Positions 1 through 64,000 of a stretch of 64,000 nucleotides of DNA are shown here, in pieces. Numbering within the stretch: position 1 is the first letter of the stretch; every line of letters begins with the position of its first letter. The stretch lies in the NCBI RefSeq assembly GCF_018873765.1, contig NC_057923.1, forward strand, positions 8,506,413 through 8,570,412. The letters are read 5' to 3'. The notes under the pieces are model-generated. The model did no database searches. It was not told where the DNA came from and saw only the letters and a list, made by a program, of their open reading frames with translations. A program made the position numbers and the translations under genes. Origin of the DNA: Telopea speciosissima. Taxonomy: Eukaryota > Streptophyta > Magnoliopsida > Proteales > Proteaceae.

Positions 1-2
1 TG

Positions 3-119
3 ATCAAGGAAAGACCAGTAACAAGTGGTGCAGTTCAAAGATGCAGTAAAAGAGTTCGTCGAGCTAACTTTGTTGCAAGGATACAGTTGTTGGACGATAG
101 TTGGAAGCATATAGCATAG
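3..119 (+). CDS. Possible 3' end of an unidentified gene (partial)
   Basis: An open frame enters from the left edge and runs 38 codons to a TAG stop at 117-119. It is rich in basic residues (VRRANFVARIQLLDDSWKHI near the end), which looks more like a real protein C-terminus than noise. The following 500 bases are AT-rich without long frames, as expected for a 3' untranslated region. I do not recognise the family and the rest of the gene lies outside the window. It could also be a chance frame; length alone does not settle it. Confidence 0.35.
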   Translation: MKERPVTSGAVQRCSKRVRRANFVARIQLLDDSWKHIA

Positions 120-956
120 TTTCATAAAGAGAAGACGAGTTGAGAGGCATCTAAATTTTATCAGTGATTTTTTTTTTCTTCTATTTTGTGTTGCGACTAG
201 CGAGTTATAAAGAGGTCCTGTGCATAAAAAACATGATGGCCCCCTGGGTCTTAATATTTGTAGCTAACAGTGATTACATGAGCCTTATTGGTGTTAATGA
301 AAGTGGGGGAAAAAGTTTTATTTGCCCTTGTTTTCAATCTTCTTTTGCTCTTCTTTCAGTCAATAAAATAGTCCTCCATATGTACCGACTACATGATTTA
401 CTTCTCATGTTTGTATCTTGAATTATGAGGTTTGTATCAAGTGAGCTCAACAAAGCCTCAACTGAAATGTTTGTAGTCACAGTGAGATTCTTGTTCTTCA
501 TCACAATCTTCGGTTGGCTTTGTATTGTAAGATCTTGTTAGTTTTATTGATTATGGTTCTGATAAGCTAGAAGCTATTTGGGTTTCCAGCATGCATAGCT
601 ATGACTGTTTGATAAGTACCTACATTCAGTGGACGAGTCCAGATTGTCTATTCATTGTAAAATTTTGGACTGATCTAACATAGGAGATTTAGCACAAGAG
701 TCAGCAGAGATGATGTGGGCAACTTGTCCACAAAATTTGAAGACCACATGAACTATCACATTGCAAAGAAAAGTGTTTGTAAGCAACTATAAAGACCTCT
801 CTATATAGCAGCTTCTGGAAAAATGGTCCCACATTCAATGGGGCCTGCAATTTATGAATGATCGACCGTGTGTTCTTACAAAATATGGATGATTCAAATC
901 AATTGAGTTTGTTTTCATCCAAGGTCTCCTAGATAGATCCATCATCTAGGAAAATT
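120..956. other. Non-coding stretch, possible 3' UTR then intergenic
   Basis: AT-rich sequence with T-runs near 165-180 and a TTTGTATTGTAA-type segment near 520, compatible with a transcript end for the preceding partial gene. No supported coding frame on either strand. Confidence 0.3.
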
Positions 957-1094
957 GTCTCCTGCAATTCCTTGCCCGGTCCAATTCCTTAGTGCCTGTA
1001 ATAAGAGGAGGGTGGACCCCATTCAAGAAGGGGTGGAATGGCCATTGCGCCCCCCTTGTTAGGAGCACTGGGCCGGGCAGGGAGTTGCAGGGGA
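957..1094. mobile_element. Small fold-back MITE-like repeat
   Basis: The two ends are inverted copies. CTCCTGCAATTCCTTGCCCGG at the left pairs with the reverse complement of CCGGGCAGGGAGTTGCAGGG at the right, and imperfect pairing continues inward. The inner part (TTCCTTAGTGCC then AGAGGAGGGTGGA) also occurs in the fold-back repeat at 58978-59135, so the two look like one family. No coding capacity. No target duplication was established. Confidence 0.5.
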
Positions 1095-2128
1095 TAAAGT
1101 TATGTGTTTCCTGCGGCAAACAGATGCTTAACGTGTAAAAACCTGCCCCTTGGGAGGGGAACAATAGTTGGAAATGTCTATGGCTGTTCATACCTTGTAG
1201 GCTGAGGAGCAAAAGGAGGATTCTGTCCTAGGGGCTCACGTTTGATTAGCTAGTTGGTGAGACAATACCTTACCAAGGCAATGATCAGTACCTAGTTCGA
1301 GTAGATGATCAACCACAATGGGCGGCGTGGACACCTACAGCAGACAAAAGTGGGGAATTCATGCAATTGGGTGAAAGCCTGACAGAGCAATGATAGAAAT
1401 GTATTTTTATTTCACGATTCACCAAGAAATCAACTCATCCAAGCAAAAGAAATTTTTATTGAATAGAAATGAATGAAATACACTTCCAACTGAAATCGCA
1501 ACCAAGCATTGAGTGGTTTAAAAATGCCAAATCTCATCTCAATCATCATTTGTAAGAACTTCGGAGTTAGTTCCTCGGCTTGGCCAGGGTTTTTGTTCAT
1601 GTCGTTATTCCCCACTCCAGGGAGAGTAGGCTCGATGGAATAATTTTATAGATGCATTACTGCATCCCTCAAAAAAATCTCATTATTGGCTCATTCTTCA
1701 TTCAACCCTACAGAGCAATTTAGCCATGATGGAATGTATATGAAATGCGTTGAACGCACGAATAAAGAGATTTTTCTATTGGGCGTAAAGCATCTGAGAA
1801 ACAACAGGCTAAAAACTTGGAACTTTCACATAAAAATGCAGAAAATTTTACATCGGACATAAAGATAAGTCCTAGTAATCACATATACCACGTTCAGTAC
1901 AATGATTTGAAAACATCAATTTTGGAGAATACTAGTGTAACAACCCTTTGCTACAACTATAAGAGACCTTCACTGCCCCAAACTATCAATTAAATGAGCT
2001 AAGACAGAAAAATTTGACTGATTAATTGATTCTTCTCTTTTTTGGCAAGCGAACAAGCTGTCGAGCGCTGAATACATCGAACCTGTATGCTTTTGTTTTA
2101 TACACAGATAATCACATTGAGGTTTTGC
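1095..2128. other. Gene-free stretch downstream of the DUF569 gene
   Basis: AT-rich sequence with no supported coding frame. The part next to 2128 should contain the 3' UTR of the minus-strand DUF569 gene. No other feature seen. Confidence 0.4.
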
Positions 2129-5082
2129 TCATGTAATAGTGGGGTTCGCCGGCTTTGCAAAATCTCTTGCAGCTAATACAAAAGAACAAATGCTGTAAGT
2201 AGATAAACAAAATGTAATCCAAGTAGCCAAATAAAGCATGATATCATTGACTAAAGGAGATTACAAATCCTATAAACAATCAATGTCACCAAAATACGTA
2301 AGAGCAAAGACAAATAGTTGCAGATATGAGATGCCTTCTTTTGTAGTTAGGCATGCTGATCAATGTAAAAGCTCCTTTTCCTCTAGTTTGGTTTTTACAA
2401 GATTGAATGCTTGCTTGCATTTGTAGCAGAAGGAAGACCAATGGACTGGCATTGTGCCACCTCGCTAGCTTCATTTGCTAATCTTAATTTTACCACATTT
2501 ATATTATCTCAATATTACAACCAAAGAAATGAAGTTCCTTTTTATATATTATTACATATAAGCACTTCCTTAGGGCTGAACATTTTGTGACCACAATGGT
2601 TCTGAGGCCAACTATGGCCCATGTAACTAGGGTTCCACCTTTTTTTTTTTGTTTATTTCACACTCAATACATTCTACAACCAATAAACTTTGAGAATACA
2701 TACATAGTGATTTATTTAGGTAAATATTTCAGAGGTTTCAATCAATTCCAAGTCACATAATGGGTGAGATTAGGCTTTATCTAGACATGACATAATTGGT
2801 TGGTCTCGTAGAACCAATTCCTCCTAACAATGTTAACTTCAAGCTTGCAATGTTAATACAGTTCGACATATCCTAGTTACATTAAGAGAAGCTAAATCAA
2901 ATCCATATGCAAGAATACAATACGTGACGTCTAAAACCACAGGATTCCATGTACATAATTACACCAGAAATTTCTAAATCATCATCAGCATTTTCTGTCT
3001 CTCAACTCACTTCCCTCAGCTGAACAAATCTTCTTCACCATTCCATTCCTATTAATTTTTTCTCAATGCCACAACAAGCTTATGTCTTTGATATGCAATT
3101 CTTGCAGCTGCGATTTGTCCTTTTTTTAAAAAAAAACATGAAAACAAAATTGCAGCCGAAGTTGGACTTTACATGTTGTATTGGTCTATTCTCCCTCCCC
3201 ATCTCCCTACCTTCCTCCTCTTTGAATGCTAATGCTGTACCTTTCTGTGATACACATACTTAGAAAAGTGCTAAATAGATTTAATATCCCCTTGTTATTT
3301 TCAATCAATCACAACAATGTGTACAGACAATGCATAACATAGTGTTCTATTATGTTTGAACAGTAGAGAGTAATCTCTCTCTCTCTCTCTTCAAACAACC
3401 AAAATCAAATTTCTTATGTTATCATACTAAACAGGAGAAAACCAGGAGAAAAACAGATGTAATAAGGACAAATCAAGTTTGAACGCTTTTGCAGCTTCAA
3501 AGTATTGTTAGGAAACAGGCTGTGGAAAAAAAAATCCTGATAAGTAGCTGTACCTGTAAGGGGCATAAAGTTATTCCAAAGAAGTATTAATCTTGGGCCA
3601 ATTTGAAAAGTTTAACAGGAAAACACAATCTTAATCATTTAAAACAATAGCAATAAACTAAAAAGCAACAACTTATTCATCAAAGGTTGAAGACTTAAAG
3701 AGTACAAAACTAAATTGATGTGTAATTGAGGCAGGGAGAGACTCACCCTTTGAGGAAGCAGTAACGACAACCACATGCATAGTGGTATTATTAGGCGGAA
3801 GATGCAAGCGAAGTGGGTAGAGTTTGCCATTCAAGATATTGCGAGAACAGACAGTGATACCTTGAAGCCCAGTCTCTTCCTCCAACTTCTGGGTTAATTC
3901 ATCCACATTACCTCCCTTGAAAATGAAATTGGGACCCTGGATTGCATCTTGGACATCACCTTTTTCATCAGCGATATTGTAATAGATTGTCCGACCATCA
4001 GGCTTGGGTGGCGAACAGACATATGAATCAATCGACTGCAACAACAAAAAACATTATGGAAGGAAGATCTGACATTTCAATTTTGTTTTTCAAAACCCTA
4101 AAATACAAACCTCTTGCTTTGATAATTTGGGAGGTGTGGGTTCAGAATCTTGTCGGGTAACAACTGGGGAAGGACGAGGAGGAGAATCGACTTTAATATC
4201 GACAATATCTACATCCCAGACCACCCAATCCTGAGATGAAGTTCTGTGGGGAATATCATGGGTGATGGAATTGCGCCAGGGAGGTAACCCTCCATTGGCT
4301 CGTAGGAAGTGGCCGTAACGGGTCTTGAGTCTGATCTGCATTCCTTCCCTGATGGGTTCCCATTCCACAGATGAATCCAACCTCCTGGGCAGAGTCTGAA
4401 GAACCTTACGACCAGTCATCCCAAGGAGGAAGGGGATATTGGTAGCGGTGAGGTATTTGCCGTAATGGCTCTTAAGACGGATAACGTTGGCTCCTTCAAC
4501 GAACTCCACCGTCCATCTAGCCCTCTTAGAAGATCCATTCCGTTCTTGGCACACCGTTTCCTCATCCTCCTCTGCAAGTAGGTACTTCTCATGGTGGCCC
4601 CGTAGCCTGACGGCCTTCGCATTACGGAAGAGTTCCATTCCACTCTGATATTACAGTAATAAAAAACCAGAGATTAGATTCCAATGAGATCCCTATTCAA
4701 TTTGATATGGAAACTAGAGCAAAATTAAATAATTTGGAAGAGATCTCACAGAATGATTCTGAAACCAGCTTCATATATATATTAAGTTGCAAACAAAGGC
4801 GGTGGAGAAGGTAGGGATAGATGTGAAAGGAAACTACAAGGGCTGTGTGTACACTGGATAGACACGATTAGGCCATCCACCCTGACCCTACTCTCGGACC
4901 CTCCAATTCCTACTTTGTAGTTGTGGACTCCGCTTCGTTGCAGGTATCATCTCCAGACAACACGGAAACTATCCTTGATTCGGATCTTTCTGGCGAAGAA
5001 CTGGAAAGTTAGAAAAAGGTTCTTTGAAAAGCTTCAGAAACGTGTTGTCTCCAATTAGTTGTAATTGCGGGTATGAGTTTGC

Positions 5083-5120
<38 letters not shown>

Positions 5121-6180
5121 ACAAAGTCTTACAACCTGAGACACCTGTACACAGTTGGCCTAAAAATTTATTAATCTGAATCATTGTGATTAGATTCTAA
5201 TCCTGTCCATGACCCCATCTCCACCCAGTAGTGGCGGTGGTGGTGGTGGTGGTGGTGCACGTTGGTTGGTGGTTAAAACCTCAAATGACAATGAGGATCG
5301 AGAACTCTGGTGAAGAGAAAACAGGGGAGGGGAAGATTATTCATTAATTCCAGGCATTATTCGCTTCTGGTCGCAAATCTCAAAAAAGTAATTCTAACCC
5401 AAGAATAAGCAGATTGGTTCATTTGGATTTAGTAAAATAAGTACAGGTAAGAAACAGAGAAAAAGAAGGAAACCGAACCTGGCTTGCAAAAGATTCATGG
5501 TGGTGGGAGTTATCATTTCCCGATTCCGAGGCAATAAGAGAAGACGACTTGGGCGACTTGGGAAATGAGAATTTGTTGGATTTCGCCAAGGCCGAAAATG
5601 AAAATTTCTTGGCTTTGCTCAACGCTGTCGACGATGGCGAATTGGGTTCGGAATCCACGAGCTCATCCGACACAGAAGACAAGCTAGATGCCTGGGATTG
5701 GTAATCGGCGAAGGACTCATCGGTTTCAGGGTTATCCACCACTTCCACATACCATGATATCCAGTCCTGTGTAGTTGTCAACTGTGGGATGTCATGGGTT
5801 ACGGTGTTTCTCCAAGGCGGCGGACCTCCATTGGCTCTCAAGTATGTGCTATCACATGACCTGAGTTTCACCTGAATCCCATCCATTTGGGGCTCCCATT
5901 CCACCGAAGAGTCACACTTGGAGGAGGGCAGAGACTGAATGACACGCTTTCCTGACATACCCAGAAGGAAGGGAGCATAGGAAGCGGTGAGGTAGAGGCC
6001 ATGGCAGCTCTTGAAGCGCAGCAAGTGGCTCTTCCCTTCCACGAATTCCACCGTCCACCTCGCTTTGCTAGAGGACAAGTTCCGACTCTGCCGAACCGTT
6101 TCTCCATCGTCATCAGCGAGAAGGTACTTGTCCAGGTGACTTCGAAGTATAACAGACTTGCCTTTCTTGAAGAATTCCAT
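2129..6180 (-). CDS. Tandem DUF569 (actin-cross-linking-like, beta-trefoil) protein, 4 exons, 522 aa
   Basis: Exons on the minus strand: 6180-5479, 4644-4111, 4035-3747 and 2172-2129. All junctions are GT-AG and the phases agree (0, 0, 1). Exon 1 begins MEFFKKGKSVILRSH and holds the first DUF569 domain (about residues 1-145), followed by a Ser/Lys-rich linker. Exon 2 continues SGMELFRNAKAVRLRGHHEK with a second, closely similar DUF569 domain. Exon 3 carries the C-terminal module (DGRTIYY, VDELTQKLEEETGL, LNGKLYPLRLHLPP). The 14-codon last exon, after a 1.57-kb intron, supplies AARDFAKPANPTIT. The family is plant-specific and fascin-like in fold; its biochemical role is not well defined, and actin binding is only inferred from the fold. 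The size matches the plant two-domain members of about 520 aa as I remember them. Two separate genes are less likely because only the second copy is followed by the C-terminal module. Confidence 0.85.
5084..5116. repeat. (AG)n microsatellite in DUF569 intron 1
   Basis: Uninterrupted AG dinucleotides of about 33 bases inside the 834-bp first intron. A short GGT/TGG trinucleotide run lies nearby at about 5231-5257. Confidence 0.9.
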
Positions 6181-6721
6181 CTTTATAAAAACAAAATCAA
6201 TCTTTTTTGGATTCCTGAACTCTCAATCTAAATCTTATTATCAGGATTTCCTTGATGATCGAAATGAAGTGAATAGAAACAGAAGATGATCAATATTTAT
6301 GGGTGGAGAAAGGTCTCAACTGATGGAGGAGGAGGAGGGGGGGGTTTCTTTATTTTGAAATAAATAAGCATTCAAAGTCGTGTGGAAGAAACGGGTTTGT
6401 TCTGAACTTCGTAGAAGAAGGCGACGTGAGGTGGTGGAAGTGGAACAAGACAAGGAAACAAGGAACCTTCAATGGTGGTTCTACTGCAACTATTGCTGCG
6501 TTTTGGTGTGTTTACTCCAAAGGATTTGGAAGAAGAAATCAGAAGTGGACTTTTCTTTGAGACCTATTGGAATTGCCCGTCGGAAGATTTCCACACGTTT
6601 ACTATCATGGGCCCAACTACTGAATTTTTTTTTATTTGATCCATGGAACCATAGGCCCACTCTGTTCTTCACTTCTTTATCTAGTTTGGGATTCATGTGG
6701 GCCTTTTTTAGGACTTTCGTG
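6181..6721. other. Upstream region of the DUF569 gene
   Basis: Holds the presumed 5' UTR and promoter of the minus-strand DUF569 gene. A purine-rich GGAGGAGGAGG run lies near 6325-6340. Open frames here on either strand show no family resemblance and I do not call a gene. Confidence 0.3.
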
Positions 6722-6960
6722 CAAGAGTAAGGTTGCTCGACCAGTGATCAAGTGGTATGGGTTCGAGTCTGGATCATCCACGTGACGGGAAATGGAATCA
6801 AATATTTGTTTGACTTTCATGCGCCCCTATGTCAGGGCGTAGGGAAGGCGAGCACTATGTAATAGGGTGGCCATCCGATCATGCGAGACATGCTGCTCTT
6901 GCACCGACACAAAGGTGCATGAAATGGCCGTTGCACCGCTAGTCATTATCGGGTTTCTAA
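6722..6960 (+). mobile_element. Possible tRNA-derived SINE
   Basis: Contains a tRNA-like stretch: AGGTTGCTCGACCAGTGATC is followed by GGGTTCGAGTCTGG, which resembles the RNA polymerase III B-box. A non-tRNA body follows to about 6960. It is not the Au-type family found elsewhere in the window. Ends and target duplication were not resolved, so this is tentative. Confidence 0.35.
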
Positions 6961-8527
6961 GAAAATAACATTATCGAGGTTCATGTTTTTTTTAATTTTC
7001 GTGGGTGATTTAAGAAGGTTCATATGGTTTTTTTTTTTTTTAATGGAAGTCTAATCACACAAACCATACACCAATCCCAAAAGGTTAACCGATTTTTAGG
7101 ACCTGGGAATGACGGATATATACAACACATACCACACGCACACACCCGACATGAGACTAAACCACGCACCTAGCGCACACGCCGCAGCTTTTGTTTTTTT
7201 TTTTTTTTCTTTTTTGATGAAAGTGAGAAGGTTCATATGGTTGTTAGTGGTATTTGCACTTTGGCCGGTAGACAGTAGTGCGTAGAGGATGTGTTCTTTG
7301 TCAATCAGGCAGCTTGTGTTGCATGTATGTATGTATGTATGTGCATTACATGTCAGATATTCAATAAATATCAGACAGAGTATAGTGCGTAGAATGAGGT
7401 CATCAACAAATTTTAATCACTAATACACCCCATCCCCAATAAAAAAATACAAAAAAAAGGGAAAAGAACGCTATCTGGTCATGTGTTGTGCGGCTCTACC
7501 TAGACACAGGGCTATACAAAATGACTGTTGTATCCTCATGAAAAAGTAAATTCCTAAGGATGCAGTGATCATTTCGTGCACTCTTACATCTAGGCGCAGG
7601 AATTGTGCGCCACACACGACCAAGTTGCGTTCTCTTTCTAAAAAAAACACTCTAATGTTGCTGATTATGGGTGACGAATGGCCACAAAAAAAAATATATA
7701 ATAATAAAATAGAGAGTGAGTAAAAAGATTAGTGACGAAGTGGTGCATGTATGGCTCTTGGGATAACATAGACTAGTAAAAAATTTGATTGGCAGGTTAG
7801 TATAGTAGTAATCAACAATTATTAAAGGACAAGTGGGGTTTTTGGCTGATCATATTTAATACGAAATGAGTCATACGCAAAAAAAATTTAAATTTTTTTT
7901 TTGGGATGGGCTGCAGTTTTATATTTTAGGGACAATGTTCTCTGTGCCGCAGCACAAGCTATGCCCAGACACATGGGCCTGCCACTCAGGAGGCAGGAAA
8001 TGAACTCTTTTTCATAGGTAAATGCATTCAAGGTGGATAACAAGTATGGAAAGATAGCTCAGGTTTTGGCTAGGAATGCTAAGAAAAAACAATTACAACC
8101 ATGGATGTGCATTCGTATTGCTTGAACCGCGAATGTTAATAGTTTTTTTTTCATAGAAAAAGAGAAAGGTATTTATCCACCTAACAATTGAAGTTGACAT
8201 TTTAAAAAATCACACGATAAATCTAAGCAATATATTTTTACATTTTTGTTTTAATCTAAAACGTCTATTTCCACTTGAGAGTTGGGAGAGTAGACAATAT
8301 TGTTTAAGAATGATGGTACACATGCAGGGACATACACATGATATGTGTCAATATAAAAGGGGTATTTGATTGAAGGGAAAAAGACCTCTGCTTGGTGGTG
8401 CTTCCTACGCCCTCTCACATGCATGATGTGTTTCTTGGCGTTGGGATGATGGTCCTGGTAATTGCATAGTGGTGTTAATACAGGTTGCTAGAATACTAGG
8501 TTTCCAAATGGATCCCTCTTTACATTA
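6961..8527. other. Gene-free, AT-rich stretch
   Basis: No supported coding frame. Contains poly-T runs, an (ATGT)n microsatellite at about 7322-7342 and poly-A tracts near 7440-7700. No clear element ends seen. Confidence 0.4.
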
Positions 8528-8536
8528 TATTAGCTA

Positions 8537-9900
8537 GGGCAAATTTCACGGACACCCCCTCTAAGTATTCAAAATGGCACGGACTTACCAAACTTGGTCC
8601 AAATGGCAACCTTCCCTCTGACGTTAAATAGGGTTACCACCCAAAGTTAAATGTCCATTTTAACCCCATTAATTATTTAAAAAAACAAGATGAAATATCC
8701 ATTTTAACCCCAAAGTTGAAATGTCCATTTTAACCCTAAAATATCAACCTTCCCCCTTCTTCCCTCTTCTTCCCTATTCCAACAATCTACCCCCCTCCCC
8801 CAAACCCTAACTCGCCGCCGGCAGCCCCTCACCGCTCCTTTCATCTCTCACTCATCTCTCACTCATCTCTCATTGCCTGAACCTGATTCAGCCTGGTGTA
8901 TTCATACCTTAATTTTCCCCATTTTTTGTTTCCTCTTTCTTTCTGGGTCCTCCAGAGTAGTCAGATCGCGAAGAGCAGCAGTTGTTCATACACGGTGAGC
9001 ATAAAAACGAGCTGCTCACCAGTAAGATTCACCCGAGACAGAATCAGCCTCTCATTTGACGAAGCTTATGGTAACCAGGTCTGCATCGATGATCACTTCT
9101 TCAAATTTTTATTATCTGTTTGTTCTCTTGAAATTCCATATTCTTAAAGGAAAGGATTAAAGGAATATGTATCTATTTTGATATCTGATCTGATCTAATC
9201 ATTGAGGTGGATTAGGTTTATGCCCCAAGGCTGGACGACCCATCGTCTCGGATTTTTGAGCAATGCTCGACGGATATGTTTCAGATAAGAGGGCCATGTA
9301 CCTACCAGATTTGTTATCTCTATCTGCTAAGATCCGGTTATGATGGTTGGAAGCCGGAGATAGTGAAGGTGTACGTGGGGCCTTCTACGGTTTCCTTCCA
9401 TTACAACACCTTCATTCCCAATGGAGTTTGGTTTGGTTTTAGTCTCTGCAATTCCAATGTCAACTAGAGTTCATCCTTCTCTGTTTGTGTCAAACCTGGA
9501 TTTTCCAAGAAAGCTGCAACGCCAAGACCAACACCATCACCCTCTCCCTCTCGGATTTTTATACTCTTAAGTTCACATCGAACACTCCGGTAGGTAGTGA
9601 GAGATGAGAGGAGCGGTGAAGGGCTACCGGTAGTGAGAAGGGGGATTGAGTTAGGGTTTGGGGGAGGGAGGAGACCGTGAGGCAGATAAAAAGTTTAAGG
9701 ATATTATTGGGAGTTCACCTTGTTGAAAGGGTAATTTTGCCATTATAAAAATGTTAACAGCAGCTTAACTGCAAAAGACTAACGGACTGGACTTAGTTGA
9801 AATATAATCATAAAATAAGGGCAGTCTTTGATATTTTTTCGAAGTTTGGTAAGTCTGTGACATATTGAATACTTAGAGGGGGTGTCCGTGAAATTTGCCC
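8537..9900 (+). mobile_element. Pack-MULE with captured ATS3/PLAT gene
   Basis: Ends are inverted copies: GGGCAAATTTCACGGACACC at 8537 and its exact reverse complement at 9900. Arm similarity resumes inside, near 8790-8870 and 9597-9670 (CCCTCCCCCAAACCCTAACTC, CACCGCTCC), so the inverted repeats are about 330 bp. Flanking 9-mers are TATTAGCTA (8528-8536) and TATTAACTA (9901-9909), an 8/9 target duplication of Mutator type. The interior has no transposase but carries a two-exon plant gene copy (8896-9467). It is non-autonomous. Confidence 0.82.
8896..9467 (+). pseudogene. Captured embryo-specific protein 3 (ATS3-like, PLAT domain) gene copy
   Basis: Two exons, 8896-9078 and 9216-9467, joined by GT-AG sites in phase 0, give 144 open codons ending at TAG. 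Exon 1 encodes SSCSYTVSIKTSC and RFTRDRISLSFDEAYGNQ. Exon 2 encodes VYAPRLDDPSSR, GPCTYQICYLYLLRSGYDGW and NTFIPNGVWFGFSLC. These are typical of the plant ATS3/PLAT family, secreted or vacuolar lipid-associated proteins expressed in seeds. A hydrophobic stretch upstream looks like the remains of a signal peptide. No ATG is in frame: an in-frame TGA at 8884-8886 precedes the frame, so the original start was lost. It lies wholly inside the MULE, hence a transduplicated copy. Transcription is unknown. The intron and open frame suggest recent capture or some retained constraint. Confidence 0.8.
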
Positions 9901-9909
9901 TATTAACTA

Positions 9910-11256
9910 TTACAGAATAGAGTAGGTTAAAACCCATGAGAAATGCTTCATCATCAAGGGGGGGAAAAAAAAAAAAAAACCAAAACAAAACAAAACAAAA
10001 AAATAATAATAATAAAAAATAAAACATGCTGTTTGTTTTCCCAATTTTGCCACTATCAGTGTCATTCCATTATGCGTCACGAATGATAGTGAAGGATATG
10101 ACTATTATTATGTGGAAATAGAGAGGATTTGCCCACAATGTATTGGATCCGGCTCCTCTCTAGGAAGCCCAATGCCTAGGGAGTGCCTAGTGAGGCATCC
10201 AATAATGTTGGGCTGTTGGGCGTGTTGGGATGTACCCTGGCACCCAGCAGCCCAGCACGGTGATGCACTCCCTATGTGCTGGGGTCCCTGGGGAGGAGCC
10301 CAACGCCAATGTATCAGGCGTCATGGCATCCTTGGGGCCAGGTGTAAGTAATGAATGGAACTGTCAAGAGTCCTACCTCATTCATTATATCAGCTCCAAA
10401 AAAACATACTTAAATGATGGAACTCATTACGAAATGTGAGTGCATATATTTGTGTACGTTGGATTGTATCGTCGGGGAATATTGAATGGATTATTATCTT
10501 GTTTCATTTCAAATAATTAAATCTCATTAGGATACATGGACGAAACTTGCATAGCCCGATTGTAGCCCATTTAATATAAACCCGTATATTGGCACATTTA
10601 GCCCGTATAGTATGATCCCGATTATAGATCGGTACCTAATCGACCGTTTATAAATAGGACTATACCTAGCTTAAAAGGACTGATTATTTAAATAGGCCAA
10701 TCATGATGCAAGATCCTAAAGTAAAAGGGGACCGATTAGACCCCACGAAACCAGCTCGGACCGACCCATCGAAAGCCCTAATTGGTGCATACCTGTGCCG
10801 CTCTCTTTATTTGTTTTTTTTGGGACGGCCGAACCCTAGTAGCCAGGCAAAACCTGGCCCATGTAAAGTTCGGCAACCCACTTGTACCTGAAAACCCGAA
10901 GCCCATGAGAACCAAAGGATTTTGTATGGGTAGTACCAATGGGTTGAGTGGAGAGAGTGGAACTCCAGACCTAAGAGTGTCAAACAGTCGATTTAATCTG
11001 GTTTTGATAATTTTTTTTCTTCTATTTCTTTTGTTTATAATGGGTTTAACCTTTTTTTTTTTGCATTTAACGGGTTAGACTAAAATTACTTTATCACAAA
11101 AAAAAAAGAGGTTAGAATAAAATTGGACCAATAAGATGTTTGGTCTACAAAAGTCCATCCTTTATTGGTCTATTTACTGGTTCGGTCTAGATTTTCATAT
11201 ATTAATTGCTAAAATGTTTTATATCTGGGGCTAGAACCTATTCTCTCTCTCTCCTA
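9910..11256. other. Gene-free stretch with repeat remnants
   Basis: No supported gene. Contains an A/G-rich low-complexity tract at 9958-10022. A segment at about 10140-10215 (GGATCCGGCTCCTCTC, GTGAGGCATCC) resembles the ends of the repeat at 44219-44385. Dispersed TAGCCCGAT-type sequence lies at 10540-10680. Confidence 0.35.
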
Positions 11257-11932
11257 AGGGTGTCAAACGGTGTGGTTTCGGTTAAGTGCAAATTTTGCAA
11301 GGTAGAAATCAAAACCGCACTGGATAAGAATCACCCAAAATCAGAATCGTTTCATATGCAGTGCGGTTTTAGCGGTTTCTATTTGATTTTCGTTATCCAG
11401 TTTACATGCGGTTTGTAATACCGGTTTCACCTTTGTACCCTTTAAATTTATTTCCATTTCCTTGTTATGTAGGAGAAATTATATTGTTTCATACACATCT
11501 AACTTTAGGCAAAGTTCACTTAGACATGCTAATTGCAATGATAATTTTAAATGATTATTCAAGGCCGCAAACTACAGCAAGAGAAACCAACCTGATGACA
11601 TCATCAATCCATACCCTACTCAATTCATTAAGAGAGTCCACTAAGACATGCTCGTACTAAAACCTTCCGTCCCTTCATGAATTTTGGCACTCAAACTGAA
11701 ACTTCAAAAAAAAAATCTCAATAAGAAGTCCTAACATTTTAAAGTGTTTAACCTCATTCTTAAACAAATAAGAATATTCCAATCTTAGTTTTCAACTCGG
11801 TTCTATTCGGTTAATCTATGGTTTTCCGGTTTTGAATCGAATCGAATCGAATCGGTAATAGAACCTATGAAATCAGAATCGCATCGTTTTTATACAAGTG
11901 GTTCTCGATTGTGTGGTTCCATTTGACACCCT
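11257..11932. mobile_element. Non-autonomous DNA element with AGGGTGTCAAA ends
   Basis: Left end AAGGGTGTCAAACGGTGTGG and right end TGTGGTTCCATTTGACACCCT are imperfect inverted copies. The interior is AT-rich with repeated AATCGAATCGAATCGAATCG near 11835, and has no coding capacity. Terminal form is compatible with hAT-type MITEs, but no clear 8-bp duplication was found. Confidence 0.45.
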
Positions 11933-12564
11933 CCCCCACCCCCATGAATGATCTCAGTGCCTCCTATTGATTGAACCGATAAGGTGCACTCATAGGCTCT
12001 AGCCTGCCCTGTATCCTTGGTTACCGGGCAGGAAACACCCACCCTTATAAAAAATACAAAACTTTGAAAATCTCTTTACTTTTATTGATTTTTTTTCAAT
12101 TTTAGTCCAAATGGTCGGTTTCAATTGGTTTTACCGATTGTTTTAGTCGATTTTGGTTTTTTACCGGTTTCTAAAACAAGAACCAATACAAGTAAAGAGC
12201 TCGATTGATCGATCTTGGTTGATACACAATCCATTGTTTTCACCCCTACGTGAACCTCTTGAACCATGGTCCGATGGTTGTAAATCTCGATATTGTTTCA
12301 TACATATTGATATTGACAGAACCTGACACCAATTAATAGTTGTTACGGATAGGCCAATATAGTAAATTTGGCCTGACAAACCCGGGCTAGCCCGAGCCAG
12401 TCCTGAGCCTGGATTGGGGCCTAGCTAGGCTAAAAATTTTAGCCTGCAAGACACAACTAAGCTGGGATTTTCATGCCTTTGTCCAAGGTGAGCTGGGCCT
12501 CGGCTGAGGTCTCTGGCTGAGCTTGGGCCAGCCCAACCCAACAATTTATAATATATTAAAAAGC
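11933..12564. other. Gene-free repeat-rich stretch
   Basis: No supported coding frame. Contains GC-richer AGCCCGAGCC / GGGCCTAGC-type repeat sequence at 12380-12540, which recurs in related form at 18060-18250 and 22090-22480. Confidence 0.35.
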
Positions 12565-13128
12565 AAATTACATGCACCCCTGATGTTGAAACAATAACAG
12601 AACACCCTCACATTGTTTCAACTGTTAGGTATAGTTAAACATTTGAAAATGGTCATATTATCCTTTAATTTTTGATATCGATCATTTTTTTCCTTTTTTG
12701 GTAGGATTGACATCGATCATTTTACCCTCATGAGACATAGTCATAGCGTACCATTGTCATCTTCCTCCACCTATCCCTTTCTTCTTCGGCGATCTGTAAG
12801 GAAATAAATTATCTCCGGCGATCTGCGGAGAAAGAACTCTGAAGGGTTTTGCGAATCAGATTAAAAAAAACAATCCCAAAAGATTTTTTCTTCATTTTAA
12901 TCCATCCATGGATTGAAACTGTGAGGGGAGAAGTGAAAGTTCTCCCGTAAATGACACTCGGTCCAAGATTTGATCTTGGGGACGTGAACAGGTAGACCCA
13001 AGTCTAAAAAAAAGTCAACACTGAGGAGAGAATTGAGATCGAGAGAGAGAGAGAGAGAAAAGGAAACCATTAATGCAGAGAGTAGAGGTGAAGAACAACT
13101 TACCCCAGAACCAGTAACAATGGCGGTT

Positions 13129-13715
13129 CTAATGGATCCATCCTTGAGATTTGATCAACTTGCTGATATCATCTATACAGGCATCAACGCCGTTGAGAAA
13201 CATGGTACCACTACCAGGGAACTTGAATCGATCCCCATCGAATCGAATCCAGTTCTGAACCGCCTTCTCCACCTTCAACTCCTTGTGCGGCATATTCTCA
13301 TACCACACGTAATTCCAACTCATCGGCCATTTAAATGGGTACTTGTACCCAAAAGGGACAGGCACGCGACTCTTGAGCAATTCCCCTCTCTTCAGGCAAT
13401 GTCTCTTTCTCTGTAGATCAATTTGTCCTTATCGAACTCCAAGGATCGCTTGGTGTCTTCACATGGGCTGTATTCACTGTACTTGATCTCACAAAGTCGG
13501 TAATGCTTCGTAAGCATCGTCGTCGGAGAGTCATCGGCGACATGGTGGGTCAAGAAATCCAGTTTAGGAGTGAAGGTTTTGCTCTGAATGTCACTGCAAG
13601 GAACCGAATTGACCAGGCGAGAGATGGAAGGGACTCCACCACTGTGTTGCCAGATGCCAAGGAGGTATGCAAGAGAGCAGAGAACGGTAACTAAGGCCAG
13701 GCCTAACAAATTTAG
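13129..13715 (-). pseudogene. Fragment of a PMT-type (DUF248) putative methyltransferase gene
   Basis: Read on the minus strand, one frame gives a membrane anchor (LVTVLCSLAYLLGIW, around 13700) then YSEYSPCEDTKRSLEF and LIYRER. These match the N-terminal part of plant Golgi methyltransferases of the PMT family (usual pattern YTPCQD...YRERHCP). After a stop near 13392, another frame resumes with the next family block: VPFGYKYPFKWP, YENMPHKELKVEKAVQNWIR and FKFPGSGTMF. The SAM-binding catalytic region is absent. This is a 5' gene fragment with a frame break, lying between MULE ends, and is not a functional enzyme gene. Confidence 0.72.
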
Positions 13716-13842
13716 GGATTTTTCATTTGGAGGAGAAGATGATATATGAGGGTAAAATGATACTTCAATTATGTCATTGAATTACAAAAGGTAAAGCTGT
13801 CTTTTTACTTTCAAAACTATCAGCTCACTAACACTGTGAGCC

Positions 13843-14028
13843 TGAAGAGATTTAGAATTCCCAGTAGATCTTTATTGACTTGAGAGATATTTATAACACA
13901 AAAGTATAACAGACCACAGAAGCTTCTAGAGCTTAGGTGGATAATGACACGTAACCATTTCCTAACAATACAAGAATACATAACACATGGGATGAGAAAT
14001 AGTCATGTGTTATCTCTTCTCCCTTACA
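13843..14028 (-). repeat. 3' LTR of copia element
   Basis: 186 bp, begins TGAAGAGATTTAGAATTCCC on the plus strand and ends CCCTTACA. By eye it differs from the other LTR at about nine positions (around 95% identity), pointing to an insertion that is not very recent. Confidence 0.93.
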
Positions 14029-14095
14029 CGCCCTCGCAAGTGCAGCAGATCAAAGAGCGCAAGCTTGTCACGAAGGAAAAAAAAGCGAGTGCGAC

Positions 14096-15220
14096 TCAAT
14101 CCCTTGGTGAGGATATCGACAGTCTGATCGACAGTGGATAGGTAGCGAACCAGCAATCGCTTGGAGGGCCCAAGATCTCGGACAAAGTGAAAGTCAACCT
14201 TAATATGCTTTGAGAATGGAAGACAGGGTTAGCAATCATATAAGTCGCACCGATATTGTCACAAAGGAGAGTAGGTGCGGTGGGCAAGTAAACGCCAAGT
14301 TCTCCAAGGAGAGACTGAATCCAAACTAACTCGGTGGCAGTAGCAGCCAAAGCACGATACTCCGCCTCTGTAGAGGAGCGAGACACAATCCGTTGTCTTC
14401 GGGAACCCCAAGAGATGAGGTGACAGCCGAGAAAAATACTGAACCCGATAGTAGAGCGACGATCATCAAGACAACCGGCCCAATCGACGTTTGAAAAGGC
14501 CGTCAAGGAGATAGACGAGCCAAGAGCAAAGAATAAACCCAAAGCGGTGGTGTCCCTTAGATAACGAAGGATCCCTTTGACGGCAGACTAATGAACGTCA
14601 GTTGGGGCATGCATAAACTGGGCGACCTTACCAACTGCATAACCAATGTCAGGCCAGGTGGCGGCCCAATACTGTAGGGCACCTACGGTCTGACGATACA
14701 ACGTCCCATCGGGAAGGGGACTACCCAAAGATGACAACAGAGAGGAACCCGCGGCCACTGGTGTCAAAATGGGCTTAGCAGTGCTCATTTGTGTTCTCGC
14801 CAACAAATCGGTGATATACTTTTGCTGGGTTAGTAGAAGACCAGCCGGTGTGCGCTGGGCCTCAATACCAAGGAAATAGGTTAGATCCCCGAGATCCTTG
14901 AGAGCAAATGACCCTGAAAGTGCCTTATAGAGGTTGGAAATCACAACGGGACTGTTACTCGTGATGAGGATGTCATCAACATAGATGAGAAAATAAAGCA
15001 CAACGTTGTTGGAGCGATAGATAAAAAGAGAAGTCTCCGTGTGAGACACCACAAATCCATGAGAGATAATGAACGAACTCAACTTGTTATACCAAGCTCG
15101 GGGCGCCTGCTTGAGACCATAGAGGGATTTGCCCAAGTGACAAATGTGACCTGGGTAGGATGGGTCAATAAAACCGAGTGACTGAGTCATAAACACGGAC
15201 TCAACCAAATCCCCATGCAA
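14096..15220 (-). pseudogene. copia reverse transcriptase and RNase H remnants
   Basis: Reverse transcriptase frame (15220-14588) contains LYGLKQAPRAWYNKL and the catalytic YVDDILIT. RNase H frame (14542-14096) contains NVDWAGCLDDRRSTIGF, the family hallmark, and SSTEAEYRALA. A stop between them and the missing start of pol make the polyprotein non-functional. Confidence 0.9.
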
Positions 15221-15731
15221 GAAAGCATTCGAAACATCCAGCTGTCGGACCGGCTAATTTAAAGTGACAGCCAGGGATAAGACAATCCGGATGGTTGTGG
15301 GCTTAACAACTGGGCCGTAGGTCTCATCAAAATCAAACCCTGGGCGTTGATGATACCCCTTTGCAACCAGACGGGCCTTGTAGCGGTCAATGGACCTGTC
15401 CGGCTTACGTTTGATCCTAAAGACCCATTTACAGCCTATGACATTGGTGGCCTTTGAGGAGGGTACAAGGATCTAAGTTCCATTGTTAATCAAGGCATTA
15501 AATTCATCTTGCATAGCCATGCGCCAATGAGAAGAGCGTGCAACCTGGGTGTAGCAGGTTGGAACATCCAAATCATCGGCCGAGCGCTCAACATGAAGAT
15601 TGAGTCGAGCAGGGCGAGGTCGAAGGGAACCAGTTTGGGATATGGTAATCACACGGCAGGCGCCATTAGGGGCCACGAGAGAAGGCCCAGGAGGGGCACC
15701 GGTAACAGAATCAAGCCCACCTAGGGCATCA

Positions 15732-15965
15732 TCAACAGTAGCAGGCTCAGTGTGAGCGTTTACAACAGAAGCCGGCCCATTTGGGGTGTTTACAACAGTA
15801 GCAGGCCCCGGTGGGGTATTTACAATAGTAGTAGGCCCCTGTGGGGCATTTACAATAGTAGCAGGCCCCTGTGGGGCATTTACAATAGTAGCTGGGCCCT
15901 ATGGGGCATGGACAACAGTAGCTGGGCCCTGTGGGGCATGTACATGGGCAGCAGGCCCATCTGGA
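15732..15965. repeat. 30-bp minisatellite inside copia pol linker
   Basis: About eight tandem units of 30 bp (consensus core ACAATAGTAGCAGGCCCCTGTGG) start at 15732, 15762, 15792, 15822, 15852, 15882, 15912 and 15942. The period is a multiple of three, so on the coding (minus) strand it makes a ten-residue repeat of the type GPATIVNAPQ. It lies in the linker between integrase and reverse transcriptase. Confidence 0.88.
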
Positions 15966-16756
15966 TCAGTGGAAACAGTAGGAAGAGCAGGCCCACGGGC
16001 GGCCACATCTGAAGGTGTACAAGGCAAGAGAAGTGGAGCAGAGGATACGAACCAAGAAAGAAAGGGAAGAGAGGATGGTCGAGAAGAATCTAAGGAAGAA
16101 TAAGGAAAGAGCGACTCATCAAACATGACATGTCTAGAGACAAATGTACTGTGAGTAGAAGGATCGTAACAGAGGTAACCCTTGTAAGAAGAAGAGTATC
16201 CAATAAAAATGCATGGTTGGGAACGAGGTTGGAGTTTATTCTTAGCATAGGGCCGTAGCCATGGATGGCATAGACAACCAAAAGTGCGAAGTAATGAATA
16301 ATCCGAAACAGAGTGAAATAGAGCTTGGAAAGGTGTGGTGTTACCTAGCACAGAAAGAGGTAGCCGATTGATTAAATAGGTTGCAATTTGAAATGCAACA
16401 GACCAAAAAGAGTCGGGCATACTGGCTTGGAACAGTAGAGCAAGACCAGACTCCACCACATGGCGGTGCTTTCGCTCTGCCACCCCATTCTGCTCCTGGG
16501 TATGAGGACAAGAGATTCGATGGGTGATGCCATTTGTGGCCAAGATATCCTTCAGTTTGAGAAACTCACCACCCCCATGGGGTTGAAAGGACTTAATGGA
16601 ACATCCAAAATAATTTTCTACCAAATTCTTGAAACGAATGAACACTGAATGAACATCAGATTTATTTTTAAGTGGATACAGCCAATAGTATTTGCTAAAG
16701 TCATCAATGAATACTATGTAGTAACGAAAATGATCAAATGATAAAAGAGGGGGCAA
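15899..16756 (-). pseudogene. copia integrase core
   Basis: Frame encodes VFIDDFSKYYWLYPL (first Asp), FQPHGGGEF where the family normally has FQSDGGGEF, and EQNGVAERKHRHVVE (catalytic Glu). The second Asp of the DDE triad appears replaced by His, so integrase activity is doubtful. The C-terminal part runs into the ten-residue repeats. Confidence 0.88.
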
Positions 16757-16874
16757 GGCCCCAAATGTTGCTATGAATTAGCTCCAAAGGAGAAGTACTA
16801 ATGGAAGAAGAAGAAGCAAATGGAAGTTTATGACTATGAGAACAGCGACAAGCATCGCATGTACCAAGGGAACT

Positions 16875-17528
16875 CTATGGTGGCGCAGCTGGGATGGAGC
16901 GAAGGACATGGCAAACACAAGACATGGCTGGATGTCCAAGACGTCTATGCCAGTCAGTTATTGTGGTCAGAATTGAAGTGGAGAAATCACGGTAGTCTTC
17001 ACCAAGACCTTTAAGAATGGCTAAGACAAGATCCACATCATGAACAGGATTGTTGATGGCGGCTAGGGCATCAGTGATGGATCGCACAGCAAGAAGAAAC
17101 TCAATAACAGAAGAACTGCCTTTTTGGATTCGAAGAAGCCTATCTTTGAGATCCATAATCCTAGATCGTGAGGAAGGCGCAAAAACTCGATTTAGGGTTT
17201 CCCAAGCATTGTGAGATGTCCTGGCGTAGAACACATGAGGCAAAGTCTCCTCTGAAAGAGAAGAGATCAACCAGCTAAGAATTAGCTGATCTTGACGCTC
17301 CCATAAGGCAGAGAGAGCAGCATCGGTAGTTGCAGAAGGCTGGGGAAAGCTCCCATCAATGTAGCCAAGCAAGTCGTGGCCACGCAGCAATGGTAGAAAC
17401 TGTGCACACCAGTGAAGGAAGTTAGTAGAAGAGAGCTTGAGCGGAAGAGAAGGGTGGACATTCAGAGAAAGTAACGAAGGAGAAGAAGAAACGGTTACAG
17501 AGGACGAACCAGAGAGATCGGAAGCCAT
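16875..17528 (-). pseudogene. copia gag fused to pre-integrase motif
   Basis: Starts MASDLSGSSSVTVSSS and contains typical copia gag blocks (LSSTNFLHWCAQFLPLL, HNAWETLNRVFAPSSRSR, LKGLGEDYRDFSTSI). It passes directly into TDWHRRLGHPAMSCV, the pre-integrase motif. The CCHC zinc knuckle and protease that should lie between are missing, so an internal deletion has joined the two parts in frame. Confidence 0.85.
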
Positions 17529-17585
17529 TAGAGCAAGAAAGAAAAAGAAAATGAAACTCTTAAGAGAAGTACAGCTACGATACCA

Positions 17586-17771
17586 TGAAGAGATTTAGAA
17601 TTCCCAGTAGATCTTTATTGACTTGAGAGATATTTATAATACAAAAGTATAACAGACCAAAGAAGCTTCTAGAGCTTAGGTGGATAATGAGATGTAATCG
17701 GTTCCTAACAATACAAGAATACATAACACATGGGATGAGAAATAGTCATGTGCTATCTCTTTTCCCTTACA
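17586..17771 (-). repeat. 5' LTR of copia element
   Basis: 186 bp, same ends as the 13843-14028 copy. It is followed on the minus strand by the TGGTATC primer-binding site. Confidence 0.93.
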
Positions 17772-17855
17772 GAGCTATCAGGGGGTTATATGTAAATGAT
17801 GAAACTATTAAGGTGTTCTATTATTATTGCAAAAACTAGGGGTACATGTATTTTT

Positions 17856-19532
17856 CCCACATTCTTCAATTTTTTTAATCAATCCACACCAGTCACACTA
17901 TTTCTTTTTTTCAACCCACCAAGTTCACCATCCACCCACTTCTCTCACTGGCTCATTCTTTTTTTTAGATTATTGTTAAGAAAGAAAAAGAAAGTCATCC
18001 TAAACCCTATAGAGCCAGGGTCAATCAAGGTCATCTATACCTTGAAATGACAAAAATTAGGGTTGACAAGGTCAATTAGGGCCACCTTGGCTCAACCCAA
18101 CTCAATCAGAATCAGTCATGGCTGATCTGGGGCTGGACAAAGATATCTCAGCCCAATCTAGGGTTGGAGGTTGGACTGTATCTACACTGAATTAATAGAA
18201 CTTAGGATTGGGTTGGGATTTAAAAAAAACCGGCCCAACCTACCCATTGACGAATCCCCACCCATCCCCATTGACACCCTAGTTAAAAAAAAATTTTAAA
18301 AAAAAACAAATCTTGATTTGGCCTGATACGCTTTGTACCGAAACAATAACTGATGCTAGGTTTTATCATGGTTTGACTATTTGAGGAATCGATATGGGTG
18401 GAGGCTAATCCCGATTTCTGGCCGATCCCATGTTGGTGGATTGGTATGAACATGAGTAAAATATAAAAAAATCAAGTTTTTTGAAAAAAATATGACTAAT
18501 AGAGTCTGATCCGGATTAATATCGGCAAAGACCGATACGCTACCTATACCAATTTCTAAAACCCTGGGTCTAATATCAATGCATGCTCTTTATCATGGTT
18601 TTAGTGCACGGTATCAGAACGAGTATCAGTTTCTGACCAATATGGTATCAGATCAATATCAACATGAATTAAAGTATCAAACAAATTTGGCCCTAATTCT
18701 CTTTTAAAAATTGATTTTTTTGACTATTTTACCGTTTGTCTATACCGTCTCACCTATATGGTATCGACACGATATTGAAATCGATCACCTATAAAACCAA
18801 TATGTTACCGATACCGATATGATACTGATGCCTTGAACCCTTGAACCCTCGAACCATGCACCTCCTTATTGACTCTTTTTTTTTTTTGTTTCTTAGGGGG
18901 TGGGGTGTGGGGGTGGCTCAACCCTATCAAAATAATAAAAATCCTCCTTATGGACTGAGCTCAATACTACACTTTTGAGGGGCAGCAGCCCCACTCCCTC
19001 TGCACCAGGGCGTGGGGCTCAAGCCCCGATTTGATTAAAACACACTAGTTGGAGTGTTTAGCGCAGAGTCTACTAAACGCGTAGAGAACCAGAGAGCAAA
19101 AGCAGAGTAGAAATCTCGAATTAGAAGAGGAGCTCGAGTCATCAAACAAATCATAAATCTAAGAAGAAGAAGTTAGGACTTAGGAGACATTAAAAATTAC
19201 AATTTCCAATAAAACCTGTCGTTTCTCTGCTATTCCTACTTTCCAGTGGCCCTGGAATTTTGATAATCCAGACCACTTTGTCTTCACGCACCCAATTTCA
19301 CGTGATTCCTCTCCTTCAGTCCCGATGAGGACGAAACCCAGAAAGAGACCTTCCTCCCCAGTCTCTCTCTCTCCCTCCCTCCTTCCATGGTAAGTTATCC
19401 AGAACCCTACTGCGGAAGTAAGAGATCTAAGATATAGAAAGCAAAGCTTTAGAATTTCCTCTCTTTTCTCTCTCTCTCTGGTTTCATGAATCATGACCAC
19501 ATTACAACTACAGTAATTGCTCAAATCATTCC
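17856..19532. other. Gene-free stretch with dispersed repeats; promoter of LRK10L gene at its right end
   Basis: No supported gene. Two repeats rich in GATACC/GGTATC words lie at about 18360-18570 and 18590-18850; related copies occur at 21575-21690, 43920-44095 and 58490-58735. The last 400 bp (pyrimidine-rich, CTCTCTCTC near 19360-19480) should hold the 5' UTR and promoter of the receptor kinase gene. Confidence 0.4.
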
Positions 19533-21446
19533 ATGTCTCCTCCTCCACCTTGGTCGATCATCAGCTTGGTTGCTTTCATCTTATTACGGTTGTTGTTCAT
19601 CGATCTGACCACAGCGTACACATGTTACTCGGGGGCAGCAGCTGATGATACAGATAGATCTTCTTCTTCTTCTTCCTGTCCCCCTTTCACTTCTTCTCCT
19701 TCGTTCCCTTTCGCTTCCTCTCCCGGTTGCGGCCATCCTTCGTTTCAGATCCGCTGTTCCTCTCCTCACTCCTTTATTTCCATCAACAACTTGTCTTTTG
19801 CTCTACTTAGCCACGAACCCAACTCTACCTCTCTCCTACTCTCTCCTCAACCCTCTCTCATCACCAATGTAACTGAATCTTCTTGCCCTAATTCCGTTAC
19901 AACGGGTTTTTTCAATTCCATCATCCCTGATCGATCTATCAATCTCTCCGGTTCCCCTTTTCGATTCTCCGACGCTTCTTGCTCCCGTCTCTTTTTACTT
20001 CGACCCTGCGAACCCCTCTCTCTCCCTAATTGTAGCCAATGTCCTTGGGAATGCGAGATACACAACAACCCAGTTCGGCTGCTGTCGGGCTGCGGCGCAA
20101 AGCTTCACAATGTCTCAGAGCAGCGTTGTCAGGAAGACGTATTAGGCTACCTTCGTAGTTTCCTCAAGTATGGAATCCAGATGGAGTGGGACGAAAATGA
20201 CGACCCTTACTTCTCCAGCTGTGAAGGTTGCCAAGCCCAGAACGGGGTTTGCGGTTTCAATTATTCCGACCCTCGGAAGCCATTTCTCTGCTTTCACTCC
20301 CAGACGCAGTTCCCGCCGCCATGGATTCATCGTAACAACCAGAATCGGATCGTTCTCTTCTGCACCCTTTTCATGTTTATCTGCCTGTTTATTGTGGTAG
20401 GGGTGGCGACGTTGATCTATCGCTTCAAAGCGCTGGAATCGCAGAAATCGGAAGAAGATCCCACGACTCTGTTCCTGCATCGTCACAGGTCGGCGAATCT
20501 CCTCCCGCCCGTCTTCACCTACGGAGATCTCGAAGCGTCGACGAATCGTTTCGACCCAAGGAACAAACTAGGCGACGGTGGTTTTGGGTCGGTTTACATC
20601 GGCCAACTCTCCGATGGGCAGATCGTCGCCGTGAAGAAGCTCCACAGACAACAAGCGATGGCTGCGGCGGCATCGACCAAGGCATTCTGCAACGAGATCT
20701 TGATACTGTCATCGATAGACCACCCTAACCTGGTGAAGCTCCACGGGTACTGTAGCGATCCAAGAGGGTTGGTGCTCGTATACGACTACGTGCCAAACGG
20801 AACCCTAGCCGACCATCTCCACGGGTCGAAGAGCTTGGAAAAGAAGAGGTCATTGACATGGCAGGTGAGAGTAGAGGTGGCGTTGCAGACAGCGATGGCA
20901 TTGGAGTACCTTCACTTCTCCGTGGAGCCGGCAATCGTTCATAGGGACATAACATCGTCGAACATATTCGTGGAGAAGGACATGAGGATCAAAGTTGGGG
21001 ATTTTGGGCTATCGAGGCTTCTGGTGTTCGAGTCATTGTCGTCGAAGTCGTCAGGGTACGTATGGACGGGGCCGCAGGGAACGCCGGGGTACTTGGATCC
21101 AGAGTACCATAGATCGTTCAGATTGACGGAAAAGAGTGATGTGTACAGCTTTGGGGTGGTGCTGTTCGAGCTGATATCAGGAATGAAGGCAGTAGACCTG
21201 AGTAGGGATAAGAGGGAAGTGTCCTTGGCGGATATGGTGGTTTTAAAGATCCAGGTGGGATCGCTGCATCAGGTGGTGGACCCCTTTCTCCTCCCGGAAG
21301 GAGATGATGCCATTCTCATGGGTTCCGTCGAAGCCATGGCGGAGCTTGCTTTCCGGTGTGTTGCCGCCGATAAGGACGACCGGCCGGATGCCAGGGAGCT
21401 GGTGACGGAGTTGAAGCGTATTCGCAACCGTACACGTGGACATTGA
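19533..21446 (+). CDS. LRK10L: LRK10L/WAK-type receptor-like kinase, intronless, 637 aa
   Basis: A single open frame starts MSPPPPWSIISLVAF. The N-terminus is a signal peptide (about 1-28), followed by a cysteine-rich wall-associated-kinase galacturonan-binding-like domain (CYSG..., PGCGHPSFQIRC) and a WAK-associated C-terminal domain ending CEGCQAQNGVCGF. One membrane span lies at about 272-297 (LFCTLFMFICLFIVVGVATL). The kinase has the glycine loop LGDGGFGSVYIG (about 345), VAVKKL, catalytic VHRDITSSNIF (about 469), KVGDFGLSR (DFG, about 490) and GTPGYLDPEY. All key residues are present and it is an RD kinase. This order is that of the LEAF RUST 10-like receptor kinases; the complete single exon resembles the LRK10L-1.5 type, as I remember it. 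The ligand is unknown; cell-wall sensing is inferred from the family. Confidence 0.92.
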   Translation: MSPPPPWSIISLVAFILLRLLFIDLTTAYTCYSGAAADDTDRSSSSSSCPPFTSSPSFPFASSPGCGHPSFQIRCSSPHSFISINNLSFALLSHEPNSTSLLLSPQPSLITNVTESSCPNSVTTGFFNSIIPDRSINLSGSPFRFSDASCSRLFLLRPCEPLSLPNCSQCPWECEIHNNPVRLLSGCGAKLHNVSEQRCQEDVLGYLRSFLKYGIQMEWDENDDPYFSSCEGCQAQNGVCGFNYSDPRKPFLCFHSQTQFPPPWIHRNNQNRIVLFCTLFMFICLFIVVGVATLIYRFKALESQKSEEDPTTLFLHRHRSANLLPPVFTYGDLEASTNRFDPRNKLGDGGFGSVYIGQLSDGQIVAVKKLHRQQAMAAAASTKAFCNEILILSSIDHPNLVKLHGYCSDPRGLVLVYDYVPNGTLADHLHGSKSLEKKRSLTWQVRVEVALQTAMALEYLHFSVEPAIVHRDITSSNIFVEKDMRIKVGDFGLSRLLVFESLSSKSSGYVWTGPQGTPGYLDPEYHRSFRLTEKSDVYSFGVVLFELISGMKAVDLSRDKREVSLADMVVLKIQVGSLHQVVDPFLLPEGDDAILMGSVEAMAELAFRCVAADKDDRPDARELVTELKRIRNRTRGH

Positions 21447-23948
21447 TTAGTTCAAGGAGTGCGGATTAAATTTACAGAGAGTCCTTTACTCCTGTCCTGT
21501 CTCTTGCTGATGAATTTCTGTAGTTTGTCAGTTGATGTGGTTCTCTTTTTTTTTTTTTTTTTTTTTTTTGTTAATGCAAAGTAAACCGATCCCGATACTG
21601 TGCCGATATTATATCAGTGATATGGTACGGACAAAGGCCAAAATGTTAAAAAACTCATTTTTAAAGGAGATTTAAGGATGGATATGGTCGATACGTTCCG
21701 TTATCACGGATTGAATCTGAATATGAAGGCTTGCTCGAAAGAGTTTGAATTTTTTTTCTCATTTTAGAAAAAAAAAAAAAAGATTAATTATAAAACGTTA
21801 TTCCATAATTGGATCAGATTTAAATTTAAATAAGGGATCATTGGATTATTGAATCGGATAGATCCCTAAATAATTGTTCAACATTATTATATAAATTATA
21901 TAAATTTCATATTATATTTAGTAATGATATTTTCTAGCTGTAATTTTTAATGACCAAATATGTAATGAATTGTTGCTTATAATCATGTGAAGTAATTGAA
22001 AATTTCACTACTCTTCCCATTTGTTTCCCTTGCAACCAAATGGAGCCTACATGAATCATTTAAAGTTGTCGTGTCAATCCACTCTTGGTTATACCTATAT
22101 CTTGGCACATATGGGTGCAATTTTGGCCAATTTTGGCCCGAGCTTACCCCGAGTTGGATTAAGATATCCTGGGGGCTCAAGGTTAAGAATTTCTGGCCCT
22201 GAGTTAGGGTCGGACAAGGCCAAGGCTCTATAAGACTGAGTTTGGTCCAGCCTAGCCCGGCTCTGTCTTCTTCTTTTACTTCTTCCTCTTGTTATATCTT
22301 ATTTTTCTCCCTAGTCTGGCCCAATCCTTGCATCTCCCCTTCCCCATGGTCAGGGCCAATCAAGGTTAGCTTAGCCCTGATGGCGGGGTGGGTTAGGGTT
22401 GTATTTTTTAGGCCTTGAGTTAGGGTCAAGCCGGGCTTGAGCCCAACTAAAGGGACTCAGGGTTGGATTGGGGTCCGGTCCAATTTAACTCTATTGCACG
22501 GCATCAAACCATACGCATTGCACCTATTGCTAAATCAAAATATGACCCTTTGCATGTGTAGAAAAGTCACATTCAAATAAGGATCAAATTTTTCTTAAAC
22601 CACTGTGGAGCTTCAGAGGCATCTAGAGAATATTTTGGAGAACAGAGTGAAATCCTATAAAGGTTTGTGAACCCTAGGATGATGGTTGAACCTTCACTGC
22701 ATGGTGAAGGAAAACTTTCTCCCTGAAATAATTGCTAATACCAAAATCCTTCAAAGGGAAAAAGTTCTCTAAACCAACTGCCAAGGATACATTAGGATCT
22801 TTTCTCTCTCCATCTCTATTCTCCTCAAATGAAATAACCTTTCTCACCCTAAATTTGTTCCATCACCCCTCATTGGTGCACTCCTTATGCTGCGTCCTAA
22901 GAGAACCCACAAAGATGATAATACCATCAAGCAGGTTTGTTATTGAAAAAATGAGATAACACTGTGATTCAACTCACAACTGCAGCCATAAAAGAACAAT
23001 ATTGATCTGTTCTCTTCATGGTTTGTACATACATGGGCTTCTCTCTCTCTTTTTTTATGTGTTATAGAGCCTATTTTTTTTTGTTTTTGTTTAGAGCCAA
23101 TTTGAAATGGAGCCATTGTAACAATATAATGACAAAAATAACATTTAAACTTCTAGAGAAAATAACAGAAAATTTTCAATAGATTTCGTTTTGTTTTAGG
23201 TAACTGAGAGATCCCTCTCTCTCTCTCATAACAGTTACAACTTTTTTAAAACCTGGTGTGATTGTGTGAATAATCCTATTTTGAATTTAACTACTCAAGA
23301 TTATCTAATCTCATATAACCTTCTTTCCAACCATTTCAAACAAACCCAAAAAAAAAAAAAAAAAAAAAAAAAAATTCAAAAATTCAAAAATGATGATAAT
23401 AATTTCTTTAGATGATCTGATATAGTTATACACTTAATACACATAGCTTGACATGATGAGGCCATGATCAGAGAATGTGAGAGGTGGTGGCACATAGTGT
23501 TTGGACTCCACCATCTTCCAACATCTGTCTCAACGGTCTTCTCTTCTCTATCACTTGAAAACTGAAAACCACCCACTAAATTCGGTTTTTCCTTTTTTAT
23601 TTTTAAAAAATTTTTTAAAAACTTATTTACTTTTATTACTCAGTCTTCCTCATCTTCCAGCAAATCCGCTAACAATCACACCTCTTCTGATCAATCTGCC
23701 GTTTCGATTTCCATTTCCACTTCCACTCCCTTTTTCATTCTCCATTTCATTTCTTTTGCCAACCATCAAATCCGATCCCTTTCCTTCCTTCATTCCTTCC
23801 TACCCTCTTCCATTTCCATCATTTTTTAGCCCTGCATCAACATCAACCATTTTCCTTGCCCTCCTTCTATTCGTTGTTTTGTCTCAATCAAATCTGATCA
23901 ATTCATCTCTACCAAGAAGCAGTAGCAACATTGGATTCTTGACAGAAG
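21447..23948. other. Gene-free stretch between LRK10L and LBD genes
   Basis: Begins with the kinase 3' UTR (poly-T at 21547-21569). A partial MITE copy at about 21880-22047 (TCCCTTGCAACCAAATGGAGCC at its right end) is related to the element at 45553-45894. A long poly-A lies at 23349-23373. The last 400 bp is strongly pyrimidine-rich (TTCCTTCCTTCATTCCTTCC) and probably forms the 5' UTR/promoter of the LBD gene. Confidence 0.4.
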
Positions 23949-24918
23949 ATGACCGTGAAGGGCGGCACCAGCCAAGCCTGTGCTGCGTGCAAGTACCAAA
24001 GAAGGAAGTGCGCTTCTGATTGTGCTCTTGCACCATACTTCCCTCCAGACAAGCCCAAGATGTTCCAGAATGCACATAGATTGTTTGGTGTAAGTAATAT
24101 TCTCAAGATATTGAAGCAACTGAGCCCAAGTCAGAAGAATGATGCCATGTATTCCATCAACTTCCAAGCCTACTTGCGTGAGAAGTTTCCCGTCCATGGT
24201 TGTTATGGTTACATCTGTCAACTCAGGTTCCAGATTGATCAGATTCAACAGGAGCTCCTTGCTGTTCAGACCCAGCTTGCCCTGTATCGACAGCAGCACC
24301 ACAACCACCTCCTCTCCTCCTCCTCATCACCTCCACCACAACATTCCCCTTCTTCCCAATTACAATTGGGCATGGCTACCTCACCTACAACAAACAATTC
24401 TCTCCCTTTCTTCCACCATTCATATAATCAGACTTTCAATACTGGAATTTCTCTTGATCCCAACAATGGAAACAATATTTCTAATAATGTTAATGCTTAC
24501 AACACAGCTGTTTATGTAGATTCTAAGGATAATATAGTGAACCCTTTATGGATTCAAAATCAGAATCCTTATAACAATGCATCCAACACTAGTAGCAACA
24601 ATAATTCAGCAGCATCAGTTAGTCAAGCGCCATTGCTCATCTCTCAAATGCTTCCTAGCCAACAAGAACTAACAGAAACTCCACAAGATTATGATGAAAT
24701 CCCTCCATTTTTCGACACTATTGACGATAGACAATCTTACATTGATTCCAAAGAGGCTTATGATTCCAGGTAAAAACTCAAAGCCTAGCCTTCTTATTGC
24801 ACCATCATATATTTGGCTACCTAATTTTTGTTTTTAAATGTTTGAACTTAACAGCAGCTCGGAGGATTCATTGAAGGGTACGACGCAATCGATGAGTATG
24901 TTCAGGATAATGAACTAA
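23949..24918 (+). CDS. LBD: LOB-domain transcription factor, LBD22/LBD27 type
   Basis: Exon 1 is 23949-24769 and exon 2 starts at 24855 (or 24858; the acceptor is CAGCAG). The predicted frame stops at 24916-24918, giving 294 aa. The zinc-finger-like C block CAACKYQRRKCASDC (C11, C14, C21, C25) fits CX2CX6CX3C. The GAS block includes FGVSNILKILKQL and YLREKFPVHGC. A leucine-zipper-like region LX6IX3LX6L follows (LRFQIDQIQQELLAVQTQL), making it a class I LBD DNA-binding regulator in the nucleus. KMFQNAHRLFGVSNI is typical of the LBD22/LBD27 (SIDECAR POLLEN) branch. The rest is a low-complexity Ser/Asn-rich tail. Exon 2 shows an alternative open frame (to 25031) that reads more like the family tail, so a one-base frameshift is suspected near 24893. 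The DNA-binding part is unaffected. Confidence 0.88.
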
Positions 24919-25031
24919 AGAGCATGGCTACGTATGCTTCAGTTTCAGCACTACAAGAGGAGAAGGTTATCAGAGTCTGTGACCCTCTAAATATAAACAT
25001 GATTTGGCCTTTTCTTTCACTTCTTGATTAA

Positions 25032-25539
25032 TTTCACCCCCCCCCCTCTTTGATCATTCAGTTTAGATGATATATATATTATATATATTCCACAATTTTG
25101 ACCTGTTATCTGCAATCAATCATCCATACCTTGTTTATAAATAATAAATAAGACTTGTTGGAGATTTGATCATTCAGCTTTCTCTTCAGTACATGGATAA
25201 TTTTGATGCCCTAACAAATGCAATCAACTAAACCTACCCAAGTACCATACAGCTTACTCTATTCTTCTTGTAAGTATGACAGGAACTGTTGAGCTGTTTT
25301 TGCTCAGCCAATCAGCCATGTTTGGTTTTTGTTATTGAAACCAAACAATCAGAGGAGAATATGAATAAAATCAAAAGAAGCTTAGGATTTATGAATTCTT
25401 TCTTTGTTAATCCAATTGGAGTTTCTTGGAGGGTTTGCTTTATTTTAGATTGATGATATTTCCCTCTCTTTTTTTGTCAGCATCATCTAGGTTTGTAGAG
25501 TTAGGTCTGAACATTGCTTATCTTCTTAGTTGGTGCTAG
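25032..25539. other. Gene-free stretch after LBD gene
   Basis: AT-rich, contains ATATATATTATATATAT near 25070 and poly-C at 25038-25047. Likely 3' UTR and intergenic DNA; no coding frame supported. Confidence 0.35.
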
Positions 25540-28010
25540 CTAACTTTCGTCTATTGGGAGCCCGCCCTAGCTGAACGACGCTCGAACATTTGGAGGGAGC
25601 GTAGACAATTAGATCATACCATCTCAGGGTCTTGGTTTTGTATGGGTGACTTCAATGTAATTCTTTCCAGTGATGAGAAACTGGGCGGTATAGGCCTAAA
25701 AGCTGCGTTCAAATTGTTGAATTTGGGCTCTTAGAATTGAAATTTATTGGCCCTGCCTTTTCTTGGTCCTATAATCGACCTGCCCCTGACCTTTTGATGA
25801 CTACCATTGATAAGGTTTTCGACAATGGTGAGTTTATTTGTAACTTCATGTCTGTTGGAGTGCATCAGCAAGCGATGGTGGGATCGGACCATACCCCTCT
25901 ATTGATCCACCTTCCTTGGGGTTAAAAACCTCATAGGCATTTTTGCTTTGAAACTAAGTGGGAATTCCATCTTGACCTCCCTTCTGCTACTGCTAATTCT
26001 TGGGAATCTAGTGTTGTTGGTTTGCCTTCTTTTAGGCTGTCTCGTAAGATTAGTGACTATGGTATCCAACTTCTTAAATGGAGTAAAGCTAATGTCTCTA
26101 CTGAACTCGTAGAAATCCAACAAGGTCCTATTCGAGGCATCCTAGCTAGCCTCCTTGAGTGTGACTTTTGTTATGTCATTGTGACATTGAGGAGTTGATT
26201 GTTCAAGAGGAGAAATACTGGGCCCAATGATCACAGGTGAAGTGGCTTCAAGCAGGTTTTGCCTTCTACATAGAGGGTGAGCCTTGGTGCAACGGTAAAG
26301 GGTGCTCCATTGTGACCAAGTGGTCACGAGTTCGAGTTTGAAAACAGTTTTTTTGCAAAAGCAGGGGTAAGGCTGCGTAGATTATGATCCTCCCCAGACC
26401 TCGTAGTGGTGGGAGCCTTATGCACTGGGTACTTTGTGTTTGATTTTCTACAAGATCATTGCTAAATTCCTTATAAACTGTCTTAAACCAATTCTCAACT
26501 CACTCATTAGTCCCTATTAGAATGCATTTATCCCTTCTTGAGTGATTTCTAATAATATTTACACCGCCCATGAGATTTTACACCAAATGTGTTTTGCTAA
26601 AGGAAAAGCTGGCTCTATGGTGTGGAAGCTTGATTTGTGTAAGTCATATGACAAGATAGAGTGGCTTTTTCTTAAAGCAATTCCTCCTTCGCTTTGGGTA
26701 TTTAAGAAAATGGATTTAATAGATAATGCAATGCGTAACCACTATCTCATATCACATTAAAATTAATGGATCTATTATTGGCAAAGTTACTCCACAGCGA
26801 GGGCTACGTCAGGGCTTCCCTCTTAGCCCTTGTTTTTTATGTTGTACCAGAAGCACTATCTAGTCATCTCTTACGGGCCTGAGCAGTCCCTTTCTATTAA
26901 GGGTATCAAAACTAGTAGAATAGGACCGACCGTTCTCTCACTTGCTTTTCGCTGATGATTGCATACTTTTTTTTTCTAAAGTTGATCAACATAAGTGTTT
27001 CACCCTTCTGGGTTTGCTTGTAGACTATTGTTCAGTCTTCGGGTAAGACTTATGAAGATTAGGAACACCGTGTTTGGTTTGTCGGGGTTTTGTGCGGTCC
27101 GAAACCATGGGAAGTACTTTGGCTTGCCAATTGAGTTTGGGAGATCTGAAAAAGACATTTTTGCCAGCACTGTTGAGAGAGTTCAAGCTAAGCTTTCTAG
27201 ATGGAAGTACTCTACTCTTATCTACTGCTTGTAAGGAGGTTTTAATCAGAGTTGTGCATACTTGTATCCCATCATATGCTATGTCAATGTTCTTGATCCC
27301 ATCTAGTATTTGCTTAGATCTAAATAAATTGATATGTTGGTTTTGGTAGAAGGATAGTAAGGATAAGGGTATCTTTTGACAAAAATGAGACTTTTGTGTA
27401 CAAGGAAAAATATTGGGGGTCTTGGTTTCCACGATTTGAAAAGGCTCGGCAAGGCTGATGCATCTTACATAATGATACCGCGCTTTAGGTTCAAGTCCTC
27501 TAGGGTAAGAACTTCCCTAGGACTTCTCTTTTGGAGGCTCATTGTAGGTCTAATAGTTCTCGGGCATTGAGACTCATTGCCAAACTAATGCCTTTATTTC
27601 TGCTAACCCTTTTTGGAAATGGCTGTAGGGCTTTTAGCTCATCTCCAAGAGCCCAGCACGCCCAGGGTGCTACCTGCCTTAAGTTATGCCGCACACATCA
27701 CCTTCTCAGGGACTATCTTTGCCACTATTGATGGTGCATGATGGTATGCTACCTCTCAAAAGATGGGCCCAAACAGTATCTTAAAAATGTTGATGGTTCT
27801 TTCTTTGCGGCAAAATGCAAAACTTTGCCTTAGCTTTTCAGCTTCTTCCATGGAGGCTGATGTTGTTTGTGATACTGTTCTTATGTCTAAAGGATTAACA
27901 GTCTCTTCTCCGGTAATCACTTCAAATTGTTTGTCTGTTATTCGAGCCTTGAATTGTGTTGAGGTTTCTCTTGACTGGGCTGCCAGCTCTATTTGTTGAC
28001 GAGTCTTTTA
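25540..28010 (+). mobile_element. Decayed L1-type LINE (endonuclease, RT, RNase H remnants)
   Basis: Successive broken frames match plant non-LTR retrotransposons. The AP-endonuclease part shows GSWFCMGDFNVILSSDEKLGG near 25640 and SDHTPLLIHLPW near 25890. RT N-terminal blocks are AHEILHQMCFAKGKAGSM and VWKLDLCKSYDKIEW near 26560-26680. The RT catalytic FADD lies near 26951-26962. GGLGFHDLKRLGKADASY (27410-27460) is followed by an RNase-H-like tail (27850-27998). Many stops and shifts; about 200-300 codons between endonuclease and RT are missing where the SINE sits. Not active. Confidence 0.85.
26275..26434 (+). mobile_element. Au-type SINE inside the LINE
   Basis: tRNA-like head GGTGAGCCTTGGTGCAACGG with A-box-like start and B-box-like GAGTTCGAGTTTG, then the family body GGTAAGGCTGCGTAGATTATG and TGCACTGGGTACTTT. 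This layout matches the widespread plant Au SINE. It interrupts the LINE at the point where LINE coding sequence is lost, so a clean target duplication is not visible. Confidence 0.82.
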
Positions 28011-28351
28011 TTCTTCTTCTTCTTTGATAGTAATTGCCCCGTGAAGTAATGGAAGAAAGGGGGCATTTGACCAAGAATGGCTACTCCTTACTAGAGATGG
28101 GAGAGATGCAATCATGGATGGTTCTCTGCCGTTAGGGTTCTTCAAAAGTAGAAACAAGGGAAATAATGAAAGAAGAGGTTTATGTTAACAAGAGCAATTT
28201 GATCAATATATAATATGTTCTAATGTTTTTTGTCTCACGTTAACGGAATGGGTTTACTTATTAATTATTTAGAAAAGCTAGGTGGTATGCAAAAATAGGA
28301 AAACATTATTTTTTATGAAATTGTATCATAATTTAGGAACCTGATAGACCT
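28011..28351. other. Gene-free stretch
   Basis: AT-rich sequence between the LINE remnant and the 28352 fold-back. No feature seen. Confidence 0.35.
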
Positions 28352-28496
28352 TTATCCGCTGCTGTAACGGCAGCGCTGCTGTGCGCATCGTGTGGTGCAG
28401 CAGCGACCATGTGTGCACACATGGCCGCTGCTGTGCGCATCAACTGCTGCGCCGCATGATGCGCACAGCAGCGCTGCAGTTACAGCAGCGGATAAA
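28352..28496. mobile_element. Nested palindromic fold-back element, CAG/CTG-rich
   Basis: Outer arms of about 38 bp: TTATCCGCTGCTGTAACGGC at the left pairs with the reverse complement of CAGTTACAGCAGCGGATAA at the right. An inner near-perfect palindrome is centred on TGTGCACA (AGCGACCATG / CATGGCCGCT). GC-rich in an AT-rich setting. Flanks GAACCTGATAGACC and GAACCCGATGACC are similar and could be an imperfect duplication. No coding role seen. Confidence 0.65.
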
Positions 28497-29355
28497 AAAG
28501 CGAACCCGATGACCTCAATGTTGAAATTTCCCATGCTACATCAACGGTGATACGTGGAACGCTATCATTCATAACATTCACATGGGACCCACATAACAGG
28601 ACATAAAATTAAAAAATAAAAAGAAAAACCAGACATTGTGGAACACATTTTCCTCATCAATTTTTTTTTATAGCAAAAACCGACTTCAAGAATGGAATCT
28701 TGTTGACCAATAAAACTTCTTGTCTTAGTATAACATCCCTCTTCAACTCCTCAATTCACAAGGACCTGCACACGATCGTCATTTTGGAAATAAAGTTGCA
28801 GAGATAGAAGGCTAGAAGATGATAACTTAGATCCTTCTGACTATCCCAGTTGGGTATTCAGAGTTCAGACCGTATTGAAATCCATCCATTCCCCATGCAT
28901 AACATCAAAACCAGGATTTAAAGACTGATTCATCTTCGGCTGGTGGGATCTGTTAGTCAGCATCACTCTCAAAACACTTTTCTCCATTCCAGAAACGTTT
29001 TGAGAGAATGAAACACACACGGCAATAGCCGTTGGAGACCTTTTGAGCTTCTACGGATGAGCATTACAACCAGAAGAACCATGGCCATGATAACCAGAGG
29101 AACCATGGCATAACTATATATTAAACTGCATGCATCACCTTGAAAGAAAATCTGGTTATGTGCTTTCTTACTAGTGGCTTTTCTTGTGATGATGACTAAA
29201 ATTGATGATATAACAATTGGAATTCTTGAAGTAACATCCACCACAAACGTTACATTTCAAAGCAACAGAGACAGAAAAATATGAAAAAAGAAATCAACGC
29301 GACTGATTTACAGTAAGGTGTTTCATCTAATTCCCTATCAAGTAGTTTACAAGAA
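28497..29355. other. Downstream region of the BTSL gene
   Basis: No supported coding frame. Should include the 3' UTR of the minus-strand BTSL gene near 29355. Nothing else recognised. Confidence 0.35.
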
Positions 29356-32300
29356 TCAGAGAAGCCTAGTATTAAATGAACCGCAATATGGACACTTGTG
29401 ATAAAGCCAATGGAAGGGAGTTACACCTCTCTTCTCACAATCATTGCATAATATGACCTGCAATACTCACAAAAATTTAAATGAACAGCTCAGGAAGTAT
29501 AAAACAAGAAAAGAGATGATGCAAAATAGATGAATGAGGAAGCAACCTGAGTCTGGCCAGAATACTCCACTGGGATTTTCTCTTCAGCTAACACCACATC
29601 CAGCATCCCAAAATACACCTGCCATACCATCATCTAAACCATTTAAGAAGAAGGCTGAAACCTCTTGGGTGTAATTCATATAAATTAATCCAAGGAATTG
29701 GAACTAAACAGTACTCATTATCCTGCACCCCTAAGTTGAGTGGATCTCCCCAACCCCAATCCCTCAACCAAACTAAGAATTAAATTATTGTCCTCGAACT
29801 TCACACCTCACTGTTAGCATGAACAGAATGCACACACATCTTGGGTCTCCTAAGTCCTAAAGTATACTTTTGCTGATACCCTAGGTTCTCTTGTATCCCT
29901 CACCAACTTTCTAGTTTAGGTGGTCCTCCCTGCAGAAGTTCTCTTTCTATTTCAGAAGATTCTGTAAGACTGAACAGGCCAAATTCTAGGAACTAGTGCA
30001 TAGACCATCATGTATTTCTCAGGACTGTTTTTTTTTATCTCTTTGGTAGGAATGTAGGATGTGAAAGTGACCTGTTAATTTAACCCGGAAAAAAACAGTC
30101 ACTTTTTAGTGAATGGAAGGTTTCTAATTGGATTGGCTATTGACAAAATTAATGTAAGGATTCTAATTGGATTGGCTATTGACAAAATTAACCACATTGT
30201 ACATGTAGATACAAGTATTATGGATTTAAGCTTTGAAAAATTTTAAAAGAATCCCACCATTCTTCTATGTCAACCGATAGGTTTATGACTTCTTTAGGAA
30301 AAAATAGGCTCGGTGAGAACTGCAACATTAGAAATGCAACTAGAGCCAATTTCTACCTTGAAGGATTAAGGAGTGCAGCTTCTTTTGTGATTCAACATTC
30401 ATAAACCATGGATTGTTAGTGGCAATCAAGCTATATCTTCTGGGGAAAAAAATTCTTAAAATGTATGCCAAAATTCAACGTGAATACCTAATTAGTATAT
30501 AATTAATGAGAATTCATTGTTATAGAGTATGTTAGCATGGACATTGATTATAAAGATTAAAAACATCAGTTCCACTCTACTCAACTCTTACCTTATCGCA
30601 ACTAAATGGGTTCGGCTACATGAATCCTTTTGCCATTTGACTCTATTTAGGGCTGTTCTTGATGTCAACATCCACAAATTAATCGAACTTAATTAAAAGT
30701 AAGCTATAGCTATAAATAAAAAAGCTGGAATTTCTCATCATTGCCAGAGAAAATAATGACAATGAATGATAATATAAGTATATATTTTGGATGTCATTGG
30801 ATCCTTGAGTTTAAAGTTCAGGAATTTAGGACATTGCAACTAACGATTGTATTGATACTATTTTGATTGGTAGTTTAGAATATAATTATAGGGTTTTTTA
30901 CAATTACCACCCCAAAATCTTTTGTATTTACGATTACCCCCCAAAAAAAAAAACTTTGAAACAACTATTACCCTCCCCTATTGCATACTAATAACCAACT
31001 GACCCCCACCATTACAGACCAGTTACGGAAGGGGTTAGTCGTGAGAGTATGCCGCTGCCATGAATTTTTTAGGACCAAAATACCCTTATATCAAAACGAA
31101 AATTTTCTTCACTTCACCTGCACTTCATCTTCTTCACTTCCTCTTCACCTGTTGCAGCAAATCGGTGGAAGAACTTCTTTGTGCTTTTTTTCCTTCCGTT
31201 TTTCTCCTTTTAAACTTTCCTCTCTTCTCGCTGTTTTCTTCCTCTTCGATCAACCCGGAAGCTATGTGCAGCAGCAGAGTATACATTTCAAACACCAGTC
31301 TCTCCACTTCAAAGAAGATCTTCTTTCACACCATGGGAGTGAGGTTCGAGCAGCGTTGTCTCTGTTCATAAGCACATCCGCCACAACATTTTCTTTTGCA
31401 ATCACTCGATCTCCTTTATTTCGTACAACTTCGGACTTCTCAGATCTCAATCATGTTCGGCTGTGTACTCTGCAATCATGGCGAACCCAGAATCCAATTC
31501 TCGCTGTAAGAAGAAATCGAAGAAGGATCGAAAAACCATCTTCGTCTCCCTCTCCTTCTCCTTCTCCTTCCTGCTCCCATTTCAGGTATGATTGATATAA
31601 GCAATAACAGTTTTGAATAGTTCTTTCATGGGTGGACTGAGATTTGGATATATAAATTATAATCTTTTCTTTTGCTAAAATTACAGTAAACAACGTCACT
31701 ACTACTTGGCCGTCAACAGAACCCAATTCAAGATGGTAAAATCAGAATCTATTATGCCCTTATCGAAATTTATTTTATTTTCCTGGAACCAAATAGATTC
31801 GGAGGGGGAGGATTTGAGGGATGGATGGGGAAGGAGGAGATGAAGGGTTAGTTGGGTGTTTGTGGTTTGATGATTTTGTTGAGTAATAGAAGGAAACCTG
31901 AGACCGATTTGGCCTGTGGAGTTTTAGGGCTGTTACTGTTAGGATCTTTGGTTTGGGATTGCCAGAAGGCGATGAAGGGGTGGGTTTTGGGGTTCTGCTC
32001 TTGTGCTCTGATGGTGATTTTGGGGTTAAGGAGTGAGCATTTACACATACGCCTTAAAGATTTAAGGGTTCGCTCTCCCTTCATAAAGATTGCCAGGGCA
32101 AGGAGAAGATGAGCTACCTAATCTTAGATTTGAAAAAAAAAGAGGAGAAATTTTTCTGATGAATTCTGTTCTCCACAGTTACAACTGTTGCTAGAACTCT
32201 CTCTTGCTTCATTGAAGAAGAATCCATTACTCACTCTTGATGTAGTGACAGAATTCTCTGAAATATCTATCTCTGTGACATTATCACAAGAACCTGGACG

Positions 32301-35300
32301 GCGAATCGAAGAAAACCCAAATTCTGAGCTCGTTTCCAAATGGGTTTGATTCTGATTCAAAGTTCTGGAATCTTGGTGGCTTTGATACAGAAAGTTGGGA
32401 TTAGATCCCATTGGATTGATTGTGCTCTCTTGGAATTCAAACAAAGGGAAAGGATCAAAGACTTGCTTGGCCACAGGCTGAACATAGTAGTTTGAATCGT
32501 TAATGGAAACTGTAGTCCCAAGTTGTAAACTTGATAAGGTTCTCTGTTTCTTGGGCTGAGATGTTTGCAAGTAGTCTTCATTTCTCTGCATTTCTTCTCA
32601 TCTTGTGCTTCAGTTACAGTCAAGGGCTTGTGGGTGTTTGGGTCAATCCCTATCACTGTACAATCTTCCCCTAGTCTACACCGTTTTCTCTGCAACCGAC
32701 GCCATGGAAGAAGAAGAAGGAGAAGAAGGAGGAGGACGAGAACGGACGGTGATGGGGTGGGGGGTATTTTACAATTACCACCCCAAAAGGGCATTTTGGT
32801 CCTAAAAAATTCATGACAACGGCACACTCTCACGACTAACCCCTTCCGTTACGGGTCTGTAACGGTGGGGGTCCGTTGGTTATTAGTATGCAATAGGGGA
32901 GGGTAACAGTTGTTTCAAAGTTTTTTTTTTTGGGCAGGGGGGGGTAATCGTAAATACAAAACATTTTGGGGTGGTAATTGTAAAAAAACCATAATTATAT
33001 AATCCCTACTCTTCATTAGGGTGCAAACACCACAAAATTGGCAGAACTTTTAGTTCCTACTTGGTAGCAGAAAATAAGAATATTTCTGTGATATTGTCAA
33101 ATTTAACTTGTTCAAAGAGGTGATTCCTGTGTCTATGTGTTTTCTGGAGTCCAAAAACAGTATTAGGAATGGAAGGACTTTCTTACTAAAACCCCCTCTC
33201 CACCCCCCCCCCCCCCCCCACCCAAAAAAAAATGTTCAGAGGAGTTAGGACAGCATGTTTTGCAGCTGCAGTTTAAAATGAGGCGATTCTTGCAGTGACA
33301 CTATTTGAGGATCCAAACAGTCTTATGCAAAGGAAACAGACTTCTTTAAAATTCAATTGCAAGTTAAAAATATCCATAGAGTGCATCATATGTGCACATG
33401 CAGTTTAATAAGATCCAATTTCACGAGAAATCCAAACTTCATCCTTTCTAAAGAACAGTTTATATGTAGATGGATCGAGTAATAGTCCATCAACAACATG
33501 CACTGCCTGGAATGTTAGCATCAAATAGATTTCCATCCACTAAAAATCTGGTAGCGCAGAAATTTCATTTAGAATCCCCTAAAAATATGAATAGAAGATT
33601 TCAACTGAAATTCATTTTAAGATGTATAAAATAAGAAGTAAATGATCACTCTGAGTAATTGTGTCTCTTTCAGAAAGCACTTAATATGAATCAGTATGAG
33701 AGCACAAAATAGAGGAAATTTTATGGAAGATAGCTGTAATAACTGACCTTCATGTCCCCCAGTGACTTGCTACAAATAGGGCAGGTATAGTGAGTACAGG
33801 TGTAATCCTAGCAGTGGTATTGGCAAGCATCCAATAAGTAGTCTGATCATTACATATTCTCTATGGTAAACACATGAATTCTGGTAAGGTTACGTAAGGC
33901 AAATACCTGAAAGCATGTTGAGTGCATCAAATGCCCACAAGGAAGTGCCTTCACTGGAGAGGTTGATGTGAAGATGTACTCATGGCAAATCGGGCAGTTT
34001 GATTCAAAACATTTTTCTCTGCAGATATGCACCGTAAGAGACTTTGACATGCATGCATTGCAGTTCATACAATGGAAGTAGTCACTACCCAGTCCTCTCC
34101 CAACTCGGCACAGGTTGCAGTAAGGGCAGTGATATATTTCCCTGTTAACATACTCAGTTTCAGGAATAAAACTTCACAGCTTAAAGCCAAATACCAAAGG
34201 GGTTGAATATTTTCTTACAGAATCATGGTGGCAAGATGCAAAGGAACAGACATGTCTGCATAATTAGATCAAGATATATGCACTAAGATTTCTTCAACAG
34301 ATTTTGCATACCTTAAGACTAGAAGTGTTGATCTAAAAATTAAATCATTGATAAACTCTTCTTCATTAATTTCACTATACTTAGATTCAAGGACCAATCC
34401 AGAGTCGATTTCAGTGAATTAGAGAAGGATATCTAAGAATATGTACCAAGCACATGCATGTCATATTGAAGGAGTAAATTAGAGAAGGATATCTGCCTCT
34501 GCCTCTGTAATTTCAGATATGACAAGGAAAGTAGGAAGAGGCTGCTCTGGTTACATCACCTTTCATCATCAAATAATCTGCAAATATTGCAGAAGTATCT
34601 TGCCATGGACAAGCTGTTGCAAGAAATATTAGCGCATGTGGGATTAATGAGCTGAATTTTCAAGCATTTCATACACATCATCTTGGCCGTAGATTTTCTG
34701 CACATATATTTGAAACATAGCAGGAGAAGGATGCAAAAAATGAGAAGAATCAGTACGGGGAAAAAAAAGAGTGACGATGAAAAGCTGAATCATTGCTTAT
34801 ACTATACCTTTCCAGCAAATGATCAGAAGCCTCATCATGACAGTATCGGCATGTAAATAACTGATTACAACAGCTAGCAAACAGCTTACAATTCCTCTTA
34901 TAGTGCTTGCAACCAAAAATTCGATTGACAGGGTCCTGGTAGGATGGACACTGGCCTGGAATTTCTTCCCCATTGCTTGAGAGAGTTGCTTCTGGATAAG
35001 ACTTCTGCTGTGCAACAACCCAACGGCTGAAACATCAAGGAAGCTTATGTCACTTTTTCCATGCATATTTAGTGACTACAGAAAAGGACTGAACAAAGGA
35101 AGAGAACTTTCAGGTACATGAACAAAGTAACTGTATACTTGCATTATACTGAAAAAAGTGGACAAACATGGGATTTATACATTTAATGGACGTAACCACG
35201 GTTTTGGAATTCTACTAACTAGGTTGCAAGTCTCTTACTTAAGATAAACTACTAGTATGCATAGTTAGATGGAAAAGAGGGAGAAGTGCAGAAATTTCCA

Positions 35301-36081
35301 ATCCATTATGCATTTTTCATGTGTTTGGTTGGAGAAGTACATGCTGCCAAGTCAAGATAAACTATTGCTTTGCTCAGATCAAAATGTGAAGACAAGTCCA
35401 AAATTCTCCTTTCTATTATGCAGTTTTGAAGTGTTTGGTAGGAGGGAAAGTTCTTTGTCCAGTTCTCATGTTTTTAAGTGCTTTACGTTTTGTCATTTTC
35501 CTCCTAAAATGAGAAAAAATATATCTCCACTATCCAGGATTTTCTTCCCAACCAAACAACTTGTGGAAAATGAAATTTTATTTTCTATTTCTTTCCTCCA
35601 ATTTACCAATATTTGCTTCCTCTATTTTCCATCCAACCAAAAGAAGTCTATAAGTGTGTCAGCAACCCAGCCAAGTCTGCATTTAGCAACTGATTTTTGC
35701 AATAGGCATAGTTCGAGGTCTCTCTGAGATCTCGCGAGATCTCAGTAAATATCTCGGTATTTCAAGCTACCGAGTAGAAACCAGCCACGAAACAAGAAAA
35801 GAACTTAGTCTTGACCAAAATTCCAGTATCTCACCGAAAATTTTGGGCCTGAGATTTCAATTGAAATGTTACAATCCACCTTATTTAAATACCAAAACTC
35901 GACTTGTCTCGGTCGAAATTTCGACCAACTCTCGATGGACTCGACTGGTTTTGTCCGTTTATTGAAGAAAGCTTGCCCAAATCTCCTTTTTGCTCCAAAT
36001 CTTACCCAAACAAGCTTGGAACAAGAGGATTTGTTGCTCAACAACATTTGGAGGAGATTTGTGTGGAATATGCCATATCAG

Positions 36082-36127
<46 letters not shown>

Positions 36128-39100
36128 TACACTACCAACCTAGGGCCATAAGTCAAACACCATTTTGGGTGTGATTTTTAAAAAATTTAAGGGTTCCACT
36201 ATGTTTATCGGGCCTAAAACAGGCTGTCCTGCAAATTTCATGACCTAATTAGATCATATGGCCACCAAAACCAAGGGCCAAATTTTTTTTTAAAAAAAGG
36301 CATTATCTCGGCCGAGTTCTCGGTTTCTTGCCGAGATAACTTAGTTTTTAGGCTGGCCGAACCATGATCGAGACCGAGATCTCTAACCTTGGCAATAGCC
36401 AAGCTACACACTGCAATCAAGACTTAAAATCTGATGGAACTCAGTAGATCCTCCACCCCAAGATGAACCTGATCCAGCTGAATTTAGCCATATGAATGAT
36501 TTATTTTGGCTTTCAGGAGAAATATTTTGAGGAAATTCCTATTAAGTAGGACAGATCAAATTGTTAGAACCAAATCCCCAACCGTCACCATATACACCTG
36601 CATATAAAGGGGTCAAGCATATGAAACCCCCCCCCCCCCCACCCCCTTCCAGGATTGACCATCACAACAGTACTTAACAGGTATCATACAGATTTGTTTG
36701 AAGAAAGGGGGAAAGAAAAGAGAAGAAGAAGAAGAAGCATTTAGCATCAACCTCATCAGCAGGTTCTGGATGATATATGATTTCCTCTGAGGATCTAAAT
36801 GATCCTCACGTGACACTCTTCTAATCACAGACTCCAGATCTTCCTGACTCATTGCCAGAAGGAGCTCCTCCTGATGCCTAAATTTCTGATTTACCCAAGA
36901 AGACTGAAATGGTTTCTTGACCTGATGTGTGGAATCTATAACTTTATTGGATCTCTGCTTGTTGCCCTTGCTAAAAACTGTTGCACTTTCTGAGAATTGG
37001 TAGCTGTCCTGGTTTTCATTCATAATATCTGTTTCACCATCCCCTTCAACATTTCTAGAAGTTTCAGAATTACAACCGGTAAAATCCTTTGTTGAAAATG
37101 TCAATCCTTCATCATGACAGTTCCCTCCTTTTGCCTTATTAAAACATTCCTTAGACAGATAGGTTGCAATAATCTCCAATGGATTTGCTGTCCCAGAAGA
37201 GGAGATATGTGACTCCTCGACCACTTTAGGTATATCATAATTTCCCATATCTTCCCACCATTCTGCTAGCCATTCATTAAACATTGTCTTCTTTGTAGCA
37301 TTACACCACAAGGACAGTATAGCTTGTCTTTCTCCTGGCGTTAATGATGCCATAAGCCAGGGAATCATTTCCTGCAAAATTTCTCCTCTTGTCCTCCCAA
37401 GCATGCATCCTACAATCTTTTCTTGCTCCTCATATGAGAAAAATTTTGTAAACAATGGCCAAAGTTCAATTTCTTCACGATGGATGTGTTCCCTTATGTT
37501 TTTATTTATTAATATACACATACAATGTAGCTCCATACACTGCTGGCTGTACCTAATCATTCTCTGGCCAAGTGTAACCTCATCCACCACATTTGACAGT
37601 GTAGACGGAAGTGCAAGACGCAATTCTGAAATCTCCTCAAGAACTTTGGATATATTACTAAAGTGCTCCCACTCAAATCTGTGGTCAATTCTGTAGGAGT
37701 GACTGATCTTCTGGAGTTCTCCCTTGGCCTCTAAAGCTGGGAAGACAATTTCATCTTCAGCATCACTATGGATTTGGTACAGAAATCGTACAAGATGAAA
37801 GCGCCTACAGAATTCCCTGAGAAACTCAACATCTTTAGCCACCATGGCCGACCCAGTGACAAGGTATTCTAGATCTTTTTTCAGGGCCTTGTGGACGAGA
37901 AAGATGCAGTCAATTGGTCTGGGTTCAGGACTGAGACTGGAATCAGCACAACCTTTTTCAGCAGGGAATTGGGAGAAGGAAGTTGATTTATTTAAATCTC
38001 CATAGAGAAATATACGCAGATTGATTCCGCTGGAGTACAACATGATATACTTTTCTTCAAAGCTTAGGATATTGAAAAATGAAGCATCAGATGGGCAGCT
38101 CTTGGCCCTGTTGGCAGAATTTGGTTTCATCAGACTGGGGTAGGATCTCTTGCAAGCTTCTGCATCTATATCTAGAGAAGAAACACCAGCCTCCTCGATC
38201 TGTTCAGGTAGGAAACATGTGCTTTTGAACATTTCCTGCAGCTGTTTTCTGAATTTGTCGACCGAGGTTTTACCTGAATATCCAATCCGAACCCACTCAT
38301 GCAAGAGAGATGAGAAAGACTTATCAAGCATAGGTCCTGTGTTTTTTAAAAAAAGAACCCAAAAAAAAAAAAATCCCAGGTAATTAAGATAAACCAGTGT
38401 CATCCAATCATTTGAGAACACAAGTCAAATGCAGACCTGCCAGCTTTATGCTACAAAGGACTGTCTTAAATTCATCCTCCCTTAAATGTGCAGAAAACCA
38501 AGTTATCACGCATTTTAGCAACCCAAGTGGCATTAAACAAAGGCTCCGGTATAGCAGCCACTGCTGCTCTTCATGGTTATAGTGTTTGCAAATGATAGGG
38601 AAGACCTGGTAAGAATTCAAATCAGAAACAATGGTGACAAATCCAAATTCTTTTAAGTAACATCAAATGCTTAGAAAGGGATATAGGCAGTCACAAAAAT
38701 TCACTGAGTGGAGGGAAGGTTGTAAGTAGTCATGGACCGGATATATAGTATTGGAAGTGAGACATTTTCTCTCTTTCCTCTTCTCTTTCTCTCTAGAAAG
38801 GATTAAGATCTAGAACCCCGATTGACTATCTTTTACAATTTAATGCCAAGGGCTGCCAATTGGCAGACAAGTTGGAGGACTCAGAATCTCCAATTCATTT
38901 ACCAAAAAAAAAAATCTCCAATTCTCAATAGTACTTTGGGCATTCCCTTCTAAGTATCAACCTAATTTACATGTCTCTGCCAGCCCAAGTTCTTCTCTTT
39001 AACCTGATCCATATCCTTTTCCTCTTCCTTTTTAATAAATCTCTCAGTTAATCATTAAAGAGAAGAGCTGGAAATGGCAATGGAGGATGTGGATAAGATC

Positions 39101-42100
39101 ATAGGAATATTATATACATTGAGCAATATCCAATTGGATGATCTGATTGGGGTTTTGACTATTACTTGAATATGTTGGGGTATATTTATTCTGTTTCCTA
39201 CAGTCCCTCTTGGGGTGTATATATGATTTTCATTTTCCTAGTGCCTAATAAATTTACCTGTTATCTATCCTCAAAAAAGAAATGAAAAGAAAAGAGTTGT
39301 AAGAAATGATGAACACATAATACCTCTTTTTCTAGAATATCGAAGTGTTTGGAAATTTTCACCACAAAAGGTTCCAATTTCAGGCATAGCTTCTCTATAA
39401 GGCTGGACAAAGATGGCCCATCTTGAACAATGAAGTTTTGCAGCAATTGTACAAGACTCTCAATTTGAATTTCATCTGGCAACCATCGATGGGAGAAAGA
39501 TAAGGAACCATCTGCAAGTTCATTTAACGCTGGGAAGAAGACTCTCTCCAAGGCAACACTGTAAAGAGTAAACAATACCATACATCTTCAGACATCACTA
39601 TAAGGAAACCAAAACAAAATAAATTAATATAAGGATCTTCCACCTTGATCAAGCAATTTGGATTTCTACGAAACTTGGTCTTGAGCATAGTAATACCTAT
39701 AGAAAATAAGGACATCTACAAGGAACTTTAACTGGGCATCAACTAAATCTGAAGTTGAACTCTTAGAGCTTCTTGTTTTATGCAACTCCTCCAGTAAATC
39801 TATCCGAATGGCACCATGCCATAGACAAAGGCATTCAAGAGGCTGATGTCTAATATCATTATGGAGACAATCTGATACACTCATATGCCAGGTATCCCCA
39901 TATAAGGTCTTCTTGGACAAACATAATTTTGGCAAGCAGAAGTCTAGTGGTCTATGAAAATGTGAATAACATATTTCATTTCTTTCCCCAGCAGAGACCC
40001 CAATATGTTGGTTCTTCTTGCCAAGCCAGGACGCTACCACCTTCAAAGACAGATTCAATCATTAGCATTTGGCAATCAGAAAGCTGGTTTAAACTATCAT
40101 AGTATCATCCAAAGATTGTTCACCAATTACCTCTTGTAACAGCTTTTCTCCAGGAACAACTTCTTTAAAACAAAGCATAACATCCTCCAGTTCATCTAGC
40201 GAAAGATAGGAGGCCATCCATGGCAAAACTTCCTCCAGAAATATTATAGGAATGCTACAAATAAACAGCCAGACAAGTGAAGCCTGCTCTTTGATAGAGA
40301 AATGCCGTATCAGCAATGGAAAAACCTGCATCAATATGTCAATTTATGGTAAAATCACAAACCTATGGACTATGACACGATGATTGAAAAGAGAAGGCCA
40401 ATATCCTTTCAATACATGCTCCACAGAAGATGGGCAAAAGGTATGCAGTAGAATTGAAAAGGAAGATGGCAGTGATACAGACATTCTCTGAGAAAACAGT
40501 TCTGAAATGTCCATCTTGGGTAATCTTTGGCAAAAGATTCATCACAGCTATGCCAATTATGTTGATGTTTCAGCACTTTTGGGCCACAAATAGCTACCAA
40601 TGGAATTTAATATTTTTGTTCATTTCTAGGGTTAGATTTAGTTATTTAAGATACCCAATTGAAAATGTATTTATTCAAACTTTAGTTAGGTTCACGTTGT
40701 CATTTGCTTTATTGAAAGAAAAATGCTCTGCACTCATTGTAAGGAATCTAGATTTTAGTTAGACCAAATAATTTGCGCTTCTGACTTTGAATTCCATTGA
40801 AATCTTGGAATTGCTTGAATAACAAGACTTCCATTTCCTGCAAATTCTTTCACCAGGACATTACATCCTATTAATGCACAACCAAGTCCCCAACTATTTG
40901 AAAGAAAGAATGTTTTCTAATTCACAACTTTTTACCAAATGTCCCCACTCAAGGTGCTTCAGGTCCTGACTGGGACTTGGGTCCTTGGGCTACACCTGCA
41001 CTACCTTTTGGATTTGGCCAAAAGTTAGACCATAAGCTTTTGAAATGTTGGTAAAGGTTAGCTAGACTGGCCGTCCACCTAACTTGGCTGGGCAGCACAC
41101 CTAGTTGTGCTACATGGAAGAATGATGTTGCAATTCTGACCATTGGATATCTAGGGAATGGTCTAGAGTGGCCATTCCATACATAGACATACACTCCCCT
41201 ATATGTTCATGCACCCTTTTGGTAGTCCCAGATTTTTCAATGTTTTGTTTTGGCCCTAGGAAAACTCCGTTCAGGTTGAAAACTTGACATGTGAGGAGAG
41301 GGCCTTGAGGTCTACCAGTACATCAAAGACCCATTTGACATGCCACACAGCACAATTAGCAGGGCTGCTCAACCAAGCTAGGTAGGAGGCTTGCACAGCC
41401 AGAGCTTTACCCATTTATATTATTCTCAAAGGAAAACAATAAAGAGTGCTGCCAAAATGTCCCCAGCTGTACTGTAGGCAAAAATAGAATGCATACCTGC
41501 TCTTCTTCTTTCAGCATGTGCTGGCAAATTGATGATCTGATAGTTCCAGTACAAAACACTAGCTCTTGGCATGGCTGGGAAAGATTCTCATTATTTTCCA
41601 GTAAAACACTCAAGCGGTTGATAACAGGGTCAAAAAGGTCATACATGTTACTATGTTCAAGAGAATACGTGCTCGCCACATTTCTGACGCGTAGATCCAG
41701 TGCTTGAAAGATAAACTGCCATACAAATATAAATCTGAACTGTAAATAGTGCACAAGGGAACATATTAAACACCAAAAGATAACAACAGATGGGAAAAAG
41801 CAAACGAAAATGTGATTGGAGGATTTGTCAACATTGTAATTCACACAAAGAATTTGCACGTTGAATGAATACTTTTGGCTGCCTTCTCTCAAGAATTACT
41901 TAGTCCCTGCTAACGAGTACATTTTTTATGTAACAGGACACATGGTTTTGGTCTTTGCTCCCAATATTCCTCTTGTTGAATTCCAGATAAACCCATGGCA
42001 TGGAATTCAAGCAGTTAAAAGCCTAAGCTATTAAGTTATAAGACCCTACATAGCAAGTACAAAGTTTTGGTACTAGTAGTGAAAATTAGCTTCCCTGGAT

Positions 42101-42975
42101 GGCATAACCACCCAAATTGTCAAATTCCCTATTTAGAGGCAATTCTTCTTATTGAGAGTTTTGGACCATAAGAGAACACAGTAAGAGAAATGTTGGGGAT
42201 TTTCAATACTACCTATTCTTAACGAAATGGACTTTTTCGCCTTTTGGTGATTCTAAATTTTTGCTTCAACTAATTTAAACCATTCAACATATGCATACAA
42301 TACAGGTCTGTAAGTCCGTCCCGTAAATGGACAAGTCAGTTAACTCTAATTGGTCTCAGAAATGAAGATTGCAGCCACCTGGTTGAGCTATCAGATTATT
42401 TTGATACACGAAAAACTAACAAGTATACTTATGGAGCACTTCACTCCACTCATCCAGTAGTGGGAGAACTGATGATTAATATATTTCTTAAGCATTAATC
42501 GTCTTTTTATAGAAGTGTTTTCTCCTAAAACGCATCAACCGTGCCCTGAGAAACTAATTTGTAGGTTCAAATGATTAATAGGCAAACAGAATGAATAATT
42601 AGCACTTCGCAAGCAAATGTGGCCGAATCTAAGATCAAAATTTAAAAAAAAAAAAAAGTATGGACAGGAACTGGGGGAAACCTCATCCTTGGCAGCACAA
42701 TGGTACTTGAAAGCGAGCATAAGAAAGTGGAAGCGGCGGAGAAGGTCGATGATCAAGTCTCGTTCATGAGGACCGGTCTCCCAAGAGTAGAGCGCAAGGC
42801 GATGGAGCTCGGAAAGCTCGGAGCGAAAAGCCTTGTGGAAGTGAAGAAAGAAGAGGATGGGAGCATCGACGAGTCCGACACCAGCAATGGTGTCTACCAG
42901 CAGCACTTCCTTCGCCTTCTTCTTCTCATCCTTGTAATCCACCGACGCCGTTGCAGGAATTGCGCCACCACCCAT
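29356..42975 (-). CDS. BTSL: BRUTUS-like hemerythrin/RING E3 ubiquitin ligase, 13 exons, 1288 aa
   Basis: Exons (minus): 42975-42682, 41715-41497, 40325-40131, 40040-39697, 39558-39324, 38605-38437, 38336-36752, 35026-34808, 34697-34560, 34141-33907, 33807-33748, 29618-29547, 29457-29356. All are GT-AG with matching phases. The start MGGGAIPATASVDYKDEKKK is the first ATG before the first hemerythrin domain. Three hemerythrin-like regions follow: HFHKAFRSEL/YHCAAKDE/HMLKEEEQ; a degenerate middle one; and LVHKALKKDLEYL/YQIHSDAEDE/HIHREEIELW. The C-terminal half has a CHY zinc finger (FGCKHYKRNCKLF, YCHDEASDH), a CTCHY segment (MMCMKCLKIQ, FDDERE), a RING-H2 (CPICHEYIF, LPCGHLMHSTC, CPICSKSLG) and a zinc ribbon (CNDCEKRG, CPYCGSFNTR). 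Plant BTSL proteins bind iron through hemerythrin domains and ubiquitinate regulators of the iron-deficiency response in root nucleus and cytosol. Length is close to known members (about 1250 aa). The 4.1-kb intron 33747-29619 hosts a MULE; exons are intact. Confidence 0.95.
30122..30199. repeat. 39-bp tandem duplication in BTSL intron
   Basis: TTCTAATTGGATTGGCTATT with the following GACAAAATTAA occurs twice, at 30122 and 30161. Recent slippage-type duplication with no visible function. Confidence 0.85.
30891..32990. mobile_element. 2.1-kb Pack-MULE inside a BTSL intron
   Basis: Perfect 9-bp flanks ATAATTATA at 30882-30890 and 32991-32999. Terminal inverted repeats of about 200 bp: left 30891-31086, right about 32785-32990. 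They share TTTTTTACAATTACCACCCC, TATTGCATACTAATAACCAA, GGAAGGGGTTAGTCGTGAGA and GAATTTTTTAGGACCAAAAT. This fits a Mutator-like element. No transposase. The interior carries a MYB gene fragment (minus strand) and a plus-strand frame at 31852-32112 with hydrophobic stretches that I do not recognise. Carried on the opposite face of a transcribed intron, its arms could pair in the BTSL pre-mRNA. Confidence 0.85.
32130..32690 (-). pseudogene. Captured fragment of an R2R3-MYB gene (C-terminal part)
   Basis: On the minus strand GIDPNTHKPLTVTEAQDEKK appears, the motif that directly follows the R3 repeat in R2R3-MYB factors. A one-base shift leads into a frame beginning QRNEDYLQTSQPKKQRTLS and running through a Ser/Asn-rich tail to about 32127. 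The DNA-binding repeats themselves are absent. It lies inside MULE ends, so it is a transduplicated fragment and not a working gene. Which MYB it came from is not clear. Confidence 0.65.
35700..36395. repeat. GAGATCTCG-rich repeat in BTSL intron, with (TA)n at 36083-36124
   Basis: Both ends carry related inverted words (TTCGAGGTCTCTCTGAGATC at the left; GAGATCTCTAACC at the right). The interior repeats ATCTCGG / CCGAGAT motifs. Contains a 40-bp (TA)n tract. Probably a non-autonomous transposon; class not determined. Confidence 0.45.
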
Positions 42976-43431
42976 ACAGACGGTACCAACCAACGCCAAA
43001 GCCCAACATCAAAGGCCGAGAACAACCAAAACGGAGCCACCACTCGAGAGCATCAGCAGCCCTCATTCCTTCCTTCTTGTTGCTTCCTCTTCGTGTCACT
43101 GCTCCCAATTTTTAATTCCTTTTTTCTTTGTTAATATACTTTGAAAAACTGTTTCTTCTGCCGGAGACTTCGATGGAGACGTGATACCCAACCGCCATGA
43201 CAAGTGGTCAGTTCTGTGTTCCGTCAGTCTCTGCTCATACGAGGTGCAGGAGAGCACAGTCAGCATCCCATGAGGGTGAGGGTGTGCTCAAATTATATTC
43301 CCACACGACTTAAAGGCTTGCGCGCGTGTTCAGCTCCACGAAACATAAGGTATCTACGTGTCTCCACGTGCCTTCAACTTTCCTTTTCTACGTAACTGTC
43401 ACTTTCCGTTGCCCAGACGAGTCGGTATCCG

Positions 43432-43700
43432 TAGGGGTGTAAATGAATAGTCAAAATCCGTTTCGTATTTGTGTCTGTATCCGTTTAGCATTCTTCGAAT
43501 TCGGCCGAAAGCTTAACGGATGCAGATATGGATAGCTTATAGCTATCCAAAAAACTATATTTACATGTAAACGGATAAAATATCTGATCTGTATCCGTGT
43601 CCGTATCCGTTTAGCACTATCTGAATTCGTCTGATAGCTAATCGGATGCGGATGCGGATATAGCACTATCCAAGCCAAATCCGATCTGTTTACAGTCCTA
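43432..43700. mobile_element. MITE-like element rich in ATCCGT/ACGGAT
   Basis: Ends TAGGGGTGTAAATG and (inverted) TTTACAGTCCTA. The interior is full of ATCCGTTTAGC and GATGCGGAT words. Related in terminal form and composition to 60088-60405. No coding capacity. Confidence 0.5.
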
Positions 43701-44218
43701 CGTGATCCTACCTTCCCTGTGGATCTCGATTGAATAAGTATCAGCATGGATCGGAGGATCAAGATTGTCTCCAAGGAGCAGGGAACGCCCAGGGCGCTGC
43801 CAGCTATTGGGCTGTGACACACACATCCCTAGGTGTACACCGAGATGTGTGTAACACAGCTCTACCATTGGATGCCCCCTGACAACACCTTGGACGCACA
43901 CCTCCCTGGAGACGAGCTAAATTATGGATCGAATCGGCTCTATCGAACAAATTTTAAAAATAAGTTTTATATCCTTCATTTATCCCTTGTTCATACCGTG
44001 TCACCGATATGCTATCAACATGATATCGGGATTAGTCACTTGCAAAACTGGTACGTATCACCCAATACGATACCGATACCTCAAACCATGGTCAGGGGTA
44101 TTGATGCAAACGTAGGGGAACGTGTAGCAAGGGCAGGTACATTGGATTGCACATGGGTGGTCGGCTATTACAGCGGCTGAATGATGAGGGCAGCCGTGGA
44201 CTGGCGATGTGTGATGGA

Positions 44219-44385
44219 GGATTGGGCTCCTCTCCATTGAGTGGAGAGCCCAATGAGGTATCCGACAGCTAGGCTATGCTACACTCATTCCAACAGCTGA
44301 CTGGGTACACATTGAAATGTGTGCAACACATCCCAACCATCAGATGCCTCATTGGGCTCTCCACTCAATGGAGAGTAGCCGGATC
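44219..44385. mobile_element. Small fold-back MITE
   Basis: Left arm (GGGCTCCTCTCCATTGAGTG then GAGAGCCCAATGAGG) and right arm (CCTCATTGGGCTCTCCACTC then AATGGAGAG) are inverted copies of about 45 bp. Each arm also folds on itself. A related end occurs near 10145. Confidence 0.6.
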
Positions 44386-45299
44386 TGTGCGATGGCAAGG
44401 GTGGTGTTTGCAGTGGTGCCCAGGCAATTTAGATCCTCTACGGTGCACTACCCGTAGCAGCCTATGCAGCCCAGACACATAGCCGCACGCAATGTCCACC
44501 TTACCCCTGCTCGGGCAAGGCACTTGGGCAGGGTAAAGAGAACAATGCGCATGGCGATGTGTCGGGGCCACATAGGCCGCTATGGGCAGCGCCGTAGAAG
44601 ATCATGATCCGTGCCCAGGGGGTGGGAGTTGGTGCTTGCAGCTACGGCAATTTTAGCTCGGCAACATCGACTAGTGCAACGATGCACACAGATGTGGTTT
44701 TGAAAGAGAGGCATGGTGTATGGCAAGGTGAGTGTGGGGTGAGGCCTTGAACCTTTGGCCTCAAGGTTACATACATGCGCAACAAACCATTGTGATAAAG
44801 CTCTGTTTGTTTCCATCTAAAACTTCAATAACAACAAATTCTCTCCAAAATATTATTTTCTGCTGTTTGTTGCAACATAAAATGCCAAAAAAAAAAAAAA
44901 AAAAAAAACATTTAACTGTACACGCCAATAAAAATTCCATTTAAAAAATAAAAACATCATTTGCAATGAAAATTCTACAACAAAACAAACAGGGCATTTT
45001 TTTTATTTCGTCAACTCTGCAAATTTTGATCGAGAATGAATATGGCTAAGAACACAATTATTCATGCTAGAAAAATTCTTTAGATGTTTAGTATAATTAT
45101 AAGCAGAGCCCCATTATTTATTCAGGGATCAATCTACATATTAGTTCATTTCTCATGAACTATAACACAGGGGGCTGAGCAAGGCTATATAAGATAGTTA
45201 TTATAACAAGATCCATATTTTTACATAAGAAGTTACTGGAGATATGCATGAATAAACGTCTGCTCTGCAAGGCCTCCTCCCTCAGACTAGGTATAATTT

Positions 45300-48200
45300 T
45301 CATTCCAGAGGTTCAAAATATGCTGCTTCTAATGCCTTGGCCTTTTCTGATGCAACAGCAGCATCCTCCCTGTTTGCCATTGTATAACCTCTCTCCTGGA
45401 CCAACCACAATATATATATATATCATGTATGAAATGGAAAATACCAAGGAATTTATATATATACATATGGTTGTGAATATATGCAAGCTTGGATGCAGGC
45501 CCTTAGAAAAGTCTGCTAGGGTTCTAATGCATTGTAATCGATTTTCCTAAAAGGCTCCGTTTAGTTGCAAAAGGAAAATTAAAGGGAAGGGAAATGAAAA
45601 TTTTCAAAACTTAAATAGGCAACTTCTGTAATCATTAACTAATATGATTATATAAACTGCTTAAATTTTTTATCATATTTAGCAATGATACTATTTAAAG
45701 GTAATTTTTATTTTACTTTTCATACCCAAGGGATTTGAATGCAAAGTAAAATGAAATTTAATAACTATATACGGAATGATTTAGAGTTAGTGATATACTA
45801 ATGCGGGATAATGATTACAACAGTTTGTTTTTTAGGTTAAAATTTTTCACTTCCCTTCCATTCCATTTAATTTCCCTTGGAATCAAACGGAGCCTAAATG
45901 TCAATCATGGATTAAAGGTTTGTCTGAGCAAAATCCCACAAACAAAACAGAAAGACATGATAGCATGCATTATAGGCAGAGATGTACCAGCAAGCGCCAT
46001 AAGAAAGGAAGCCCTTCCCTCTTCTTTATCGCCTTCTCAATTACTTCAATTGCTGCAGTTCAAATGTCATATCAACATGGAAAATTTGGGAAAAGTTTCA
46101 GGAATACAAGATATGATGGGAATACCTTTCTCAGCACGCCCGGAATTCAGCAGAATGCTGTACCAAACTTCATTGAAAACCTCAAGTTGTTCATCGGACG
46201 CCCCAATCATCTGGCATAGGAAAAAGAGACAATTCAACTCCCTACTGCTTATCCCAGAAAAGAACATGGAAAAGCCTCAGTCTAATCCAAGAGAAAAGTG
46301 TTGCAAAATTGTGATACCTTAAAGTTGTTCGCATCAAAATCTGGAGCGAGCAATTGAAATGCCTGTTCTAAATCGCCCCTCCCATATGCATACAAGGCCT
46401 CAGCAAGCTGAATATTGAAGGAAATAGGATTTAGGCTTCAACAGTTTACACAAACTTTCGCCTAAAAGGAATTTTGCTACATTAAATGAAAACAAAATAT
46501 TTTAAAAAGAAGCTACTACGTATCTTAGATATATATACATATAGGATATGAAGTCCTACAAGAATTGTGGTATGAGCTTTATTTATTGCATGAAATGGCA
46601 TCAATATGAAAATTGAGAAATTTACTGGTAATACATTATGCTGAAAGAGGAAGTTACTAAGCAATATAAACACATAAAATAAAAGATGAAAATTTTTAGA
46701 AACATGATTATGCATGCAATCATACACAATGATTTATTAAAAAAAAAAACATATAGACTATTGAATAAAATTGTAAAACTGGATCAATCAACAGTGTCTA
46801 AAGAAAACAGAATATATTGTTCAAAACAGACTATAAAATTTGGTTTAGATTCAGAGTAAAGCTCCTTAAAGCACAAATAATGTAACAGAACAGAGGCCAT
46901 ATCATAAAATATAAAAGTTGAACTATTGGAAGGATTTCCCTGTTACGTGATAAACCACGGAAACAATTTTATTACTGTTTACAAAAAAAAAAAGAGTCAG
47001 TAAGCGGTCTTAATATCACCCCTTGACTTTTCTTCACATGACTTGGTTTCTACATGTTAAATTGGCTAAGTTAACCATTGCCCTTCTTCATAACTTTTCT
47101 ATTTATTAAGCATTTGCTGTACTTTCCATATTTTATTACTAGTAAACTGACTAAGAACTCAACTCAGCCAACTCGCTAATCCACTCAACCCGGAAGGGTT
47201 TCAAGCAAGTCAACTTTTATGCTTTAGAAGACTCTTCTTTTAAGATCATAAGGTGGCAAGTTAAGTACAAGAACATTTTCATAAGATAGGGTAACGAGAA
47301 ATGATAAAAAGGAGTAATGAAGAAAACCTTAATTCCTCTCTGCATTGACAGCTGCTTCTTCTTGCTCATCGAACAAATCCTTTTTTTTTTTTTTTTTTGT
47401 GGGGGGGGGGGGGGGTGGGGAGGGGCAGTTAAAATCAAAGTCAAACATACTATAAATTTCTATTTATTCATAATTGAGCAAAAGCCTGAAGTAAGTTAGT
47501 CAAGATGCCACACCCAAAACCATGAGGCTCCATCTTCTAGTTGAACTAGTAAATTCATGAAAGGAAACCCAAAAAAAAGTAGGACAGGAAAGCCTTTTGG
47601 CAGTCTCAAAACTAGGAAATGACCTGCAACTGCCATTTTAAGTATTTTCTATTGAAAATGCCAAAAATAGCCCTTAATCCTTCTGCAGTCTACAATTAAA
47701 GAAGAACAAAAAGTCACAACATTCCAACCATTTCATTATTTTTGGGATAAAATGAGGGAGCCACATCCAGAAGTCCTAACTTTGAAAATCTAGATATCAA
47801 CACACCTTCAAAATGGTAATTCCAAACCACCCTCCCCAAATAGGGATGGCAACAGGGTGGGGCCGAGTGCAGTTTAGCCAAACGTTGCCCCTCTAAACCT
47901 GGCCCCGCCCCATTTAAGACATTGCTCAATCTAACTCCACCCCACTACCATGAAACATGCCGGTGGCCTGCGGTTGAGGCAAGGTTGGTTAGGTCGGGCT
48001 TCCTTATGTTCTTATAAAACCCTAATCCGCACCATTGCCATGCCTCCCCACCCTCCTCCCCCCCCCCCCAAAAAAAAAGACGACCTTACAATGGAATGTT
48101 GGAGTTACATCACGAGAAAATATATTTTTTTTCCGAATTACCTGGATTTCATGCCATTTAGCAAATCCTCTGCTTTGTTGCTTTCCTTCACAGTACCGAA

Positions 48201-51200
48201 GGCCCAGAGTATCAGCAGATCAAGGAGCCAATCCACATGCCAATTGGACTATCAAATGACAACATGCCATCCAGGAAAGATAGAAAAGTTAATTGACTGT
48301 ATCTTAAAGTACCAACTTATCCTTAAAAAATGAAATAGTAAAGATAATAACCAAAGAAAACTATAGAAAAAATCAAAAAAATCATATTAAAATTAGCCCC
48401 ACAAAACTCACATAATTATTAAAATGGCTACTTTAAAGTGTAAAGGCAAATATGTGATAAGAACGGAATTGCAGCTTAATGTTTATATCAGCAGTCTCAG
48501 GAATGTCCCATGTGGTTAATTAGGCCAATGGATAAAGCTGACAACCACAACATGCAGCCAAGGCAAGGTGGAAATTCAGAACGCATGGTAAAGGGCGGAT
48601 CCTACTAGGTACTTTGATGAGATGAAAATGTATCTTTTTAGAAGATTATCGGTCTACTTATAATTGCAAATCTAATAATTCAGGTTGTGGCATAATAGAG
48701 GATAGAAGGAGTTTCCAATTTGTAAAGGGACAAACACCAGTTCCCAACCCCTTATTTTTCACTAATTACCATCTCCTGATATGGTGAATTGTTTCCCCTG
48801 TAGCTCCAATTGTAAATCTTTCATGAGTCGTAACACCTATCTTATGAAGGCACTTTTTGATTGTTGAGCAATCTGGTGGGGCTGTGGTGTTATTCGTTGT
48901 TGTCAACACAGCCAACACACTCCCAAGGTGATGGGTGGATGGCTGGAGTTGAAGGATAGTCTGTTGAGAAGAAGAGGCCAAGTTTCAGCAGTTTGGAGAA
49001 ATGTAGCAACTGCCCAGATTTGACGTCGAACTTAGTTCGTCACTGGATGAACAATCTTCGATGTTGACTGCACTATTGTCGACTTTACATCGATGTCGAG
49101 TGGAGAGTGTCAAATGTCAAAGTGCATATTTGATAAATTCAACATTCTTAGCATTCTGTTAGACACTTAAAAGGGGTTTGTCGACAGAGAGGCCATGTCC
49201 CTCGACATACTCTTGACATCAAGCCAGTCGCATCAAGTGTCAATGCGGTAACACGTGACCTAACATGGTTAAGTCATCCTTGGATTAAGTGGCCTATTGG
49301 CCATTTGAATTTTGATAAGAAAATATTCGCACTTGAGAGAGAAGACAAGAGAGAGCTCCACGAGAGAAGGAACCCAAGAACCCCCATACATATCCTAAGG
49401 CCTCCATTAATGCTTTCAAGCATCAAAAAGAAGGGTTGGTGATGTGCATTTATGAAGAAACTTAAGGGCTGAGAGAAGTAGTGGAGACTGGAGAGAAGCA
49501 TCATACAAACCCTGAAGAAGATTCAAGAAAGGTCCTATGTGCTTGGTTGTTCCTTGAACCTGTGCTTGTATTGGGGAGAAGCATAAGAGAGGAAGAATGG
49601 AAGAGCAAGATTCATTGTTGGTAAAATATTTCTATTTTACATTTTTCCTCTTTCATGTATTAAAGACTATAGACAAGATGTTTGTAAAAATATGTCAATC
49701 GTTTTTGGGCATTTAAGTTTGTCATTTAATTGTAAAGAATATATCTAGCAAGGGAGTGCTTCTTTGTAGTGGGTGCTACAAGAATCTAGGGGTTGGGGCT
49801 CCTAGTGGTGGTTGTCACTAAAAGGTGTATTGTGCATTATACCTAGGCCAGATTTGGGTTGTACCCCGAGCAGTCATTTGCACCGTGGACATAGCACATC
49901 GGCAAACCACATACGTCTCATCTCTTGTGCCTGCATCTTGTCATCTGCTTTATATTGTGTATTTGCTTTGTAGATGTGGATGTGGATGTGGATGGCTATG
50001 TGATGGGTGGTAAATGAGTGGTGACTCTCCATAACATAATAGTGACAAGTACATCATCAGTGAAGAAGCTTTTGTGAGCCACTGATTCACCCCTTCTCAG
50101 TGGGCTATTGTGTTCAACAATTGGTCAGAGCATGGTGTTAGGGACATTCTAACCAACTTTGGCAGATTCTAGTGAACAACAATGGAGTCAGGTGAAAGGT
50201 TTGCTTCAATAAAGCTCCACTATTTGATGGGTCCAATTACGCATTCTGGATGTTGAAGATGGAGACGTACCTCAGTTCCTTGGGGCATAATGTATGGAAC
50301 TCCGTGGTGATTGGTTACACAACACCTCCACAGATCTGGTAAAGAAGAAGAAATTTGAACAGGATTCAAAGGCAAAATGCTATCATGAGTGAGTTAGTTG
50401 ACAGTGAATTGGTGAAGGTCATGGGTTGCAAGACCTCTAAGGAGATTTGGGACAAGCTCAAAAGCATCCATGAGGGTGATGCAAAAAATCAAGGAGGCTA
50501 AGCTCCAATCCCACAGTGCACAGTTTGAAGTGCTGAAGATGAATGAGGAGGAGGAGAACATTGAAGGCTATACATGCTTAGAGTCAATGAAGCAGTGAAT
50601 GCTACCAAAGGACTTGGGGAAGAACTCAAGGATTCAGTCATAGTGAAGAAAGTTCTGAGATCCCTACCTCCCAGATTTGATTCCAAGGTCTCCGCCATTG
50701 AAGAGGCAAAGGACTTGGACGTGTTCAGGATGGATGAGATGCACAGGTCTTTGACTGCTTGTGAGATGAGGATTGGCAGAACCAAATTCACTGACAAGGA
50801 ATCAGCTTTCAAAGCACAGAACCAGAAAGCCAAGCAACAATCTAAGGATGAGAGCACAAATGAAGAGATGGAAGCCAACTTTGTCAGAAAGATGATAAGG
50901 GGAAAGGCAAAGTACAAAGGGAAGCTGCCTTTCAAATGCTTCGACTGTGGAGGTGTTGGACATTTTGCTGCAAGTATCCACTCAAAGGAAAAACTGAAAA
51001 TGAGGACACCTTTAAGGGAAGCAGTGACAGAAGAAATAAATATGTTCAGAAAGGTAAACCCAAGAGAAGAAGTTTCAGCTCAAGGAAGTGCAACAACTCT
51101 TCAGGTGACCACCCTGAAAAAGATTCTGATGATGAGGGAAATGAGGCCCTCTTTATGGCCTTTGAAGAAAAGGAACCAGAGCAAAAAGTTGCAGAGTCAA

Positions 51201-54200
51201 ATGATGAGGAGCAAGAAGTTGAAGTTGACCTTGAAGGTGCGCTCATTGCAGCACTAGATGAGATAAAGGTAGAGAAAAGGAGCAACAGAAAAGGCAAATG
51301 AGTTGGTTCTTGAGTTGAAGGTAGACATGAAGAGTCTAAGAAGATTACTGAAGGTCTTGAGACTCAACTCTGTCTTTGCATATTGTTGAATGCAGTAAGC
51401 TAAAGGAAGAAATCACCAGTCTCAGTGTACAGTTGGTAGACCTACAAAGACCAAGCACCAAACCTGAGAAAGAACAGAGCACCAACAAGCTTGATGATTA
51501 ACAACCCTGTCAAGATTAAGGACAAGAGGAGGTTTGAGAAGCTTCAACAGTATGAAGGAGGCTTGGTGAAGTTTGGCAACAATGATAGTGCCAAGATTGG
51601 TGGGAAGGGCACAGTCAAGCTGAATAATGGGAAAGTAAAGTCCAATGATGTTTTGTTGGTGACCCGGCTGAAGCACAACTTGTTGAGCGTGAGTCAAATT
51701 TGTGACAGAGAACACGATGTGATCTTCAACAAGATGGGTTGTGAAATCGGAAGGGCAAGCGGTGGCAAACTAGTGGCAGCAAGGTCAAGGAGATCAGGGA
51801 ACTTGTACACTTTGTCAGAAAGTGTAGAGATCTCTTGCTTGATTGGACCGGAAGAAGAGCATTGGTTGTGGCTCAAGAGACTTGGTCACATCAGTTTTGA
51901 CAATTTAGCCAAGATCACCTCCAAAAAGATTGTGAGGGATATTCCCAACATTAAGAAGCCCTCCAACAACATATGTGCATCTTGTCAGAAAGGGAATCTG
52001 ACTAGGACTTCATTTAAAGCAAAGGAGTACCATACCAGTAAACCTTTGGAACTTGTGACTGCTAATTTAAGTTTGATTTAGTCCTAGTTTGTTAATCCTA
52101 GTTCTACTGGTTTTATTTCATTCCTATTGTAACTAGGAATTCCTAATCAGATTAGGAGTTCCCTTCTCTCTTGTATTCTCAAGTTATAAATATAACGATT
52201 GTGAGGGAGACTGTACATCCGACAGTTCTCTTCTCTTCCCATCTTCTTCTCTCCATCTCTTCGATTTTGGTATTCTTCAAGTGTATTTAGTAACAGTTAT
52301 GACTAGTGTATGTGGATGGCTTTGATGGGAGGTAAATGAGTGGTGACTCTCCATCACATGGCAGTTTTTGTGAGCCACTGATTCCCCCCCCCCCCGCCTC
52401 TCAGTGGGCCGTTTTGTTCAACATCTTTGATCTAATTAAATTATATATCACTCACTTTTAACAAGCTAGAAGAAACAAATGCTGACAGAAGAAATTTCCA
52501 ATCTCTAGTATTGGACGAAATGTTCAAGTCACTCTGTGGCTACAGAATATGGTCTAGATGAACTATTCCTGTATCATGCTTCAGTGGAAATATATTAAAT
52601 TAACAACAGAAGATCAAATACTCATTTAGCAAAGCCAAAGTCTCTCTAAAGAATTCACTCTAACAGGGTCTGTGCATTAGCAACAATTTCCCCTGGCGTC
52701 CCTTTAATCAAGAAAAGATTTATAGTTATGCCTAGCAATGACCATCATGTTTTTTGTCCATGTAGCAATACCAACTTCTTTACATAAGACTATCTGAAAT
52801 TGATAAATGGTACTCTTACTCGATCCATCAGATGGCCTGCCAAGGTGTCTAGGCGGTCTCTAAAGAAACCCATTTGACCCCGTACATACATCCGCAACAG
52901 CAAACCTAGAGCATTCAGATACACCTGGATGCATCAGAGTAAAGTGTCATGAGTGTGCAATCTGGTTGTGGCGAAGAGGGTAATTAGTAAGGTACCTCTG
53001 GACAAGCATCAGTTCTTTGCAACTCTTTCCAGATATTTTCATCATAAATCCTTAAGATTTTGCTAATTGGAGAATGGCCTTCCATGTAACAAATAGCCAC
53101 ATGCCACCAATTGTGTGTGTACCTTAAAATAAAATTTGTTTAGCTGTCTCAGACACTAAATAAAGTGCTAAATGACTAAAGTCATAACAAACTCTGATGT
53201 CATAGAAATAAATTTACTATACATGAATGATGAACAAGATCCCCATGAAGGAGAATATTCTTCCATGAACTCTACTGCTTCCTTGAAACGACATTCATAC
53301 TGTAAGACATGACAAAACTGCACAAGAATCCACAACATTAGTAGAATCCATAAGGAATATAAATATGAAGCTTCCCTGCATACAATTAAATAAAAAGCTT
53401 CTTAACCCAACCAGTAGGTGTAGGGGAGTCAATGGTTCCGCCATCAGTGTATCAAAACCTGCTCTGGTTAATAGTTTTTTTTTTTTTTTTCATGAAATGC
53501 CCTGCTTAATAGTTGCAAACAAAAAAAGGGCGTACCCAGTGCACGAGACTCCCGCCACTGCGGGTCTGGGGCTGGTCATAATGTACGCAGCCTTACCCGT
53601 GCTTTTGCAGAGAGGCTGTTTCCAGAGACTCGAACCCGTGACCACTTAATCACAATGGAGCAACCTAACCGTTGCACCAAGGTCCACCCTCAATAGTGGC
53701 AGACAAAAATGGCTTGAAATTGACCTGATTGGTTCCAGACGTACAATAATTTACATGTCAGATCAGGTTAAATATAAACTTTGTACAACACATCCAGGAT
53801 ACCCAGACTAGACAATATTAAGAATTAATTTCGATTTCCAAGGTGATGCATTGAACCCCGATCACCCAAACAATCAAATCTGGATGTTTTGGATAAGTAA
53901 ATGGGTACCAGCCAGCAACTAATTGGTAGATAATTATTACATACTATTTAGACTACAATTTCTTTAGTACAAGAATGGAAGCAAAGGATAAAGAACTTTT
54001 TATATCACAGAATTAAAAGAAACAGACAATCATGCTAAAGTTAAATGATATTTGTGCACGCTGGTTGTGTGCATCAAGTGCATGAAACAATGGATTTCAT
54101 TGCCACTACAGTCAAAACAATAATAAAATTGTCTGCTTTGATGTTTGACATACAATAAATTGTACACATTTGATAACTAAATACTTCTTGTATGTGCCAA

Positions 54201-57200
54201 ATAATATAAGTAAACATACAAAATACGGACATTTGGAAGTACCAACTTAGCCAAAAGACCAGTCCTGCATATCCCTCAGCAACATCCCATTCGCTTATAT
54301 TGGTACATGAGAAATTGCAGAGTAGCCCCCCCTTTTTTTTTAAATCTTGGGGTAGACTTCCATGCCCAACTCATCTGTTAGCATAAGAAAGTAGTTACAA
54401 TAATGCTTTCAAGCCTTAACTACGGTGTTAAAATGCACAAAATTAGTTGAGAAGCTCCCATGATGGTTCTTCCTAACTTCCTGGAAGTGGACCAAACACT
54501 TTCCACTTTTAATCTGAGGATGAAGTGCATTCTTACCACCTGTTGAGTTACATGCATAAATTGTACTTTGGCCGTTTCTAAAATAAGGAAATATCTTTAA
54601 TATTCTAACCAAGAAATGTTACGATTCATATTTCCTATAAAAAAAATAACAATTCAAAAGAGTTCAGATAAACTACCATATTGCTTAAAACATAAAAAAA
54701 CATATAAATATCCTACAGATTAGGAAATGTGGTAGCTAGGGGAAGTGTTATTGCATGGTTGGCTAGAAGCTTGGCTATAAGCCTTGCACATTCAAAGATT
54801 CAAGACAAACCAGCAACCACATCCAAAGGTCAAATGTTATGGATCCTTCTTGTGTCTGTCAGCACTTCATTGATAAATTTCGGAGTCCACAAATAGGACA
54901 ATAACATTGCAACATAACAACTAACTACTGAAAGATTAGCCAGCATTGCATGAAAGGGTAAAATAAACCTGTTTCTCAATTGCTCATATAAATGAATAGA
55001 TTCAACATCTGAAACAGAGTAAACATGAGTATTACTTGTGGTTCAGTGCTAAACAATTATATCCAATAACCATATTCAATCCAGCAGGAAACTTGATAGA
55101 CCAAAATCTGAGTTCAACAGTCAAATTGATAATAATACAACATAACAACTAACTACTGAAAGATTAGCCAGCATTGCATGAAAGGGTAAAATAAACCTGT
55201 TTCTCAATTGTTCATATAAATGAATAGATTCAACATTTGAAACAGAGTAAACATGAGTATTACTTGTGGTTCAGTGCTAAACAATTATATCCAATAACCA
55301 TATTCAATCCAGCAGGAAACTTGATAGACCAAAATCTGAGTTCAACAGTCAAATTGATAATAATACAACATAGGCATGCAGAGTCTGCTCTCAAACAACT
55401 AAACGATATCAAGAGAGGCAGGTAAAAACCCATGTCAAAGAATGCAGTTTAATGTATTCATTCAAAGAGCTGGTAATAAAATTGACCCACATTATGCTGT
55501 GACCATAGATCTCGCTTGTTGATTTCTAAGCCCTTCCTTGCTGCCTTCTCAGCATCTTCCATTCTGCCAAGTTCTAACAAAGGAAAGGCAAGCATGCCAT
55601 ATATGAAGTTCTCTTGTTGATTTTGTGGCAGGACCTGTTTAATTTACAAAATATGAAATTTTTTAACCCATGGTAAGGCCTCAACCCCCAGCAAAATTCA
55701 GTAGTTAAATAATCTTTGAAAGACTTAGATGATGCACAGGATGTCGTACAAAATTTACTTTCTTGAATAATAATATTTTAACAAAGCATAGCAGAAACTG
55801 CTGACAGGACAGTGCATTATTTGTAGATGAACCTCTTTACTTGGGAGGGGGGGGGGAACTGTCTACGATTCTTTTTTTCTAGAAGGAAACTAACCTGTTC
55901 AACAAGAACCATAGATAGGTCAGGCCGACCCATGTAGAAGCATAGAACTTGAGCCCTCTTCAGAGATACCAGGTCCTTTGGAAACTGTTTTAGCAGCTGG
56001 AAACATGGAACATCACAGGCAAAATTACATAGCCACACAAAACAGCAATTAAAAGAAAATGTTTTTGCAAGGGATCATGATTTCATGATTATACATATAG
56101 ATGACCAGCGGTTAGGTTGCTCCATTGTGACCAAGTGGTCATAGGTTCGAGTCTCTGGAAACAGCCTCCCTTCAAAGAATCAAAGCAGGGTTAAGGCTGC
56201 GTACATTATGACCCTCCCCAGATCCTGCAGTGGTGGGAGCCTCGTGCACTGGGTATGCCCTTTAAAAATAGATGACCAGCGGTGGAATCCCATAAAAATG
56301 AGCCACAATTCGAAACATGGAAGAAATCTTATGAGGTTCAGCAGGGGGAAAAAATATTAAGTAGGCCCACATAAGAAAAATAAAGCAAACGGCACTTTTG
56401 CTAAACAAGCTGGAGAAAAGTGCAATCAGATTTGTAACGACAGATAACGTTTCCAACTTATAAATTTGATGTTGAAAAACATAATACGGCTGTCAGGTAG
56501 AAGCATAAGCGGAACTTTTTTCACTTTAAAAAAATTGTTGAAATACTCAATAGAGAACACCATTGGCACCCTTCAAAATTTTCCTACCAATTGGTTTTAT
56601 AAATAGAGAAAACTGTTGTATTTATGAAGTTCCAAAATGTATTTTAAAACATACGATTTTGCATGTTTTTTGCCTTTAAAGTTTGACCCGTAACCTCGGG
56701 TTTGCTTTTGATAAAGCAAGAAGTTGGAACAACTTTTTAGTCTCACATTGTTCATGAAGGAGGATGAAAATTAGCTTTTATATATATATATATGCGAATA
56801 TAAGGGTAGGGTTCCTTGAAGAGAGGTCTCTGTCCTCTCCCGTGTCCCCGGTTCGTCCGGGTGTTCTATTGAAAAGACATCTTCTTATGGGGGGTGTCTC
56901 TTCTTTAGATATACCCATTCATATGGGTTGTGTTTCTTCCCTGAAACACATCCATACATGGGGAAGTCTCAGAAACTCAGAATCTTCAAGAGAAGATTAA
57001 ATCATGGCCATAAATTGTAATTGTCACACCCCTTCGTAACAGGCACCTCAGAGGGTTACTTTACCTCTATAAAAAAGGGTGGGTTGGCAATTCATTCCAT
57101 TCATTCCTTTCATTCTCTAGAGGTAAATAGAGGGTGGGTTGGCAACCCATTTCATTCATCCCTTTCATTCTCTACAAAGCTTTTCAAGCTTTCTTCTCTT

Positions 57201-58122
57201 AAGTCTTGTAAAACATTTTTGCAGTTTTCTTCATTTCAGTCTTGTTCTTTCTGTTTTGTTTAGTGTTGAGCACAACCCTTGGAATCCTTGCATAGCCTTG
57301 TGAGTGAGTGCAGCACACTACTATATAGCCTCACATTTTAAGGGTTGTTCCATCTTGGAGGTTGATTGGCAAGTAAACCCCTTTGAACCAATAGAGGGCT
57401 CTACATCCTTAAGGAGAATGAACATTTCGCACAACTCAACCCAAGTTGCAGGGTTGTAGAATCCGAATCAAGTGAAGTTGGTACTGCCTACTCTACACTG
57501 GATTCCAATTCAGCCATAAAATAAGTACAACAGAGGCAAATAAGAAATCAAAATCGACGAGGAACTGAAGATCCAACGTACCTTTGAGTGTGAATCAAAA
57601 GCAGCGTCGTCGTCCCTGTCTTCAGCTAACAAAGAGGAAATGGCTTCAAAAACCGCTTTTTCATACGGGGTAGCTTGTACCTGAGCAATTTGAAAAGGAG
57701 ATTAGGAAGGGAAACATAACTAATTCAAACGGTAACTCAAAAAATGTAGATAGAGAGAGAGTTACAAGTCGGGACTCAGCAGCGGCGAGATAAAGGGGAA
57801 GACGAGATGAGTCACTGATTGAGAGGAAATGGGCAGCGAGAATATTGGCGAGAACGCAATCCGGGTCATTGGACGCTGCTTTAAGAATCACTCCTCGCTC
57901 TCTTCCATAGGTAAGACACTTCAATCCATCCAAATAAACCAAAGTCAAACTAATTTCTGAACATTAGGGTGAAAAAGGCGGTGGGGAGGAGAAACGAGAG
58001 AGAGAGAGAGATTATTGTATTGGTACCTGGTGGTAGTAAGAATTGATGGCGGAGATGCAGGCATCCGAAGAAGTTCTCACCTGGTATCCCCATCTGTCCA
58101 CTTTCACTCCTCCCCCCTCCAT
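45300..58122 (-). CDS. TTC38: Tetratricopeptide repeat protein 38 (TTC38), 14 exons, 471 aa
   Basis: Exons (minus): 58122-58027, 57918-57766, 57680-57582, 55996-55895, 55634-55491, 53317-53223, 53122-52996, 52924-52820, 48248-48142, 47379-47328, 46407-46318, 46210-46126, 46052-45988, 45395-45300. All are GT-AG and the phases sum to one frame. Starts MEGGGVKVDRWGYQVRTSSD and ends EKAKALEAAYFEPLE. Family blocks in order: LVSLKRAQVLCFYMGRPDLS, LPQNQQENFIYGMLAFPLLE, CHVLQYECRFKEAVEFMEE, THNWWHVAICYMEGHSPI, VYLNALGLLLRMYVRG, NWHVDWLLDLLILWAFG, MIGASDEQLEVFNEVWYSIL. This is the plant TTC38 family of about 470 aa, a helical TPR protein of unknown biochemical role. The sequence is complete with no stops. 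Intron 8 (4.57 kb) contains a copia element; introns 3, 5, 6-7 and 13 hold SINEs, a tandem duplication or a MITE. The exon 47379-47328 acceptor is preceded by about 20 A then a C tract, which is unusual. Confidence 0.95.
45553..45894. mobile_element. MITE with GGCTCCGTTT ends in TTC38 intron 13
   Basis: GGCTCCGTTTAGTTGCAAAA at the left pairs with the reverse complement of the right end (GGAATCAAACGGAGCC). Arms are about 60 bp and imperfect. TAA occurs next to both ends, suggesting a PIF/Harbinger (Tourist-like) element, though two extra A lie between TAA and the left end. A partial relative lies at about 21880-22047. Confidence 0.6.
47393..47424. repeat. Poly-G tract beside a poly-T tract at a TTC38 splice acceptor
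   Basis: On the plus strand T (about 47381-47398) is followed by GTGGGGG... (about 47399-47424). On the coding strand this reads C tract, then A tract, then AG. Such tracts are prone to sequencing error and to slippage. Confidence 0.8.
50574..52081 (+). pseudogene. copia gag and protease/pre-integrase remnants
   Basis: The gag frame (50574-51257) and the pre-integrase frame (51491-52081) are separated by stops. Earlier gag sequence at 50215-50560 is also broken. No integrase core, reverse transcriptase or RNase H follows. Sequence similarity ends at KPLELV near 52050. Confidence 0.8.
52070..52294 (+). repeat. Solo-LTR-like promoter segment nested in the copia remnant
   Basis: Sequence with AAGTTATAAATATAACG (TATA box) followed by GTGAGGGAGAC and a CTTCTCTTCCC pyrimidine stretch has the layout of a copia LTR promoter, but differs from the surrounding element's LTR. 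It replaces the missing pol region. Ends were not fixed. Confidence 0.4.
53527..53691 (-). mobile_element. Au-type SINE in TTC38 intron 5
   Basis: Reverse-strand copy: GGTGGACCTTGGTGCAACGG head, B-box-like GGGTTCGAGTCTC and the body GGTAAGGCTGCGTACATTAT. Flanked by an 18-bp near-perfect target duplication, AATAGTTGCAAACAAAAA (53508-53525) and AATAGTGGCAGACAAAAA (53692-53709). Confidence 0.88.
54911..55366. repeat. 228-bp tandem duplication in TTC38 intron 5
   Basis: Two head-to-tail copies, 54911-55138 and 55139-55366, begin AACATAACAACTAACTACTG. Only about two base differences were noticed (for example TTGCTCAT versus TTGTTCAT), so the event is recent or is an assembly artefact. Confidence 0.92.
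56113..56267 (+). mobile_element. 5'-truncated Au-type SINE in TTC38 intron 3
   Basis: Begins TAGGTTGCTCCATTGTGACC and has B-box-like GGTTCGAGTCTC, AAGGCTGCGTACATTATGAC and GTGCACTGGGTATGCCC. Flanked by a perfect 16-bp duplication ATAGATGACCAGCGGT at 56097-56112 and 56268-56283. The first 15-20 bases of the head are absent. Confidence 0.9.
56470..57470 (+). repeat. Possible solo LTR in TTC38 intron 3
   Basis: Plus-strand segment with a promoter-like CCTCTATAAAAAAGGGTGGG and, downstream, a pyrimidine-rich leader (TTCATTCCTTTCATTCTC, twice). Composition and order resemble a retrotransposon LTR, but neither ends nor a target duplication could be fixed. It could be another repeat type. Confidence 0.3.
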
Positions 58123-58977
58123 CAGCTTCTCTCTCTCTCTCTCTCTCTCTCTGGACACTCTTGATTGATCGGTCGGAGCTCCTTAGTAGATCAAATCAGA
58201 GAAAGCTTCTTCCGCTAGTACCAAAGACCCAGCGAGAGCCACAGCGTTACCGCGAAGGTACTTAGAGGGTGTAACGCCCCGTCACCAAATGCCCAAGAAG
58301 GCAAGCACTACGGGGACAGCTGTTAGTGCAGCTGACAATGGTTTCGATACCTCGTTTTCCTCACCTTAGTATCTGTTCACTATCCATGCATCGGACTCCT
58401 ATACTCTGGGGATGTGACACGTGGCCGAGATGCTGTACGGATGGCGATGATGGCTGTGCGCATCTCTAAGCGTGGTGAACATGTGGTGAAGACTCATGGT
58501 TTTCAGGGTCGGTATCGTATTGTCTGTATCGGACAATACGTATCGGTTTTCCTAATTATCAATATCGATACTGTATCGGTGGTACGGTACAAACAAGAGG
58601 TAAAATGGTCAGAAAACTCTTTTTAAAGGAAATTCAAGGGTATTTTCATCCGGTCCAGGCCGATACCTTATTAGTATTGTATTGGTTTTGTGGGTCACCG
58701 ATACCTGTTCTAATACTGTGTACTAAAACCATGGGTGGAGAGAAGCATCACGCTCAGACAAGCGCATCCATCCTCGCCATCTGAACAGCACATCGGTCAC
58801 TTGTCAAGCTGTGGGGGTGCGTCAAACATCTTCCAGCAGACCCCGAGTTGTATAGGAACTCGATTCGTCTTTCCATCCCCCTTCATAACACCAAAAAATT
58901 TTTAAAATGTCAAATATTCTATCGATGAGGCAAAAACTTAAGTTAGTCATTAGTCTCTATATCGCCGAATCGTCATC
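58123..58977. other. TTC38 promoter region and repeats
   Basis: A (CT)n run at 58131-58152 lies directly upstream of the TTC38 start, a common feature of plant 5' UTRs. A GATACC/GGTATCG-rich repeat lies at about 58490-58735 with ends CATGGTTTT and AAAACCATG. No gene supported. Confidence 0.45.
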
Positions 58978-59135
58978 GTCTACGATTCCCTGATCGGTGC
59001 GGTTCCCTAGTGCCTCTCACAAGAGGGGGGTGGGACTCACCCGGGGCACTTGACCGACTACTCTGCCCGAGTGGGATCCACCCTCCTCTTGTGAGAGGCA
59101 CTAAGGAACCGCATCGGTCAGGGAACCGCATACGA
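58978..59135. mobile_element. Fold-back MITE with 70-bp arms
   Basis: Arms 58978-59047 and about 59066-59135 are inverted copies sharing ATTCCCTGATCGGTGCGGTT (left) and its near complement at the right, with TAGTGCCTCTCACAAGAGG in both. Short loop of about 18 bp. Same family as 957-1094. Confidence 0.75.
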
Positions 59136-59562
59136 TAAAAATTATTGTATCGCCACGCAAGGTGAAATTACTTCTTCTTCGTTTTTCCATTGGAGTAGAT
59201 GTGGATTACATAGAATAAAGGGCTTCCCACGAGGCTAGTGAAAGAGGAAATCTGTATGCCACACCAATGAGAATTTGAAGAATCGTATCATATACATGGA
59301 TCCACATGGCCCATATGTTCAAATAGTAGAAAGAATGTCAGTGTAGGCTTCACGGCTTCTTGTGTATGAGAGAGCATAAAGCAAAAAATGCTAAAATACT
59401 TGTCTTTCCCGTCATCATTATAATAGTTTGAAATACATGACCAATGGACATATAGTCCATAGAGGGCATAAAATGATTGTTTTATTTTCTTTTATTTTCA
59501 TGTTATCTAAACATAGCCTTAAATTAAATGCTTATCTTTTCCGTTCATTATAATATTTGAAA
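59136..59562. other. Gene-free stretch
   Basis: AT-rich; no coding frame or repeat ends recognised. Confidence 0.35.
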
Positions 59563-59915
59563 GGGTAAAATTACATGTCATCCCCTGATTTTCAAACGAA
59601 ACTCAGATCATCCCCTGGTTTTTGAAAAAATTCAAATCACCTCCTCTACAGTAACAGTGTTAGTCTGTTGTTAGTTATTGGTATGAAAGGACTATTTTAC
59701 CCTTATACTAAAACAATAAAATTAAATTTACAATACTACCCTTCATCTTCAACATTGGTCAAGGGTAGTTTAGGGATTTAAATTTATTTAACTGGCTGAC
59801 ATCATCACTTAACAGCATAAAACTAACGGTAGGGACTAATTTGTCATATTGAGATCTAAACCAAGAGGTGATCTGAGTTTCGTTTGAAAACCAATGGGTG
59901 ACTTGTAATTTATCC
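59563..59915. mobile_element. MULE-derived MITE, 353 bp
   Basis: Perfect 9-bp target duplication TATTTGAAA at 59554-59562 and 59916-59924. Ends GGGTAAAATTACATGTCATC and the inverted right end (GGATAAATTACAAGTCACCC). Both arms contain TTTTCAAACGAAACTCAGAT. No coding sequence. Subterminal words GTGTTAGTCTGTTGTTAGT and ATTTTACCC recur in 62727-63576. Confidence 0.85.
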
Positions 59916-59924
59916 TATTTGAAA

Positions 59925-60087
59925 TAGATGGCCAATGGAAATATAGAGGGCATAATGGTAAAAGGCCTAGGTAGTTTTTTTAATAGAAGCATCGTACTAT
60001 AGTAGACCTATTATATGAAAGTTATGTAGATGTCAGTGTAGTTGTCACATGAGTTTATCTCTATCTTAAAAAGGTATGGGCTCCAAC
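59925..60087. other. Short spacer between elements
   Basis: No feature seen. Confidence 0.3.
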
Positions 60088-60405
60088 TAGGGATGTAAAT
60101 GGCGAAAAACCCTTGCATCCATATTCGATTTAGGGCATCCGTATAGAGATATCCAAAATAATTCGATTAAAATCTCAAAAATCCGAATACTTAATAATAA
60201 AAATTAAGTAAATAATGAGGTTTTGAAGTTAAACAAGTTCTAGTGATGATAATCATGATCAAGAGATATGGATTGAGAGAATTGTATCCGCTAGGAAGTA
60301 CACAAGATTTAAAATCCGCATCCGATCTCGAACCGTTAGAGGTATCCGTATTCGCGGAATAGTCCGATAATCGACCGTATCCGATCAACCGATCCGTACA
60401 TCCTA
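60088..60405. mobile_element. hAT-like MITE rich in ATCCG words
   Basis: Ends TAGGGATGTAAATGG and, inverted, CCGTACATCCTA. Flanks GCTCCAAC and GCTCAAGC agree at six of eight positions, compatible with a decayed 8-bp duplication. Same family as 43432-43700. Confidence 0.55.
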
Positions 60406-60864
60406 GCTCAAGCAAACCTTGGATTTGTTATGTTTTTCTAATCTCATACTAAGATGTACCATCTGTGTGTCATAATTTAAAATAGAGAAGCAGTTACGGA
60501 GTGCTTACGCAATTTCATCTCTCTTTTCCTTAAAATAAGGGGGCAGAGGTGTCTTTTCACATGAGGAGGAGAGAGATAGACTCATGGGAGTGTTGACGTA
60601 GGCCACACTCCAGAACAGAGAACTTTTTCCCTTTAAACTATTAATTAGTTAAATGGTTAAGATTTAAGTCGAACATTAAAATATTAAAAAATTATGATTG
60701 AGCTATTTCCTTCTAATTAGATTTTTTTGAAGTTAATATTGATGATGTGATCTCAAATTTATTTTTTTTTGGTAATAGATCTCAAATTATATTGTACCAT
60801 CAACTATGATGTTTATCATAATTTAAAATGTTATAGAAATGTGATGATCTAAATTAAATGTTGA
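60406..60864. other. Gene-free AT-rich stretch
   Basis: No coding frame supported and no element ends seen. Confidence 0.35.
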
Positions 60865-60873
60865 AAAAGAAAA

Positions 60874-61716
60874 CAGTAAATTACATAGACGTCCCCTCAC
60901 CTAAGCCTTAAATATATGGACCTATCCTATGTTTCTGAAAAATACTCAGACCACCCCTCTACTTTCCAAACTTTATTGCACAATCCCAATACGTAAGTGA
61001 TTTAAGGGTAGGTAATGGCTTAATTTGAAAGTTTGATTTTTATTGACCATACTACCCTTTGAGAGGGTTGATGTTACCGTTTTACCCTAAAATACCCTTT
61101 TGCTCTTATATCTACCCTTACCCTTCTTCTTCTTCTTCTTCTTCTTAGAACACCACTGCCCATTGTCATCGCCATAGTGATGCCATAGTGGATCGGATTA
61201 TTGGCCTCATCGAGGAACACCTGGAGAGACTCCAAGTTAGCGATGTCAGCCTTGCTACCCTCTCTAATTGCTCCAACATGGAGATCTTGCACCTTTTGAA
61301 GACGACAGAGCATAGGACAACGGACTCAAGTTCCCTCCAGTAGTTAGCCACATTTCCAGCTGTTGATAATCCATCTAGCAGTTCTGGTAGATCGGCATTG
61401 TTCAGGGACAGGTTAGGCCTTTTCACCGGGAGGAATTTGTGGCCTGCCTCGTCCCTTAAGACCATCTGCCTCAAGGGTGAGGCGGTGGTCGGAGGTTGCA
61501 ACGGTGGAACAGAAAGAAATGAAGTTTCTACTTTTTTATATTGAAAAATAATAAACATAGTTAACGGTTGCCAGTAATAGTTTGAAGCAATAATAATTGA
61601 GGGTAAAATTGTCAACTCATATTATTTTCTAACGTTGCTAGGGAGTAATTGTCAAAAAAGTAGAGGAGGTTCGTGTATTTAAGGCTTAGGTCAGGGGAGA
61701 TTCGTGTAATTTACTC
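60874..61716. mobile_element. MULE-type element, 843 bp, with possible captured sequence
   Basis: Perfect 9-bp flanks AAAAGAAAA at 60865-60873 and 61717-61725. Ends CAGTAAATTACATAGACGTC (left) and, inverted, GAGTAAATTACACGAATCTC. CACCTAAGCCTTAAATA / GACCTAAGCCTTAAATA follow in the arms. The interior on the minus strand has overlapping frames with protein-like composition (LRDEAGHKFLPVKRPNLSLN; ADIANLESLQVFLDEANNPI) in two different frames. This looks like a frame-broken fragment of a host gene, which I cannot name. Confidence 0.78.
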
Positions 61717-61725
61717 AAAAGAAAA

Positions 61726-62716
61726 ATATGATATTGAATCAAATCCTTCTAATTGGATTTTTTTTTTTTAACTTGGGGCATTTTGATCATTTTACGTATA
61801 CCAGTTAACATTGGTCGTAATTAGTTGCCCCAAGCATAATTTTTTGAACGTTAGGTATCTCAAGCATAAATATCCTAAATATCCTAAATGTTAGGTAGCT
61901 CAGAATCCTCAGATGCAATATTTCATCATGTATATTGCTCCTAGTTTTTAACCCACTAGAAGGTGACCCAAAAGGGGGCAGGAGGGCCCGTGAAGGGGCC
62001 AGCACTTATTAACAGAAAATACATGACTTGCCGCAGGCGATAGGGGAGGGCGGTCTCAAAGATAAGCTCAACATGCCTCAACACCACTACGATTAATGGT
62101 CCCAACCATCAGTTTAGTAGCCATACATACTAAGGACTCTTATATGAAAATCAAATGGGACTCGTGCCACGTCTTGTCTAGAGAGAAGTATTTCTCTCTC
62201 ACTCTCTCTCTCATATGAGATTCTTTATTATTTTCTTTCTCCTATTCTAACATTTCTACACTAGCTCCACTCTCCCTCATGAAATATTGAGTTAAAGTAA
62301 AGGGAGAAGGTTCTCTGAGCTATGTGTAAGGTACTCTAGCATCTCTTTGGCTATCTCACTTCTCCTCACATGAAATGACTTTACTGCCCTCCAATGTATG
62401 ATACTATTATGTACAATACCATTTTGCTGTACCTCGTTGGTGTGCTTCTCTATGTCACTTGCTCAAAGAATACCCTCCCTTAAATAAATTACACAATTAT
62501 GATCCAAATGTGTGGAGAGTAATTATTCTCCATGTGCTGTGCTAATTTTCCAAGAATGTGTTACCCTTAACAAAGGCCTCTGTTAGTTATTACACAAAAA
62601 TGAGAGGATAAAGTGAGATCTCCATTGAAGAGATGCTTCCCCCAAAAGAAGCTAGCGTTCAACTACCTTAATTGGCAAGGGCCACTAAGATTGAAAAGTG
62701 ATGCTAAAGTTCAATC
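61726..62716. other. Gene-free stretch
   Basis: AT-rich, with CTCTCACTCTCTCTC near 62195-62210. No supported gene. Confidence 0.35.
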
Positions 62717-62726
62717 TTTTATTTGA

Positions 62727-63576
62727 GAGAAAATTACTTGGACACCCCCTAGCCGATGGTTATTTTGTTTACGATCACCAACTTTTCAAACAATTACTTG
62801 ACACCCCCTGAAACCTAACGGTGTTAATCTGTTGTTAGTGTTTAAATGGAAATGTCCATTTTACCTTATGAGTTATTCAACTGAAATTTATGAACATCTT
62901 GCCCTTCTTCTTCTTCTTGAAAATCATAGTATTTAAGTATTGATTGAAAAGATATTTTGTTTGTTTTCACTTTCCTGTTTCCGGTTCTGTTATTTTATTC
63001 CTTCTATAGTTTTTACGATCTCTTCCAATGTGTGACATTAATGTCTTCATATGATGGCTGATCCCACTGGGTCCAAGTTCAAATTAATTAGAGGCTGGCT
63101 TTTCTGTGTGGTTTGGGGCATGAAATCGTGTAATACTGAAGGGTTTACATGTGGTTGGTCTTTGGTCCACCATTGCACTGTCCTTTTCTATTCACTTCGT
63201 CTTTTTCGGGTTTTGTCTGGTATTAAGATGATGGGTCAGGGAGGAACTTGGGATAATGGAATGTGACTTGTTACAACTTAGTAGTTACTGGATTTAGGGC
63301 AGAAGGAATGGGTTTTTTATGCTTGTCACCCAATGTTTCAGAAATTGAATCGAAATCCCCCAATGGTTTGATTGGAATCACCCGACGCTGTTGATATGGG
63401 GGTGGAGGGAATGAGATAGGGTGAGGCAAGGTCGTATGGGATAGGTTGCAACAAGAAGAAGAAGAAGAAACAGAAGGAGGTAAATCTATCACTTCAGTAA
63501 CCTTTAAGGTAGGCATTACAAAAACAGGAGAATAAACAAAATGGCCATAGTTTAAGAGGTGTCTAAGTAATTTTAT
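62727..63576. mobile_element. MULE-type element, 850 bp
   Basis: Flanks TTTTATTTGA at 62717-62726 and 63577-63586 (10 bp, at least 9 as target duplication). Left end GAGAAAATTACTTGGACACC and inverted right end AAAATTACTTAGACACC. GGTTATTTTGTTTA / GGCCATTTTGTTTA follow in the arms. The interior has a plus-strand ATG frame at 63054-63266 (MADPTGSKFKLIRGWLFCVV...) that I do not recognise; it could be captured sequence. Confidence 0.75.
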
Positions 63577-63586
63577 TTTTATTTGA

Positions 63587-64000
63587 AGCCCTCTTTTCTT
63601 GATGCGAATACTCTGTAATCAAGAGTTTTTTTTTTTTGCTCAGGTTTCCTGTTTGATACGGTCGTCAAGTCGTCAAGTTCCTCTATAAGGAGGAAAAATG
63701 ACGACTTAACCTCAATAGGGCAATGTGTTCAGGCAGGGGGTTAGGTTGTCATTTCCGAACCCCATATGAGAGGAACCGGGCAACTGGACTAGATTGGGAA
63801 TATGAAAGGATAATCATCCTTACATCAATACCCTACACTTAAAATCTTTGATGATTGATTATATGGTTTCTTGTTTTCTAGAACTACTCTAATAAGATTG
63901 CTAAAGAAAGACAAGATCACAGATTTTCATTTTAGCACAACTTCGTTTCTTTATTTATTTCTAAAATTATAAGGACAAAAAAGGGAAACAGAGACCTTTT
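63587..64000. other. Gene-free right edge
   Basis: AT-rich sequence with a T-run at 63627-63638. No coding frame or repeat ends recognised. Confidence 0.35.

Follow-up and report, generated by a model that had tools for sequence, protein, structure and literature searches.

Non-autonomous Mutator-like elements of Telopea speciosissima with a common terminal signature and periodic C-rich boxes

Described Mutator systems and the elements of the window

The maize MuDR/Mu system and the plant MULEs are the closest described relatives of the elements considered here, and they have in common 9-bp target-site duplications (TSDs), inverted ends, non-autonomous partners, and a MURA-type transposase with DBD_Tnp_Mut, MULE and SWIM domains. 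To our knowledge, it is poorly understood how transposases of this type recognise ends that are seemingly unrelated between families. According to the accessible part of PMC3310237, maize MURA binds a conserved motif of about 32 bp. However, the end sequences of maize Mu differ from those found here, and C-rich boxes spaced at 31 bp are not described for them in the accessible text. Three other systems are relevant. Pack-MULEs, such as tomato PM-ZIBP (PMC3310237, accessible part), multiply together with host-gene-like fragments, as do our elements A and B. Mutator accounts for 41.5% of the MITEs across 207 plant genomes (accessible part of PMC12550479); our element C is short, multi-copy and flanked by 9-bp duplications like such MITEs, for example FaSt of Prunus (PMC12071656, accessible part), beside which this family of the Telopea genome is set by description rather than by sequence. 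Finally, the Mu element upstream of the Hieracium PAR allele (PMC10485273, accessible part) has ends beginning GAGTAAATTACA.AAATGGTCCCT, with another C-rich spot lying a further 29-35 bp inward, although it comes from another plant order, its second spot holds 2 C in 6 positions, and it has no link to a transposase.

The window, i.e., the whole stretch of 64,000 nucleotides analysed here, belongs to the 823-Mb genome of T. speciosissima, whose assembly was the one searched. Element A (8537-9900, 1,364 bp, no strand assigned) is Pack-MULE-like; its first 25 bp are the same on both sides, with GGGCAAATTTCACGGACACCCCCTC at both ends, and its flanks, TATTAGCTA and TATTAACTA, match at 8 of 9 positions. 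The MULE B (30891-32990, 2,100 bp) has C-rich boxes and long inverted ends, with arms of 52 and 148 nt, between exact copies of ATAATTATA (9/9), and it deviates most strongly from the terminal signature, having TTTTTAC where the others have AAATTAC. The extra end-like copy inside B (32762-32788) is only 27 bp long and falls short of the similarity over at least 100 bp needed for multiple-TIR MULEs (PMC3310237, accessible part). Exact 9-bp duplications also flank the Mutator-type MITE C (59563-59915, 353 bp; TATTTGAAA), the MULE D (60874-61716, 843 bp; AAAAGAAAA) and the MULE E (62727-63577, 851 bp; TTTATTTGA), the last extending to 10/10 if its right end is placed at 63576. The gap-free inverted arms of A, D, C and E (75, 73, 54 and 42 nt, respectively) are shorter than the 100-500 bp given as typical of MULEs in the accessible part of PMC3310237.

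Element F (12561-17859) is a degenerate MULE of about 1.4 kb after subtraction of a nested insertion; its ends resemble those of A-E and carry the signature with three mismatches, and no TSD was found at these boundaries. The insertion is an LTR retrotransposon (13843-17771, minus strand) with direct repeats of 186 nt (13843-14028 and 17586-17771) that are 95% identical, and it looks copia-like by eye from its minus-strand open frames. The first-pass annotation of this DNA had listed a sixth element lacking a clear duplication, which agrees with F as seen here, split by the insertion. It had also given duplications of 9-10 bp for the other five: 9 bp is exact in B-E, with 8 of 9 matching in A, while 10 bp is possible for E alone.

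Target duplications and copy families

A coordinate-blind scan of the window, requiring a 9-bp duplication with at most one mismatch and inverted ends of 40 bp that match at 70% or more, gave seven pairs: A, B, D and E, inner registers of B and D, and 28346-28501. The last is a small repeat. C was missed because a one-base difference shifts its two ends out of register. Within the C family, a duplication is present in 19 of 30 copies as compared with 16 of 870 mismatched flank pairs, and a diverged paralogue of its target (59391-59500, plus strand), noticed by eye and then aligned to the two flanks of C joined together, has a single target copy. The earlier reading of the flanking repeats as target duplications is thus upheld. 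A BLAST comparison of the joined flanks of 24 elements with 363 kb of this genome gave spanning matches for three (L041, L053 and L074), the empty site of C not being among them. The match of L041 was to itself only, that of L053 was to L068 over 34 bp, and that of the autonomous element L074 fell in the window, on a repeat (60178-60296, plus strand) that is the counterpart of its empty target, with 80% identity in an alignment of 141 columns that includes 22 gap columns. Both empty sites, of C and of L074, are paralogous sites; A, B, D and E had no spanning match in the 363 kb compared.

How have these elements multiplied in the genome? For A, the best 40 of 1106 end candidates were scored. 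The family carries a captured fragment of ATS3 (embryo-specific protein 3), which in the window lies at 9276-9464 on the plus strand (PF06232, E 4.1e-21). This fragment is found within an A-type end in 11 elements, the window copy included. In contrast to the described Pack-MULEs (PMC3310237, accessible part), the nearest host-like ATS3 copies elsewhere in the genome are distant, being just 41-47% identical.

For B, nine paired-end copies of 1.7-2.3 kb, the window copy included, were recognised by eye among 40 matches. The host-gene-like open frame of B (32127-32591, minus strand) recurs in other copies: it has matches in 17 places and lies in nine B elements, seven of them with both ends found (joined by eye). 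One place, C3:6102931, is 86% identical to the fragment inside a frame of 270 amino acids, with no B end nearby among the best 40 B end matches, and may be a donor-like relative of the fragment outside B elements. The fragment may resemble a piece of an R2R3-MYB gene; Pfam gave no match for the two frames tried, nor did PDB for the one tried. Both A and B thus hold a captured fragment between MULE ends, and would appear to have acquired pieces of host genes and amplified them in the manner of Pack-MULEs.

The C family is short, numerous and uniform, as expected of a Mutator-type MITE, with matched lengths of 324-358 across 30 loci (best 40 of 3019 first-look candidates scored). The relatives of D are few and diverged (best 40 of 61 candidates scored).

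Terminal signature and MuDR-type relatives

The window has 11 matches to the terminal signature with up to three mismatches, as compared with 3.3 expected, and none of 100 shuffles reached 11. All matches with no mismatch (three) or one (two) lie at ends of A, D or E. Four of the six with three mismatches are ends of C, E or F or the end-like copy in B, while those at 31096 and 50947 look like chance. A-E were picked partly on their common ends, and the common terminal pattern described earlier is real on this count. The subterminal blocks said to be common to several elements are more restricted: GTTAGTCTGTTGTTAGT stands out only in C and, almost as plainly, in E, and TCCATTTTA is present in A and E. 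Across seven families the first 24 bp have a mean identity of 63% as against 29-33% further in, or 37-46% in mean pairwise identity beyond this point when shifts of up to two bases are allowed.

Transposase loci were found through PF03108 and not PF10551. The best 30 loci obtained with PF10551 as search key formed one similarity cluster that was FAR1-type-like by eye, without a Pfam run. One candidate for an autonomous A element, L021/L069, has a single A-like end near a PF10551 gene which reads by eye like a FAR1/FRS host gene, and it was rejected. Two loci, chosen by transposase domain and not by end sequence, contain complete autonomous elements with PF03108, PF10551 and PF04434: L074 (366-6869, TSD AAAAAAGAA) and L073 (853-7244, TSD TAAGATTAA). 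Both ends of each fit the signature, with AAACTTC in L073. In the remaining six of the eight loci (L071, L072, L075, L076, L077 and L078) no TSD-verified end pair was found within the stretch examined; a signature-like 5′ end is present in L071, L072 and L078, and none was recognised in L075 and L077.

The first 24 bp of E match L076:163-186 at 24 of 24 positions. In an alignment of 199 bases, the 3′ end of the E-family copy L007 has 74% identity to the L076 end, although for three of four E ends the figure is only 50-64%. The L076 end compared is its left one; its PF10551 score (29.0 bits) is near the cut-off of 27.6, and Pfam found no SWIM domain in its next frame. Most likely, E depends on an L076-type transposase for mobilisation. 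A MURA-type transposase is accordingly linked to E through L076, and to the signature itself through L073 and L074.

The best 40 end matches of the three MuDR-type families lie near DBD_Tnp_Mut far more often than the 0.12 of 40 expected by chance for each: 22 for L074 (12 sites, ten of them with ends on both sides, this last count being drawn from 28 of the 40 matches), 15 for L073 (nine sites, six both-sided) and six for L076 (six sites), each site count including the query's own by construction. Ten further places match the L074 end at 96-98% identity. For A, B and D, no DBD_Tnp_Mut was found within 8 kb of any of the best 40 end matches, nor, in a comparison that used incomplete lists, within 15 kb of 40 places of E and 30 of C; the genome searches run gave no transposase-bearing copy of A, B, C or D.

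These results agree with the first-pass annotation that the elements are Mutator-like, having 9-bp TSDs and inverted ends and sharing their signature with MuDR-type elements, that they are non-autonomous, no transposase being recognised within those of the window, and that they form one superfamily. The search it proposed for an autonomous relative succeeded, since MuDR-type elements with the same signature were found in the genome. Its suggestion of one transposase type is not supported: past the first 24 bp the ends sort into separate families, the searches turned up three MuDR-type families that differ in their ends, and identity is 35% in one and 37% in the other of the two transposase pairs compared.

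C-rich boxes and the proposed recognition of the ends

What is new here is that ends alike only over their first 24 bp nevertheless carry C-rich boxes recurring with a period of 31 bp. In seven families the C boxes fit best at this period at 5′ and 3′ ends alike, which are not independent in this test (0 of 1000 shuffles, run on C among the four bases). The best scores were C 61 (period 31), A 52 (49), T 39 (17) and G 22 (12) at the 5′ end and C 53 (31), A 47 (46), T 40 (19) and G 17 (12) at the 3′ end. The hypothesis was framed on the same ends, seven families only, as were tested; an initial test, with offset windows picked post hoc and L072 included, gave 0 of 2000. Outside the period test, a second C-rich spot lies at offsets 27-35 in F, L072, L076 and the Hieracium Mu, of which the Hieracium ends alone came after the idea was framed. 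F has its second box at offsets 27-31 at both ends and a third at 58-59 at the 3′ end only. Second boxes are weak in A, D and E (3 C in 6 positions), and L073 has no third box. We know of no C boxes in maize Mu ends, so the pattern is not universal; in the literature covered, mostly outside subscription journals, we found neither a 31-bp C-box array nor this signature.

Flanking duplications and inverted ends, copy families, the paralogous empty sites of C and L074, and autonomous elements bearing the signature were all observed directly. On these grounds A-E, and probably F, are very likely non-autonomous members of several MuDR-type families. A MURA-type transposase, with its DBD_Tnp_Mut DNA-binding, MULE catalytic and SWIM zinc finger domains, would recognise the ends, cut, and insert with a 9-bp staggered cut that yields the 9-bp duplication. 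The terminal 24 bp, about GRG.AAATTAC....AC.CCCCT, would be a putative cleavage and recognition site, and hence conserved between families. The C-rich boxes, spaced by three helical turns, may be further contacts through which several transposase subunits sit on one face of the helix, while family specificity may reside in the bases flanking the boxes, so that each family would need its own transposase. We infer, from sequence, that transposase contacts are arrayed along the ends in helical phase.

Could a single transposase mobilise them all, recognising the shared 24-bp terminus alone? The terminus is common to seven families, autonomous ones included, and for A-D the searches run gave no close autonomous partner. 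However, the genome contains at least three MuDR-type families whose transposases have diverged, and the ends of each family lie near DBD_Tnp_Mut sites of their own, so we regard this as quite unlikely. It is even harder to credit that the elements belong to a different superfamily whose duplications measure 8-10 bp (hAT, 8 bp), or that they are chance inverted repeats: some copies do have 8-bp or 10-bp flank matches, but exact 9-bp duplications occur in 9 of 30 C copies, like ends flank MuDR-type transposases, and ten simulated windows gave no such pairs under the same scan.

The boxes themselves, together with the CGTTA motif, might be parts of promoters or enhancers, given that MuDR genes are transcribed from end promoters and the MuDR end has enhancer motifs (PMC3310237, accessible part). 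Yet the boxes also occur in C, a MITE of about 355 bp for which a promoter should be superfluous, and the array begins within the terminal 24 bp; this role seems improbable. We are similarly doubtful that the period is a relic, with no present function, of an old tandem duplication of a 31-bp unit in a common ancestor. The regularity of the period would fit, as would the longer terminus block that L074, L076 and E repeat about 60 bp inside, but from family to family the boxes are retained whereas the spacers are no more alike than background, a pattern that points to selection on the boxes.

Together with the phased contacts, one can tentatively picture the MuDR-type ends here as a fixed scaffold, possible though not favoured, of a 24-bp cleavage terminus, same-face C boxes at 31 bp and an inner CGTTA, perhaps eudicot-wide, in which free spacers would set specificity and each end would hold a multi-subunit array. 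The conserved 24 bp and the evenly spaced boxes offer a concrete way to model the complex and a rule by which MULE ends can be sought. Since an L074-type autonomous family, a MITE family and two fragment-carrying families coexist in one plant, cross-mobilisation can be studied there; if the model is true, the scaffold may serve to pair autonomous and non-autonomous MULEs where ordinary similarity fails.

Mutator-like elements of the window

The first-pass annotation had placed five Mutator-like elements (MULEs) with flanking duplications in the window, and each was found there: A (8537-9900), B (30891-32990), C (59563-59915), D (60874-61716) and E (62727-63577). Their target-site duplications (TSDs) match at 8/9 bases in A and at 9/9 in B, C, D and E; if the end of E is set one base earlier, its match is 10/10. 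A coordinate-blind scan of the window gave seven pairs (A, B, D, E, inner registers of B and D, and 28346-28501), and the same scan on 10 simulated windows gave none. The pair at 28346-28501 is a small inverted repeat whose flanks match imperfectly as a 9-bp duplication (GAACCTGAT/GAACCCGAT); its ends lack the signature, the terminal ~24 bp (AAATTAC, then CCCCT) shared by the elements. An additional 27-bp copy of B's own end lies within B at 32762-32788, adjoining the inner border of the right arm. That the window elements are ordinary in kind, namely MULEs, a MITE (C) and Pack-MULE-like elements (A and B), is well supported.

The degenerate sixth candidate, F (12561-17859), had been described as having no clear duplication. 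The terminal motif is present at both sides, and a flanking duplication looked for at its ends was not found. F is interrupted by a copia-like LTR retrotransposon (13843-17771) with 186-nt direct repeats, 95% identical. The bases bordering this insertion, GAGCC/GAGCT, are consistent with a 5-bp duplication in which one base differs.

Are the flanking repeats target duplications, as had been claimed? The empty-site comparison bore this out for C and for L074 with two paralogous empty sites, each with one target copy. For C, a diverged copy of the target region just upstream (59391-59500) reads through with a single target copy. It forms part of a local duplication around C (59391-59500 versus about 59520-59990), whose upstream copy is the empty site. 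For L074, a genomic locus with a MuDR-type transposase, the target resembles window positions 60178-60296 and the second target copy is absent; this match is weaker than that of C because 22 of 141 aligned columns are gaps.

Families, copies and cargo

First-look end candidates, which are distinct from verified copies, numbered 3019 for C, 1106 for A, 906 for E, 815 for B and 61 for D, and 1065, 279 and 156 for the transposase loci L076, L074 and L073. Paired ends were located in all 30 fetched C copies, the window's own included. A duplication (exact over at least 8 bases, or at least 9 with one mismatch) flanks 19 of them and is lacking in 11; nine of the 19 have an exact 9-bp score, and a few of the 19 fall in plain A or T runs. 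Pairing flanks across different C copies as a control gave a duplication in 16/870. In the E family, four of seven fetched loci besides that of the window (L002, L004, L005 and L007) have paired ends and a 9-bp duplication, which is exact at one of them and has one mismatch at each of the other three. At L003:472-1457, beside an E-type end, lies a long inverted repeat whose inner matches are palindromic; it bears no relation to the signature. By eye, B has nine paired-end copies of 1.7-2.3 kb.

Element A contains an ATS3 fragment (PF06232, E 4.1e-21). Of 19 matching places, 15 sit 647-835 bp inside an A-type end, representing 11 elements with that of the window, while C8:7338453 and C11:38114778 have no A end nearby among the best A-end matches; two ATS3 places, 41-47% identical, are host-gene-like. 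The B frame matches 17 places, by eye 12 within nine B elements and five outside. Both ends were located in seven of these nine elements, and four of the nine have stops within the frame; the best match outside is 86% identical and has a 270-aa frame.

Autonomous relatives and their transposases

The search for an autonomous relative proposed in the first-pass annotation found elements with the shared signature. PF03108 (DBD_Tnp_Mut) gave at least 150 places above cut-off, and among eight such loci with long frames that were fetched, two hold an element that is complete and flanked by a 9-bp duplication: L074:366-6869 and L073:853-7244. Both start with GAG and carry AAATTAC (L074) or AAACTTC (L073) plus CCCCT at positions matching the window elements. 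The first 24 bases of E occur unchanged at position 163 of L076, and a second motif copy ~60 bp further in is common to both. Nine frames were run against Pfam, and DBD_Tnp_Mut was found in six (L072-L077); the MULE domain passes the cut-off in L073, L074, L076 and L077 and falls short of it in L072, and L075 has none. A SWIM domain is present downstream, in the next frames of L073 and L074, but Pfam did not find one in that of L076. Transposase identity, compared for two pairs, is 35% for L074 and L076 and 37% for L073 and L074. PF10551 also gave at least 150 places, of which the best 30 form one cluster, read by eye as FAR1-type proteins. A lone A-like end adjoins a FAR1-like gene at L069:2235-2413 on contig C3.

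We linked ends to transposases by counting how many of the best 40 end matches per query lie within 8 kb of any of 150 DBD sites (PF03108 matches); only best candidates were scored, so the counts are lower bounds, and those for L074, L073 and L076 include the query's own site of origin. The chance expectation is 0.12 of 40. The L074 end gave 22/40 at 12 sites, with ends at both sides in 10, the L073 end 15/40 at nine sites (both sides at six), and the L076 end 6/40 at six sites, all upstream in the correct orientation. The A, B and D ends gave 0/40 each, and among 40 E places and 30 C places, compared by way of incomplete lists, none lay within 15 kb of a DBD site. At most of the 10 sites with ends at both sides the matches are 96-98% identical to the L074 end, which suggests that the L074-type autonomous family has been recently active.

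Architecture of the ends

The 5' ends, one per family (A, B, C from its copy L053, D, E, L073 and L074), have a mean pairwise identity of 63% over bases 1-24, and of 29-33% in the five 24-base blocks that follow (64% versus 37-46% with shifts of up to two bases); the ends had a part in the choice of A-E but not in that of L073 and L074. The Mu-type element upstream of the Hieracium parthenogenesis gene (PAR allele) has a closely similar terminal signature (PMC10485273, Table 5).

C-rich boxes lie at about 17-22, 47-52 and 77-82. When periods of 12-51 were scored, with the maximum taken in shuffles as well, the best period of the 5' ends was 31, with a score of 61 against a shuffle mean of 36.3 and a shuffle maximum of 48 (0/1000 reaching 61), and it stays at 30 or 31 when any one family is left out. 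The 3' ends, with E from its copy L007, also gave 31 (score 53; shuffle maximum 47, 0/1000). Ends outside the period test have C-rich spots at 27-31 (both ends of F) and 58-59 (one end), at 33 and 60 (L072), at 31-34 and 60-62 (L076), and at 29-35 in Hieracium, with just two C in six; only the last was unseen when the box idea was framed. The motif CGTTA/TAACG, chosen by eye, occurs inside 11 of 16 ends in the range 60-150 (shuffles mean 1.8, maximum 6, 0/1000 reaching 11). Its distance from the outer end is 83-140 bp in A, B (3'), C (3'), D (3'), E (5'), L073, L074 and L076. Since the families are presumably related, the end pattern represents conservation, not independent repetition.

A period of 31 bp is close to three helical turns. 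MURA is reported to bind a conserved ~32-bp motif (PMC3310237), and DBD_Tnp_Mut is assigned to the WRKY-GCM1 superfamily (PMC9569675). Taken together, these points allow the C-rich boxes to be read as putative transposase contacts on one face of the helix, and the terminal 24 bp may be the cleavage site. The end architecture of these families is both conserved and periodic, and seems worth testing.
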